Source of the DNA: Cephalotus follicularis
Lineage: Eukaryota; Streptophyta; Magnoliopsida; Oxalidales; Cephalotaceae
Assembly (NCBI GenBank): GCA_001972305.1
Contig: BDDD01001629.1
Span: 180,040-244,039 of the forward strand
Direction: 5' to 3'
Length of the DNA stretch: 64,000 nucleotides
Position numbers and translations under genes: made by a program. Positions 1 to 64,000 of the stretch are shown one piece after another (positions within the stretch are counted from its first letter, which is position 1; every line of letters begins with the position of its first letter). A model generated the notes under the pieces. That model did not search any database. It saw only the letters and a list, made by a program, of their open reading frames with translations, and was not told the DNA's origin.

Positions 1-1211
1 TTGTAACCTCTTTTGTTAACTTGTATATGGAAATTCTGGATGACGTGAGTCCTCGGCATTTTGTCAGAGGATCGTGTATAATTCATTTGATGTTTTATAT
101 ACTTTTAAGTTATGAGATCTTACCCTACGAATCTTGTTGTTTTTCACTAAGTGTTTTAGGATGCGGAGATAAGGAGTGTGTTTTGGAGTCGTCCGACTTT
201 TGGAAGTGGAACAAGTCTCCTCAGTCCAGGCCTTAGGTGGTGTCTTGGGAAATCCTCCTCGGGGCCTTAGGAGCTAACAACACCTCTGCTGAGATGCCAG
301 GGAAGGGACGGTGAGGTTCTTAGTTTAGGCAGACCCTAGGTTGACCTTTCGAGCTCGGGTTAGTTTGACCTTAGAGTTGTAGTCTGGTGGCGTCCCCAGG
401 TGTTGTCCTCGGACGTAACTCACAGACGTTAAGTAAGAGTGAAGGTTTTTCCCTTGGTTTTGCCTGACCTCCGGACCTCTGATCAGTAAGGTTCCTTAAG
501 GTGTTTTGAAGTGTGAGCCCTAGTGGATATTTTGAGTACTTGGTCGTGGTGAGCTTTCATCCCCTTAGTGTAAGTTGAGCGTTTGGGGGACCTCGGATGG
601 ATGTCCTCTGCAAGGCGTTTGTCCCTGGGCTTTTAAGTTGATCCCAGGCTTAAGGTTTAAGTTATACGATGTCGTTTCCTGTGCCCGGGAATTTCCTTGT
701 TTTAATGCCTTAAGGTGTGTGGGTGTTTGGAGAGTGTGGTTCTCCTCTGCAACGTGTTTTCACGTCTGCCCTTGAGGCCTTGAGTGTTAGGCTTTTGTTG
801 TTGGTGTCTGAGGTTAGGAATCTGGACAGAGGAACCTTCCACATGGCACGGCCGTCCTCCTGTGGTGGTGGTCGGGAACGGGGCGTGTGATCTTTCTTGG
901 GGAATAAGATCAATACTCCTCTCTGCATATAGTGAGTTTTTATATTCTAAGATAAAAACCATGCAAGTGCTTGTCTCGGCTGGATTGTTTTTGGTTGCAT
1001 TGATCAAACTCAATTTTCCTTTCATAAGCTTTGAGAGAGAGAGATAGAGTGTAAGAAGAAATTGTTTTGTTTCTTGCTGGTGGTGTACATCTGCTGGATC
1101 ACAGAGGGAGTCGACTCAAGCGTGTACCGGCAAAGAAAGTAGGAGCCATCATCGTTGGTATATCCCCTTGTCTCCCTCTTTTTCTATGCCTTATTGACAT
1201 GCTAGTGGGTA
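1..1211. other. Unclassified left flank
   Basis: I see no protein domain or RNA gene here. Short reading frames exist on both strands but none resembles a known family. The GTCCCC/GTCCTCGG-rich wording near 395-415 is reminiscent of the D LTRs further right, but I could not align the two. Positions 1030-1050 carry a short GA run. This is the sequence into which solo LTR H inserted: GGGTA at 1207-1211 is the left TSD, and the flank resumes at 12405. Confidence 0.4.
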
Positions 1212-1376
1212 TGTAATGGCCCAAATTTCCATTAAAGATATTAATTAGGGAAAGATTTTTATGGTGTAAATTGGCAAATAGTTCAAGGGACCCGTAGTAT
1301 GACCCTACGCTCGGGGGGTTTGGGGGTTCCAGGTGTAAATTGGTTATTGCTTTGGACTGGAAATTCTGGGTTAAGC

Positions 1377-1582
1377 GTCGACGGTTCCAGGTAAAGAGTC
1401 GACGCTTTGGAGGCATCGGACGACACTCTAATTATAAACATCGACGTGTTGAACTCAAGTGTGTCAGTTGACTGAAAGCGGCAAAACTTTGTAAGAAAGC
1501 GTCAGCGCTTTAGTCAAGATAGAAGTTGGAGAACTCGGGAGAAGCCCGTGAACGGCGACGCTTAGGTAGAAAGTGTCTACGC
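1377..1582 (+). repeat. 21-bp phased GTCGACGC-type motif array in LTR H
   Basis: Degenerate copies of GTCGACGC start at 1377, 1398, 1419 (GACGACAC), 1440 (ATCGACGT), 1554 and 1575. The first four are exactly 21 bp apart, and so are the last two. The intervening bases do not repeat. The array lies about 220-430 bp upstream of a TATA-like box at 1804, so it would sit in U3. Confidence 0.65.
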
Positions 1583-1802
1583 TCGGAGCTACAGACAAAT
1601 TGCAAAATCTGACTTTTTGGCATTTTGTGAGTAAAAATCTTTAATTTTGGACACGTGGCAGGCCCGGGATGAATGATTTGAGATGTTATCAGATGATCTA
1701 ACAAGTGTCATCACTTGGATTGGCTGATTTTGAACACATGGGCTGCTATGAGAGGGAGTTGAGTTATGCGAGAGAGGGAGAAGACTTGCCTCCCAAGTAA
1801 CC

Positions 1803-1930
1803 ATTCTATTTAATGGCAATGAGGGTTGAATTCAGTCATTTTGGCTGAGAAGGAAAGTGCTCCTGCTGAGAGTGAAGTGACGAATTCGTGGGAGAGCAAA
1901 AGAGAAAGAATTTTTAAAGCAAAGTAAGGA
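1803..1930 (+). promoter_or_regulatory. Candidate promoter, leader and 5' splice site of LTR H
   Basis: CTATTTAATGG at about 1805 is TATA-like. It is followed by a purine-rich stretch (1835-1920) and then GCAAA|GTAAGG, a good 5' splice-site match with GT at 1924. These are sequence matches only; a transcription start is not demonstrated. Confidence 0.4.
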
Positions 1931-2570
1931 AATTCTATACCCATTTTCTACAAAGTATCCCCTGTTTTACTTCAAATTTTACAACATATGGTTTTATTGA
2001 TATCTTGCTCAATTCTTGATGAATTTTTAAATGGTTGAATGTTCTGGAAACGTTAGGATGTCCTTTTTAACTGTTATGCTTTGCACGTTTCAAGATTCTA
2101 TCGATTTCTTGATGAAAATCCATGTTTTAAATTGCTATTTGGGTACTGTTTTATTCCTGAATTATGCAGCAACTTCTTTAAATCACATCTTTCTCGTTTC
2201 TTGATGAAAAATTAAATGGTTGGAAGTTTTGAAAACCCTAAGATGTCCTCTTTAACTGTTATGTTTTATATATCTCAAAATTCTGTTGAATTCTTGATGA
2301 GAATCAATGTTTAATTTTACTGCTCATACCCTGTTTTCATATGGAACTAGCCACTTTCAAAAATTCACAACATATTCAATTCTCAACCAATTGTTATGAT
2401 CTTGATTTTTCTAAATTCGTAAAGATGTATACTTTAATGTTTATTGTAATATCCCGTTCCTATGCTTACATGTTTTATGTTGGGTTTATGTCTTTTGACA
2501 TATGCTATGGTTTGTGAACGCTTTGATTTTTGGTTTGAATTGCTTTCATTTTGTTTTCTGGGCACAAACC

Positions 2571-2698
2571 GTCGACGCTCTTATAAGAACCGCCGATGCT
2601 TTGGCCGCTGTGTGGCACGTCGACGCCTAAACGTGTGACTTCGACGCATATTGTGTTTAAGTGTTTAACGGTCGACGCTTTAAGTAAACAGTCGACGC
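2571..2698 (+). repeat. GTCGACGC array 1 in element A 5' LTR
   Basis: GTCGACGC or one-to-two-base variants start at 2571, 2592, 2619, 2640, 2671 and 2691, with spacings 21, 27, 21, 31 and 20. The 6-bp centre GTCGAC is palindromic. The array falls inside the 890-bp segment missing from the 3' LTR. It lies upstream of the leader/donor-like site at 2971. Confidence 0.75.
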
Positions 2699-2965
2699 TT
2701 TAATCGGCTGTCCATATCAGTTTGGACGGTGGGCTGTTTAGGGAAAGAGAAGTTTTGCCATTTTTGTTAATCCGATTTTTCCTTGTTTGTTGAAGTCGAA
2801 TCTGCAAGAAAGGAAAACTCATTACATGCATGATTTACCATTAATTTTTACTCGTTTTTGCTGATTTTAAAAGACTAAGAATTAATTTGAAAGAAAACTA
2901 TCTGCACTTTTTACAAACCCGAACAACAATTTTGAACACATTTTCTGCATCGATTTCGACGTTTT

Positions 2966-2978
2966 CTGAAGGTAATTT
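2966..2978 (+). promoter_or_regulatory. Candidate 5' splice site in element A LTR
   Basis: CTGAAG|GTAATT has its GT at 2972 and resembles a plant donor. A matching acceptor abuts the gag ATG at 5178. Use of the pair is inferred, not shown. Confidence 0.35.
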
Positions 2979-3464
2979 CTAAACAAAAGTTGTAGATTGT
3001 ACTATGTAGTTTCTGTATCATCCTTTTATTTGTATTAAAACCGACTATAAATTGATTTAGAGCATGATTATAGAAGCCTGTTGAAACTAAATTTCTGCTG
3101 TATGTTCATTCATGGGTTTCATGCATAACTTGTAATGTTGATCCTTAAAGACAAAGAAATCATGCTATTGACGTATGTAGATATATATATATATGTCACG
3201 GATTGTAGGATTTATACATAAAAATTCGGATTATAGTGCATGATTTACAAACTGTTCTAAACCAGAATTTTTGATTCAAGATTTTCATACCTTTGTTTTA
3301 CTTTTGATCATGCACTAAGATAGTATATACTGGCGTTTTTGAATTAATATAACATGTAACTGAACCTAAATGCTGTTAATTATGCATTGTGTTTATCAAA
3401 AATCGGATTTGTTCATGAGATTGAAACTATTTTCTGCATTGGTATTCTGTGTCTGACGCAAACC

Positions 3465-3591
3465 GTCGATGCTAAGTGTTTGAGCGTCGCCGCTTTGTAC
3501 CGTTTTGTGCTTTGGTCAGTCGACTCTTTACTCGACGCTTTGTCCTTTTATGCGATGAAACCGTCGATGCCTAAGAACAAACTGTCGACGC
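3465..3591 (+). repeat. GTCGACGC array 2 in element A 5' LTR
   Basis: Motif copies start at 3465 (GTCGATGC), 3486 (GTCGCCGC), 3519, 3531, 3563 and 3584, with spacings 21, 33, 12, 32 and 21. This array is retained in the 3' LTR at 9935-10061. Some copies differ between the two LTRs by C/T at the CG inside the core, as expected from deamination of methylated cytosine. Confidence 0.75.
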
Positions 3592-5014
3592 TTTATGGGA
3601 GTTTTAATGTTTCATCCTTTTTTATGTTATGTGATGTTTTGCCTCATATGTTTAGGTATTGATATCATCAGTGGTGGAGTTTAGGATACTTCTAGGGTGC
3701 TTTTGTTCGATATTCTAGTTGTTTAGATTTTTGACCTGCTAAGGTACGGATTTTCTGTTCTTTGGCTATCTGATTGGAACTGTTCCGTTTCACCTTTATG
3801 ATTAAAGTATAGATTTTCGTTCCTTGATAAACTCTTACTGATTCAGTTCTGTTTTGAGAATAAATACAAATTCTTTGTTTTGGTTATTATTTGGTTTTAT
3901 GAATATGTTCCCTTTTGGTTTATGAACTCCGTTATATTTGGATTTTGAAAATAAAGTCACTTGATTTTTTATGAGGTAAATATTTCTGACTTTATGAATT
4001 CAGTTATGATGTGTCTACGAAATGTTATGCAATCATCTCTTTATTGTGAAATTAAATCAGTTGATTTTTTCGATTATGAAAGCATGTGTTTATATCGTTT
4101 GAGAACGATTTATGTTTATGTTTGGGAAATCTTTCTACGTATTTTAAATTGATTTGATGAAATCAAGTTTTTGAAATGGTGAAATACTGAGCTTTTTATA
4201 ACCACCTATGGGGGTACCATAGGCATGCTGTGGGCCTGGCACGGGGGCATGACACTTTCCGTAACGGTGAGATTTGTTCACGGCGTCTCTCTGGGATATC
4301 CTTGGATAGGATTTGTAATAGAGGCTTATGGATCGATCCTAGTTATACGTTTGGGATATGTTTTGGGATATGGGAATTGTATGTGTAGTGTCGTATACTG
4401 CAATTCCATTTGGCAATGTGGGTGTCGCGAACCCCTTGCTATTATGTGATTCTGATATGTTATGGGTTTTGGTTCTCAGTTATGGATCCGATGTTTTGGA
4501 AAGGTATACTTTATGGTTTCAAGTTATGAACTTGTTTTACATGTTTTGCCGTGGGCATTTATAAAGTATGTTTAAATTATTTTATTGCCTAAGATTTCTG
4601 ATTTAAAGTACTTTTGAAATCTTTTTGCTTTAAAATATCGGGTACTGTTTTATATTCTATATCCGTACTGAGGTTTGCTCAGCCGTGTTTTTGTTTCCAT
4701 GCGGCAGGTTATCAGGAGCAAAGGGGCAATGTGTGATGAGAGTGACTCCCATATGTCTGAGGATCGTCTTGTAGCTGATCCATTTATGTATATGTGGTCA
4801 TAGTAGAACCATTTAATAAACATATGTTAATTTGATTTATGACTTTTGGATTTTGAATAAGTTTCAGTTTATGATCAGTTTCAGTATGTTTTTTATTATG
4901 ATTTAAACCATCACGTTTTTAATAAAGATGAACGTTTTTAATATGATATGATATGTTAAGTTTCTGTTATATGCACCTGTGGCGACTCCCACAGCTCGGG
5001 GGTGTTACAGTTTA

Positions 5015-5026
5015 TGGTATCAGAGA
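5015..5026 (+). other. Element A primer-binding site (tRNA-iMet)
   Basis: TGGTATCAGAGA matches the usual plant initiator-Met primer-binding sequence at 11 of 12 positions. It lies 5 bp after the LTR end, the normal place for priming minus-strand cDNA. Confidence 0.9.
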
Positions 5027-5160
5027 ATAGGCTTTGTTCCTTAGAAGACCTAACTAGGTTTGACCTGTGAGCTTGGGTAGACTTGGGTTAGGACTGTTAT
5101 GTTTCGGCCTTTCTGATATGTTTTCTATTTTGATTTTGTGTTTCGGTTTGATATTTCGTG

Positions 5161-5178
5161 TTTCGGTTTCCTTTGTAG
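5161..5178 (+). promoter_or_regulatory. Candidate 3' splice site abutting gag ATG of element A
   Basis: A pyrimidine-rich run ending CCTTTGTAG is followed directly by the gag ATG at 5179. With the donor at 2971 it would define a leader intron covering the LTR end and the primer-binding site. Confidence 0.4.
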
Positions 5179-6248
5179 ATGGTACGCACAAGAAACACTC
5201 CTCAGAGAACTGCACCAGCTGGGGCTCGGAATGAAGTTGGAAACGAACCTTCTGTGGAAGAGTTGGTTTGTCAGGCATTTGCTCAGGAAGTGAATCGTGT
5301 TATGCAACAACAGAATCGGGAACAAGTTGTTGAAGAGAATGCTCCTGCCGATGTTCAGAGGGATATGGGAACCGGGGATAGGCATGGCACACCTACTTAT
5401 GTTTGGCTTGATCAGTTTCAGAAACAGAGGCCGCAGTCTTTCAGTTCGGCTGCGACACCTGTGGAAGCTAAACACTGGGTAGCACACATGGAGAAGATCT
5501 TTAATGTACTGAGGTGTGATGATCAGCAGAAGGTAAGGTTGGAGGCTTACAAACTCGAAGGGGATGCTCAGAAGTGGTGGAATACTCTGAATGCGGCTAA
5601 GGGTGAAGGTTATGCAGATGCTCTGTTATGGTATGAGTTCCGGGAAGTCTTCTATCAGCAATATTTCCCCACAGCTGATAAGGAGGCCTATGCTAGAGAG
5701 TTCGTTAACACCAGACAGAAGGATGGAGAAACGGTTTCGGAGTTCTTGGCCCGTTTCACTAGATTGGCTGGGTTTCCTGGATCCGCGGCTGGGTCAGCAT
5801 CGGAGCAAGCTGAAAAGTTCAAGTGGAAGCTGCATTACCAGTTTAGGGGAAAGCTGATAAACTCCAGGTTTGCGGATGTAGCTGAAGTTGCTAATGCCGC
5901 GAAAAACATTGAGCTGGAGAGATTGGACTTCCAGGCAGCACGTGAGGAAGGGGATAAGAAGCGGTATAGGAGTGAACAATATTCTGGACTGCAGGGCAAG
6001 GGTCATGGCAGTTCATGGAACAGGGGCAGAGGAGGTAAACTACGTAAGAGAGATCACAAGCAGAATAAAGATGGTAATCAACAGCGTCAGCAAGGAAATG
6101 ATCAGAAGAATGCACAGGGAGCTGATGGGGGTAACCCCGACGTTCAGATCGCTAGATGTGATGCTTGTGGTAGGTATCATCCAGTCGGTACCTGTTATAA
6201 AGTCAGTGGGGCTTGTTTTGTATGTGGACAGATGGGACACTTCCGAAG
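5179..6248 (+). pseudogene. gag: Element A gag (capsid/nucleocapsid), frameshifted at its 3' end
   Basis: This encodes the structural Gag protein that would form the cytoplasmic virus-like particle. The ATG at 5179 follows a candidate acceptor site. Residues about 90-210 form the plant retrotransposon gag domain (AKHWV...GDAQKWW...FLARF). A basic, Gln-rich linker follows, then a Cys-rich stretch and one zinc knuckle beginning [10 protein letters not shown] near 6210. The knuckle loses its last Cys because one G is missing near 6247, shifting the reading frame. Downstream sequence continues in another frame as KDCQDPR, joining the protease. In intact relatives gag and pol are usually one frame, so this frameshift is probably decay rather than programmed. 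Confidence 0.88.
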
Positions 6249-7904
6249 GATTGTCAGGATCCTCGTGCTAAGGAAAGGAAGGGTAATGGTGTTTATGTTG
6301 GGCAGCGCAACGTGGTAGGCCGAGTCTTTGCGATTACGACTCATCAGGCAGCTAATGCTCCAGGTACGGTTTCGGGTATTATTTCTATCGGTAATCGTAG
6401 GGCTTATGTGTTATATGATACTGGATCGACGCACTCGGTTGTAGCGAGATCTTTTGTTCGGCATCTTGGGATGCCTTCACAATTGTTTGATCCAGCTTTG
6501 GTTCTTTCTACCCCTATGGGGACATCTGTTGTGATATCTGAGTGTTTTTATGCTTGCCCTATTGTTTTTGATGATCGGATTCGTGATGCGAATCTTTTTC
6601 CTATGGATAGGTATGATTTCGATGTTATTCTGGGGATGGATTGGTTGGATCGCCATCGGGCTACGATTGATTGTCATGCTCAGAGGATTCTGTTCAGAGA
6701 TGTGGATCGACCTGATTTTGTTTATCAGGGTTCGCGGCCTATGAAAGATGTTAAGATTATATCCGTTATGAAAGCTCAGAAGTTAGTAGCTAAGGGCGCC
6801 GAAGGATTTCTAGCTGTTGTAGAGGATGTCTCAAGGGTCGAGCCTCGCCTTGAAGATTATCCTATGGTTAGAGAGTTTTCTGATGTGTTTCCGGAGGAGT
6901 TACCGGGTTTGCCACTGCAACGGGAAGTGGAGTTTACCATCGAAATCATTTCCGGGGTGACACCTATATCTAAAGCACCTTATAGGATGGCACCGCTGGA
7001 ATTACAAGAGCTGAAAGAGCAGTTGCAAGAGTTGTTAGATCGGGGTTTTATCCGGCCGAGTGTTTCGCCGTGGGGAGCTCCAGTTTTGTTTGTGAAGAAG
7101 AAAGACGGATCTATGAGACTGTGTATTGACTACAGAGAACTAAATCAGATCACTGTTCATAATAAATACCCTTTGCCTAGGATTTATGACCTATTTAATC
7201 AACTCCAAGGTGCACGGTATTTTTCTAAGATCGATTTGAGGTCTGGATATCGTCAGTTGCGGATAAAAGATGAGGATGTGCCTAAGACCGCTTTTCGCAC
7301 ACGGTATGGGCATTATGAATTTATGGTGATGCCGTTTGGTCTGACGAATGCACCGACAGTTTTCATGGACCTTATGAATCGGGTTTTCCATGAGTTTCTG
7401 GTTCGGTTTGTGATTGTGTTCATCGATGATATCCTTGTGTATTCGAAATCGAAGGAAGAACATGAAGATCAACTTCGTATAGTGCTTGGTATTCTGAGGA
7501 AGAATCAGCTATACGCAAAGTTTTCGAAATGTGAGTTCTGGTTGGAACAAGTGGCGTTTTTAGGCCATGTGGTTACAGCGGAAGGGATTACTGTGGATCC
7601 TGCTAAGGTTGAAGCTATTACTAAATGGCCGAGACCTACTACAGTATCAGAGGTTAGGAGCTTTTTGGGATTAGCTGGTTACTATAGGCGGTTCGTGGAA
7701 GGCTTCTCCTCTATAGCCTTGCCGCTGACTCAGCTTGTGAGGAAGGGAGCGAAGTTTGTGTGGAATGATGAACGGGAAGCAAGCTTTGAGAAACTGAAGA
7801 ACGGTCTTGTGTCTGCACCGATTCTCCGTTTACCATCTGGGTCGGGAGGATACCAGATTTACGGTGATGCTTCTAAAAAGGGTTTGGGTTGTGTTCTGAT
7901 GTAG
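6249..7904 (+). pseudogene. pol: Element A pol part 1: protease, reverse transcriptase, start of RNase H
   Basis: The aspartic protease active site DTGS lies at 6417-6428 ([12 protein letters not shown]). Reverse transcriptase motifs follow in order: [70 protein letters not shown] and the catalytic FIDD at 7419-7430. RNase H begins near 7850 ([14 protein letters not shown]) and is interrupted by TAG at 7902-7904, where relatives have Gln. The next codon continues the same frame. Catalytic residues of protease and RT look intact in this segment. Confidence 0.92.
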
Positions 7905-8964
7905 CATGGTCATGTGATAGCATATGCTTCGAGACAGTTGAAGCCTTACGAGTTGAATTACCCTACACATGATCTCGAGTTAGCGGTAGTTGTGTTTGCA
8001 TTGAAGATTTGGAGGCACTACTTGTATGGAGAAACTTGTGACGTCTTTACCGATCATAAGAGTCTCAAGTACATCTTCACGCAAAAGGAGTTGAATATGC
8101 GTCAGAGACGTTGGTTAGAGCTTTTAAAGTATTACGATCTGAATATTCAGTACCACCCTGGTAAAGCAAACGTGGTAGCTGATGCTCTGAGTAGGAAGAG
8201 TTCTGGGAGTGTGGCGGCTTTGGTTACTCAGTCATATTTGATAGCAGATATGGAGCGATTGGATTTGAATCTATTTGTTCGGGGTTCAGATGGATATATG
8301 GCTGGCATGTGTATGGAACCTACCCTCATATCTCGAATGAAGGCAGCTCAGAGTGATGATGGTGAACTTTGGGCCTTGGTTCAAAATGTTGAAAAGGGTA
8401 AACAGTCAGAGTTTCGTGTGGATGAGCATGGAGTGATCTGGTTGGGTAGTCGGTTATGTGTTCCGACAGATACTTCTATCAGAGATGTTGTCTTGTCTGA
8501 AGCGCATAGCTCTTCATTCTCTATACATCCAGGTGCTACCAAAATGTACAGAGACTTAAAGGAAAATTTCTGGTGGAGCGGAACGAAGAGGGATGTAGCA
8601 GAATTTGTCGGGAAGTGTTTGGTCTGTCAGCAGGTCAAGATCGAACACCAGCGTGCTAGTGGTTTGTTACAGCCCTTGGAAGTTCCAGTGTGGAAATGGG
8701 AGAGTATTGCGATGGATTTTGTTACTGGTTTGCCGAGAACTTACAGGAGAAACGATGCTATTTGGGTTGTGGTGGATCGGTTGACCAAATCAGCTCACTT
8801 TTTCGTAATCCAATAGGACTTTTCTGTGGACCGGTTGGCGGAGGTTTTCTAGCGGGAGATTGTGAGACTTCATGGGACTCCTGTATCTATTGTTTCGGAT
8901 AGGGATCCCCATTTCACTTCGCAATTTTGGAAGGGATTTCAGAAAGCTTGGGGTACTAGGCTAA
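7905..8964 (+). pseudogene. pol: Element A pol part 2: RNase H and integrase N-terminus
   Basis: This continues the same frame after the TAG at 7902. RNase H motifs are [28 protein letters not shown] and [11 protein letters not shown] (near 8047), ending at [16 protein letters not shown]. The integrase zinc finger follows near 8500-8630 (H, H and CLVCQQ). The first catalytic Asp is in AMDFVTG near 8712 and the second is in VSDRD near 8895. Stops TAG occur at 8814 and near 8850. A missing A near 8965 shifts the frame before the catalytic Glu. Confidence 0.88.
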
Positions 8965-9751
8965 TTTCAGTACAGCTTTCCATCCACAGACAGATGGGCA
9001 GACAGAGAGGACCATTCAGACCTTAGAAGATATGTTGAGGTCTTGTGCTTTGGAATGGACTGGGAGCTGGGATGAATATTTGAGCCTAGTGGAGTTCGCC
9101 TACAATAACAGTTGGCATGCTAGTATTCGTATGGCTCCGTTTGAAGCTCTTTATGGGAGGAAATGTCGAGCTCCGACATGCTGGGAAGAAGTCAAAGAAA
9201 GAATTATCGAGGGGCCAGAGTTAGTGCGAATTACTACTGAGAAAGTGGCTATCGCAAGGGAGAGGTTGAAGGCAGCTCAATCTCGACAGAAAAGTTATGC
9301 GGACAAACATCGAAAGGATTTGGAGTTCAAGGTAGGTGAACATGTGTTCTTAAAAGTTTCGCCATGGAAAGGAGTTCGAAGGTTTGGATTGAAGGGAAAG
9401 TTAAGTCCTCAGTTTATAGGACCATTTGAGATTTTGGAGAGGGTTGGCGCAGTTGCGTATCGGTTAGCTTTGCCTCCACAGTTAGCACATGTCCATAATG
9501 TGTTCCATGTGTCTTTGTTAAGGGGTTATCAGTATCATCCCCTACACGTGGTCCACTATCCTTTGGACAACATTCGGGAGGATTTATCTTATGATGAGGA
9601 GGCGGAGGCTATTTTGGATGGTCAGGAACGAGTTACGCGTAGCAAGACCGTTCCGTTTGTGAAGGTATTATGGAGGAACCATCCCGAACGTGAGGCTACT
9701 TGGGAGATGGAGGAGCACATTTGGGAACGATATCCTCGCCTCTTTGTATAA
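8965..9751 (+). pseudogene. pol: Element A pol part 3: integrase core end and chromodomain-like tail
   Basis: After the 1-bp frameshift the integrase resumes with the catalytic Glu at 9005-9007 ([11 protein letters not shown]). Then come FAYNNSWH, the LYGRKCR segment and the GPF-type module (LSPQFIGPFEILERVGAVAYRLALP). The last 40 residues (TVPFVKVLWRNH...EATWEMEEHIWERYPRLF) are the chromodomain-like tail of plant chromoviruses, thought to guide integration into heterochromatin. It ends with TAA just before the polypurine tract. Confidence 0.88.
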
Positions 9752-9792
9752 GGTATGTGTATGTTAAGATTTCGGGACGAAATCTTTTTTTT

Positions 9793-9803
9793 AGGGGGGC
9801 GGA
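9793..9803 (+). other. Element A polypurine tract
   Basis: AGGGGGGCGGA directly precedes the 3' LTR and would prime plus-strand DNA synthesis. One C interrupts the purine run. Confidence 0.8.
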
Positions 9804-11479
9804 TGTAATATCCCGTTCCTATGCTTACATGTTTTATGTTGGTTGTTAATTATGCATTGTGTTTATCAAAAATCGGATTTGTTCATGAGATTGAAACTAT
9901 TTTCTGCATTGGTATTCTGTGTCTGACGCAAACCGTCGACGCTTAGTGTTTGAGAGTCGCCGCTTTGTACCGTTTTGTGCTTTGGTCAGTCGACTCTTTG
10001 CTCGACGCTTTGTCCTTTTATGCGATGAAACCGTCGACGCCTAAGAACAAACTGTCGATGCTTTATGGCAGTTTTAATGTTTCATCCTTTTTTATGTGAT
10101 GTGATGTTTTGACTCATATGCTTAGGTATTGATATCATCGGTGGTGGAGTTTAGGATACTTCTAGGGTGCTTTTGTTCGATATTCTAGTTGTTTAGATAT
10201 TTGACCTGCTAAGGTATGGATTTTCTGTTCTTTGGCTATCTGATTGGAACTGTTCTGTTTCACCTTTATGATTAAAGTATGGATTTTCGTTCCTTGATAA
10301 ACTCTTACTGATTCAGTTCTGTTTTGAGAATAAATACCGATTCTTTGTTTTGGTTATTATTCGGTTTTATGAATATGTTCCCTTTTGGTTTATGAACTCC
10401 GTTATATTTGGATTTTGAAAATAAAGTCACTTGATATTTTATGAGGTAAATATTTCTGACTTTATGAATTCAGTTATGATGTGTCTACGAAATGTTATGC
10501 AATCATCTCTTTATCGTGAAATTAAATGAGTTGATTTTTCCGATTATGAAAGCATGTGTTTATATCGTTTGAGAATGATTTATGTTTATGTTTGGGAAAT
10601 CTTTCTACGTATTTTAAATTGATTTGATGAAATCAAGTTTTTGAAATGCTGAAATACTGAGCTTTTTATAACCACCTATGGGATTACCATAGGCATGCTG
10701 TGGGCCTGGCACGGGGGCATGACACTTTCCGTAAGGGTGAGAATTGTTTACGGCGTCTCTCTGGGATATCCTTGGATAGGATTTGTGATAGAGGCGTATG
10801 GATCGATCCTAGTTATATGTTTGGGATATGTTTTGGGATATGGGAATTGTATGTGTAGTGTCGTATACTGCAATTCCATTTGGCACTTTGGGTGTCGCGA
10901 ACCCCTTCCTATTATGTGATTCTGATATGTTATGGGTTTTGGTGCTCAGTTATGGTTCCTATGTTTTGGAAAGGTATACTTTATGGTTTCAAGTTATGAA
11001 CTTGTTTTATATGTTTTGCCGTGGGCATTTATAAAGTATGTTTAAATTAGTTTATTGCCTAAGATTTCTGCTTTAAAGTACTTTTGAAATCTTTTTGCTT
11101 TAAAATATCGGTTACTGTTTTATATTCTATATCCGTACTGAGGTTTGCTCAGCCGTATTTTTGTTTCCATGTGGCAAGTTATCAGGAGCAAAGGGGCAAT
11201 GTGTGATGAGAGTGACTCCCATATGTCTGAGGATCGTCTAGTAGCTGATCCATTTATGTATATGTGGTCATAGTAGAACCATTTAATAAACATATGTTAA
11301 TTTGATTTATGACTTTTGGATTTTGAATAAGTTTCAATTTATGATCAGTTTCAGTATGTTTTTGATTATGCTTTAAACCATCACGTTTTTAATAAAGATG
11401 AACGTTTTTTATATGATATGATATGTTAAGTTTCCGTTATATGCACCTGTGGTAACTCCCACAGCTCGGGGGTGTTACA
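9804..11479 (+). repeat. Element A 3' LTR (1676 bp, internally deleted)
   Basis: It is collinear with the 5' LTR except for the missing 890 bp corresponding to 2484-3373. The deletion junction follows ATGTTGG near 9842 and rejoins at TGTTAATTATG (9844). Both LTRs of a new copy are made from one template, so the deletion happened after insertion. The copy ends GTTACA at 11479, followed by TSD TTTAT. Confidence 0.93.
9935..10061 (+). repeat. GTCGACGC array in element A 3' LTR
   Basis: This is the counterpart of 3465-3591 (offset 6470). Copies start at 9935, 9956, 9989, 10001, 10033 and 10054, with the same spacings of 21, 33, 12, 32 and 21. Confidence 0.75.
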
Positions 11480-11484
11480 TTTAT

Positions 11485-12404
11485 GTTTTAAGTTTTCTCT
11501 GAAAATGCTTATTTCTATATGAATTATCAGATTTAGCAAAGCTGTGCAAAACTGTTTTATGAACTCATTTGAGTCAAATACTCAAATCAAGAGAAAGGTT
11601 TATGAATTGTGAAAGAAATGTTATGAAATGATTTTTATGAATGCTTTGACCTAATCACTCAAAGTAAATGATGAATGAACCACCCTTGGATTGCGATCCA
11701 AGGGGAATGGAGCGAGATGCTCAATGTTAATGGAGCGTAAAGTGCTCGCGGACATGCATGTGATGTAAGGATAGTAGTCGGGGAGTGCATAAAGCCCCGG
11801 TGAAGCGGTGTAAAAGGGTTCATTAAGGTTTTTATGACTTTCATGTTTACGAAAAGATCTAGTTATGATTTTAACTAGAAAAGTGATATTTTTATGAAAT
11901 GTTTTAGTCATATATGTTGAGTAGAAAAAGGTTACGATGAAATGTGTTTACAGTAAAAAAACCTTACTGAGCTATTTTGAGCTCATTCCTTTTCATGTTT
12001 GTTTTCAAATAAAATGTTTTCAGCAAAGGATTAGGAGGAGAATGCGAGCTTAGAGGGAGCTCTTAAGAAGGAGTTTTTGTGAAAGAAAGGCTATGCAATA
12101 ATGTTTGCATAAATGTTTTGATATGTGATAAGAACGAAGTTTTTCCGCTGTATTATATGTTTATGTAGAAGGATGATCCTGTGTATATGTAGACCAATGA
12201 TATGGTTATGACATCTTTACATAAGATGATTATGTGTAAAGTTTGAATTTAAGATTATGTATAATGTTTCAAGACATGAGTTTATGATGTAATGTACTTT
12301 TAGAGAAGAGTACCAAAGGATGTAACGTTTCACACCCAACGAAACGCAACCGATCCTCGAGGTTCGCCTTGAGCTATTAGCGGACTCGGGTCGGGGGTGT
12401 TACA
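11485..12404 (+). mobile_element. Solo LTR H, right half
   Basis: This continues LTR H after element A and its TSD. It contains no open protein. It ends CGGGTCGGGGGTGTTACA at 12404, followed by the right TSD GGGTC (left copy GGGTA). The AT-rich, untranslatable sequence fits LTR R/U5. Confidence 0.7.
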
Positions 12405-13944
12405 GGGTCACCATTGCTTGTCTTTGGTAATACCTATTCAACCATTGTTGATGATGTGGTAATCCTTGTGGCTTGTGGACTTGCCATAATGGACTGTTTT
12501 TAGTTTTATTAGGTGTTGTTCCGTTGCATATATGTGTAATATTTTTTGTTCTACACTTTTTCACCCTATGCCCTTTATGACTCCAGAAATGGTTAATCCG
12601 TTTCCATCAAGAAAGGACTATTGGGGAGGCATAGGGCTTGTCAAGCCCTAGCCTTTTTGGGCTGAATTGTAGCATTATTTAAGGCACAATTCAGCCACCC
12701 CAAGTCATGCTAAGAAGCCCACCATTTCTTGTTTGAATTAATTTGAATTTGCTCAAAGAATGTTTCACATGCTTTTGAGTGTTAAACACTCAAACTATGA
12801 CACATTATGGTGGGAGGTATGGCCTTCATGACAAGGGGTATGGCTCACCATTCCCTTGTCATGGCCGACCTTGAAAGAGGAAAAAGAGAAGAGACACGTT
12901 TTGTCTCATTCTCACAACATAACACGCACAATTCCTAAGCCAATTCCAAGATAGAAAAATTGGCTAGCACACCCCCCTTTTTCTCTTCTCCAAACCAGGG
13001 GTTCTATCTATTTCTTTCTTCCTCCAATTCATCTCTCTTCTCTTCCATTTAAAAGACATAAAACCTTCTTGTTTTTATATGAAGAACAACCCATCATCCT
13101 CCTCTCACCCTCCCTTTGGCATTATAGGTGGAGATAGGAAACTATCTTTAGCTAGAGTGACTTTTAGTCTAGGTAATTTTGGACTTTAGCCTACATCATT
13201 CCCGTGCACTTTTCTCTGAGATTTTCATGCCTACTTGGATAATATTAGAGCTTGGATTTAGAGTGTAGAGTGAGCTATTGAAGGAAGGAGATAAATACTT
13301 AGGTAGATCATCTTTACATCTCCTCCATTTCTCCCTTTTTTGGTGGTGTCATTTTAAGGTTTGGCTTAGGGTTTTCTAACCCTATCCAAACCCTAGTGAC
13401 CTTTATTTAGGGTTTGATAGGGTTTTATTAACCCTAACTTGTGTTTTGGTAATCCTCAAAACCCTTAGGGTTAGGGTTTTGATGCTTATTTTGATAGATG
13501 CATGTTTAGGGTTTAAAATATGACGTTTGTGTTTTGCTTTGTGCTTTAGGGTTTTAGCCTATGGTTCTTGGTGCCCTAGCCAAACCCTAAATCTTCTTGT
13601 GGCTAGCCCTATTAATGCCTTAGGGTATGGAATTTTAAGGGTTAGGGTTATATGGTATTGGATTAGAGTTTTCGGTGTGCAACCCCAAGCCATTTTGTGT
13701 GATGCCATTTTTTCGGGTTATGAAAACGCTGTGTGAACCCGCCTCTTGTGCATACATATATCTTTCATGGTTCAATTGGAAAGTTTAATTTGATGATCCT
13801 TGGCCTTATTGGACTAATTATGGACTTAGAATAAGGGTACTCCATTGCTTGGGAGTTGAAATTAAAAATTATACCCTTGTAGCTTCTAAACCCTAAATTT
13901 GTCCAACCGACTTTAGAGCCTTTCAACATAATGTGCATATTCCA
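12405..13944. repeat. Old copia-LTR-like segment, copy 1
   Basis: No gene is recognisable. The stretch 13080-13940 resembles, in the same order, the sequence at 15590-15918 plus 25263-25640. Shared landmarks are CATTATAGGTGGAGATAG, an 'aacccgcct' phrase followed by 'atggttcaattg', and a 'ggacttag' phrase. The preceding part (12640-13080) has the CT-rich leader look of a copia LTR. The two stretches are probably diverged copies of one LTR. Confidence 0.45.
13370..13660. repeat. Cluster of telo-box-like TTTAGGG/CCCTAAA motifs
   Basis: TTTAGGGTTT or its complement occurs at 13388, 13406, 13505, 13545 and 13582, with further TTAGGGTTAGGG near 13466 and 13637. The motifs are scattered, on both strands and not in tandem. 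They are therefore telo-boxes inside an LTR-like sequence, not an interstitial telomere. Confidence 0.55.
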
Positions 13945-14990
13945 GTAACAATGGCACTTGCTATATGTATTATCCATGCCATTACTATGGAATCAGCTTG
14001 ATTAACACACCAATTGAATACACATATAACGCCCTATCGTTCAAGGGGTTGGATCTCATACCTGGGATGTTTTGTGAATGAGATCCTTACTCCCTTCTGA
14101 CAAAACATTCTGAGTCATAGGTTCACTTCCTAGGGAAATTCATGAACTGGAAAGACTTGTCGTGTTAAGCTTGCTCCTCGGTCAGGTGGAGGATGGATTA
14201 TCTCATTGCCATTTGGGTTTACGCTAAAGCTGATACGAGGTGCATGATGGGAAGAATGTCACTAGGAAACCTATTTGGATGGTCTATACCTTTGTCGATA
14301 GGATTCCTATAGTCTCGATAGTGTATAGTCGAAGGAGGCTAGTTGGCCATACGTGACCTGCGTTGTATCCTTAGACCTGAACGGCTGGCATGCATTGTGT
14401 AGTAACCGCTTGGCTTTGATTTCGAGCTTCCCCAGTTCCAGCCATGAGCTGGCAAAAGGGTTGTTTTTGGGCCTTGTGAAAGTTGCATTGAGATGTATGG
14501 GTGTGTACGCAATAGGGGATCGACACACCTGTATTGATGGTGACAGGCTCTATAGTATCTGTGCCCGTTGTAGACTTAAATCTTTGCTAGGTGTAGGCAG
14601 ACTGGAAACAGGGTTTCTGGGGAGGTCTGCCGATAGTCTCAGTGGGTTCATAGATTTACAGTTATCATGGTTTTTCCTAGGGTTGAAATTTATCCAAACC
14701 CTTGTCTGAGGTCAGAGCCGAGTATGACGAGGGATACATGACACATAAATCGATGACAGGATAAAGCACTGGTTAACCGGATAACAAATGATAGAATGGA
14801 ACTTTGGTCAATGGATCCGGGGGATGATTGGATATCATACCGGGGCTATTTTAATAGTTGGGGACTATTAGGATGGTCGTACCAGAATTTTTGGATGTTC
14901 CGTGAAATTTATCATTGTACCGAAAACCAAGAAGGCTTTCGGGTCCCATCTGGTTTTGGAACAGGTTGACGTGTATGGGACACTTGTCAT
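13945..14990 (+). repeat. Diverged fragment related to the copia I LTR
   Basis: This stretch follows the same order as 32050-33075 and 39815-40830 in the copia I LTRs. Landmarks in all three are TGCTATATGTATTATCC, ACACATATA-CGCCCT, GGGTTGGATCTC, TTGCCATTTGGGTTT and GGCTTTCGGGTCCC. Divergence is high. It is either a fragment of a related copia LTR or a different family sharing U3. Confidence 0.6.
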
Positions 14991-15918
14991 TTAGTGAAAG
15001 GTTACAATATGGGAGATGTTACTTCGCTAGTGAACATTTTATTTGCTGAACAAATATAATTTCTTTAGAAGTGAGTTCAAGCATCACCATAATGGAATGT
15101 TCCGTGCGAAGGGTTGTTTGTTCCACTTGTAAGTGCATAGGGCTTTTACTTGTATAGAGAGATTATAACTTTTATGGAATTTTGGGCTTGAGATTTATCT
15201 CCCTTGCTTTGCAGAAATTGGGCCTTTAATGTGCCTTGAAATGGGCGGCCCAATTGTGCCTTTAGTGTGGCCTTGATGAATATTGAAATCATGGTTATTT
15301 TGCTTTTAGCCCACATGTAAGTCCATCTCCTTTTCGCTAGTCTCACATTTGTTTAATGTGGCTGAAATTGTGGACTTTTTGCCCGGCCAAAGGGTGATCA
15401 AAATGAGAGTATTGATGAGTCATTAGTATATTTCAGGATAAGTTACAAAGAGATATTAAAGGGTGAGTCACCTTAAGATATTTATGAATGGCTTATTCAA
15501 CACACTTTGTAATTAGCTCTAACTGTTCACCCGTATGCTCTCTCTTATTCTCTTCCTTTCTTCACTCATCTTCATTCATTGAAGAACATCAAGAGAGCTT
15601 GAAGCTCTTGAAGAGAAGAGGTCAATACAAATTCTTTTCACCCTCCAAAACTCATTATAGGTGGAGATAGTCTCCAAATTGGATTCAATCTTTACTTATT
15701 TTGAAAGATAGTTTTAGGGTTAAACATATGCCTTCTCCTCAAGGTTTCTTTCTTCCTAATACCCGCTGGACATGAGATTTGGAGTGTCTTTTATGAAGAC
15801 AATAGCTTGGAATCAAAGGTTGAAGGAACACTCAAAAGTGGAGGAGTAAAGACCTTAGGTATTGGCATATAATTTCATCTCCTTTATCATTGTGTTGATG
15901 ATTGTGTATGTGTGTTTA
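14991..15918. other. Copia-LTR-like sequence, copy 2, left part
   Basis: No gene is recognised. Positions 15480-15680 contain a CT-rich segment and the landmark CATTATAGGTGGAGATAG, also present at about 13120. Element B is inserted at 15918, and this sequence resumes at 25263 after the TSD. Confidence 0.4.
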
Positions 15919-16071
15919 TGTAACGCCCAGGACTTTCGTTGAATGTAATGTTGTATTTCCTGATGTAACCAATTCTTTGAATTAATGAGAATCATGACTT
16001 TTCCCACTTGGTAATGTTAAGACATGAACGAAAAGTTAAAGGAATGTTGTAATGGGTTGGAGCAGGGAGGC

Positions 16072-16176
16072 AATCGACTGGACACCCTTATGTGGAACCA
16101 GCCGACTGCTGGGAGAAACAGTCGGCTGGATCTATTGGCAGAGACAGTCGACTGCCGAGGTGAGACAGTCTACTGC
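16072..16176 (+). repeat. AGTCGACTGG-type array 1 in element B 5' LTR
   Basis: Copies of AGYCGACTG start at 16072, 16100, 16120, 16146 and 16167, with spacings 28, 20, 26 and 21. CAGTCGACTG, the best form, is a perfect 10-bp palindrome. The array lies before the GA-rich leader. Confidence 0.75.
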
Positions 16177-16249
16177 CATGCGGTCAGACAGCATAACGTG
16201 CACGCCAGACCTGTCATGGCAGAGAGGGAAGTGATAGATGGTTATGTCG

Positions 16250-16558
16250 GCAGAGAGAGAGAGAGAGAGAGAGAAAAGGGGGAAACACGTTTTTCCCATA
16301 GAAACACACTCTCTTCCCTTCTCCAATAAGCATTTCAAAGAGAGAAAGAAACAAAGAGTTGTGAGGGAGAAGGAGAGGAAAAGAGAAATAAAGGTGAAGC
16401 CAAATGCTCCGTACTTGAACCGAGGGCTTGGAGGCTCGAACCAGTGGAAGAATCGAGCTTGGTGAAGTTGTTGGACGGACCTGGGAGCTCTGAACGCCTC
16501 AGATCCAGGACTTAAAGTGGTGGATTGCAATTAACAACATGGGATTCGAGGTAAGGGC
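16250..16558 (+). promoter_or_regulatory. Leader-like segment with candidate 5' splice site, element B
   Basis: A GA microsatellite and purine-rich tract are followed by a less biased stretch ending TTCGAG|GTAAGG, with GT at 16551. The same context, TGGAATTC-AGGTAGGGGA, recurs in the B 3' LTR (GT at 23490) and both C LTRs (GT at 28412 and 44572). Conservation between families suggests function. The transcription start is not visible. Confidence 0.4.
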
Positions 16559-16732
16559 TTCTATAATTGTGGTTTACGTTCTGTTATAATGGATGTTCAT
16601 AGATGAAATGCATGCAATAGACTGTGATATGAGCATGAATGTGCGTTGCTATTGATGAATGCTCTGTTGTGAATGGATTGGGTTCAGAATTGCATGTATT
16701 TTTTGCTATTTTCGTACACTGCTCGCAGGAGT

Positions 16733-17110
16733 AGCCGACTGTCCCAGGAGGAAGTCGACTGTTTGAGGGTATCAGCCGACTGTTCAGCTAGAACAGCCGA
16801 TTACTCGATGGGAAATAGCCGATTGTGCAAGTGAGCCAATCTACTGTTCATGCATTTTAATGGAGGACACCTCCTGCTGTTTGTGCAGCTGACAGTAGAT
16901 GGCACAACCGACTGTTTGGGGCGATAGTCGATTGTCCATGTGTCGCTCTGCCCTGTTTTGCTGAGGTGGCGAGGCTGGGGAGGGTAGCGATGTAGAAGAT
17001 GAGTACTGTTCATGAAGCAGCTGACTGTCAAAAGGAGACACCCGACTGTTAAGGGGGCAGCCGTCTGTTGAAGGTAAACAGTTGATTGTCAAGAGGAGAC
17101 AGCCGACTGT
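16733..17110 (+). repeat. AGCCGACTGT array 2 in element B 5' LTR
   Basis: About 14 copies are present. The first run starts at 16733, 16753, 16774, 16795, 16817 and 16834. After a gap, further copies lie at about 16906, 16926, 17019, 17040, 17060, 17080 and 17101. The usual spacing is 20-22 bp, and the core is conserved while spacers differ. A few copies are decayed, such as AGCCGATTGT and AGTTGATTGT. Confidence 0.8.
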
Positions 17111-17754
17111 TTGGAACTGACCTACACTTTGAGCATATGTTTTCATTGCATGTTGATATGAAATGAACTGAAGATTGGAATATGAAAGATCTCTAAAGTG
17201 TTTTATTCATTTTAGAAATGTGTACATGATTTTATACAAATCATTATTTTATGCGAAAATGTATATTTTGATAAATGTATGTTTTCGATGGATTGAAACG
17301 TGATTTCAAAGACTGATTACGTTTGAATAAATGTAATATTTCCAGTATTATAAAACTTATAAATTAGTTGGAAATGATTTGATTTCGGATTGATTGATTG
17401 ATTGTGAATGATGCTGTACTAGCCCGGGTGACGGAGTGTCGTCGATGGCTGGTGAGGGGATGTTCACCTAGGGGCCAGGAGATGGCTAGGGACGCCCAAA
17501 TACAATGTTACTAGACACATAGTGCCAGTAACACGGGTTACCATGATTGTTGAACATAGAGTGCGAGCATCATGAGTTTGATTTGCCTTGCTTGGTGATC
17601 TGAGAGTCTAGTGTCAAAGTAAGAGTACGACGTCGAGGCTAGGAGATGGCGGAGCTCTTCGTACAGTTGATTCAATTTTATTTGATTTGTCCTTGGAGAC
17701 ATGATTGATGATTTGGTGGTTGTAACCACTTGGCATGGTTGCACCTATTGGCAT

Positions 17755-17845
17755 AGATACATATATGTATACATATATATGTATTGCGATATACTATGTA
17801 TTACATCATGGATGCATTCATTTCATGACATTCATTATGATTGAC
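17755..17845 (+). promoter_or_regulatory. TA-rich segment conserved between B and C LTRs
   Basis: An alternating TA/CA stretch is followed by a phrase containing TACTATGTATTACATCATGG and ATGCATTCATTTCATGACA. It recurs at 24735-24825 (B 3' LTR) and 46115-46210 (C 3' LTR) and is missing at the assembly gap in the C 5' LTR. It could be a promoter or a polyadenylation region; the sequence does not decide. Confidence 0.4.
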
Positions 17846-18282
17846 CCTGAGTTACACTTATAATTTACACGAGTGAGGACAAAGGCTAACCCTCTACTAT
17901 TTTTATATTGATGCAGTGATATGGACATCGCCCGAGCACGGTCTAATCGGAGGGGAGATGGAGTTTTATTTACCCGAATAAATGATAAACAATGTTTTGA
18001 GACATGTTTTTATTTTGGATTACTGTGTTAATGTATAAATGATGTTGATCGACTTTTGATCACGCTTCGTTTGAGGCAATTGACAATGGCTTGATGATGT
18101 TAAATGTTGGAATCATGTGGTATGGGACGCATGATCATGTTTATTTATTCGGCTTGTTATTAAATGCTTCCGCAAGATGTTATTGGAACCAAAGTTTTAA
18201 ATGTATCGTATTTTTGTATAAGCTAGATTTATGTTAATTTTCCTTCATATATGTTTTTAATGGGAACGGGGTGTGACAACAG

Positions 18283-18294
18283 TAGTATCAGAGC
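18283..18294 (+). other. Element B primer-binding site (tRNA-iMet)
   Basis: TAGTATCAGAGC matches TGGTATCAGAGC at 11 of 12 positions (G to A). It lies 4 bp after the LTR end. Confidence 0.88.
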
Positions 18295-18364
18295 ATATTC
18301 CATATATGCTTAGCTGGGTTACTATGCTTGGCAATTAAAAATTGTTTCCTCGAGATGATTAATG

Positions 18365-18380
18365 ACATCTTTCTTTATAG
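18365..18380 (+). promoter_or_regulatory. Candidate 3' splice site before element B gag
   Basis: CATCTTTCTTTATAG is a pyrimidine tract and AG located 7 bp upstream of the gag ATG at 18388. Element C has the same arrangement at 30284-30299. Confidence 0.4.
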
Positions 18381-18387
18381 GAACAAA

Positions 18388-19487
18388 ATGGACGGACGGA
18401 GAAGGCGCGGAAGGTGTAGGATTGTCGTCGAAGATGTTTCTGAGGAAGTGGATGTGGGGGGAGACCCGATGAATAATGTTCCCCCAAAGCCTGCCAACAT
18501 GAATGCTTCTGAGGCTTCACCTAATGTGAGAGATCCGATGGACCGCATTGCTAACTACTACCAGCAGCAGATGGCTGCTAATGCAGCGAACATGGAGGAT
18601 ATGCGCAGATTGTATGCTCAAGCTCAACCTCAGCACATGGCTCCTGCTCATGGGGTACATGATGACGGTAATCTGTTTGGAAGGAACCTTGAGAGGTTCA
18701 TGAGATAGAATCCTCCTAGTTTCAATGGAGAGCTTGATGCCACTATTTCTGAGAGGTGGTTACAGGATCTAGAGAAGATCTTTGAGGTGATGGAATGCAC
18801 TGACAGACAGAAACTGAGGTTTGCGGTGTATCGATTATGGGGTGAGGCTACTCACTAGTGGGAGATGGTCAAAACTAAATGGGAGGCCATCGGAGTTGCT
18901 AATAGTTGGGAGGGGTTTCAAGAGGAGTTCCTGGCAACTTATGTGCCACGCATAGAGTGTGAGCAGAGAGAGACGGATCTCCTGCAGCTGCGTCAAGGTG
19001 ACACGACTGTGGCTGAGTATCAGGCCACATTTGTGGAGCTTCCTATGCATTCAGCCTATCTGGTGGCAGATGATGAGAAGAAGATCCGGAGGTTCCTAAG
19101 GGTTTACGACCGGATCTTCAGTCTCGGATTAGAGCTATGGAATTGGGTACTTTTGTGGAGGTTGCCTAGAAGGCGAGACTACTGGAGAGCATATCGAGTG
19201 AAGACCAGGCCGAGAGAGCCCGAGCACAGTAGAGTAAACAGACTTCTACTCAGTCTAGGACAGTGTCATCCAAATGGTAGGGTAGCGGTTCCCCTTCAAA
19301 GTCGCCGAAGTATGGATTTCAGCAGACAGCTTCTAAGGGTACTCCTAGTCAAGGGAGTAACATGAGGCCTGAAGCTTGTTCCGCCTACGGCCGTATGGGT
19401 CACATTCAGGGAGACTGTTGGTTAAAGAAAGGGTTGTACATGAGATGTGGGAAAGCTGGCCATATGGAGAGGGATTGACAGCACCTA
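18388..19487 (+). pseudogene. gag: Element B gag, interrupted
   Basis: The ATG at 18388 is chosen because the MDGRRRRGR start is shared with the gag remnant of element C. The N-terminal region contains YYQQQMAANAANMEDMRRLYAQ. The gag domain follows (PPSFNGELDATISERWLQDLEKIFEVMECTDRQK). Stops TAG lie at 18706 and 18856. A missing base near 19093 shifts the frame inside the end of the capsid domain. Two zinc knuckles follow near 19377-19478. The first has Tyr in place of its second Cys (CSAYGRMGH) and the second loses its last Cys to TGA. Another frameshift near 19480 leads into the protease. Confidence 0.85.
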
Positions 19488-20868
19488 CTAGGCCAATGAG
19501 TGGTAGTGGTTCTACACCTGGACCATCACAGCGGAGGGATACTGGAAAGGATATCGTGAAAGGTAGAGTTTTCATTCTCACTGAGACAAAGGTTCCAGAG
19601 TCTACTACTGTTGTGGGAGGTACTATATATGTTTACGGTTTTTCTGCTAGAGTGTTGATGGATTCTAGAGCATTGCATTCTTTTATTACTTCCCGATTTG
19701 CATCGTGTTTGGATCTGTCTCCTGATTGCATGCCATATGTTCTCGATGTGATTACACCTACTGGGGGTTCCATGTGTACATGTTCGGTGTATAGGGGTTG
19801 CGAGATTTCTATGGAAGGTGTTTTGTTGTATGCAGATTTGATCGTACTACCCATACATGATTTCGACGTCATCTTGGGAATGGACTTGTTGTTACCTTAC
19901 CGTGCACACATGGATTGTTACAACAAGACTGTGGACTTTTGCATACCTGATGGGACTATATCATTTGTTCGTGCATCGAGGTATCTGGAGAAAGGATGTG
20001 AAGGGTTTTTGGCGCACGTGATTGATAGAAGAAAGGAGAAAGGTAAGACCCTGGAGGAGGTTCCTACTGTGAATGAATTTCCAGATGTATTTCCTACAGA
20101 CTTGGTGTCTTTACCACCGAAGAGGATCTTGGAGTTTGTGGTTGATTTGCTACCCGGTTCGGCTCCTATTTCTAAGGCACCTTACATAATGGCTCCTGGG
20201 GAGTTACGAGAATTGAAGTTACAATTGCAAGACCTAATAGGTAAGGGTTTTGTTCGGCCCAATTTTTCTCCGTGGGGCATGCCAGTTTTGTTTGTGAAGA
20301 AGAAGGATGGGTCGATGAGGCTTTCCATCGACTACGGGATGTTGAATAAGGCCACCATCGAGAACAAGTATCCTCTTCCGCACATTGAGGATTTGTTTGA
20401 CCAGTTACAGGGGTCAAGAGTGTTTTCGAAACTCGATCTGAAGTCAGGTTATCACCAGCTGAGGGTGAGAGAAGGAGATGTAAAGAAGACTGCCTTCCAG
20501 ACGACGTATGGTCACTATGAGTTCTTGGTAATGTCGTTTGGTGTCATGAACGCACCGAAAGCATTCATGTCACTAATGAATGATGTGTTCTAGCCCTCCA
20601 TGGATCAGTTTGTGGTAGTGTTCATCGATGACATACTAGTGTACTAAAGGAGTGAGGAGGAATAGGCCTATCATCTGAGATTTGTTTTGCAGATTCTCAG
20701 AGAGCATCAGTCGTATGCCAAGTTTGGCAAGTGTGAGTTCTGGCTCGATCATGTGATTTTTATTTGTCACATTGTATCTGGAGAGGGTTTGGCGGTGGAC
20801 CCGTCGAAGACTGAGGTGGTGCGAGATTGGCCACAACCAAGGAATGTGACCGAGGTGCGCAGTTTTCT
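19488..20868 (+). pseudogene. pol: Element B pol part 1: protease and reverse transcriptase
   Basis: The protease active site reads [10 protein letters not shown] near 19660, with Arg where the family has Gly (DSG or DTG), so catalysis is probably lost. Reverse transcriptase motifs are [66 protein letters not shown] and FIDD near 20621-20632. Stops are TAG 20591, TAA 20645 and TAG 20663. The reading continues in the same frame to a 1-bp loss near 20868 ([10 protein letters not shown] in relatives). Confidence 0.88.
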
Positions 20869-21762
20869 TCTTTTGCAGGTTATTATCGGAGGTTCATTCA
20901 GGACTTCTCGAGGATAGCTACACCGTTGACTAAGCTTACTCAGAAGAAGACTTTGTTTGTATGGAACGAGGATTGTGAGGTCGGCTTTCGAGAGCTGAAG
21001 GATTGGTTGGTTTCCGCGCCTGTTTTGGCATTACCTGAGGGTAATGAGGGCCTTGCAGTCTATAGTGATGCTTCGGGTAAGGGATTGGGTTGTGTGTTGA
21101 TGCAACGAGGCAGAGTGATCACTTATGCTTCGCGAGAGATAAAGTCGTATGAGGAGAACTACCCGACGCACGATCTTGAATTGTCCACGATTGTGTTTGC
21201 CCTTCAGAAATGGAGGCACTATATGTATGGGGCGCAGTTTGAGATCTTCACTGATCATAAGAGCCTGAAGTACTTATTCTGTCAGGATGAGCTAAACATG
21301 AGACAACGTAGATGGGTGGAATTCTTTAATGACTATGACTGCATTATTCAGTATCATCCCGGGAAGGCAAATGTGGCTGTGGATGCCTTGAGCCGTAAGG
21401 CTATGATTGCTAATACGATGGTATCTCAATGGAGGATGTTGGAGGATTTCCAGAGATGGACTCTGTTAATGGAATCACTTGGTGTTTTTGTTGCTAGCTT
21501 CAAGGCACAGCCAGCATTGCTTGATCATATAAAGAATGCTCAAGCGCATGATCCAGGATTGCAAAATATTCGACAGAATTTGGGACAGGAGTCAGATTTT
21601 CGGATACATGAGGATGGCATATTGAGATTTTGGGGACAGGTGTGTCTCCCAGATGTTGACGTATTGAAGAGTGAGTTTCTTTATGAGGCTCACAAATCTC
21701 GATATAGCATACATCCTGGCAGCACAAAAATGTCTCAAGATACGAAGAGAAACTACTGGTAG
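20869..21762 (+). pseudogene. pol: Element B pol part 2: RT end, RNase H, integrase zinc finger
   Basis: In the shifted frame the sequence reads [21 protein letters not shown]. RNase H follows ([60 protein letters not shown]). The N-terminal integrase zinc finger begins with [19 protein letters not shown] at 21760 replaces the second Trp of the family's YWW motif (TGG to TAG). The Cys pair of the zinc finger (CLVCQQ in element A) is missing just beyond. Confidence 0.88.
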
Positions 21763-22919
21763 TCTAGCATGAAGACGGAGATTGCTGGCTATGTCAGAGA
21801 GTTAAGGCTGACCACCAAAGGCCAGCAGGTTTGTTACAGCCTTTACCGATTCCATAGTGGAAATGGGAGCATGTGACAATGGATTTTGTTTCAGGTTTTC
21901 CTCTAACTCGGAACTGTCATAATGCAGTGTGGGTCATTGTGGATCAGCTCACGAAGTCAGCTCACTTTTTGCCTACCCACGTCACAAATTCAGCGAGCAA
22001 GTTCGCTCGGTTATACATCAGGGATATTATGAGGTTGCACACTGTTCTTGTGAGTATAGTTTGTGACAGAGATTCGGTCTTTACTTCAAACTTTTGGAAG
22101 AGGTTTCAGACAGTTTTTGGGACAAATCAGAACCTTAACACTGCCTTTCACCCACAGATAGACGACCAGTCAAAGTGTACCATCAAAACCTTGGAGAATA
22201 TGCACTGAGCTTGTATTATAGACTTTGCTGGTACTTGGGAGGACCACATTCCTCCGATAGAGTTTTCTTATAATAATAGCTATCATTCCAGTGTCGGTAT
22301 GGCACCATACAAGGCTCTATATGGAAGAAAATGTAGATCACCCGTGTGTTGGGACGAAGTTGGTGAACAACCATTGCTTGGCTCAGATCTGTTGTAGGGG
22401 ACTTCTGAGAAGGTTAGGTTTATCAAGGAGAATATGCTTGCTGCTCAGAGCCGGCAGAAAATCTATGTTGACAGCGTCAAGAGGAGGCTTTTGACCTTCG
22501 ACGTTGGGGATGATGTGTTTATGAAGGTTTCACCATGGAAAGGCGTGCAGAGATTTGGGAAGAAGGGCAAGCTAGCTCTGCGCTAGATTGGTCCTTTCGA
22601 TATTTTGGAGAGAGTTGGGTCGGTGGCTTATCAGCTTGCCTTACTTCCTGCACTGTCAAATGTGCATGATGTCTTCCATGTGTCTATGCTGAGGAGATAT
22701 ATTCGAGACCCATCACATGTCTTGGATTATGATTCAGTTCCTGTGAGAGAAGACCTTTCTTGCAAGGAATTACCTGTGGGGATCCTGGACTGGAAGACAC
22801 ATGTATTGAGGAACCGAACCATTCCTATGGTAAAGGTTCAGTGGAAATTCCATCGACCCGATGAGGCGGCATGGGAACACGAGGAAGACATTAGAGAGCG
22901 TTATCCTCTTTTGTTTTAG
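21763..22919 (+). pseudogene. pol: Element B pol part 3: integrase core and chromodomain-like tail
   Basis: One frame runs from about 21808 to 22919 with stops TAG 21855, TGA 22206, TAG 22395 and TAG 22584. The first Asp (TMDFVSGF) and second Asp (VCDRDSVF) are present. The catalytic Glu is replaced by Lys (AAG at 22173-22175, QSKCTIK where A has QTERTIQ). The following Arg is also changed to Cys. The tail (NRTIPMVKVQWKFHRPDEAAWEHEEDIRERYPLLF) is chromodomain-like. It ends at TAG just before the polypurine tract. Confidence 0.88.
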
Positions 22920-22951
22920 CACTGTTTTAATTTCGAGCATGAAATTCCTCG

Positions 22952-22964
22952 AAGGAGGGGTGGA
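22952..22964 (+). other. Element B polypurine tract
   Basis: AAGGAGGGGTGGA immediately precedes the 3' LTR. Confidence 0.8.
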
Positions 22965-23115
22965 TGTAATTCCCAAGATTTTTGTTGAATGTAATGTTGC
23001 ATTTCATGATGTAACCTATTCTTTGAATTAATGAGAATCATAACTTTTCCCACTTGGTAATGTTAGGACTTGAACAAAAAGTTAAAGGAATGTTGTAGTG
23101 TGTTGGAGCAGGTAG

Positions 23116-23246
23116 GCAGTCGGCTGTTGAGCGAAATAGTCTACTGGACCCCCTTAAGTGGAACCAGACGACTGCTGGGAGAAATAGCCAGTTGGAACTG
23201 TCGGCAAAGACAGTTGACTACCGAGGTGAGACAGTCGACTGCCATG
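23116..23246 (+). repeat. AGTCGACTG-type array 1 in element B 3' LTR
   Basis: This is the counterpart of 16072-16176. It has several AGTCGGCTG/AGTCTACTG/AGACGACTG/AGTTGACTA variants, the last being AGTCGACTGC near 23237. Confidence 0.65.
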
Positions 23247-23671
23247 CGGTCAGACAGCATAACGTGCACGCCAGACCTGTCATGCCAGAGAGGGAAGTGA
23301 TGAGGGAGAAGGAGAGGAAAAGAGGGAGATAGGTGAAGCCAAATGTTCCGTACTTGAACCGTGGGCTTGGAGGCTCGAACCAATGGAAGAATCGATCTTG
23401 GTGGAGTTGTTGGACAGTCCTGGGAGCTCTGAAAGCCTCGGATCCGGGACTTAAAGAGGTGGATTGCAATTCCTATCTTGGAATTCGAGGTAGGGGATTT
23501 TACAATTGTGGTTTACGTTCAGTTCTAATGGATGTTCATAGATGAAATGCATGCAATAGCCTGTGATATGAGCATGAATGTGTGTTGCTATTGATGAATG
23601 CTCTGTTGTGAATGGATTGGGTTAAGAATTACATGTATTTTCTGCTGTTTTCGTACACTGCTCGCAGGAGC

Positions 23672-24092
23672 AGCCGACTGTCCCAGGAGGGCAGTCAACT
23701 GTCCAAGGGTATCAGGCGACTGTTCAATGAGAACAACCGACTACTCAATGGGAAACAGCCGACTGTGCAAGGGAACCAGTCGACTGTTCATGCGTTTTAA
23801 TGGAGGACACCTCATGATGTTTGTGCGGCCGACTGTCGAGAGAGGGCAGCCGACAGTAGATGGCACAACCGACTATTTTGGGTGACAATCGACTATCCAC
23901 GTGTCGCTCTGTCCGGTTTTGCTAAGGTGGCAAGGCTGGGGAGGGTTGCGATGTAGAAGATGTGTACCATTCACGAAGCAGTCGACCGTCAAAAGGGGCT
24001 AGCCAACTGTTAAGGGGGCAGCCGACTGCCAAAATAGGACAGCCGACTGTTGAAGGTAAACAGCCGACTGTCAAGAGTAGACAGCCGACTGT
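23672..24092 (+). repeat. AGCCGACTGT array 2 in element B 3' LTR
   Basis: The first run starts at 23672, 23693, 23714, 23735, 23757 and 23778 (21, 21, 21, 22, 21). The last run starts at 24001, 24020, 24041, 24062 and 24083 (19, 21, 21, 21). Additional copies lie near 23827, 23847, 23866 and 23887. The 10-11 bp core is kept while the roughly 10-bp spacers differ from copy to copy. Confidence 0.85.
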
Positions 24093-25262
24093 TGGGACTG
24101 ACCTGCACTTTGAGCATATGTTTGTATTGCATTTTGATATGAAATGAACTGATGATTGGAATATGAATCATCTCTAAAGTGTTTTATTCATTTTAGAAAT
24201 GTGTACATGATTTTATACAAATCATTATTTTATGCGAAAATGTATATTTTGATAAATGTCTGTTTTCGACGGATTGAAACGTGATTTCAAATACTGATTA
24301 CATTTTGAATAAATGTAATATTTCCAGTATTATATAACTTATAAATTACTTGGAAATGATTTGATTTCGGATTGATTGATTGATTGTGATTGATGTTGTA
24401 CTGGCCAGAGTGACGGAGTGTCGCCGATGGCTGGTGGCGGTATGTTCACCTAGGGGTCAGGAGATGGATAGGGAAACCCAAATACAATGTTACTAGACAC
24501 ATAGTGCAAGTAACAGGGGTTACCATGATTGCTGAACACAGAGTGCGAGCATCATGAGTTTGATTTGCCTTGCTCCGTGACCCGGCAGTCGGGGGTCGGA
24601 GTAAGAGTACGACATCGGGGCCAGAACATGGTGGAGCTCTTCGTAGAGTTGATTCAATTTGATTTGATTTGTCCTTTGAGACATGATTGATGATTTGACG
24701 GTTGTAGCCACTTGGAATGGTTGCACCTATTGGCATACATACATATATGTATACATATATATGTATTGTGATATACTATGTATTGCATCATGGATGCATT
24801 CATTTTATTGCATTCATTGTCATTGACCCTGAATTACACTTATAATTTAGACGAGTGAGGACAAAGGCTAACCCCCTACTATTTTATATTGATTCAAGAA
24901 TATGGATATCGCCCGAGCACGGTCGAATCGGAGGGGAGATGGAGTTTTATTTACCCGAATAAATGATAAACAATGCTTTGAGACATGTTTTTATTTTGGA
25001 TTACCATGTTAATGTATAAATGATGTTGATCGACTTTTGATCACGCTCTGTTTGAGGGCAATTGACAATGGCTTGATGATGTTAAATGTTGGAATCATGT
25101 GGTCTGGGACGCATGATCATGTTTATTTATTCAGCTTATTATTAAATGCTTTCGCAAGATGTTATTGGAACCAAAGTTTTAAATTTATCGTATTTTTTTG
25201 TATAAGATAGATTTATGTTAATTTTCCGTGATATATGTTGTTAATGGGAACGGGGTGCGACA

Positions 25263-25811
25263 GTTGATGTGTCAGGTTTGAGGGCTTGGATTGCCATCCC
25301 AATCTTGCCCTTTTGTTAATGTTTTGGTTTGGAGCCATTGTGCTAGGGTTTTGGTGTGTAACCTTATCACTATTTTGGGAGAGACCAAAGCAAGGGTTTG
25401 TGTAACCCTTGCTTCAACCCGCCCTCTCTTTATTCTTGGGATATTTGTATGGTTCAATTGAATCACTAATTAGTGATCATATGACCTAATGGGACAATTA
25501 CGGACTTAGTTTTAGGGAATGTCATTGGTTGGGCATTTAATCAAATGAAAACGTTTTGTTTTACATCCCAAAGCCAAATGTCCCAAAATGTTCCTATCTA
25601 TATAGAGCCTTCTAACCATTAGGAGTTCATCGCTTGAGGAAAAAATTGGAGTTTTTAAATAGGGTGACATAACAAGTTGTATTCGAACTTATCTATGTAT
25701 ACATCTGTCTTATTTCATTTATATGATGTGTGCTTTCTATTATATTGTTTATGGAAATATCATATGTGTTTTATCTTATAATTGAAGTAGTTTAATTTCG
25801 TATTATCAACT
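25263..25811. other. Copia-LTR-like sequence, copy 2, right part
   Basis: This resumes the sequence interrupted at 15918. It resembles 13540-13940 (shared 'aacccgcc', 'atggttcaattg' and 'ggacttag' landmarks). No gene is visible. Confidence 0.4.
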
Positions 25812-26385
25812 TGTGACACCCCGAACCCATAAGGGGTTCGAGACATCACTAACATCCATTTAGACACTTAATCCATGACTTGGGTACTAGATAAGTCTAT
25901 TCCACACGAGCAGAAAACAGTAACAACTTTGAACCTTAACAATACATATTTGTGTGTCCATTTAAACATTCTTAAGCATTAATACATTACAATATCACAT
26001 AGTACCAAAGGTTCCATAATCCTCACCAATCTTATACATAACAATCATAATCCATATTATCTCATACGATTCGTAGAATAAAACCATAACGGAAAAAATC
26101 CATAGATCCATGCTTCATGCGTTCATACTGTCACTGATCTTTCTGTCCTTGACCACTGTCACTTGCCCCTGGTCCATCCATACCTTAACATGGTGTAGTG
26201 CTTCATCATGGATGATGGTTTAGCCATACGGCCAAGTAAGACATAACCCCATGCATAAAGAATGAATGAACATTTAGTACAGTTATATCCATAGCATGAA
26301 TGAACAGAAATTACAATCATAAGCGTGTCATTTAATGATGCTTGATAACAATTGTGATTAACCAAATCATGTATATAAGCATCCT
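25812..26385 (-). mobile_element. LTR fragment E, minus orientation, left piece
   Basis: It begins TGTGACACCCCGAACCC, which is the complement of the usual gypsy LTR 3' end (GGGTTCGGGGTGTCACA). The LTR is therefore on the minus strand. It is interrupted by the D array, with ATCCT at 26381-26385 as the left TSD, and resumes at 57383. The far end of E is not identified. Confidence 0.55.
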
Positions 26386-27259
26386 TGTAATACCCCGTAC
26401 CTTTTTGGAGCTTTAAGAGTTTTTTTTTAAGTTGATAAATATGCTTTCTTTTGAGTTTTGGGCATATGTGTAATAATGGATAAGAGAAGGATGTTAAGCC
26501 AAGGTTTAAATGGGATTTGTGGAAGTTGAAGGACCTTTATGCAAAGCTTCTTGAGGAAGATTCAAACTTCAAAGACAAAAGACGGCTTAAGTTGGGATTA
26601 GTGTGAGATATCTTGAGATGTGGTCTTTCTTTTCTTCTAGCTTCTGTAGATTAGAGAGAGTTTTAGAGAGAGATAGCTCTAGTTTTCTTTTCTTCTTCTT
26701 CTTCTTCGTTCGTGCGCCTGGACCAGTAGCAGTTGAAGCTTTTCGAGCGTAGCAGTGGAAGAAGCAAACAAGCCAGAGGAAGAGAGTAGCAGAGAAGAAG
26801 GGACTTTAGCGTCCAAGGAAGTAGCAAGAACTATGAGTGGGACAAGCTTCAGTTTGAGTAAGTGAGTTTAGATGGGAAGTTGTTTTCCCTAACGTCTTAT
26901 GTTAACCATTCTTTTTTAGTGGAGTGTTCCTAGAGCCCAGAGCAAGCAAGATGTTAAGCTTTCTTATATCGTTTCATCCATGGATGAGGTAACGTGTACG
27001 TGTTCTCCCCCCTCCTCAGCGTACCAATTGTCTATGATGGGTTGTTGAGCGAGTCTGCCCCCAGGTCCTACCTGGATCTCCTATCATTGTGGCTAGGACA
27101 ATGTACAGGTTTTGACTGCAGCTGAACACACATGTACAAGCTCCTTCCTCCTCAACCTATCATCACAAAATGAGAAGTTGAGTGAGTCTGTCCCCAGGTT
27201 CAATACATGGATCTCCTTGCATTGTTGCTTGGACAATGTGTAGGGTTTGAGTACAGTTG
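26386..27259 (+). repeat. Element D LTR1, left part
   Basis: It starts TGTAATACCCCGTACC and aligns with the starts of LTR2 (50838) and LTR3 (54659). A CT-rich stretch at 26690-26710 and purine-rich sequence after it look like a leader. It is interrupted by element C after AGTTG (27255-27259). Confidence 0.88.
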
Positions 27260-28766
27260 TGTAACGCCCATAAATTTCATAAATGTTTATTATGAAATTG
27301 GTGCGTGTACGATCGTAAATAAAACGGATAGAGGCCCGGAGTAATAAAAAGGCATTACGCATTGAAGCCGTAATTACGTTGCCAAAAACGGTAAATAAAG
27401 CCTATTTTTAATGCGCGACAGTAAGGCCCTGTGTTCGCAATATTATTGCGATTATTTTGGTGGTCGTTTCGATAATTTATATCGTGGTTTGCTGAATAAT
27501 TAGGACCCAGACCTTCGTATTTTACCAGAAAATACTAAAGAGGAAGCAAACGTTATAAGGGAGGGAGAGAGAGACACTAGCGCATCACACACCAATGGAA
27601 GAAAGAAGGCATCGGGCGGTTTGTGCTCCCATGCCAAAGAGACAATGAGAGAGAGTAGGAGAGAACGCGGGAGAGAGAAGGATAGAGGACGCCGGAGTCG
27701 GCCACCGGACCGGGAGAGCATGGCGGTCAGCCCAAGACCTCCAATCAACGGTAACCTCTTCTTCCCTTTCTATTTTCTCTTCTTTTTCTTCTTCTCCCCG
27801 TCACTGTGCGAGCCTCTGGCGGGCTTTTTCCGACGCCGTTAGCGTTGCGAATGGAGGGGGTTTTCATCTAGAATGCCCGCTCTATCCATTTCGACCGGAA
27901 TCACTTGGCCGAGTCGACACTACGAGTCGAGTCACTGCCACCTGAGACACGGCGTTTGGAGCCAAGTCTCGGCGAGTTTCGGGCAGTGACGCGTAGGACT
28001 GTTGATTTTGTGGCGGTTTTGGGTGGCGGCCGAAGTAGTGGAGGTCGGGCGAGTCGACTCAGTGATTTACAACTCGCTGTCGACGGTGACACGGCAGTCG
28101 GCGCTGATTCACGGCGAGTCTTGAACAGTTCTGTGTTGACCGTTCAATGTGGAACCCGTTTATGGGTGTTTCACATGCTGGATGAGTTGGCCGGAATCCA
28201 TCCGGCGTTTCGGTGAGGCAATGTTTTATCTGTCGAGCATAACAGAAATGTGTTGTATGTGCAGTGTGTGAGTGGCAATTGGATTTGGCAGTGACGAAGT
28301 GATCAATCGACAAGAACCGGCTTCAGTTCAACGGTTATTGGAAAGGTTCGGCAATTGAACCTGCGGCTCGACGTTGATGTTGCGGCTGTGATTCCTAACT
28401 TGGAATTCCAGGTAGGGGAAGCCATACATGAAAGTTTGAGTTCAATCATGTTGTAATGTCATTGATGAAATGCATGGATTTTGGATTGTGAATTGTGTGA
28501 TTTGTGTTAGGGTTGCTATGAGTAGTTAACCTGCCATGCATATCATGTTTTAGAGTGGTTGTGGATTGCATTGCATACATGTTTTGGGATGATTTTCCCA
28601 GGGTGTGTGAATGGTGTGATTGGTGTTAGGGTTACTGTGAGCAGCTAACTTGCCTTGCATATTGTGATTGAAACGATTGTGGATCGGATTGCATGTGTGT
28701 TTATGCATGTTGATTTCTGCGTATTGAAACGTGTGGAAGAAGACGACCTTCTGGTCTTCTTTAACC

Positions 28767-29165
28767 GTCGATGCCTAAAGAAAAAATGTTGACGCTATGG
28801 ACTGTTATACAGGAACCGAACTCTTGGATGTTGATAGAAGTGTCGATGCATGAAATAGACTGTGAAATGAGCATGAATGTGTATTGCCATTTATGGATGC
28901 TCTGTTTTGAATGGATTAGAATTGCATGTATTGTCTGCTGGTTTTGTGGAATACCCGCAGGGCCAGCCGACTGTGCAGGAAGGACAGTCGGCTGCCCAAG
29001 GGAACCAGCCGACTGTACGGTGAGAACAGCCGACTACTCAAGGAAAATAGCCGACTGTCCATGCGTTTTAATGGAGGACACCTCCTGTAGCAGCCACGTG
29101 CCAATAGAGGACAGCCGACTGTTGAAGGAAAACAACTGACTGTGAGGGGTAGACAGCCGACCGTT
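28767..29165 (+). repeat. Two motif arrays in element C 5' LTR
   Basis: The first, of the GTCGACGC type, has copies at 28767 and 28788 (21 bp apart), with another GTCGATGC near 28843. The second, of the AGCCGACTGT type, starts at 28965, 28986, 29007, 29028 and 29049, exactly 21 bp apart. A later group lies near 29113-29155. Both arrays lie after the donor-like site at 28412. One LTR thus carries both core types. Confidence 0.85.
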
Positions 29166-29834
29166 AGGGACTGTTTTCCATTCTGAGCATATGTGTGCAT
29201 TGTGTAATGTGATGAATAGATTGTGAAACTGTTTTAGCATTTTTGGAAGTGCATACATGATTGTTATAAATAATTATTTTGTATGAAAATGTTTATTTTG
29301 AGTATAATGTATATTTTCGAAAGATTGTGAAAATGTCTTGCAAAACATCGTCAACTGAGAACCGTGACATCGTGAAAAAGTGATTGTTTTCAAGTGTTTT
29401 TATCTTATAAATTACTTGGAAAACTGATTGAGTACCGAGATGATTGTGATTGTTATTCTGACTGTGATATTGATTATGATTATCATTTTGACTGTGATAT
29501 TGATTGTGTTTGTGATTGTTGCCGTACAAGTTGCGTGGCAGAGATGCCAGTGATGGCTAGTGGCAGGGTTGACCCAGGGGCCAGGAGATGGCTGGGTAAC
29601 TCACTGTACCTTGACCTGCTCGTGCTTCCAGGAGTTGGGGGTCGATGTCAAGATGTACGACGTTGGGGCCAGGAGTTGGCGACGCTCTTCGTACCCATTG
29701 TGAATTGATTGGTCCTTTGGACATAATTGTGAATCGTGAAAATATGGTTTTTTAACATCGTGAATCGTGAAAATGTGGTCCTTTGGACATGATTGTGAAC
29801 TGTGAGATTATAGCCTTTTGCGCATATGTATATA

Positions 29835-29835
29835 N
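29835..29835. other. Single unknown base marking a collapsed TA repeat
   Basis: The only N in the window falls in a TA run. The 3' LTR has about 200 more bp at the same place (46125-46330), including a long TA tract. The assembly probably collapsed here. Confidence 0.7.
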
Positions 29836-30199
29836 TTAAATTGTGTTTTCCTTCGAGGAATGTTTAAGTTAGTCGTTGTAATAATGATTTGTCCTTATGT
29901 TGTATTTACTTTGAGAAGTGTTTACTTTTTGGATTACCGTGTTGGTGTTTTAACGTAACTGATCGAATATAATATCACGCTCCGTTTGAGGGCAATTGAC
30001 AATGGTTATAAGGTGACGAATGCTAGTATCATGTAGTATGGGATGCATGATACGTGTGGTTTCAGCTTATGATTCATATGCTTCCTCAAAGATATTATGT
30101 TTTGAAAGGTTTTAATTTATAAGTATTTTGTAACAAGTTGAATATATGTTGATTGCCATGACAAAAATGTTGTCTGATGGGAACGGGGTGTGACAGACA

Positions 30200-30211
30200 T
30201 GGTTTCAGAGC
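30200..30211 (+). other. Element C primer-binding site (tRNA-iMet)
   Basis: TGGTTTCAGAGC matches TGGTATCAGAGC at 11 of 12 positions. It lies 4 bp after the LTR end. Confidence 0.88.
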
Positions 30212-30283
30212 GTATTCCATATATGCTTAGCTGGGATACTATCCTTGGCAATTAACGATTATTTCCTAAAGATGTGATTAATC

Positions 30284-30299
30284 ATCATCTTCCTTATAG
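30284..30299 (+). promoter_or_regulatory. Candidate 3' splice site before element C gag remnant
   Basis: CATCTTCCTTATAG precedes the gag ATG at 30308 by 8 bp, as in element B. Confidence 0.35.
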
Positions 30300-30307
30300 G
30301 AAACAAA

Positions 30308-30546
30308 ATGGACGGACGGAGAAGGCATGGAAGGCCTTGAGCCGCTAATGGAAATTTTTCTGAGGAAGTAAATGGCAGAACGAACCCTAGGAGCTGTATA
30401 GCACATTACTTCCAGCAGCAGATGGCTGCGAATGCTGCAAACATGGTGGATATGCGTCGATTGTACGCACAAGTATAGCCAAGGCACGTGGTTCCTGACC
30501 ATGTTGCGTGGCATGATGGAAACCATTTTGGAAGAGCCTGATATGA
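30308..30546 (+). pseudogene. gag: Element C gag remnant (N-terminal about 80 codons)
   Basis: The ATG at 30308 opens MDGRRRHGRP and is collinear with element B gag, including FQQQMAANAANMVDMRRLYAQ. Stops occur at codon 11 (TGA 30338), at the TAG after the YAQV peptide, and at a later TGA. The similarity ends near 30546, so the capsid domain and zinc knuckles are missing. Confidence 0.8.
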
Positions 30547-31004
30547 ACATAGATACCTAGAGTGATGACGTCGATGCCTAAGGGATGGTGTTAACGCCAA
30601 TAGCCCTGTTTTGGTGAAACTACACTGTTTTGCATGAATCTTGATTCCGATTGAGATCAGGCTAATGTTTAAGCCTCCAAACTAGCGCCTAAGGGTGCCA
30701 AGCAGTCTAGACTTGCCTGGGAGGCTAACCTCAAGAAGGCAGACCTCCTGAAATCCTACATGATACATCGAATGAGGTGAGAGTGAGGGCTTTGAAGTCC
30801 AAAATGGTCAAGTGACCAACCAAATGAGTCGTAATGGCTAAGTGGTCGATCGGATGGGCTGAAAGGCATTAGTGTTGTCTGAATTATTTATGTATTGAGG
30901 GTGGTTGATTGAGATAGAATGTGAATGGTCATTGCGAATGGATAGTGTATAGATGGTTACGGATGGCTAGTGCATTTTTATCGATCGTATTGTATCGAAT
31001 GGGC

Positions 31005-31274
31005 TGTTATTGAGCGGTTAGTAATTGTATGATCCGTTGTTGAGCGGTTAGCGATCGTATGAACCGTTATTGAACGGATAGTGAACGAATGGACCATTGT
31101 TGAACGATTGGTGATCGTATGAACTGTTTTTGAATGGATAGTGATCGAATGGATCATTATTGATCCGATGGTGACCGAATGGGCCGTTACTGAATGGTTA
31201 GTGATCGAGTGGATCGTTATTGATCAGATGGTGATTGAATGGATTGTTATCGAATGGATGGGTATTGCATGAAA
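31005..31274 (+). repeat. 30-bp minisatellite, nine units
   Basis: Nine units of exactly 30 bp follow the pattern YRTTRTTGAACGGATRGTGA then TCGAATGGAY. Units differ by several substitutions but not by length. Because 30 bp is ten codons, one frame keeps a VIEWLVIEW-like decapeptide. Four units have TGA where others have TGG, so it is not open throughout. Confidence 0.85.
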
Positions 31275-31599
31275 GCTCAGAATAGATTGTGAATGAACTG
31301 ATATTATGGCCGACTACTTATATATGCTGGTATGGGACAGGGTATGTATTTAGTCAACCGTTAGATGTCAATTACATATATTGTTAGCCTCTAGATTCCT
31401 AGTAGAGTGTGAATGGATATGGACCATAAACAGATATGAAATGGGATGGATATAGCACGGTCATGGATTGATACGGGATGAAAGGCCCCAGATGATGGTA
31501 TATGGTAGAGTTACTGATGACGTATTGAGTTATGACTTATATATATGTGAAATGACATTGTTCACATTGCTTATGCTATGTACGCATCTCACATGATTG

Positions 31600-31601
<2 letters not shown>

Positions 31602-31632
<31 letters not shown>
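31602..31632. repeat. AT dinucleotide microsatellite
   Basis: About 15 uninterrupted AT units. Confidence 0.95.
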
Positions 31633-31634
<2 letters not shown>

Positions 31635-31920
31635 GCTACACCCTGACACGCATTCATTGCATATGTATGTTGTACACAGCCATTGGGTGCTGACCTGTTT
31701 CATTGAAATGAAGTGGTTCAGGTTCAGGCTCAGATGACAATTACAGTGATTAGTCAGGACAAGCGCAGGGTAAGAAATTTCATTTCTCTAGCCTATCTTG
31801 TATTATATGAATAAAGTAAGGGAACTGATGTTTTAAGGCTTGTTATCGTACATTATATGACCTGCCGGCTTGAGGCAGTGCTAGAAGATAAATGTGTGTT
31901 GATGTATTGGACCTGCCGGC

Positions 31921-34605
31921 TGTTAGATTAGGGTGTCCCTGCAAGCAACGAGAAGGCTGCAAACATATGTTGTTGACATATGACACACTCTTCAATCGTA
32001 CATTCTTAGTTCCATTCATGTTTTAGTTGTGCATTTTCAGTCAAGATTAGCATTTTGCTATATGTATTATCCCATACCGTCTCTACGGATAAGTTGATCA
32101 CCATGTCAACTGAATACACATATAGCGCCATGTCCGTAAAGGGTTGGATCTCGTGCCTGGGAGGTTATGAGAATGAGATCCTTACTCCCTGGTGACAAAA
32201 GTTCCAAGTCATAGGTTCACTCTCTTAGGGAAATTGATTAACCGCAAAGACTTGTCGTGTTATGGTTGCTCTGAATGGTAAAGAGGATGGATCATCTCAT
32301 TGCCATTTGGGTTTTACCCTAAAGCTAATGCGGGTTGCGTGCAGAGGCGCGACACTTAACCGACCCACCATAGGTTATCTATTTGGAGAGTCAACACCTC
32401 TGTCAATAGAGCTCCTATTGTCGCGGTAGTGCTTAGCCAAAGAGGGCTAGTAGATCATACGTGATTTACGTTGTATCGTTAGACCTGAGCGGCTGGCATA
32501 CGTTGTGTAGTAACTGCTTCGCTTTGATTTCGGCCTTCCCCAGCACTAGCCAAGTGCTGGCAAAAGGGTTGTCTTTGGGCCTTGTGGGAGCTGCATTAAG
32601 ATGTGTGGGCGAGTGCGCAAGATGGGATCGTCACACCCGTGTTGAGGGTTATAGGCTCTATAACATCTGTGACCGTTGAAGACTTAAAGTCCTGGCCAGG
32701 CACTGGGAGATTGGGAACAAGAGGTTTCCGGGGATATCTCCCATAGTCTTAGTGCGTTCATAGAATTATAGTTATCACGGTTTTACCTAGGGGTGGCGTT
32801 TATCCAAACCCTAGTCCGCGGTCAGAGTTGAGATGACGAATGATACGTGGCACACAAACCGATGACTGTGATAAAGTACTGGTAAACCGGTTAAAGAATG
32901 ATAGACGTGGTATTTTTTGGTCCGCGGATCCGGGGGTGATTATAGATCACACCAGGACTATTAGCTGGATAGTCCTACCAAAACCTAGGAATGTTCTAAG
33001 AAATTTATCATCGTATCAGAATTCCACCGGGCTTTCGGGTCCCGCCTGATTATTGGAAAAGTGACGCATGCTGCACACATGCTCGCTTGGTGGTAAATCT
33101 AGTTTTGAAAGTAGTATATATTATTTTGACATTAGTATTTTTCTTTTATTCCACTAATTGTCATCTTGATATATAAGATATTTGAAACTGGATCATGATT
33201 TAAATTTAAGTAAATTAATTAAAGAGAGGGTCTCTAATTATTTAAAGTGAGAGACTTTAATTAAATCATTAAAGAGAGAAACATGTTTAATTAATTGAGA
33301 GAATTATTAAACATGTATGAGAAACAAAAGTAAATTTGAAAGAGATTTTAATTAAAGGAGAACGGAGAAACAAAATTTAAATTGAAAGAGATTTTAATTA
33401 AAGGAGAAAAGAGAAATAACTGAGAGAGACTTAATTTTAATTAAGTCAAAACTTTTTTTTAAGTGAAAAATGATTTTTTTAAAAATCTCTCTCTTAATCT
33501 CTCTCACACTCTCTCCCATCTCTCCCTTTTCTTCATCTTATAATGCATGACTCGTGCGTTTTGGGCAGAGGAGAGACGCACATGGCGTCTGGCGCGCAGG
33601 GGCGCGTTCTGGCCGGAGGACAGACCGACGCTTAGCGTCGGAGACCGTGACAAGGCGAGTGACCATCCCTGGTAAGCCTTCTCCCTTCTCTCTCCCGTTT
33701 TCTCCCTTCTTCTCCTCCGTTTCTCCCTCTCGGCCGTTTGCGTTTTTTGGTCATTTCTTGCTCCCGGCGTCCCTTCCACCGCCGTTGATCACAATGTGTG
33801 GAGCCAATCCATGGCTCTATCCATTTTGATCTTTGTTTTGCATTTCCCGATCCTTTTCCTGCCGTTTTACGTTTAGTGAGTCATCTGGCGAGTTGAATCG
33901 TCGGCCTGCTGTGACTTGGCGTTCCGCGCCGAGTCACGGCGAGTCTTAAGTTGGGGTGTGTCGGGCTGGTGTCGCTAAGATGTTTGGTGGCTTGGCGGCC
34001 GCTGATGACGAATGGCGAGTGAACCCCGTGACTCACCGTCGGCCGTTCTCTGCCTTCCAGGCCTAGTCTCGGCAACCGGTGTGTTCGTCGTGGTGTTAGC
34101 GTCCACATATGTCAAGGCCGGTCAATGGAGAGTTGACCGAGACTCACTGAGTCCGAACTCGATGAGTCGCCGCCTCTGGCAGTCGTGTTCCGGCGCGGTT
34201 CTGGGCGTGTCTCCTCCAGATTCAGGTTGAGCAGATTTTTTGGAGTCCGTTGGTGTCAACATCGGACGAAACGTGGACTGTCTGAAAACCTGTGGTGTTA
34301 CTGGTGACCGGCTTTTGCTACTGCAAGCATGTAGTGGCAAAGTGGTGGAACCTCCAATGTTGGTATGATTGCTTCACTCTTACTTTTATTGTTACCGATG
34401 TGTGTTCGGTTTATCTTTATGTGTATACTTGTTATTGTTTTTTAGTTCGCTTGTTAATTAAACGGAGATCCTAGGCTTTTCTATTTGATACTAAGATGTA
34501 AGTGTGGACCATGACTTTCAGTCTTTGTATTTTTGAAAAATTAAAATTATACACACTTGCGTCCTAGGACCAAATTGACCGGGAACCCTTGCCTGGTTTC
34601 CAACA
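31921..34605 (+). repeat. Copia I 5' LTR (2685 bp)
   Basis: It runs from TGTTAGATTAGGG to GGTTTCCAACA. The AT-rich middle (33170-33480) is followed by a CT-rich leader (33480-33540). A donor-like CCTG|GTAAGC has GT at 33672. It pairs with 39685-42414. Confidence 0.92.
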
Positions 34606-34607
34606 AG

Positions 34608-34619
34608 TGGTATCAGATC
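34608..34619 (+). other. Copia I primer-binding site (tRNA-iMet)
   Basis: TGGTATCAGATC matches the standard site at 11 of 12 positions. It lies 2 bp after the LTR end. Confidence 0.88.
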
Positions 34620-37130
34620 GATCCGTTTAATTTCAATTGGACTTTAATTTCGGTTTTGGTGGCTATTTTGGAATAATTAAAGTACCTGAAATTCTGGTTT
34701 AATTCCCTTCCCATGGTTGTTTTATAAAATAAAATATTATTTTTTGGGAAACTAGGTTTTAAATAATCTAGTGGGAGGTTTACTGGAATGTCAGTGGACT
34801 TGTGGAATTATTTTGATTGACCATCGGAAATTGAAATTGCTTGTTTTTATTTAAAGTCTATAGTGGATGTAGATTTTAAATGTCTTATGCATGATAGTAG
34901 GCTATGGGACTGGACCTAGCTTTTTAATTTCTTTTGTGGATGGTTTAATTTGCTTTGTTAACTTGTGCTTTTATTTGGTCTGTAATTTGGTTGCCTGCGA
35001 GCACCATTGATTCCTTTTTTGTATTATTCTCTCTCTCCTTCCAATTTGAATTCTGTTCTTTATTTTTTTTAAATGTATTTTGAGAAATTTCTTTTTGTAA
35101 ACAAAGAAGAAAAGAATAACAAAGGAGCTTGTAGAGGAAGATAAAGGAAGTTACAAGACCAAGTGAAGGCCATGTATGCGTGGTGCATTTTGTAATAAAG
35201 TAGTTTTAAATAGTTCACCTGGGAGATCGAGTGGTCACATTGGCATGTGTGATCACTCATAGATTTAGTCCCTGGCCACGCCATATTTATTTCTAAGTAG
35301 GAAATAGGTTGCCTGAGATGAATGTTTTCTTTTTGCAAACAAATCCAAACACGTCAAGCATGCTAAGCCGCTCAATTGGATTGGAAGATAAAATAAATCT
35401 AATTAACGACATGGTAATATATAAAATTTGATAAGACCAAATTCCTCCAAACTTGTGACATAATAAGTCCATAAGCGGTGGGACATAAGGCTGTCCCGTC
35501 GTTGGCCTTCCATAATTTTCATTGAATGGTGTGGATATATTTGGGATAGCACTGCACAAGGCAGAGGTCCTCTGTATGACCATTTCTGTCCAATTTCAGT
35601 ACTAAGGGAGTACTGGAAGGACGTAGCCATGTTTCGGTACCAACGGCACGCACACGGGCGGGTATCAAAACGAGTTCATTTCTTTGAGGATTGTGGGTTC
35701 GGACTTATACCGAGTTCATACTATTGGCACAACACACGGTTGTGGATTGTATGGGTCACGATGCCAGAACTTGTATTGGATCTTACACTGAGGGCAAGAG
35801 GTCCTAATGTAAATGGGCACACGTGTCTAACTATCTTGATATTGTGGCGGTTCATGCACACGGCTAGGGTCATGATAAAGAGAGATAGATTCCGATCCCC
35901 ACTAGGAGGCAAGAGGCTTCTCGAATTCCACATGGAGATGTGGGATACGATTAGAATAGTGGGAGGAGCCATAATTACAAAAGACCAAGGATTATGGTAA
36001 TAACATAAATGGAATGATCTGTTAATATTCTCTTTCTTTTTCCTCATATAGGTTGCTAATTTTCACATACTTGATTATATACTCAAATTGGCAAACAGCA
36101 CAAAACAATTTTCAAACACGTTTAAAACATCAAAACTTGAACATCCATATTTCCCTGAATGGAAACGCGTTTAACTCAACATTCTCACAAGCATGAGAGT
36201 CGCTCATGTTATGATTGAGATAACCCTGAGCTCGTGAACGATGTATCCGACCATCACAGGGACATAGGGGCTTTATGGTGGGACGACGATTGTCGAGCTC
36301 GTACCCTATCAATTGTTGGCATGTTGCCACAATTCCGCATGATCGGGTTATGCACTAACAGACCTAGTGTGTCATGCTTACACAACTCGGGGAGTTGTAT
36401 GGCACCCAGTCGAGGACTGTAAAGGTGGATTTTGACCAAGAGAGGTCATGATCGTCTGTGATGTCTCAATTTCCTACTTGAATAATCTCAAGGGGAGATA
36501 GATCAAGTGAATCTAAGTTTCAATGGTGAAAACCCAAGGAAGAGGCAGTTAGTGCAAAAGGGATTCCATTCTAGATAGGATCTAAAAGTTTTATATGGAT
36601 TTGGCCTACTTTCGTTGTGGGAAGCTAAGGCAATTGGAAGAGATATAATTTGTTCCCATAGTCCAAAGCAGGAAATACCTTATGGTTAGGTACTTTCATG
36701 TTTTATCTAGTTTACAATGTAAGTTCAATTTGAGTAGTTGGCTCAGATTGTGAGACTAACATTTGCAACTCTTTGCAGGTTGCTGAGCGACGCTACACAG
36801 CTGAGAGAGCTGACAAAGCTATGGACTGGCACCATGGTGATGCATCGAGGATTCACACCTATGCAGTTGGCGTTTATGAATTGTATATTTTTGTAAATGG
36901 TTATGTAATAAAGATTTGATCTCTGTATATAAAGAACATTGTATGGAATTTTGTTTCTATGTGATATATGTATAAGATGAGCTGGAAGTTCAAATTTTTG
37001 GTACTAATTCTTAGTCTTACACATTTCAATGTTCTAGTTAGTGCAAGAGGCACGTGGACAGAAGAGATCTGTGTCTTATACAATTACCATAACATTAAAT
37101 TAACAATTCAAAAGGACAAATTAATAAAAG
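34620..37130. other. Copia I internal region without recognisable gag
   Basis: About 2.5 kb where gag and protease should lie. I see no gag domain, zinc knuckle or protease motif on either strand. A GC-balanced stretch (35590-36000) has an open minus frame but no family resemblance. ACTCTTTGCAG at 36768-36778 is acceptor-like. This may be a long leader, decayed gag, or acquired sequence. Confidence 0.4.
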
Positions 37131-37136
37131 ATATAA

Positions 37137-37970
37137 ATCCTTCATTACTATTGCATTGTTGATTAGGTCATCCTAGAGATGCTAGGAAAACACAATGGTT
37201 AAGGATGATTTATGAAGACATCCAGGATGTGTGGTCCTCTCCAACGAGTGCACCATGTGTGTTTGGTGTGATGACCAAATCTCCCTTCTCTGTGCGAGGA
37301 GATAGGATGGTGGACATATTAGGTTAATTCCACAGCGACGGTAGTGAACCAATATCGGTTAATGCAAATGGAGATTTTGACTACTTCAATACCATCATCG
37401 GTGTTTTATCACGATTTTGGGTAAGCGTTTCAAGAGGAAAACAAGTCTAAAATCCTAAGAAAGAGTCATGGATTTATGACTAGAAGTAGATAATGGTAAG
37501 GTCCATTATGTCTTTTATACATCTTCCAAAATCTTTTTCTGGGTAATGCACTATAGTTGGCAGAGTATATCCTAATCTGAATTCCTTTGAAATTCGTTCC
37601 CTCCGATAGTCAAGAGGATATCATATTATCATGGAGATCATAAATGGAGGAAACCCAGCCTAAACCATTTGAGGGTTAAGGCTGTCCAGTTTATATAAGA
37701 AGGCGAAAACCTTCTCAGCTGGAGGCACGATTGAAACGTTGCCGGTTTGTGGAATATTCTAAGATGAGCTTAGGATATTACTTCTACCATCCCTGCGAAC
37801 AAATATGATTTTGTTTCGCGTACTGCAAAATGAGAAGGAGCACCTGATTGCAGGAAGCAGTGGGAGTTAGGTGAAACAAAGAAAGTTTGTACCAGGTAGA
37901 AACCCACAGGATGATAAGGAACTGGAGGTTTAATCCTCTAAAGACATTATTGGGAAAGGATCCCAATCTG
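37137..37970 (+). pseudogene. pol: Copia I integrase remnant
   Basis: The pre-integrase zinc finger reads LHC*LGHP near 37151, where relatives have HCRLGHP; the stop TGA (37160-37162) is probably from CGA. It continues with MTKSPFSVRGDRMVDILG and ANGDFDYFNTIIG, matching the copia integrase start. Later pieces match the conserved end of copia integrase: HLRVKAVQF near 37665 and MSLGYYFYHPCE near 37763. The core between them, with its catalytic residues, is too decayed to trace. Frame changes and stops are frequent. Confidence 0.75.
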
Positions 37971-38239
37971 AGAAAGAGTCTATGTAAGGCTCTCCTCTAG
38001 CGAGGAGATCAGGCAAAGGTTTTCAACAACGCCTGAGAAATAAGGTTTTCTCATTAAGACACTGACGAACCTAACATCTGCGAGATGATGAGCCTGTCAA
38101 CTACAAGGAAGTAGTGAAGAGCACTAATTTCAGGACATGATAAGAGATCATGAAATCCGAAAAGGACTCCATATACTCCTACCAAGTGAGGGACTTGGTA
38201 TACGCACCCGAAGGCTTAAAATCCTATCAGATGCAAGTA

Positions 38240-39092
38240 AATCTTCAAGAGGACAATTGTCGTTAATGGTAAAGGTTGAAACTTTTAAAGTGCAATTGGT
38301 CATGAAAGGATATACACTAAGACACGAGGTCTATATACTAAGAACTTTCTGACCAGTTCCAATGCTTTAATCCATTCGGATTATGCTTGTTGTTGCCGCT
38401 CATTGTGATAATGAGCTATGACAAATGGATGTCAAGACAGTCTGCAAGAGTGACTATCTTGAAGAGGACATCTTTACGTCCCAAACCCAAGAGGTTTACA
38501 TCCGAGGAGCATTCGCACAAGAGGTGCAAAAACTCCAAAGGTCTACGACCTTAAGCAAGCATCCCGTATCTAAAATACCCATTTTGACTTCGTCGAATAT
38601 ATGGATAAGCCTAATGTCTACCGGAAATAGGATAACCCAGAAATCACATTCTTGACTCTATATGTAGAAGACATACTACACGTAGAGAATGATATAGGTA
38701 TGTTGAAATACAATTAAGCAAGACCTTCTCCACAAAGGATTTGGGAGAGGCTTTCTACATTTTAGAGAATGAAGATCTAAACAGTATATCGAGCATATTG
38801 CTTGGACTTTCGCAAAGCCAGTACATCAGCAGAGTGCTGAAATGGTATGGAACGAATTCCATATATGGCTCACTGCCAATTAGCCAAGGAATTCACCATT
38901 CCAAGATGATGTCTTTTAAGACTTATAAGGAGGGGACACGCATGTATAGACAACCTTATGCTTCAACAATAGGCTCCATCATGTATGCCATACTTTGTAC
39001 TGAGCCTGATGTCAATATGCCTAAGGGTTTGGCTAGTCGATTTCAGTCCAGTCCCTGTAAGAGACATATGGACATAGTCAAGAGGATATAAT
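38240..39092 (+). pseudogene. pol: Copia I reverse transcriptase remnant
   Basis: Scattered frames spell copia RT in order: LVMKGYTLRH, MLXSIRIMLVVAAHCD, QMDVKTVCKSDYLEEDIFTSQ, VQKLQRS, then LYVEDILHVENDIGML, which carries the YVDD-box equivalent with Glu at the first Asp (YVED, near 38660-38675). GEAFYILENEDLNS, LLGLSQSQYISRVLK, PYASTIGSIMYAILCTEPDVN and SRFQSSPCKRHMDIVKRI follow. Several frameshifts and stops separate these pieces. The altered YVDD box would abolish activity even if the frame were intact. Confidence 0.8.
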
Positions 39093-39660
39093 GCCTGTGA
39101 AAGAGTCAGGATTATTTCTTGACTCATGGAGAATATAGTAAATTGAGACGTAAGAGTTGGGTTAACTCTAGTTTCAATTGTGATCCGGATGATCACAAAT
39201 TCTTTTCAGGATATGTGTTGATCCTGAATGGAAGTGCTGTGTGAGTGGGAGTAGTTTGTGGTAGTCGAGGATTGCAGACTTCACCAGAGAATAAAAGTAT
39301 GTGCAATCTGTGATACCGGTTATGGTAGCTGGTTTGGTAGCAGATGTTCATTGTGGAACTTATTAGGTTCCTTCCATCATTGTCCAGTTGTGCAGCATAG
39401 GGACGACGATGGGGCTTTGCACAAACCTTGGAACCCGGGTCTCATTACCGCCCAAACATATACAGCAACGGTATCATTTCATTGTGGAGATCATAGATGA
39501 ATATAACGTCGTAAGAGAGATGTTATTGAGGAAATATAGGAGACATCACGAGAGTAGATGTCACCATAGAGAGAGTCGCTTGAGAAGCGAACTTAACAGA
39601 CCCACTGACCAAGGCCATGAGAAGTGCTAGAGTGCGATATGCTTAGGCTGGAGGTCTTCA
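39093..39660 (+). pseudogene. pol: Copia I RNase H remnant
   Basis: Fragments match copia RNase H: DYFLTHGEYSKLR, a WVNSSFNCDPDDHKFFSGYV segment, GLCTNLGTRVSLPPKHIQQR and a degraded DPLTKA near 39600. The order and the distance to the polypurine tract are as expected. Stops and frame changes are numerous. Confidence 0.7.
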
Positions 39661-39670
39661 TGGCTGGAGG

Positions 39671-39684
39671 GAAAAGTGGGAGAT
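39671..39684 (+). other. Copia I polypurine tract
   Basis: GAAAAGTGGGAGAT abuts the 3' LTR start TGTTAG, the usual copia arrangement. Confidence 0.85.
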
Positions 39685-42414
39685 TGTTAGATTACGGTGT
39701 CCCTGCAAGCCACGAGAAGGCTGCAGACATATATTGTTAACATATGACACACTCTTCAATCGTAAATTCTTAGTTCCATTCATGTTCTAGTTGTGCATTT
39801 TCAGTAAAGATTGGCATTTTGCTATATGTATTATCCCATACCGTCTCTACGGATCAGTTGATCACCATGTCAACTGATACACATATAGCGCCCTGTCCGT
39901 AAAGGGTTGGATCTCGTGCCTGAGAGGTTATGAGAATGAGATTCTTACTCCCTTGTGATAAAAGTTACAAGTCATAGGTTCACTCTCTTAGGGAAATTGA
40001 TGAACCGCAAAGACTTTTCGTGTTATGCTTGCTCCGAATGGTAAAGGAGGATGGATCATCTCATTGCCATTTGGGTTTTACCCTAAAGCTGATGCGGGGT
40101 GCGTGCAAAGGCACGACACTTAACCGACCCACCATAGGTTATCTATTTGGAGAGTCAATACCTCTGTCAATAGAGTTCCTATTGTCGCGGTAGTGATTAG
40201 CCAAAGAGGGCTAGTAGATCATACGTGATTTACGTTGTATCATTGGACCTGAGCGTCTGGTATACGTTGTTTAGTAACTGCTTGGCTTTCATTTCGGCCT
40301 TCCCCAGCACTAGCCACGTGCTGGCAAAAGGGTTGTCTTTGGGCCTTGCGGGAGCTGCATTGAGATGTGTGGGCGAGTGCGCAAGATGGGATCGTCACAC
40401 CCGTGTTGAGGGTTATAGGCTCTATAACATCTGTGACTGTTGAAGACTTAAAGTCCTGCCCAGGCACTGGGAGATTGGGAATGAGAGGTTTCCGGGGATA
40501 TCTCCCATAGTCTTAGTGCGTTCATAGAATTATAGTTATCGCGGTTTTACCTAGGGGTGGCATTTATCCAAACCCTAGTCCGCGGTCGGAGTCGACATGA
40601 CGAATGATACGCGACAAGCAAACCGATGACAATGATAAAGTTCTGGGGAACCGGTTAAAGAATGATAGACGTGGGGTTTTTGGTCCGCGGATTCGGGGGT
40701 GATTATAGATCACACCGGGACTATTAGCTGGATAGTCCTACCAAAACTTAGGGATGTTCTGAGAAATTTATCATCATATCAGAATTCCACCGGGCTTTCG
40801 GGTCCTGCCTGATTATTGGAAAAGTGACGCATGCTGCCCACATGCTCGCTGGTGGTAAATCTAGTTTTTAAACTAGTATATATTATTTTGACATTAGTGA
40901 TTTGTTTTTCATTCCACTAATTGTCATCTTGATATATAAGAGATTTGAAGCCAGAGCATGATTTAATTTTAATTAAATTAATTAAACAGAGGGTCTTTAA
41001 TTATTTAAAGTGAGAGACTTTAATTAAATCACTAAAGAGAGAAACATGTTTAATTAATTGAGAGAATTATTAAACATGTATGAGAAACAAAATTAAAATT
41101 GAAAGAGATTTTAATTAAAGGAGAAAGGAGAAACAAAATTAAAATTGAAAGAGATTTTAATTAAAAGGAGAAAGGAGAAACAAAATTAAAATTGAAAGAG
41201 ATTTTAATTAAAGTAGAAAAGAGAAATAAGAGAGAGAGACTTAATTTTAATTAAGTCAAAACTTTCTTTTTAAGTCAAAAATGATTTTTTAAAAATCTCT
41301 CTCTTAATCTCTCTCACACTCTCTCCCATCTCTCCCTTTTCTTCATCTTATAACGCACGACTCGTGCGTTTTGGGCAGACCAGAGATGCACATGGTGTCT
41401 GGCGTGCAGGGGCACGTTCTGGCTGGAGGAGAGACCGGCGCTTCACGCCGGAGGCCGTGAGAAGGCGAGCGACCATCCCTAGTAAGCCTTCTCCCTTCTG
41501 TCTCCCATTTTTTCGCTTCTTCTCCTCCATTTATCCCTCTCGGCCGTTTGCATTTTTTGGCCGTTTCTTGCTCCCGGCGTCCCTTCCACCGCTGTTGATC
41601 ACAGTGGGTGGAGCCAATCCATGGCTCTATCCATTTTGATATTTGTTTTGCATTCCCCGGTCATTTTCTAGCCGTTTTGCGTTTGGTGAGTCATCTTGCG
41701 AGTTGAAGCGTCGGCCTGTGGTGACTTGGCCTTCCGCGTCGAGTCACGGCGAGTCTTGGGTTGGGGTGTGTCGGGTTGGTGTCGCTGAGCCGTTTGGTGG
41801 CTTGGCGGCCGCTGATGACGAACAACGAGTCAACCCCGTGACTCGCCGTCGGCCATTCTCTGCCTTCCAGGCCGAGTCTCAGGCACCGGTGTGTTCTTCG
41901 TGCTGTTAGCGCCACATTTGTCAAGACCAGTCAATGGCGAGTTGAAGGAGACCCACTAAGTCCGAACTAAATGAGTCGCCGCCTCTGGCTGCCGTTTTCC
42001 GGCTCGGTTCCAGGCATGTCTCCTCCAGATTCAGGTTGAGTAGATTTTTTGGAGTCCGTTTGTTTCAACATCGGACAAAATGTGGACTGTCTGAATACCG
42101 GCGGTGTTACCGGTGTTCGACTTTTGCTACTTCAAGCGTGTAGCGGCAAAGTGGTGGAGCCTCCAATGTTGGTATGATTGCTTCACTCTTACTTTTATTG
42201 ATACCGATGTGTGTTCGGTTTATCTTTATGTGCATGCTTGTTCTTTTTTTTAGTTCGCTCGTTAATTAAACAGAGATCCTAGGCTTTTCTACTTGCTACT
42301 AAGATGTAAGTGTGGACCATGACTTTCAGTCTTGTTGTTTTTGAAAAATTAAAATTATACACACTTGCGTCCTAGGACCAAATCGACCGGGAACCCCTTA
42401 CCAAGTTTCCAATA
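39685..42414 (+). repeat. Copia I 3' LTR (2730 bp)
   Basis: It pairs with 31921-34605 throughout. It ends CCAATA where the 5' copy ends CCAACA, a single change in the terminal CA. TSD CCGGC follows. It contains an extra unit of the GAAAGAGATTTTAATTAAAG repeat around 41100-41220 compared with the 5' copy. Confidence 0.92.
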
Positions 42415-43170
42415 CCGGCATGTGGCAGTGCATCTTTTGATCGGTGTATGATATTATTGGATATGATCAGACCCATCATTTGAGGTTTTGACATGATTAT
42501 CCTTTGCATGTGTATGATATTATTGGATATGATCAAACCCATCATTGAGGGTATTGAAAGGATTGTCCTTTGCATGCAAATGATATATTTGGATTTAGTT
42601 GAGATGTAGTCTGGTGTGGGCAGAGCCCCCAGCATATAGATTGTGATGAGATGAGGGTTGAGCCCCAAACATATAAACTGTGGTTTATCATATGGCATGG
42701 AGTCGGATAAACGAATACTTCATGCCCAAATTTTGAGAAATCCTAAGAGTATGATTTTAATGGATTCATCACTTGAGGTTCCAGGATGATGTAATTCTAT
42801 TGAATTGTGGTTTAATCAGGGCTGAGCCCATTTATGACTGTTGGTTCCTCCTCCGGGAGTGTGGATATAAATTGTGTTTTCTTTATAGGGGGCATAGTCC
42901 TGTAAACGAATACTTCATGCCTGATTTTTGGGAGATTATAAGAGTTGAAATGTATTCAATTGATTATTACGCCGATGTGATATGATTGAGAAAGTGTTAG
43001 TTGGAGTTATCGGAGTTGTGGAATAATAATAGGTGATATGTTGGGTTCTTGGAGACCCAGTGATATGGATATAGTATGGTTACAGATTGAACAGATATAG
43101 ATTGTACGGTTACGGGTTGTGTGGTCATAAACCTTATGGTTATGGATTTTATGCTTATGAATTGTTTGAT
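42415..43170. other. Element C internal noncoding sequence, right part
   Basis: No gene is seen. A 65-75 bp phrase containing ATGATATTATTGGATATGAT is present twice in a row (about 42446-42580), a small tandem duplication. GGGCAGAGCCCC-type phrases recur near 42620, 42665 and 42820. Confidence 0.5.
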
Positions 43171-43262
43171 GTGGATGAGCTGTGGTCGCAAGCCTATCAC
43201 TTCAGTTTCTCCGTACATCCGGCGATTAGCAAGATGTATCGAGATCTGAAACTCGATATTGG
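43171..43262 (+). pseudogene. pol: Element C integrase zinc-finger remnant
   Basis: About 30 codons read ELWSQAYHFSFSVHPAISKMYRDLKLDIG. This aligns with [26 protein letters not shown] of element A. The two His ligands are kept, but the Cys pair and the entire catalytic core are missing. Only the polypurine tract follows. It shows that C descends from a pol-bearing gypsy element. Confidence 0.75.
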
Positions 43263-43375
43263 TGGAAGTATGATGGTAATACCATGGGCTTGGAAAGCCA
43301 CTTAGAACGCGAGGAAGAGGTGAAGGCATTCTACCTTCACATGTTCAATCTAGGGAATGTCGGGACGAGATTTCT

Positions 43376-43390
43376 CTAAGGAGGGGAGGA
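43376..43390 (+). other. Element C polypurine tract
   Basis: TAAGGAGGGGAGGA directly precedes the 3' LTR start TGTAACGCCC. Confidence 0.85.
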
Positions 43391-44571
43391 TGTAACGCCC
43401 CTAAATTTCATAAAAAACTATTATAAAATTGGTGCGTGTACGATCGTAAATAAAACGGATAGAGGCCCGGAGTAATAAAAAGGCATTACGCATTGAAGCT
43501 GTAATTACGTTGCCCAACACGGTAAATAAAGCCTATTTTTAATGCGCGACAGTAAGGGCCTATGTTCGTAATATTATTGCGATTATTTTGGTGGTTGTTT
43601 TGATAATTTATATCGCGATTCGTGGAATAATCGGGACCCAGACCTTCGTATTTTACCAGAAAATACTAAAGAGAAGGCAAATGTTATAAGGGAGGGAGGG
43701 AGAGACACGGGCGCATCACACGCCTGTGGAAGAATGAAGGCATCGGGAGCTTTGTGCGCCCGCGCTAGAGAGAGAATGAGAGAGAGCGGGAGAGAACGCA
43801 GAAGAGAGAAGGAGAGAGGACGTCAGAGCCAGCCACCGGACCGGGAGAGCACGGCGGTCAGCCCAGGACCTCCAACCGACGGTAACCTCTTCTTCCATTT
43901 CCCTTTTCTCTTTTTTTTCTTCCCCTCCCTGTCACTGTGCGCTCCTCTACCGGGTGTTTTCCGACGCCGTTAGCGTCGCGGATGGAGGGGGTTTTCATCT
44001 AGAATGCCCGCTCTCTCCATTTTGACCACCGGTGAGGCGTGGTTCGGCTGGAATCGACCGGAATCACATGGCCCAGTTGACTCCCTGAGTCGACTCACTG
44101 CCGCCTGGGACACGACTTTTGGCACCGAGTCTTGGAGAGTTTCGGGCAGTGACGCGTAGGACTGTAGATTTTGTGGTGTTTTTGGGTGGTGGCCGAAGTA
44201 GTTTATTTCAGGCGAGTCAACTCAGTGAGTCACAACTCGCTGTTACCAGGGACACAACGTTTGGCGCCGATTCACGGTGAGTCTTGAGCGGTTCTGTGTC
44301 GACTGTTCAACGTGGAACACGTTTATGGGTGTTTCACAAGCTGGATGAGTTGGCCGGAATCCGGCCGGCGTTTGACGGCAATGTTTTCTATGTCGAGCAT
44401 AATAGAAATGTGTTGTATGTGCAGTGTGTGAGTGGCAACTGGATTTGGCAGTGAGGAACTGATCAATTGACAAGAACTGGCTTCGGTTCAATGGTTATTG
44501 GAAAGGTTCGGCAATTGAACCTATGGCTCGACTGTGTTGTTGCGGTTGTGATTCCTAACTTGGAATTCCAG

Positions 44572-44579
44572 GTAGGGGA
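44572..44579 (+). promoter_or_regulatory. Candidate 5' splice site in element C 3' LTR
   Basis: TTCCAG|GTAGGG is identical in context to 28412 in the 5' LTR and close to 23490 in element B. Confidence 0.35.
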
Positions 44580-44926
44580 AGCTATACATGCAAGTTTGAG
44601 TTCAATCATGTCGTAATGTCATTGATGAAATGCATGGTTTTTGGATTGTGAATTGCGTGATTTGTGTTAGGGTTGCTATGAGTAGTTAACCTGCCATGCA
44701 TATCGTGTTTTAGAGTGATTGTGGATTGCATTGCATACATGTTTTGGGATGATTTTCCCAGGATGTGTGAATGGTGTGATTGGTGTTAGGCTTACTATGA
44801 GTAGGTAACCTGCCTTGCATATTGTGATTGAAACGATTGTGGATCGGATTGCATGTGTGTTTATGCATGTTGATTTCTGGGTATTGAAACGTGTGGAAGA
44901 AGACGACCTTCTGGTGCTCTTTAACC

Positions 44927-45078
44927 GTCGACGCCTAAAGGGAAAACGTTGACGCTATGGACTGTTATACGAGAACCGAAATCTTTGTTCCTCTAGACAG
45001 TCGACGCTTTTGATAGAAGTGTCGACGCTTTGTACTGCTACATGTGAGTGAACGACGCTGAGAGTTAAGCAGCGATGC
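44927..45078 (+). repeat. GTCGACGC array in element C 3' LTR
   Basis: Copies start at 44927, 44948, 45000, 45021, 45051 and 45071, with pair spacings of 21, 21 and 20 and jumps of 52 and 30. Confidence 0.8.
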
Positions 45079-45233
45079 TTAAGTGAATGGATGTTGATAG
45101 AAGTTTCGATGCATGCAATAGATTGTGACATCAGCATGAATGTGTATTGCTGTTTATGGATGCTCTGTTTTGAATGGATTGGGTTGAGAATTTCATGTAT
45201 TGTCTGCTGTTTTTGTGGACTACCCGCAGGGCC

Positions 45234-45438
45234 AGCGGACTGCCCAAGGAAAACAGCCGACTGTGCAAGAGAGCCAGTCGACGTTCCATGGGTTTAAATG
45301 GAGGACACCTCCTACAGTGTGATTAGCCGACTGCCATGGAGGGCAGCCGACTGTTGATTGAGGGCAGCCGCCTACCAATAGAGGACATCCGACTTTTGAA
45401 GGAAAATAGCCGACTGTCAGGGGGAGACAGCCGACCGT
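45234..45438 (+). repeat. AGCCGACTGT array in element C 3' LTR
   Basis: Copies start at 45234, 45255, 45276 (21, 21). After a gap they start at 45325, 45345, 45366, 45387, 45408 and 45429 (20, 21, 21, 21, 21). Confidence 0.85.
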
Positions 45439-46655
45439 TAGGGACTGTTTTGCATTGTGAGCATATGTCTGCATTGTGTAATGTGATGAATAGATTGTGG
45501 AATGATTGTGATTACTGATTGTGAAACTGTTTTATCATTTTGGGAAGTTCATACATGATTGTTATAAATCATTATTTTGTACGAAAATGTATCTTTTGAG
45601 TAAAATGTATATTTTCGGAAGATTTCGAAAATGGCTTCCAAAACATCGTGAACTGATAACCATGACATCGTGAAAATGTGATTGTTTTCAAGTGTTTTTA
45701 TCCTATAAATTACTTGGAAAACTGATTGATTACCGAAATGATTGTGATTGTGATTCTGACTATGATATTGATTGTGATTGTGATCTTGACTGTGATATTG
45801 ATTGTGATTGTTGCCATGCTAGTTGCGTGGCGGAGATGCCAGCGATGGTTAGTGGCAGGGTTGACCCAGGGGCCAAGAGATGACTGGGCAACTCACTATA
45901 CCGTGACCTGCTTGTGCTTCCAGAAGTTGGGGGTCGATGTCAGGATGTACGCCATTGGGGCCAGGAGTTGCCGACGCTCTTCGTACCCATTGTGAATTGA
46001 TTGGTCCTTTGGACATGATTGTGAATCGTGAAAATATGGCTTTTTAACATCGTGAACCGTGAAAATGTGGTCCTTTGGACATGATTGTGAACTGTGAGAT
46101 TGTAGCCTTTTGGGCATATGTATATATACTTATATATATATATATATGCATATGCATCGAGATATAGTATGTATTGCATCACGATGCATTCATTACATGA
46201 CATTCATTATCATTGGGCCCAAATTACATTTATACTTAGCCGAGTGAGGACAAAGTTTAACCCCCTACCATTTCAGGTTAATGTAGCGGATTGTCACTAT
46301 TGGGCTTTGGGTAGTGAAGTGAAGTTTAAATTGTATTTTCCTTCGAGGAATGGTTAAGTTAGTCGTTGTAATAATGATCTGTCCTTATGTTGTATTTACT
46401 TTGAGAAGTGTTTACTTTTGGGATTACTGTGTTGGTGTTTTAATGTAACTGATCTAATATCAGATCACGCTCCGTTTGAGCGGTAGTATCATGTAGTATG
46501 GGATGCATGATACATGTGGTTTCAGCTTATGATTGATATGCTTCCGCCAAGATATTATGTTTTGAAAGGTTTTAATTTATACATATTTTGCAATAAGCTG
46601 AATATATGTTGATTGCCATGACCAAAATGTTGTCTGATGGGAACGGGGTGTGACA

Positions 46656-48476
46656 AGTTGAGCTAAGTTATCAGATATAATAGTGTAGAGCCTTTCAGTA
46701 GGTTTTCTAGAGGAGGACTTTGTCCTCGGCATCAATGCCTTCAGTTCAAAAGAAGACTCTGTCCTTGGTAGTCATGGCATCAGATCAGATAAGTAAAGCA
46801 AAGAAATAGCAAGCACAGAAGGGAACCGTGGGTTCACGGCAGTTACTGCCAAGCAGGCTTCGGCCTAGATCAGCTCAGGCCACTATAAGTTGGCAACTAT
46901 ATTATGTAACCAGTAGGCTTCGGCCTAGATCATCACACAAAGAAAAGCCAGTTCTAGCTTAGTTGTTCTCCTCGAGTGTTTAGCCGGGATGGACCCCGGT
47001 TCTTTTCAGATATCTTTCTTTTAATCAGTTGTATTCTTATGTTATTTTAGCTTTCATGAATATTCTAGAACTAGCTAAGCAGAGAAAAGATTAAGGTTTC
47101 TTCAGGTACTTTGAGCTTTTCCTTATTGTATGCCATGAGATATGCTTTGTTTATAGTCCTTTCCCCAGTTGGGATAGTTAGTCATGCTCATGGTATGTTT
47201 TCTTCAACACATTCCTTTCTATGGATGCACCAGAGGGTGATTCGTTCTCATTCACTTAGTCAATTGGACTAATCCCGTAACAGATTCTTTTGCAGACCAG
47301 CCAGCCGGAGGAGACCCTCTAGCCCAGCAGTAGATAGCTCAGCAAGGTTGTTTTTGAGCTCAGCAGCACGGGATTTCCAGCTCGGGCGTTTAGCTTTGCA
47401 AAGCATGGGGCATACTTCGGGTTTCTTTACCCTTTCTTTTGTAGTAGGGTAGCTGAGAGCAGTTTTTCCTTGTAAGCTTTGTTTTCTTTTGCCTGCCAGG
47501 GAAGGCAGTGCATGTATGCCAGTGGACAAATATGTCATGATGTGATTCTTTCGAGATATATTATGGATGTTTTGAGTATATAGATGTGTTCATCTTGAAT
47601 TTTTATGGACTTTTCATGTTTTGAGTTGTGTGATCCCAGACCTATCAGGGGAGCTAGAGAGTCCGCGGGCTAGTATAGCAGAGATGACCCCAGCAGGGGT
47701 GTTATGTTTATGCTTGGGAGCACGGGTTATGAGCTTTACCTTGGGGAGGCAGGGTGTCCCCAGGGTGATGTTGATGTTGGCCTTGACAAGGGAGTAGGGA
47801 CAGTGTCCCTGGAGAGAGTGGCCATGGGTGCCATGTTAGAGGAGACCCGACATGGGCATAAGTGGTGTGAATAGTGTTTAAGTTATACTGTGCGTTTTGA
47901 TGTTAGTGTTGTTGTGTTGAGCAGGGGTGCCAGGGACAAGGTGTGTCCCCAGTGGAGTTTAAGTGGGCTCGTGAGGTGCACATGGCCCCTCTCCCCGGTC
48001 ATGATGTCTTTTTGTTAAGTGATCCTTAGGGACGTGCAGAGGAGGTTGTACGCCGGGGGACAAGTTTTGTATGCGTGGTATCGTGTGAAGTTAAGTGATC
48101 ACGTGAAGCATGCGTGGGTTCTCCCCATGCGCTTATGTTGGTTACTCCCCTGGGAGTTAGTTATGCGTAGCGTTTTGGATCTTGAGCTAAGGATGTTTAA
48201 GAAGGAGTAAGACCCGAGGACAAGGGGTGTCCCCGGGCATGTTGGACCACAGGTTGTTAAATGAGCATGTGCGTACCACATGAGCGCTCTCTTCTTAGGT
48301 TTTTGCTTGTAGCGCGTTAGGCCCAGTCTTTCTCCACGGGCTTTTGCGCGATAGTTTCCCTTGGAGTTTTAAGACAGCTCCTCGGGCAGTTTCAGTTTTA
48401 GAGGGTTGTTGGCAAGAGTAGCGCCATCCCCGGCAGGACACGTGTCCCATAGAGTTAGTGGGAACGGGTCCTGACA
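46656..48476 (+). repeat. Element D LTR1, right part
   Basis: Positions 46656-46660 (AGTTG) are the right TSD of element C. From 46661 the sequence continues LTR1, matching 51766 onward in LTR2 and 55586 onward in LTR3. It ends GGAACGGGTCCTGACA at 48476. Confidence 0.88.
47796..48447 (+). repeat. GGGACA/TGTCCC dyads in element D LTR
   Basis: AGGGACAGTGTCCCT (47796-47810) is a near-perfect palindrome. GGGACA-5 nt-TGTCCC (47933-47949) and GGACA-5 nt-TGTCC with flanking CCCG/CGGG (48213-48237) can form hairpins. GGACACGTGTCC (48436-48447) is a perfect 12-bp palindrome containing a CACGTG G-box. Counterparts of the last one lie at 49744, 53543 and 57337. Confidence 0.7.
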
Positions 48477-48479
48477 AGT

Positions 48480-48491
48480 TTGTATCAGAGC
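48480..48491 (+). other. Element D primer-binding site, first internal region
   Basis: TTGTATCAGAGC matches TGGTATCAGAGC at 11 of 12 positions. It lies 3 bp after LTR1. A duplicate sits at 49788-49799. Confidence 0.85.
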
Positions 48492-48615
48492 GAAGGTTTG
48501 GGTTTTTCCTTGTGCTTTCTGTGTTAGTTAGTGGGGTATCTCTTGGGGTTGCATTCATGCATTGCATATAGTTACGACGTTTTCGTGTTAGTTTAGCAGG
48601 TTGTTGTAGAAGACG

Positions 48616-48855
48616 ATGCCACCTCGGGCTCGTAGCGCGGTTCATGGCAGAGGTCATGTCAAAGGCAGATGCAGAGGAAGAGCGATTCCTCGCCAGACAG
48701 TGGAGCAACAGGTTCATGTAGAAGCGCCAGAGAAGCAAGCGCGTGTGGGAGTTGAAGAGCAAGGAGCGCAGCAGCTACTAGAGGAACCTATCCCAGCAGC
48801 GCAATCAGCCGCCCGTATGCCTCCACCAGTACCTGCCAGTGGACCTATGGAGACT
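48616..48855 (+). pseudogene. gag: Element D gag fragment, first duplicate copy
   Basis: The ATG at 48616 opens MPPRARSAVHGRGHVKGRCRGRAIPRQ, a basic Gag N-terminus. The frame is broken when the sequence jumps back into LTR sequence at about 48856, giving a short hybrid tail. It is the truncated duplicate of the copy at 49924. Confidence 0.8.
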
Positions 48856-49923
48856 ACTTTCGAGATATGTTATGGATATTTTGAGTTTATAGATGTGTTC
48901 ATCTTGTGGTTTTATGAACTTTTTATATTTTGAGTTTTGTGATCCCAGGCCTGGCAGGGGAGCTAGAGAGTACCCGGACTAGTATAGCGGAGTGAGCCCA
49001 GCAGGGGTGTTATGTTTATGCTTGGGAGCACGGGTTATGAGCTTTACCTTGGGGAGGCAGGGTGTCCCCAGGGTGATGTTGATGTTGGCCTTGACAAGGG
49101 AGTAGGGACAGTGTCCCTGGAGAGAGTGGCCATGGGTGCCATGTTAGAGGAGACCCGACATGGGCATAAGTGGTGTGAATAGTGTTTAAGTTATACTGTG
49201 CGTTTTGATGTTAGTGTTGTTGTGTTGAGCAGGGGTGCCAGGGACAAGGTGTGTCCCCAGTGGAGTTTAAGTGGGCTCGTGAGGTGCACATGGCCCCTCT
49301 CCCCGGTCATGATGTCTTTTTGTTAAGTGATCCTTAGGGACGTGCAGAGGAGGTTGTACGCCGGGGGACAAGTTTTGTATGCGTGGTATCGTGTGAAGTT
49401 AAGTGATCACGTGAAGCATGCGTGGGTTCTCCCCATGCGCTTATGTTGGTTACTCCCCTGGGAGTTAGTTATGCGTAGCGTTTTGGATCTTGTGCTAAGG
49501 ATGTTTAAGAAGGAGTAAGACCCGAGGACAAGGGGTGTCCCCGGGCATGTTGGACCACAGGTTGTTAAGTGAGCGTGTGCGTAGCACGTGAGCGCTCTCT
49601 TCTTGGGTTTTTGCTTGTAGCGCGTTAGGCCCAGTCTTTCTCCACGGGCTTTTGCGCGATAGTTTCCCTTGGAGTTTTAAGACAGCTCCTCGGGCAGTTT
49701 CAGTTTTAGAGGGTTGTTGGCAAGAGTAGCGCCATCCCCGGCAGGACACGTGTCCCATAGAGTTAGTGGGAACGGGTCCTGACAAGTTTGTATCAGAGCG
49801 AAGGTTTGGGTTTTTCCTTGTGCTTTCTGTGTTAGTTAGTGGGGTATCTCTTGGGGTTGCATTCATGCATTGCATATAGTTACGACGTTTTCGTGTTAGT
49901 TTAGCAGGTTGTTGTAGAAGACG

Positions 49924-50730
49924 ATGCCACCTCGGGCTCGTAGCGCGGTTCATGGCAGAGGTCATGTCAAAGGCAGATGCAGAGGAAGAGCGATTCCTCG
50001 CCAGACAGTGGAGCAACAGGTTCATGTAGAAGCGCCAGAGAAGCAAGCGCGTGTGGGAGTTGAAGAGCAAGGAGCGCAGCAGCTACTAGAGGAACCTATC
50101 CCAGCAGCGCAATCAGCCGCCCGTATGCCTCCACCAGTACCTGCCAGTGGACCTATGGAGACAATGCAAGCAGCAATGATGTGGGATCGGACTATGGGTT
50201 TAGGAGACCAGAGGACGCGTCAAGTGTAAGGACCGATGAGATCTTCGTCTCAAGCAGAGCAAGCAGAGAACCCCTCCAAGGTTCAGAAGCAGTGGGGACC
50301 CCAGTCCTCAGGCAATACCAGAGGTGGAGCGTCTCAGCAGATACGAACTGCCCCAGTTGCTAGCGATTTTCAGGGGAGTTCCTATCAGAGTAACAAGACC
50401 CCTCGATGCCAAGTATGCGGTAAGTTCCATGCGGGGGAATGCAAGGGAGGAAGTTCGGGATGCTACAGATGTGGCGAGATCGGGCAAATAAAGAGAAATT
50501 GTCCTCAGCAATCTCTTAGTGAAGAGATGACTCCTATGGCAGCACCAACAGCGAAGCAGACTCCAAGTAGTGGAGCAGCTACAACAAGCCAGCAGGTGAC
50601 AGGACCGAGAACAAGTTTCTCAACACCACAGAGCAACACCATTAGAGCTAGGGGTGGCAGACCTCCAAGCAAACCAGGAGCTACAGACATGTCACCAGGT
50701 GAGATCTTGCGTTCTACGTTCCTCCTATAG
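49924..50730 (+). pseudogene. gag: Element D mini-gag, first internal region
   Basis: The ATG at 49924 gives a reading frame of about 268 codons, broken by one TAA at 50227 where the second internal region has CAA. The product has an Arg-rich N-terminus, a Pro/Gln-rich middle, then CQVCGKFHAGEC and a zinc knuckle CYRCGEIGQIKRNC (about 50455-50500). In the knuckle Gln replaces the zinc-binding His. The central capsid domain typical of plant gypsy gag is absent. The frame ends at TAG 50728, about 100 bp before the polypurine tract. No pol follows. Encapsidation in trans is a possible role but is not shown. Confidence 0.82.
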
Positions 50731-50824
50731 TAGGATAAGTTAAGTTATAGTATCTGTTAGTGGAGAACAGTTGCAGAGTTCTTCCTATGGTTGGTCCTGA
50801 GAACTTTTGAGGACAAAATTTCTT

Positions 50825-50837
50825 AAGGTGGGGAGGA
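50825..50837 (+). other. Element D polypurine tract
   Basis: AAGGTGGGGAGGA directly precedes LTR2. The counterpart before LTR3 (54646-54658) reads AAGGTGGCGAGGA. Confidence 0.8.
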
Positions 50838-53583
50838 TGTAATACCTCGTACCTTTTTGGTGCTTTAAGAGTTTTTTTTGTAAGTTGATAAATATTCTTT
50901 CTTTTGAGTTTTGGGCTTATGTGTAATAATGGATAAGAGAAGGATGTTAAGCCAAGGTTTAAGTGGGTTTTGTGGAAGTTGAATGACTTTTATGCAAAGC
51001 ATCTTGAGGAAGATTCAAACTTCCAAGACAAAAGATGACTTAAGTTGGGATTAGTGTGAGATATCTTGAGATGTGGTCTTTCTTTTCTTCTAGCTTCTAC
51101 ATATTGGAGAGAGAGTTTTAGAGAGAGATAGCTAGTTTTCTTTTCTTCTTCTTCTTAGTTCATGCGCCTGGACCAGTAGCAGTTGAAGCTTTCCGAGTGC
51201 AGCAGTGGAAGAAGCAGACAAGCCAGAGGAAGAGAGTAGCAGAGAAGAAGTGACGTTAGCGTCCAAGGAAGTAGCAAGAACTGTGACTGGGATATCCTTT
51301 CTTTTAAAGCTTTTTATTGTTCATCATATGTTCTTTGATAATCCTTTTCTTCAGCTTCAGTTTGAGTAAGTGACTTTAGATGGGAAGTTGTTTTCCCTAA
51401 CGTCTTATGTGAACCATTCTTTTTGAGTGGAGTGTTCCCAGAGCCCAGAGCAAGCAAGATGTTAAGCTTTCTTATATCGTTTCATCCACGGATGAGGTAA
51501 CGTGTACGTGTTCACCCCCCTCCTAAATGTAACTTTTGTCTATAATGGGTTGTTAAGCGAGTCTGCCCCCAGGTCCTACCTAGATCTTCTGTCATCGTGG
51601 CTAGGACAGTTTACAGGGTTCGACTGCAGCCGAACACACATGTATAAGTTCCTTCCTCCTCAGCCTGTCATCACAGGATGAGAAGTTGTATGAGTCTGTC
51701 CCCGGGTTCCACACTTGGATCTCCTTGCATTGTTGCTAGGACAATGTGTAGGGTTTGAGTATAGTTGAGCTAAGTTATTAGATATAGTAGTGTAGAGATT
51801 TTCAGTGGGTTTTCTAGAGGAGGACTTTGTCCTCGGCATCAATGCCTCCAGTTTAGAGGAAGACTCTGTCCTTGGTAGTCATGCGATCAGCTCAGATAAG
51901 TAAAGCAAAGAAATAGCAAGCACAGAAGGGAACCATGGGTTTCGGCAGTTACTGCCAAGCAGGCTTCGGCCTAGATCAGCTCAGGCCACTATAAGTTGGC
52001 AACTATATTATGTAACAAGCAGGCTTCGGCCTAGATCAGCACAGCAAAGAAAAGGTAGTTCTAGCTTAGTTGTTCTCCTCGGGTGTTTAGCCTGGAAGGA
52101 CCCCAGAACTTTTCAGATATCTTTCTTTTAATCAGTTGTATTCTTATGTTATTTCAGCTTCCATGAATATTCTAGAACTAGCTAAGCAGAGAAAAGAGTA
52201 AGTTTTCTTCAAGTACTTTGAGCTTTTCCTTATTGTATGCCATGAGATATGCTTTGTTTACAGTCTTTTCCTCAGTTGGGATAGTTAATCAGTCTCATGG
52301 TAAGTTTTCTTCAGCACATTCCTTTTTATGGATGCACCAGAGGATGATTCGTTCTCATTCAATTAGTCAGGTGGACTAATCCCCTCACAGATTCTTTTGC
52401 AGACCAGACAGCCGGAGGAGACCCTCCAGCCCAATAGTAGATAGCTCAGCAAGGTAGTTTTTGAGCTCTGCAACACGAGAGCCCCAGCTCGGGCGTTTAG
52501 CTTTGCATATAATGGGGCATACTTTGGGTTTCTTTACCCTTTCTTTTGTAGTAGAGTAGCTGAGAGCAGCTTTTCCTTGTCAGCTTTGTTTTCTTTTGCC
52601 TGCCAGGGAAGGCAGTGCATGTATGCCAGAGGACAAATATGTCATGATGTGATTCTTTCAAGATATATTATTGATGTTTTGAGTATATAGATGTGTTCAT
52701 CTTGAATTTTTATGAACTTTTCATGTTTTGAGTTTTGTGATCCCAGACCTAGCAAGGGATCTAGAGAGTCCGCACGCTAGTATAGCAGAGATGACCCCAG
52801 CAGGGGTGTTATGTGTATGCTTGGGAGCACAGGTTATGAGCTTTACCCTGGAGAGGCAGGGTGTCCCTAGGGTGATGTTGATGTTGGCCTTGACAGGGGG
52901 GTAGGGACGGTGTCCCTGGAGAGAGTGGCCATGGGTGCCATGTTAGAGGAGACCCGGCATGGGCATAAGTTGTGTGAAGAGTGTTTAAGTTATGTTGTGC
53001 ATTTTGATGTTAGTGTTGTTGAGTTGAGCAGGGGTGCCAGGGACAAGGTGTGTCCCCAGTGGAGTTTAAGTGGGCACGTGAGGTGCACATGGCCACTCTC
53101 CCCGGTCATGATGTCTTTTCGTTAAGTGATCCTTAGGGACGTGCAGAGGAGGTTGTACGCCGGGGGACAAATTATGTATGCGTGGTCTCGTGTGAAGTTA
53201 AGTGATCTCGTGAAGCGTGCGTGGGTTCTCCCCATGCGCTTATGTTGGTTACTCCCCTGGGAGTTAGTTATGCGTAGCGTTTTGGATCTTGTGCTAAGGA
53301 TGTTTAAGAAGGAGTAAGACCCGAGGACAAGGGGTGTCCCCGGGCATGTTGGACCACAGGTTGTTAAGTGAGCGTGTGCGTAGCACGTGAGCGCTCTCTT
53401 CTTGGGTTTTTGCTTGTAGCGCGTTAGGCCCAGTCTTTCTCCACGGGATTTTGCGCGATAGTTTCCCTTGGAGTTTTAAGACAGCTCCTCGGGCATTTTC
53501 AGTTTTAGAGGGTTTTTGGCAATAGTAGCACCATCCCCGGTAGGACACGTGTCCCATAGAGTTAGTGGGAACGGGTCCTGACA
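50838..53583 (+). repeat. Element D LTR2 (2746 bp), shared middle LTR
   Basis: It starts TGTAATACCTCG, ends GGGTCCTGACA and is followed by a primer-binding site. It therefore serves as the 3' LTR of the first unit and the 5' LTR of the second. It is uninterrupted. Confidence 0.9.
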
Positions 53584-53586
53584 AGT

Positions 53587-53598
53587 TTGTATCAGAGC
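53587..53598 (+). other. Element D primer-binding site, second internal region
   Basis: TTGTATCAGAGC, identical to the site at 48480. Confidence 0.85.
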
Positions 53599-53722
53599 GA
53601 AGGTTTGGGTTTTTCCTTGTGCTTTCTGTGTTAGTTAGTGGGGTATCTCTTGGGGTTGCATTCATGCATTGCATATAGTTGCGACGTTTTCGTGTTACTT
53701 TAGCAGGTTGTTGTAGAAGACG

Positions 53723-54497
53723 ATGCCACCTTGGGCTCGTAGTGCGGTTCGTGGCAGAGGTCGTGTCAAAGGCAGACGCAGAGGAAGAGCGATTCCTCGC
53801 TAGACAGTGGAGCAAGAGGTTCCTGTAGAAGCGCCAGAGGATCAAGCACATGTGGGAGTTGAAGTGCAGGGAGCGCAGCAGCTACAAGAGGAGCCTATCC
53901 CAGCAGCGCAATCAGCCGCGCGTATGCCTCCACCAGTACCTGCCAGTGGACCTATGGAGACGATGCAAGCAGCAACGATGTGGGCTCGGACTATGGGTTT
54001 AGAAGACCAAAGGACGCGTCAAGTGCAAGGACGGACGAGATCTTCGTCTCAAGCAGAGCAAGCAGAGAACCCCTCCAAGGTTTAGAAGCAGTGGGGACCT
54101 CAGTCCTCAGGCAATACCAGAGGTGGAGCGTCTCAGCAGATACGAACTACCCCAGTTGCTAGCGATGTTCAGGGGAGTTCCTATCAGAGTAACAGGACCC
54201 CTCATTTCCAAGTATGCGGTAAGTTCCATGAGGGGGGAATGCAAGAGAGGAAGTTCGGGATGCTACAGATGTGGCGAGATCGGGCACATAAAGAGAGATT
54301 GTCCTCAGCAATCTCTTAGTTAAGCGATGACTCCTATGGCAGCACCAGCAGTGAAGCAGACTCCAAGCAGTGGAGCAGCTAGAACAAGCCAGCAGGCGAC
54401 AACACCGAGAACGAGTTTCTCAGTACCACAGAGCAGCACCGCCAGAGCTAGTGGTGGCAGACCTCCAAGCAAACCAGGAGCTACAGCCATGTCCTGA
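53723..54497 (+). pseudogene. gag: Element D mini-gag, second internal region
   Basis: This is collinear with 49924-50730. TAG at 53801 and TAG at 54083 stand where the first copy has CAG. One extra G near 54235 shifts the frame before the zinc knuckle, and TGA near 54495 ends it early. Its knuckle CYRCGEIGHIKRDC keeps the His that the first copy has lost, so the ancestor had a complete CCHC. The capsid domain is again absent, showing that the deletion predates the tandem array. Confidence 0.82.
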
Positions 54498-54658
54498 GGT
54501 GAGATCTTGCGTTCTAAGTTCGTCCTTTTGTAGGATAAGTTAAGTTATAGTATCTGTTAGTGGAGCATAGTTGCAGAGAAAGCAGAAATGATAGAATAGT
54601 TCTTCCTATGGTTGGTCTTGAGAACTTTTGAGGACAAAATTTCTTAAGGTGGCGAGGA

Positions 54659-57377
54659 TGTAATACCCCATACCTTTTTGGAGCTTTAAGAGTTTTTTTT
54701 TAAGTTTATGAATATGCTTTGTTTTGAGTTTTGGGCTTATGTGTAATAATGGATAAGAGAAGGATGTTAAGCCACGGTTTAAGTCATATTTGTGGAAGTT
54801 GAAGGACTTTTATGCAAAGCTTCTTGAGGAAGATTCCAACTTCCAAGACAAAAGACGGCTTAAGTTGGGATTAGTGTGAGATATCTTGAGATGTGGTCTT
54901 TCTTTTCTTCTAGCTTCTGCATATTAATGAGAGAGTTTTTGAGAGAGATAGCTAGTTTTCTTTTCTTCTTATTCTTCGTTCGTGCGCATGGACCAGTAGC
55001 AGTTGAAGCTTTCTGAGCACTGCAGTGGAAGAAGCAGACAAGCCAAAGGAAGAGAGTAGTAGAGAAGAAGGGACGTTAACATCCAAGGAAGTAGCAAGAA
55101 CTGTGAGTGGGACATCTTTTCTTTTAAAGCATTTTATTGTTCATCTTATGTTCTTTGAGAATCCTTTTCTTTAGCTTCAGTTTGAGTAAGTGGGTTTAGA
55201 TGGGAAGTTGTTATCCCTAACGTCTTATGTTAGCAATTATTTTTGAGTGGAGTGTTCCCAGAGCCCAGAGCAAGCAAGATGTTAAGGTTTTTTATATCGT
55301 TTCATCCACGGATGAGGTAACGTGTACGTGTTCACCCCCCCTCCTCAGCGAACCTATTGTCTATAATGGGTTGTTAAGTGAGTATGCCCCCAGGTCCTAC
55401 CTAGATCTCCTGTCATTGTGACAAGGACAGTGTACAGGGTTTGAGTGCAGCCGAACACAGATGTACAAGCTCCTTCCTCCTCAGCCTATCATCGCAGGAG
55501 GAGAAGTTGAGTGAGTCTGTCCCCGGGTTTCATACCTGGATCTCCTTGCATTTTTTCTAGGACAATGTGTAGGGTTTGAGTACAGTTGAGCTAAGTTATC
55601 ATATATAGTAGTGTAGAGCCTTTCAGTGGGTTTTCTAGAGGAGGACTTTTTCCTCGGCATCAATGCCTTCAGTTCAGAGGAAGACTCTGTCATTGGTAGT
55701 CATGCCATCAGCTCAGATAAGTAAAGCAAAGAAATAGAAAGCAAAGAAGGGAACCATGGGTTCTCGGCAGTTACTGCCAAGCAAGCTTCAGCCTAGATCA
55801 GCTCAGGCCACTATAAGTTGGCAACTATATTATGTAACCGGCAGGCTTCGGCCAAGATCAGCACAGCAAAGAAAAGCAAATTCTAGCTTAGTTGGTCTCC
55901 TCAGGTGTTTAGCCGGGAAGGACCCCAGTTCTTTTCATATATCTTTCTTTTAATCAGTTGTATTCTTATGTTATTTCAGCTTTCATGAATATTCTAGAAC
56001 TAGCTAAGCCGAGAAAAGAGTAAGTTTTCTTCAAGTACTTCGAGCTTTTCCTTATTGTATGCCATGAGATATGCTTTGTTGACAGTATTTTCCCCACTTG
56101 GGATAGTTAATCATGCTCATGGTAAGTTTTCTTCAATGCATTCCTTTCTATGGATGCACCAGAGGATGATTCGTTCTCATTCACTTAGTCAGTTGGACTA
56201 ATCCCCTCACAGATTCTTTTGCAGACCAGTCAGCTGGAGGAGACCCTCCAGCCCAGTAGTAGATAGCTCAGCAAGGTAGTTTTTGAGCTCAACAGCACGG
56301 GAGCGCCAGCTCGGGCGTTTGACTTTGCAAAGCAGGGGGCATACTTTGGGTTTCTTTACCCTTTCTTTTGCAGTAGAGTAGCTGAAAACAACTTTTCCTT
56401 GTAAGCTTTGTTTTCTTTTGCCTGCCAGAGGACAAATATGTAATGAATTGATACTTTCGAGATATGTTATGAATGTTTTGAGTATATAGATGTGTTCATC
56501 TTGAGTTTTTATGAACATTTCATGTTTTGAGTTTTGTGATCCCAAGTCTAGCAGGGAAGCTAGAGAGTCCCCGGGCTAGTATAGCGGAGATGAGCCCAGT
56601 AGGGGTGTTATGTTTATGCTTGGGAGCACGAGTTATGAGCTTTACCCCGCGGAGGCAGGGTGTCCATAAGGTGATGTTGATGTTGGCCTTGACAAGGGAG
56701 CAGGGAAGGTGTCCCTGGAGAGAGTGGTCAGGGGTGCCATGTTAGAGAAGGCTCGGGACGGACATAAGTTATGTGAAGAGTGTTTAAGTTATGCTGTGCG
56801 TTTTGATGTTAGTGTTGTTTTGTTGAGCAGGGGTGCTGGGGATGTGTCCCCAGGGGAGTTTAAGTGGGCGCGTGAGGTGGTCATGGCCCCTCTCCCCAGG
56901 CATGATGTCTGTTTGTTAAGTGATCCTTAGGGACGTGCAGAGGAGGTTGTACACCATGGGACAAGTTATGTATGCGTGGTCTCGTGTGGAGTTAAGTGAT
57001 CACGTGAAGCGTGCGTGGGTTCTCCCCAGGAGCTTATGTTTGTTTCTGCCCTGGGCGTTAGTTTTGCGCAACATTTTGGATCTTGAGCTAAGGATGTTTA
57101 AGAAGGAGTATGGCCCGAGGACAAGGGTTGTCCCCGGGCATGTTTGACCACAGGTTGTTAAGTGAGCGTGTGCGTAGCACGTGAGCGCTCTCTTCTTGGG
57201 TTTTTGCTTGTAGCGTGTTAGGCCCAGTCTTTCTCCATGGGCTTTTGCGCGATAGTTTCCCTTGGAGTTTTAAGACACCTCCTCAGGCAGTTTCAGTTTT
57301 AGAGGGTTGTTGGCAAGAGTAGCACCATCCCCGGCAGGACACGTGTCCCATAGAGTTAACTGGAACGGGTCCTGAAA
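54659..57377 (+). repeat. Element D LTR3 (2719 bp)
   Basis: It starts TGTAATACCCCATACC and ends GGAACGGGTCCTGAAA, with the terminal CA changed to AA. It is followed by ATCCC, the right TSD of the whole array. It is the most diverged of the three. Confidence 0.88.
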
Positions 57378-57605
57378 ATCCCACATCGGCATATACATAA
57401 TTCGTTAACCTATACATGCATTGCTACACGTACATCTATCAGACAATCCAGAGGTTAACTAGATATATACACTGTCTCATACCAACATATTTAAGTGGTT
57501 AACCTAACATACAAAATCCGTAAGTCTAAACTCACCTTTTCAGGATGGCACGCAGCTCTAGGCTGAGAACATCTAGTTTCCTACTGTAATGAGTGATAGG
57601 TACAA
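57378..57605 (-). mobile_element. LTR fragment E, minus orientation, right piece
   Basis: This resumes after the D array with CCCACATCGGC following the TSD. It shows no coding sequence and is cut at 57605 by the LTR of element F. Confidence 0.4.
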
Positions 57606-58905
57606 TGTAACACCTCGCGCCCGCAGGGCGGACACGTGGCATTACTCTCAATCCAATATGCAATACAATGGTCGAGACTAGCAATATAAAAATGCGGAAA
57701 ACTTTAAAACTTTGCAACACATATCATCTGCGGAAGATACAATACACTGATCCATACATATGGTGCAATACAATACAAATCCTTTACAATACAAGTCTTT
57801 TACAATACATCATCAATCTTTCAATACAATATTACAAAGCAATACATTTCCATCCTTCACCACAATATCAATGCATGACATGGCAAATGTACATGTACAA
57901 TTGGCGATCAGACTACCCATATGACAGTGGCCCATAACAGAGCATACGGATAGGATCTATAACAAACAATCAATCAATGGCAGACACTCAATGGTGGTGT
58001 ATGAAACACCCAATCAATCAATCAATATCCTATAGAGCATGCGACCGGGTCAATACAATGTCAATCGGTTACCGGTGATCAATCCCACGGAAGGTAGTCC
58101 TTCAAAAAGGGTGGGAGATCTATCTACGGTTCTCAGATTGATCAGGTCTGGGACTCATAGATCTTCCAGCCTATGACTGGGTCAATGCAGTCTCGATGAG
58201 CTACAACCGAGAGAGCTATTGATACCGTTAGGGAGCCACGGCCTCAAGGGAGCATCAATCGACAATCAATCGGTACCGCTCGTCAGCGGGTCAATACAAT
58301 ACAATAAATGAAACGATCAGCGAAATAGGTGGACAGAGTCAATGACCTAACATGCCGACACTAATCATAAGGTCGCTCTATAGGATCCATACAATACAAT
58401 CAATCAATAAATCGAGTCAATACAATATTGGGCAAAGTCAATAAGTGGTGGTGTCTAATGGAGAAATGGGAACGTGCATCCATCGTACCGACTTAGGCTC
58501 GCAACAACACTCACGACTCAACCAATCGATCAATGTATCAATACAACGTCGAAGCAAGGCCAATAAGTGGTGGTGCCTAATGGAGGGATGGGAACGTGCA
58601 TCCATTTTACCGACTTAGACTCACAACAACACCTATGACCCAAACAATCAATCGGTAGCCGCTAGGCGGTGACAATCAAATCGACGAAATAGGAATGAAC
58701 ATCTATTTGGTCAATGAGAGTCACTGAGTCGTCACCTATGGCCCAAGCTGTCACTCTATCATTCTATCAATTCGATCTTTGAAAACCATTAAAAACTGTG
58801 TTTTAAACGCTTGAATACCTCAAGTGAGGTTCCGGTCAAGCGGCAATGGGAAAAGGGTTGAAAAACCAGCTTTAACAGTTAAAAATTCCACTCTGCCCGA
58901 AAGGC

Positions 58906-59210
58906 GTCGATGTCTTTAACAAAAGACGTTGATGCGTATCAAGGCATGCTTTTGAAAACGGTTGAAAGACGTCGATGTCTTTCTCAATTTGGCCGAAGAC
59001 GTCGATGTCCTTGGACAAAGATGTCGACGCGTTTCAATGAAAATTGCTTGGGAATGCGCATCGATGTCTCGCGTCGACGCCTTCTCTGAGGAAAGGCATC
59101 TCAAGCAAAAGACGTCGACGCCTAAAGACGTCGATGTCTTTGCTGCGAAAACAAGGAGGCTGCATCCCAAAGTGAAAGACATCGATACCTAGAGGCAAAG
59201 GGATCGACGT
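58906..59210 (-). repeat. GTCGATGTC-type array in element F LTR
   Basis: Plus-strand copies of GTCGAYGYC start at 58906, 58928, 58971, 59001, 59023, 59060, 59073, 59114, 59130, 59181 and 59203. Spacings of 21-22 and 41-43 are common, with some irregular ones. AGACGTCGAYGTCTTT is the full form and is a near-perfect palindrome. The array lies downstream of the TATA box, within the transcribed side. Confidence 0.75.
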
Positions 59211-59512
59211 CTTTGTTGGGAATGGCCGATTTTTTTCTGCAAAAAACCAGCAAATTTCAAGCCAAAATCCAATCAAATCCATTCTTTAAGAAACCAAGGG
59301 TTAAAAATCGTTCTTTAAGGTTAGTAAAACTAGTTACAACCTTCAATTTAACATTTCAATATTTCTATTAACAATTAGGTCAAGGATTTACTAAAAAAAC
59401 CTAAAAACCCTAATTTCACTCAATACACTCAATTCAATCATTCAATCAGTCATTGAATCATGCAATTCAATCAATCAATCAATAAAGCAGTAGGTAATTC
59501 AGTAAAGAAGTC

Positions 59513-59771
59513 CTACCTATCACTGAAGCTTCAAAAGTTTAGCTAACGATCGATCAATCGGCCTAAATCGCCCAAAAATCGGCTACTTTCTTGTTCAATC
59601 GGCAAGCCACCACTTGTAATCACTGTCCTTGTCGATGGAGACGCAATTCCGGCTGCAAGGGATGAAGATGGAGGCTCCAGCTAGAGAGAGAGAGAGAGAG
59701 GGAGAAGGATAGAGAGAGAGAGAGAAAAGAGTGAAGAATGAAGAGATAAGAGTGAGAAATTGACTTATATA
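59513..59771 (-). promoter_or_regulatory. Promoter, leader and 5' splice site of element F
   Basis: On the minus strand GACTATATAAGTC (TATA box at plus 59764-59771) is followed by a CT microsatellite leader (plus 59740-59680). About 250 bp downstream lies GATAG|GTAGGA, with GT at plus 59516-59515. This is the clearest promoter in the window and fixes the motif array as downstream of transcription start. Confidence 0.6.
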
Positions 59772-59940
59772 GTCAATTCGACCAACTCTCCGAAACTCAG
59801 CCCAGAATCCCGACTATACATGCATAGGATCAATACAATATCAATAGGTATAAGAATACCTCAATTCAATACGGTTTAGTACGGTCCAATACGGTACAAT
59901 GTATGCATAAACAGTACAAAAGGGAATTCGGGTCGTCACA

Positions 59941-59957
59941 TTCTCCCCTCCTTAAAG
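59941..59957 (-). other. Element F polypurine tract
   Basis: The minus strand reads CTTTAAGGAGGGGAGAA immediately before the 3' LTR. Confidence 0.85.
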
Positions 59958-59993
59958 GAATCTGGTCCCCAGATTCATCAGTCAAACGATCAA

Positions 59994-60317
59994 TCAATCA
60001 AATAGGAAAGGATATGTCTCCCTCATATCATCCTCGCGCTCCCAGGTACGCTCCATAGAACCATGATACTGCCATAGAACACTGACCAAAGGGATGGTCT
60101 TGTTCCTCAATACTCTGATATGTCGGTCAACAATCTGTATAGGAGTCTCTGTAAACGATAAGTCAAGTTCCAACTGAATCTGACCATACTCAATGATGTG
60201 TGAAGGATCTCGAACATATCTCCCCAACTGAGAAACATGGAACACATCGTGCACTCCCGACAATGCTGGAGGCAAGGCAAGCCTGTAAGCAAGTCGGCCA
60301 ATCTGATCCAATACCTT
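59994..60317 (-). pseudogene. pol: Element F integrase C-terminus with chromodomain-like tail
   Basis: This reads VLDQIGRLAYRLALPPALSGVHDVFHVSQLGRYV and then VLRNKTIPLVSVLWQYHGSMERTWEREDDMRETYPFLF, the end of integrase plus a chromodomain-like tail. It is out of frame with the upstream part. About 12 residues (the GKLSPRFIGPF segment of relatives) are missing at the join near 60320, with loss of frame. The stop is at 59994. Confidence 0.88.
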
Positions 60318-61831
60318 CATTTCTTCCTGAATCTCATGACTCCTTTAGTGGGCGACACTTTGAGGAAAACATGGTCACTAACACTAAACTCCAAGATTCT
60401 GCGATGAACATCAGCATAGCTTTTCTGTCTACTCTGTGCAACAATCAGTCGGTCTCTTATCAATTTCACTTTCTCTGCAGTAATCTGTACAATCTCTAGC
60501 CACAAAATACTCTTTTCCCCGACTTGATCCCAAAAAACTGGAGATCGCCACTTCCTACCATATAGGGCTTCATAGGGAGCCATATGTATGCTCTCGTGAT
60601 AACTGTTGTTATATGAGAACTCAATCAAATGCAAGTAATCATCCCAACTACCCCCAAAGTCGAGCACGCATGCTCGAAGCATGTCCGCCAATGTCTGAAT
60701 GGTCCTTTCGGACAAACCATCTGTTTGGGGATGAAAAGCAGTGCTAAAACTCAATTCTATACCCATAGCTACCTGTAACTTCCTCCAAAACCCGAAAGTG
60801 AAGCGAGAGTCTCGATCCGAAACAATGCTAACAGGAGCTCCATGTGCTTTAACAGTCTCTTTCATGAACAATCTGGACAACTTCTCTCTAGAATAAGTCA
60901 TCCGAATCGGTAGAAAGTGGGCCGACTTCGTGAGTCGATCGACCACAACCCATATACCATCATGTCTGTCACGAGTCAGAGGCAACCCAGACACGAAATC
61001 CATGGTAATATGCTCGCATTTCCACTCAGGAATGAGCAAAGGCTGAAGCAAGCCTGCCGGTCTCTGGTGCTCTGCCTTAACTTGCTGACAAGTGAGGCAT
61101 CTCGATAACCCATCAGTAGAGAGAGAGAAATCGGGTTTTAATCCCTCATCAATAGCAGTAGCCACTTTCTGTAATTCAATATCCACTATCTGTGCATCTC
61201 TAATCCGGTCAAGCAATGTAGGTTGCACCTGAATATGGGAAAGAGTCATACAAGATAGCTTGTGACTCACTGCATCTGCAACGACATTTGCTTTTCCAGG
61301 ATGGTATTCAATGTCACAATCATAATCATTAAGAAGCTCAAACCACCTCCTCTGTCTCATGTTTAATTCTTGAAAACTTCTCTCACAATTACTATCCCAT
61401 ACAAAGGCAGCGTTCTTCTGTGTCAATCTGGTCAACGGTGTTGCAATACGGGAAAATCCCTCAACAAACCGACGATAAAATCCTGCTAAGCCCAAGAAGC
61501 TGCAAACTTCGAAAGCATTCGTCGGTTGTTTCCAATCTTTCACTGCCTCTACTTTCGATGGATCCACTGATAATTCGTCACCAGAAACGATATGCCTTAG
61601 AAAAGCAACCTCCGATAGCCAAAGCTCGTACTTGTTGAATTTGGCATACAGTCGCTGATCCCTCAAAGTTTGCAATACAATGTAGAGGTGCTGGGCATGC
61701 TCCTCATCGGTCCTGGAATAGACCAAGAGGTCGTCAATGAACACTACAATGAACTGATCCAAATGCTGTCTGAACACTCGGTTCATCAGGTCCATGAAAG
61801 CCGCAGGAGCACTAGTCACACCAAAAGGCAT
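60318..61831 (-). pseudogene. pol: Element F pol: RT, truncated RNase H and integrase
   Basis: An open frame of about 500 codons contains [17 protein letters not shown], the RT catalytic FIDD, the RT thumb, a truncated RNase H, and an integrase core with both Asp ([16 protein letters not shown]) and the Glu ([10 protein letters not shown]). Two in-frame deletions are visible. One, near 61365, joins SFQEL to NMRQRRW and removes about 95 residues of RNase H, including the catalytic segments. The other, near 61105, joins DGLSR to CLTCQQ and removes the His half of the integrase zinc finger. The frame nevertheless stays open across both. Confidence 0.9.
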
Positions 61832-61855
61832 AACTAAGAACTCATAATGGCCATA

Positions 61856-62086
61856 TCACGATCTGAAAGCCGTCTTCGGAACATCCTCCGGCCTGACTTT
61901 CAACTGGTGGTAGCTCGATCTCAAGTCGAGCTTAGAAAACACTGTTGCTCCCATAAGCTGGTCGAACAGCTCGTCAATGTGCAGTAGAGGGTACTTATTC
62001 TTCACTGTAACTTTATTGAGCTGTCGGTAGTCAATACACATACAGAGCGATCCATCTTTCTTTTTGACAAAAAGAACAAGTGCTCC
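61856..62086 (-). pseudogene. pol: Element F reverse transcriptase N-terminal part
   Basis: This reads [53 protein letters not shown] and TAFRS followed by TGA at 61858-61856. Relatives have Arg there, so CGA to TGA is likely. The frame then continues as YGHYEFLV into the downstream entry. At 62086 it is interrupted by LTR G; the GALV at the edge is the family's [10 protein letters not shown]. Confidence 0.9.
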
Positions 62087-62248
62087 TGTAACGCCCGGAA
62101 ATTTCATGTATTATGATTTCACAATGTAAATGTACTTCATTTGTGGAAATTAATAAAATGATGGTTTTTCCGAATTTGATGATGTTGATGTTGATATTAA
62201 GTCAATTATAAACTTAGAAGTGTGATTACTTGATAACTATAGGGAGGC

Positions 62249-62399
62249 AGTCGACTGGCACAACAGACCAGCCGACTGGCTGACTGCGAGTGGAAGCAGT
62301 CGACTGGTGGGATGAACCAGTCGACTGGCCAACTGTCGTGACACTTGGCAATAGACTGCCAGGCGAACAGCCGACTGCCAGGGAAAGGAAGCCGACTGG
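62249..62399 (+). repeat. AGTCGACTGG array in LTR G
   Basis: Copies start at 62249, 62270, 62298, 62319, 62369 and 62390. Pairs are 21 bp apart, with jumps of 28 and 50. CAGTCGACTG is a perfect palindrome. The array precedes the leader. Confidence 0.85.
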
Positions 62400-62635
62400 A
62401 TCGTGCTCTGTTTTAATTGCATGTGATGAGATCACATGCAGCCACTGATAAGGCATCTTGCAGGCGCCATCTGATGATAGATGAAACGTGTATGCCATGC
62501 ACATGACTGCTAGAACCTGCAAAAACTTAGGGGAAGGGGTGGATTGACATGTGTGTGTGCATGCAAGTGTTAGAAGGGAATGTGGCATTTAGTGCCATGT
62601 GAGGGAGCTAAGGGAGGAAGAAGAGAAAAGTCTCT

Positions 62636-62797
62636 GCATAAAACGCCTCTCCTCACTTCTCTCGTCCAGACACTGAAAGACCAAAGAACCAGAGAAATTG
62701 AGAGAGAAATAGTGAGAAATTGAGAAGGGAAATAGTGAGAAATTGAGAGGATTCTCCATTGGACCGGGGTTGCAGTACGTGAGAATGAGGTAGGGGC
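62636..62797 (+). promoter_or_regulatory. Leader-like segment and 5' splice site of LTR G
   Basis: A weak TATA-like GCATAAAAC (62635-62643) is followed by a purine-rich AGAGAAATAGTGAGAAATTG repeat. Then comes AATGAG|GTAGGGG, with GT at 62790. The arrays lie on both sides of this segment. Confidence 0.4.
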
Positions 62798-63308
62798 AAA
62801 CGCTTGCCAAACCTCGTTCAGGAGGCATACAACGAATCGTGCCGCCGATTTGGTTGTCGTTCAATGATCGTGTCGCCGACTCATTAGTTGTCCGTGTTCG
62901 TAACGTGTCATGTTCAGTTCGTTATTTATATTAATGAACTAGTTTATATAAACAAATTTTATATAATGAGGCAAGTGTTCAACACTATTCAATATTTTGA
63001 ATTTTGTTATGTAAACTAACACATTGGTTAGGAAATTTTGTAAAGAGGCAGAAATCCCTATGAAGGGGTCAGTAAAGCTTTTATATATTTTAGTATACAA
63101 CTGTTTATATGTAAAAGCATGTTATTACTAATATTATTAGTACGTTCGAAAAGTTTTACCATTTGTGAAAAATCTTTAGTTGGTATTACGTTAAGTGTCA
63201 TGTCATCGTCAAGTTTACGTCCCGTTTGTATACGAGTCTTACGTGGATCCCAACAACCATTAATTGGATCCGGATAGTGAAAGAGATTCCCAAGTTAAAG
63301 ACATCATT

Positions 63309-63524
63309 GTCAGCTGACAAAAAGGTATTGTCGGCCGACCTAGGAACTCAGTCAGCTGACAAGGAAGGGTTGTCAGCCGAACAAGTAGTGCTCGTAAGCC
63401 GTCAGCTGACGGAAGGAAGCTGTCAGCTGACAAGACCCATTTTTGCGTACACGTCAGCTGACAAGAATGTACTGTCAGCTGACCTACAAGCTCATCAGCT
63501 GACAAAATGAATTTGTCAGCCGAC
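63309..63524 (+). repeat. GTCAGCTGAC array in LTR G
   Basis: Copies start at 63309, 63330, 63351, 63372, 63401, 63422, 63453, 63474, 63494 and 63515. Spacings are 21, 21, 21, 29, 21, 31, 21, 20 and 21. The consensus TTGTCAGCTGACAA is palindromic over up to 14 bp, and spacers differ between copies. It lies about 520 bp after the donor-like site. Confidence 0.9.
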
Positions 63525-64000
63525 AAGACCCGACCTGTCACGGTCGTTAAGTGACGATTAGGTAAGATGTTTGGTAACCTTGCATAGGTGTGCATAAGTT
63601 TGGAGTCTAATAGTTGTCATTAGTATGTGACCAAATTTTGTGTTGAGTTAAGTACGTAATAAGAGGCAAAAGTAGTATTAAGTTTACTGTAGGTTTGTAC
63701 CGTAACGTACTTTTGGTTGGTTTTGAGGTAGGTTTTGAGTCACACGTACAATCCAATAAATAATTGTAATTGGTGTTGTAATTGTGTCTTTAGGTGTCGG
63801 TTTGTTGATGTGGTAAATAAATATTGTAGTAATGAGAATTTGAGTTTAACGTACGTCTCTTAAGAGATGGTAAAGGGGATGAAAACTAAAGTTCAATCTT
63901 TAGCCTTCAGGTGGAGAAACACAGAGGAAAGGTCATAGCACTCGGAGGGTCATCGAGGTTCTTATCAGGTGATCGAGGTTATGCTCGAGGTTCGAAATTC

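What the first reader, a model, noticed from the sequence alone, without database searches (positions are those of the whole stretch)
1377..63524. Unrelated LTR families all carry palindromic-core motif arrays phased at 21 bp
In LTRs H, A, B, C, F and G, an 8-11 bp core recurs at 21 bp, with occasional steps near 30 bp. Examples are 28965/28986/29007/29028/29049, 24020/24041/24062/24083 and 63309/63330/63351/63372. Cores are conserved and spacers are not. The core differs by family (GTCGACGC, AGCCGACTGT, GTCGATGTC, GTCAGCTGAC), but the geometry is the same. 21 bp is two turns of B-DNA and about 31 bp is three turns, which suits protein sites on one face of the helix. Conserved cores with free spacers argue for selection on binding sites rather than a decaying tandem repeat. 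Repeated elements in plant LTR promoters are known (for example Tnt1 and ONSEN). I cannot place this phased, family-variable design among them.
Basis: partly seen in the sequence, partly recalled or inferred. Interest (0 to 1): 0.88.

Follow-up and report, generated by a model that had tools for sequence, protein, structure and literature searches.

The report
21-bp-spaced palindrome arrays in plant retrotransposons
Several related families of plant jumping genes carry rows of short, nearly palindromic DNA words set almost exactly 21 letters apart, and the same rows recur throughout the host genome, which looks like a docking lattice for a DNA-binding protein that controls these elements.

Summary
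In the window 43 of 70 core-to-core steps are 20-22 bp (random placement 7.4), and a motif-free 6-mer autocorrelation over nine LTRs peaks at 21 (117 pairs; shuffles 6.6±3.4). In the 1.58-Gb source genome CAGYCGRCTG pairs occur 88,790 times at 21 bp and 123 times at 25 bp; GTCGACGC and GTCRGCYGAC pairs also recur at 21 bp. Genome matches were not shown to lie in LTRs. Spacers are near random. Cores decay fastest between the two LTRs of element C, yet diverge least between families C and D, which fits selection on binding sites.

Corrections: the families are related gypsy elements. Cores are often imperfect palindromes, mostly in one orientation. The second preferred step is 28 bp, so strict same-face phasing is not shown. 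The arrays of F and distal G probably lie downstream of transcription start. F's periodicity is weak.

Best reading: a multi-site platform for a dimeric, probably host, protein regulating LTR transcription. It works like, but is not shown to be, a VANC-target or Tnt1-type array. The binder is unknown.

The parts
1212..2444 (+). LTR H, first part; the rest is 11485-12404, split by insertion of element A (scripts used 1211 as its first base)
   Evidence: TGTAATGGCCC start, GGTGTTACA end at 12396-12404, TSD TTTAT around A
1375..1582 (+). Array H, type I cores (GTCGACGC-like), steps 21,21,21,61,53,21
2445..5009 (+). 5' LTR of element A (gypsy; 3' LTR 9804-11479)
   Evidence: gag, protease, RT, integrase parts and a sub-cut-off chromodomain match by Pfam
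2569..2698 (+). Array A-proximal, type I, steps 21,27,21,31,20; about 125 bp into the LTR
3463..3591 (+). Array A-distal, type I (copy in the 3' LTR at 9933-10061, where the loss of about 890 bp brings it to about 130 bp from the LTR start)
15919..18278 (+). 5' LTR of element C (3' LTR 22965-25262)
16071..16175 (+). Array C-proximal, type II CAGYCGRCTG (3' LTR copy 23117-23241)
16732..17109 (+). Array C-distal, type II, 14 cores
23671..24091 (+). Array C-distal in the 3' LTR, 16 cores, with 24019/24040/24061/24082
27260..30195 (+). 5' LTR of element D (3' LTR 43391-46655); a copia-like element is nested inside D
28765..28849 (+). Array D type I (3' LTR copy 44925-45028, steps 21,52,21)
28964..29163 (+). 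Array D type II, steps 21,21,21,21,64,21,21 (3' LTR copy 45233-45437)
57606..59940 (-). LTR F of a minus-strand gypsy element with RT at 60320-61855 (scripts used 59941 as its last base)
58904..59212 (-). Array F, type III AAAGACGTCGATGTCTTT-like, commonest step 22 bp, weak periodicity
62087..64000 (+). LTR G (runs off the window)
62248..62398 (+). Array G-proximal, type II, steps 21,28,21,31,19,21
63309..63524 (+). Array G-distal, type IV GTCAGCTGAC, mode 21 bp
31921..42412 (+). Nested copia-like element, LTRs 31921-34603 and 39685-42412: no array found (used as a control)

Best explanation
The arrays are multi-site binding platforms in the LTRs of a set of related plant gypsy (chromovirus-like) families. 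Each 10-16 bp core (GTCGAC-centred types I-III, and type IV GTCAGCTGAC) would be one site for a dimeric sequence-specific DNA-binding protein. A 20-22 bp step would set the geometry at which neighbouring dimers touch or cooperate. The protein, most likely host-coded, would control transcription of the element from the LTR. Units are gained and lost one repeat at a time by slippage or unequal exchange between like cores, which lets core type and number change quickly between families while the step is kept. Shown: the arrays, the spacing, its genome-wide recurrence, nearly free spacers, unit-sized indels, and the contrast of core decay and core conservation. Inferred: protein binding, dimer state, cooperativity, direction of the effect and identity of the protein.
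For: Spacing is sharp in the window and in the genome (88,790 matches at 21 bp, against 123 at 25 bp). Several core types share it: type I 22,336 matches over both strands, type IV 246. In a motif-free 6-mer scan of 200 kb of contig C1, AGTCGA, GTCGAC and CGTCGA lead the excess at 20-22 bp. Spacers are near random in 29 unique units. Cores decay most between the two LTRs of C and diverge least between C and D. Gaps inside the C and D arrays include 20, 21, 21 and 22 bp. In the window no array of cores was found outside the LTRs named, though single core matches occur. The proximal arrays of A, C, G and H start about 125-165 bp into their LTRs.
Against: No binding data, and the binder is unidentified. 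The second preferred step, 28 bp, does not keep the helical face. Types I and II show an orientation bias (17:4 and 16:3) that a symmetric dimer would not need and that fits descent by tandem copying. Core against spacer between families taken alone gives p from 0.0014 to 0.24 over seven tests, only two of them below 0.05, and cores were chosen by their match to a consensus. The D LTR pair does not show the fast core decay against spacers (17 of 90 against 26 of 98), and the A pair has too few changes (4 of 50). Genome matches were not tied to LTRs (an LTR-start motif lay near 5 of 12 clusters).
Confidence: 0.6

Rival explanations
1. Neutral minisatellite: an ancestral 21-bp tandem repeat in a common ancestor of these LTRs expands and contracts by slippage. 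The cores look conserved only because they are recent copies or recombination hot spots.
For: Unit-sized gaps, orientation bias, weak purine-rich spacer consensus in C and D, related families. Plain 21-bp tandem repeats exist, for example in L040 and in phage contig L014, both with conserved spacers.
Against: Spacers within arrays are near random while cores are not. Cores mutate faster than their surroundings after insertion in C yet differ less between C and D. Several different cores share the same step.
Confidence: 0.14
2. The arrays are bound by a host silencing factor, or act as methylation nodes (cores are packed with CG and CHG sites), so they mark the element for repression. The element keeps them for another reason, or they hitchhike.
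For: Cores hold 12.1% CG and 13.9% CHG sites against 3.2% and 2.8% in the rest of the LTRs. Core changes between the C LTRs are mostly transitions (24 of 30 with cores defined in the 3' LTR), as decay of methylated C would give; methylation itself was not measured.
Against: A sequence that only helps silencing should be lost from successful families, yet it recurs in tens of thousands of copies.
Confidence: 0.1
3. RNA-level role: self-complementary cores in the transcript form hairpins or help two genomic RNAs pair.
For: Palindromes are self-complementary: G2 and G1 fold about 4 and 3 standard deviations better than Markov resamplings (-90.5 against -60.3±7.3; -68.4 against -49.2±5.8). The arrays of F and distal G appear to be transcribed (inference).
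Against: Folding is no better than with cores kept and spacers shuffled (five arrays, z from -1.0 to +1.3), and C3b, D5b and A5a fold within one standard deviation of resampled sequence. The commonest type II core has two C-A mismatches when self-paired. RNA would not require a fixed 21-bp step.
Confidence: 0.07
4. VANC-like system: a transposon-coded anti-silencing protein binds the arrays.
For: Dense, same-orientation short motifs in non-coding parts that evolve by repeat gain and loss, as described for VANDAL targets (PMC5735166, 12 passages seen).
Against: Element A has gag and pol filling its 4.8-kb interior. In 18 of the 19 stop-to-stop frames of 130 aa or more in the window, Pfam found only gag, protease, RT, RNase H, integrase and chromo parts, or nothing (the frame left out is a near copy of one tested). 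Shorter frames and other family members were not examined.
Confidence: 0.06

Closest known systems
VANC21/VANC6 target arrays of Arabidopsis VANDAL transposons (PMC5735166; start of abstract and 12 passages)
   Same: Short motif, many copies, same orientation, non-coding parts; motif differs between families; arrays change by repeat gain and loss
   Different: The passages describe a motif YAGTATTAY, not palindromic, bound by the transposons' own VANC; 'spacing' and 'palindrom' have 0 occurrences in the main text. Here LTR elements, quasi-palindromic CG-rich cores, a fixed 21-bp step and no accessory gene seen
Regulatory boxes in plant LTRs: Tnt1 BII boxes (PMC3316501, 4 passages), ONSEN heat elements (PMC3907296, 10 passages); U3 variability in review PMC10794571 (12 passages)
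   Same: LTR-borne sites for host regulators; U3 motifs differ between species and subfamilies of element
   Different: [quoted passage not shown] these cores are rich in both. Here a fixed 21-bp step, and some arrays probably downstream of the start
SV40 21-bp repeats and plasmid iterons (recalled, no call)
   Same: Sites repeated at about two helical turns and bound cooperatively
   Different: Different kinds of element and function; analogy only

Membership tests
VANC target array (VANDAL) | Many copies of a short motif in one orientation in non-coding parts | tested here: met
   Orientation 16:3 and 17:4 in LTRs, a bias, not uniform; no array found outside the LTRs in the window
VANC target array (VANDAL) | Arrays change by tandem repeat gain and loss | tested here: met
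   Gaps of 20, 21, 21 and 22 bp in the C and D arrays; also 1, 1, 1, 28 and 103 bp
VANC target array (VANDAL) | Element or relative codes a VANC protein that binds the motif | tested here: not met
   18 of 19 frames of 130 aa or more match only gag-pol-chromo families or nothing; shorter frames and trans-acting members not excluded
Plant LTR U3 enhancer array (Tnt1/Tto1/ONSEN type; definition partly recalled) | Repeated motifs in the LTR upstream of TATA | tested here: inconclusive
   Proximal arrays of C, G and H lie before a putative leader; for A no clear box was seen; the arrays of F and distal G lie after one; no transcript data
Plant LTR U3 enhancer array (Tnt1/Tto1/ONSEN type; definition partly recalled) | Bound by host transcription factors | not testable with these tools
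   No motif library or binding data
Plain minisatellite | Whole unit, spacer included, conserved between copies | tested here: not met
   Spacer identity 0.27-0.41 against core 0.67-0.89 within window arrays; C1 sample; cores were chosen by match
Helically phased site array | All preferred steps are whole helical turns | tested here: not met
   21 bp fits; 28 bp, the second mode of the GTCGAC-centred type II core, does not; window non-21 steps p about 0.2-0.3; 31 bp not counted genome-wide

The most novel reading that the evidence does not exclude
A large share of this genome's gypsy LTRs carry one shared regulatory lattice: CG- and CHG-packed quasi-palindromes at a two-turn step, read by a single fast-evolving dimeric factor (or factor family) that tolerates or prefers methylated DNA. 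Many families would then be transcribed from methylated heterochromatin through a methylation-tolerant enhancer, the opposite of ONSEN's CG-free promoter, and would swap array modules of different core type.
Probability: 0.13. Interest if true: 0.88.

Novelty: new variant of a known kind. Interest (0 to 1): 0.67.

Why it matters
Tens of thousands of matches to one spacing rule, with the core word changing between families, give a natural experiment on how retrotransposons and a DNA-binding protein might co-evolve. The cores and step are specific enough (88,790 matches at 21 bp against 123 at 25 bp) to be used as bait for the binder. They would also allow such arrays to be looked for and dated in other plants without LTR alignments.

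Tried and rejected
Viral contigs: a three-core type II pattern had 0 hits. Two-core patterns gave 9 contigs (type II), 6 (type IV) and 0 (type I). One, L014, is a plain 21-bp tandem repeat in a phage contig with conserved spacers; the other 14 were only counted for cores, where four of them (L011, L012, L013, L015) hold three type IV cores at 21 bp; these were not examined. Pol against viral contigs found no relative. Gag search: 3 hits, best 42% to a Rutidosis protein. Pol search: of 120 hits listed out of 7956, most named ones are Tanacetum and other Asteraceae, with some Cucumis, Solanum and others, so an asterid host is likely but unnamed.

Text search for five core words returned 194 papers, 40 listed; judged from titles and abstract starts, none of the 40 is about plant LTR elements. 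Searches on tandem repeats, anti-silencing, palindromes, U3, Tekay, helical turn and Tnt1 (others returned no paper) listed no paper whose title or abstract start describes a fixed-step palindrome array in plant LTRs; most subscription papers are not held, so this is weak evidence of novelty.

RNA structure as the reason for the array was put low. Host factor candidates (DREB RCCGAC, WRKY, ARF, KNOX, NAC/VOZ, bZIP) are recalled resemblances; no matrix library is at hand. RCCGAC occurs 35 times forward and 12 reverse in the LTRs examined, mostly in C, D and G. The tool's read-backwards control for type II (246) turned out to be the type IV pattern, so it is not a null; the 25-bp spacing is the better control. 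An LTR-start search near arrays in the C1 sample was inconclusive (5 of 12 clusters). Only 20 stretches of 10 kb, all from contig C1, were sampled motif-free; there lag 28 (192) exceeded lag 21 (124), lag 50 equalled it, and 10 of 20 stretches had three or more lag-21 pairs. Shuffles are first-order Markov resamplings.
Full report
What is there. The window is plant DNA dense in LTR elements. Gypsy-type elements were placed by LTR ends, repeats and Pfam: H (a split LTR), A (LTRs 2445-5009 and 9804-11479; gag, protease, RT, RNase H and integrase parts, and a chromodomain match at E=4e-5, just below its curated cut-off), C (15919-18278 and 22965-25262), D (27260-30195 and 43391-46655), F (minus strand, LTR 57606-59940) and G (starts at 62087, runs off the window). 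A copia-like element is nested in D. The host is probably an asterid: of the 120 pol relatives listed, most named ones are Asteraceae.

The cores. Type I GTCGACGC (H, A, D), type II CAGYCGRCTG (C, D, G), type III around AAAGACGTCGATGTCTTT (F) and type IV GTCAGCTGAC (G). Types I-III share a GTCGAC-like centre, and D and F share the exact 14-mer GTCGACGCCTAAAG. One LTR can carry two types: D has I then II, G has II then IV. The palindrome is often imperfect: in 64 type II cores, positions 4 and 7 are C,A in 38, T,A in 19 and T,G in 3, so asymmetric cores point mostly one way.

The spacing. Ten arrays, one LTR per element, give 70 steps: 34 of exactly 21, 43 of 20-22, against 7.4 expected. A motif-free count of identical 6-mers over nine LTRs peaks at lag 21 with 117 pairs, resamplings 6.6±3.4; the copia LTRs, interiors and other control stretches, slightly more sequence, give 21. 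With one LTR per family the peak stays at 21 (88), followed by 42 (48) and 31 (41). F is the weakest: 3 of 10 steps are 20-22. Over all pairs of cores the strongest period is near 10.2 bp, but this is driven by the 21-bp steps; the 23 other steps give no significant phase.

Genome scale. The source genome (1.577 Gb) has 88,790 matches to two type II cores at 21 bp, 154,299 with a gap of 1-30 and 123 at 25 bp. Of the first 100 listed places, steps are 21 (58), 20 (26), 28 (6), 22 (5), 19 (2), 40 (2) and 27 (1). Type I pairs at 21 bp: 11,087 + 11,249 matches, against 28 + 31 for the reversed pattern; where the core is a full palindrome a place is counted on both strands. Type IV: 246. For the short core AGTCGAC the forward counts are 72,439 at 21 bp and 11,659 at 28 bp; by eye many of the listed 28-bp spacers fall into a few recurring classes, which the listed 21-bp spacers do less. 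In 20 stretches of 10 kb from contig C1, 38 of 49 consecutive type II steps up to 80 bp are 20-22 and 4 are 27-28; type I pairs there are commonest at 21 (9), type III at 20 (9), and type IV gave none. AGTCGA, GTCGAC and CGTCGA lead the motif-free 6-mer excess at 20-22 bp. In the motif-free 8-mer count, lag 21 (124 pairs, resamplings 2-7) is second to lag 28 (192) and equal to lag 50; part of this comes from other tandem repeats. These genome matches were not tied to LTRs: an LTR-start motif lay within 2.5 kb of 5 of 12 clusters.

Cores and spacers. Within window arrays core identity is 0.67-0.89 and spacer identity 0.27-0.41, with 0.26 expected at random; in 29 unique units from contig C1, spacer columns are 0.27-0.35. 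Cores were found by their match, so this contrast is partly built in; the spacing is not. Between the two LTRs of C, identical when inserted, cores differ at 35 of 190 sites and the rest at 169 of 2041. Between C and D, cores differ at 12 of 90 and the rest at 89 of 415 (D 5' LTR) or 107 of 444 (D 3' LTR). The change of odds ratio is significant in five comparisons that share data (p 5e-5 to 0.01), although core against spacer alone gives p from 0.0014 to 0.24 over seven tests. The A pair has too few changes (4 of 50 core sites). In the D pair cores (17 of 90) differ less than spacers (26 of 98) but more than the rest (243 of 2686), and that alignment is disturbed by unit indels. Cores are rich in CG (12.1% against 3.2%) and CHG (13.9% against 2.8%), which would explain their fast decay in silent copies if they are methylated (inference).

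How arrays change. Between the C LTRs the arrays differ by gaps of 20, 21, 21, 1 and 1 bp; between the D LTRs by 22, 28, 103 and 1 bp. This fits slippage or unequal exchange between cores, and means that the step itself can be inherited. That different cores keep the same step argues for constraint but does not prove it, because the families are related.

Position. Proximal arrays start about 125-165 bp into the LTR in A, C, G and H; distal arrays start at about 707-1843 bp; D and F have no proximal array. F has TATATAAG followed by a CT-rich leader at about 171 bp, and G a TATA-like box near 550 bp, so the F array and the distal G array probably lie downstream of the start (no transcript data).

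Mechanism. I commit to a multi-site platform for a dimeric DNA-binding protein that controls LTR transcription, at 0.6. The strict one-face model is not shown, because 28 bp is a preferred step. RNA structure adds nothing beyond the cores themselves, though two of five arrays fold much better than resampled sequence because of them. Nothing VANC-like is coded in the 18 frames tested.

Known relatives. It works like VANC target arrays (PMC5735166, passages) and like Tnt1 or ONSEN LTR boxes (PMC3316501, PMC3907296, passages). Membership in either is not established.

Noticed in passing
2445-3373 and 9804-9843: The 3' LTR of A lacks about 890 bp that the 5' LTR has, including one whole array.
   Followed up: partly
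LTRs C, D, F, G, A, after the leader: By eye, donor-like G|GTA sites follow a GA- or CT-rich leader; the distal arrays may lie in a leader intron. No acceptor was sought.
   Followed up: partly
29441-29519 and 45739-45811: 30-bp TGATTG-rich tandem repeat in both D LTRs, separate from the palindrome arrays.
   Followed up: no
L040: A different 21-bp tandem repeat (CCTTCAAG units) with conserved spacers in the source genome.
   Followed up: partly
46656-57375: Repeated segments at 90-98% identity, partly in tandem, with short LTR-like pieces at 26386, 50838 and 54659.
   Followed up: no
genome, listed places: 28-bp intervals between type II cores recur with similar spacers, some holding ACGT or CACGTG, perhaps a second site (by eye).
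   Followed up: no
44919-44940: CTTTAACCGTCGACGCCTAAAG: around one type I core of D the near-palindrome extends to 22 bp, about one unit.
   Followed up: no
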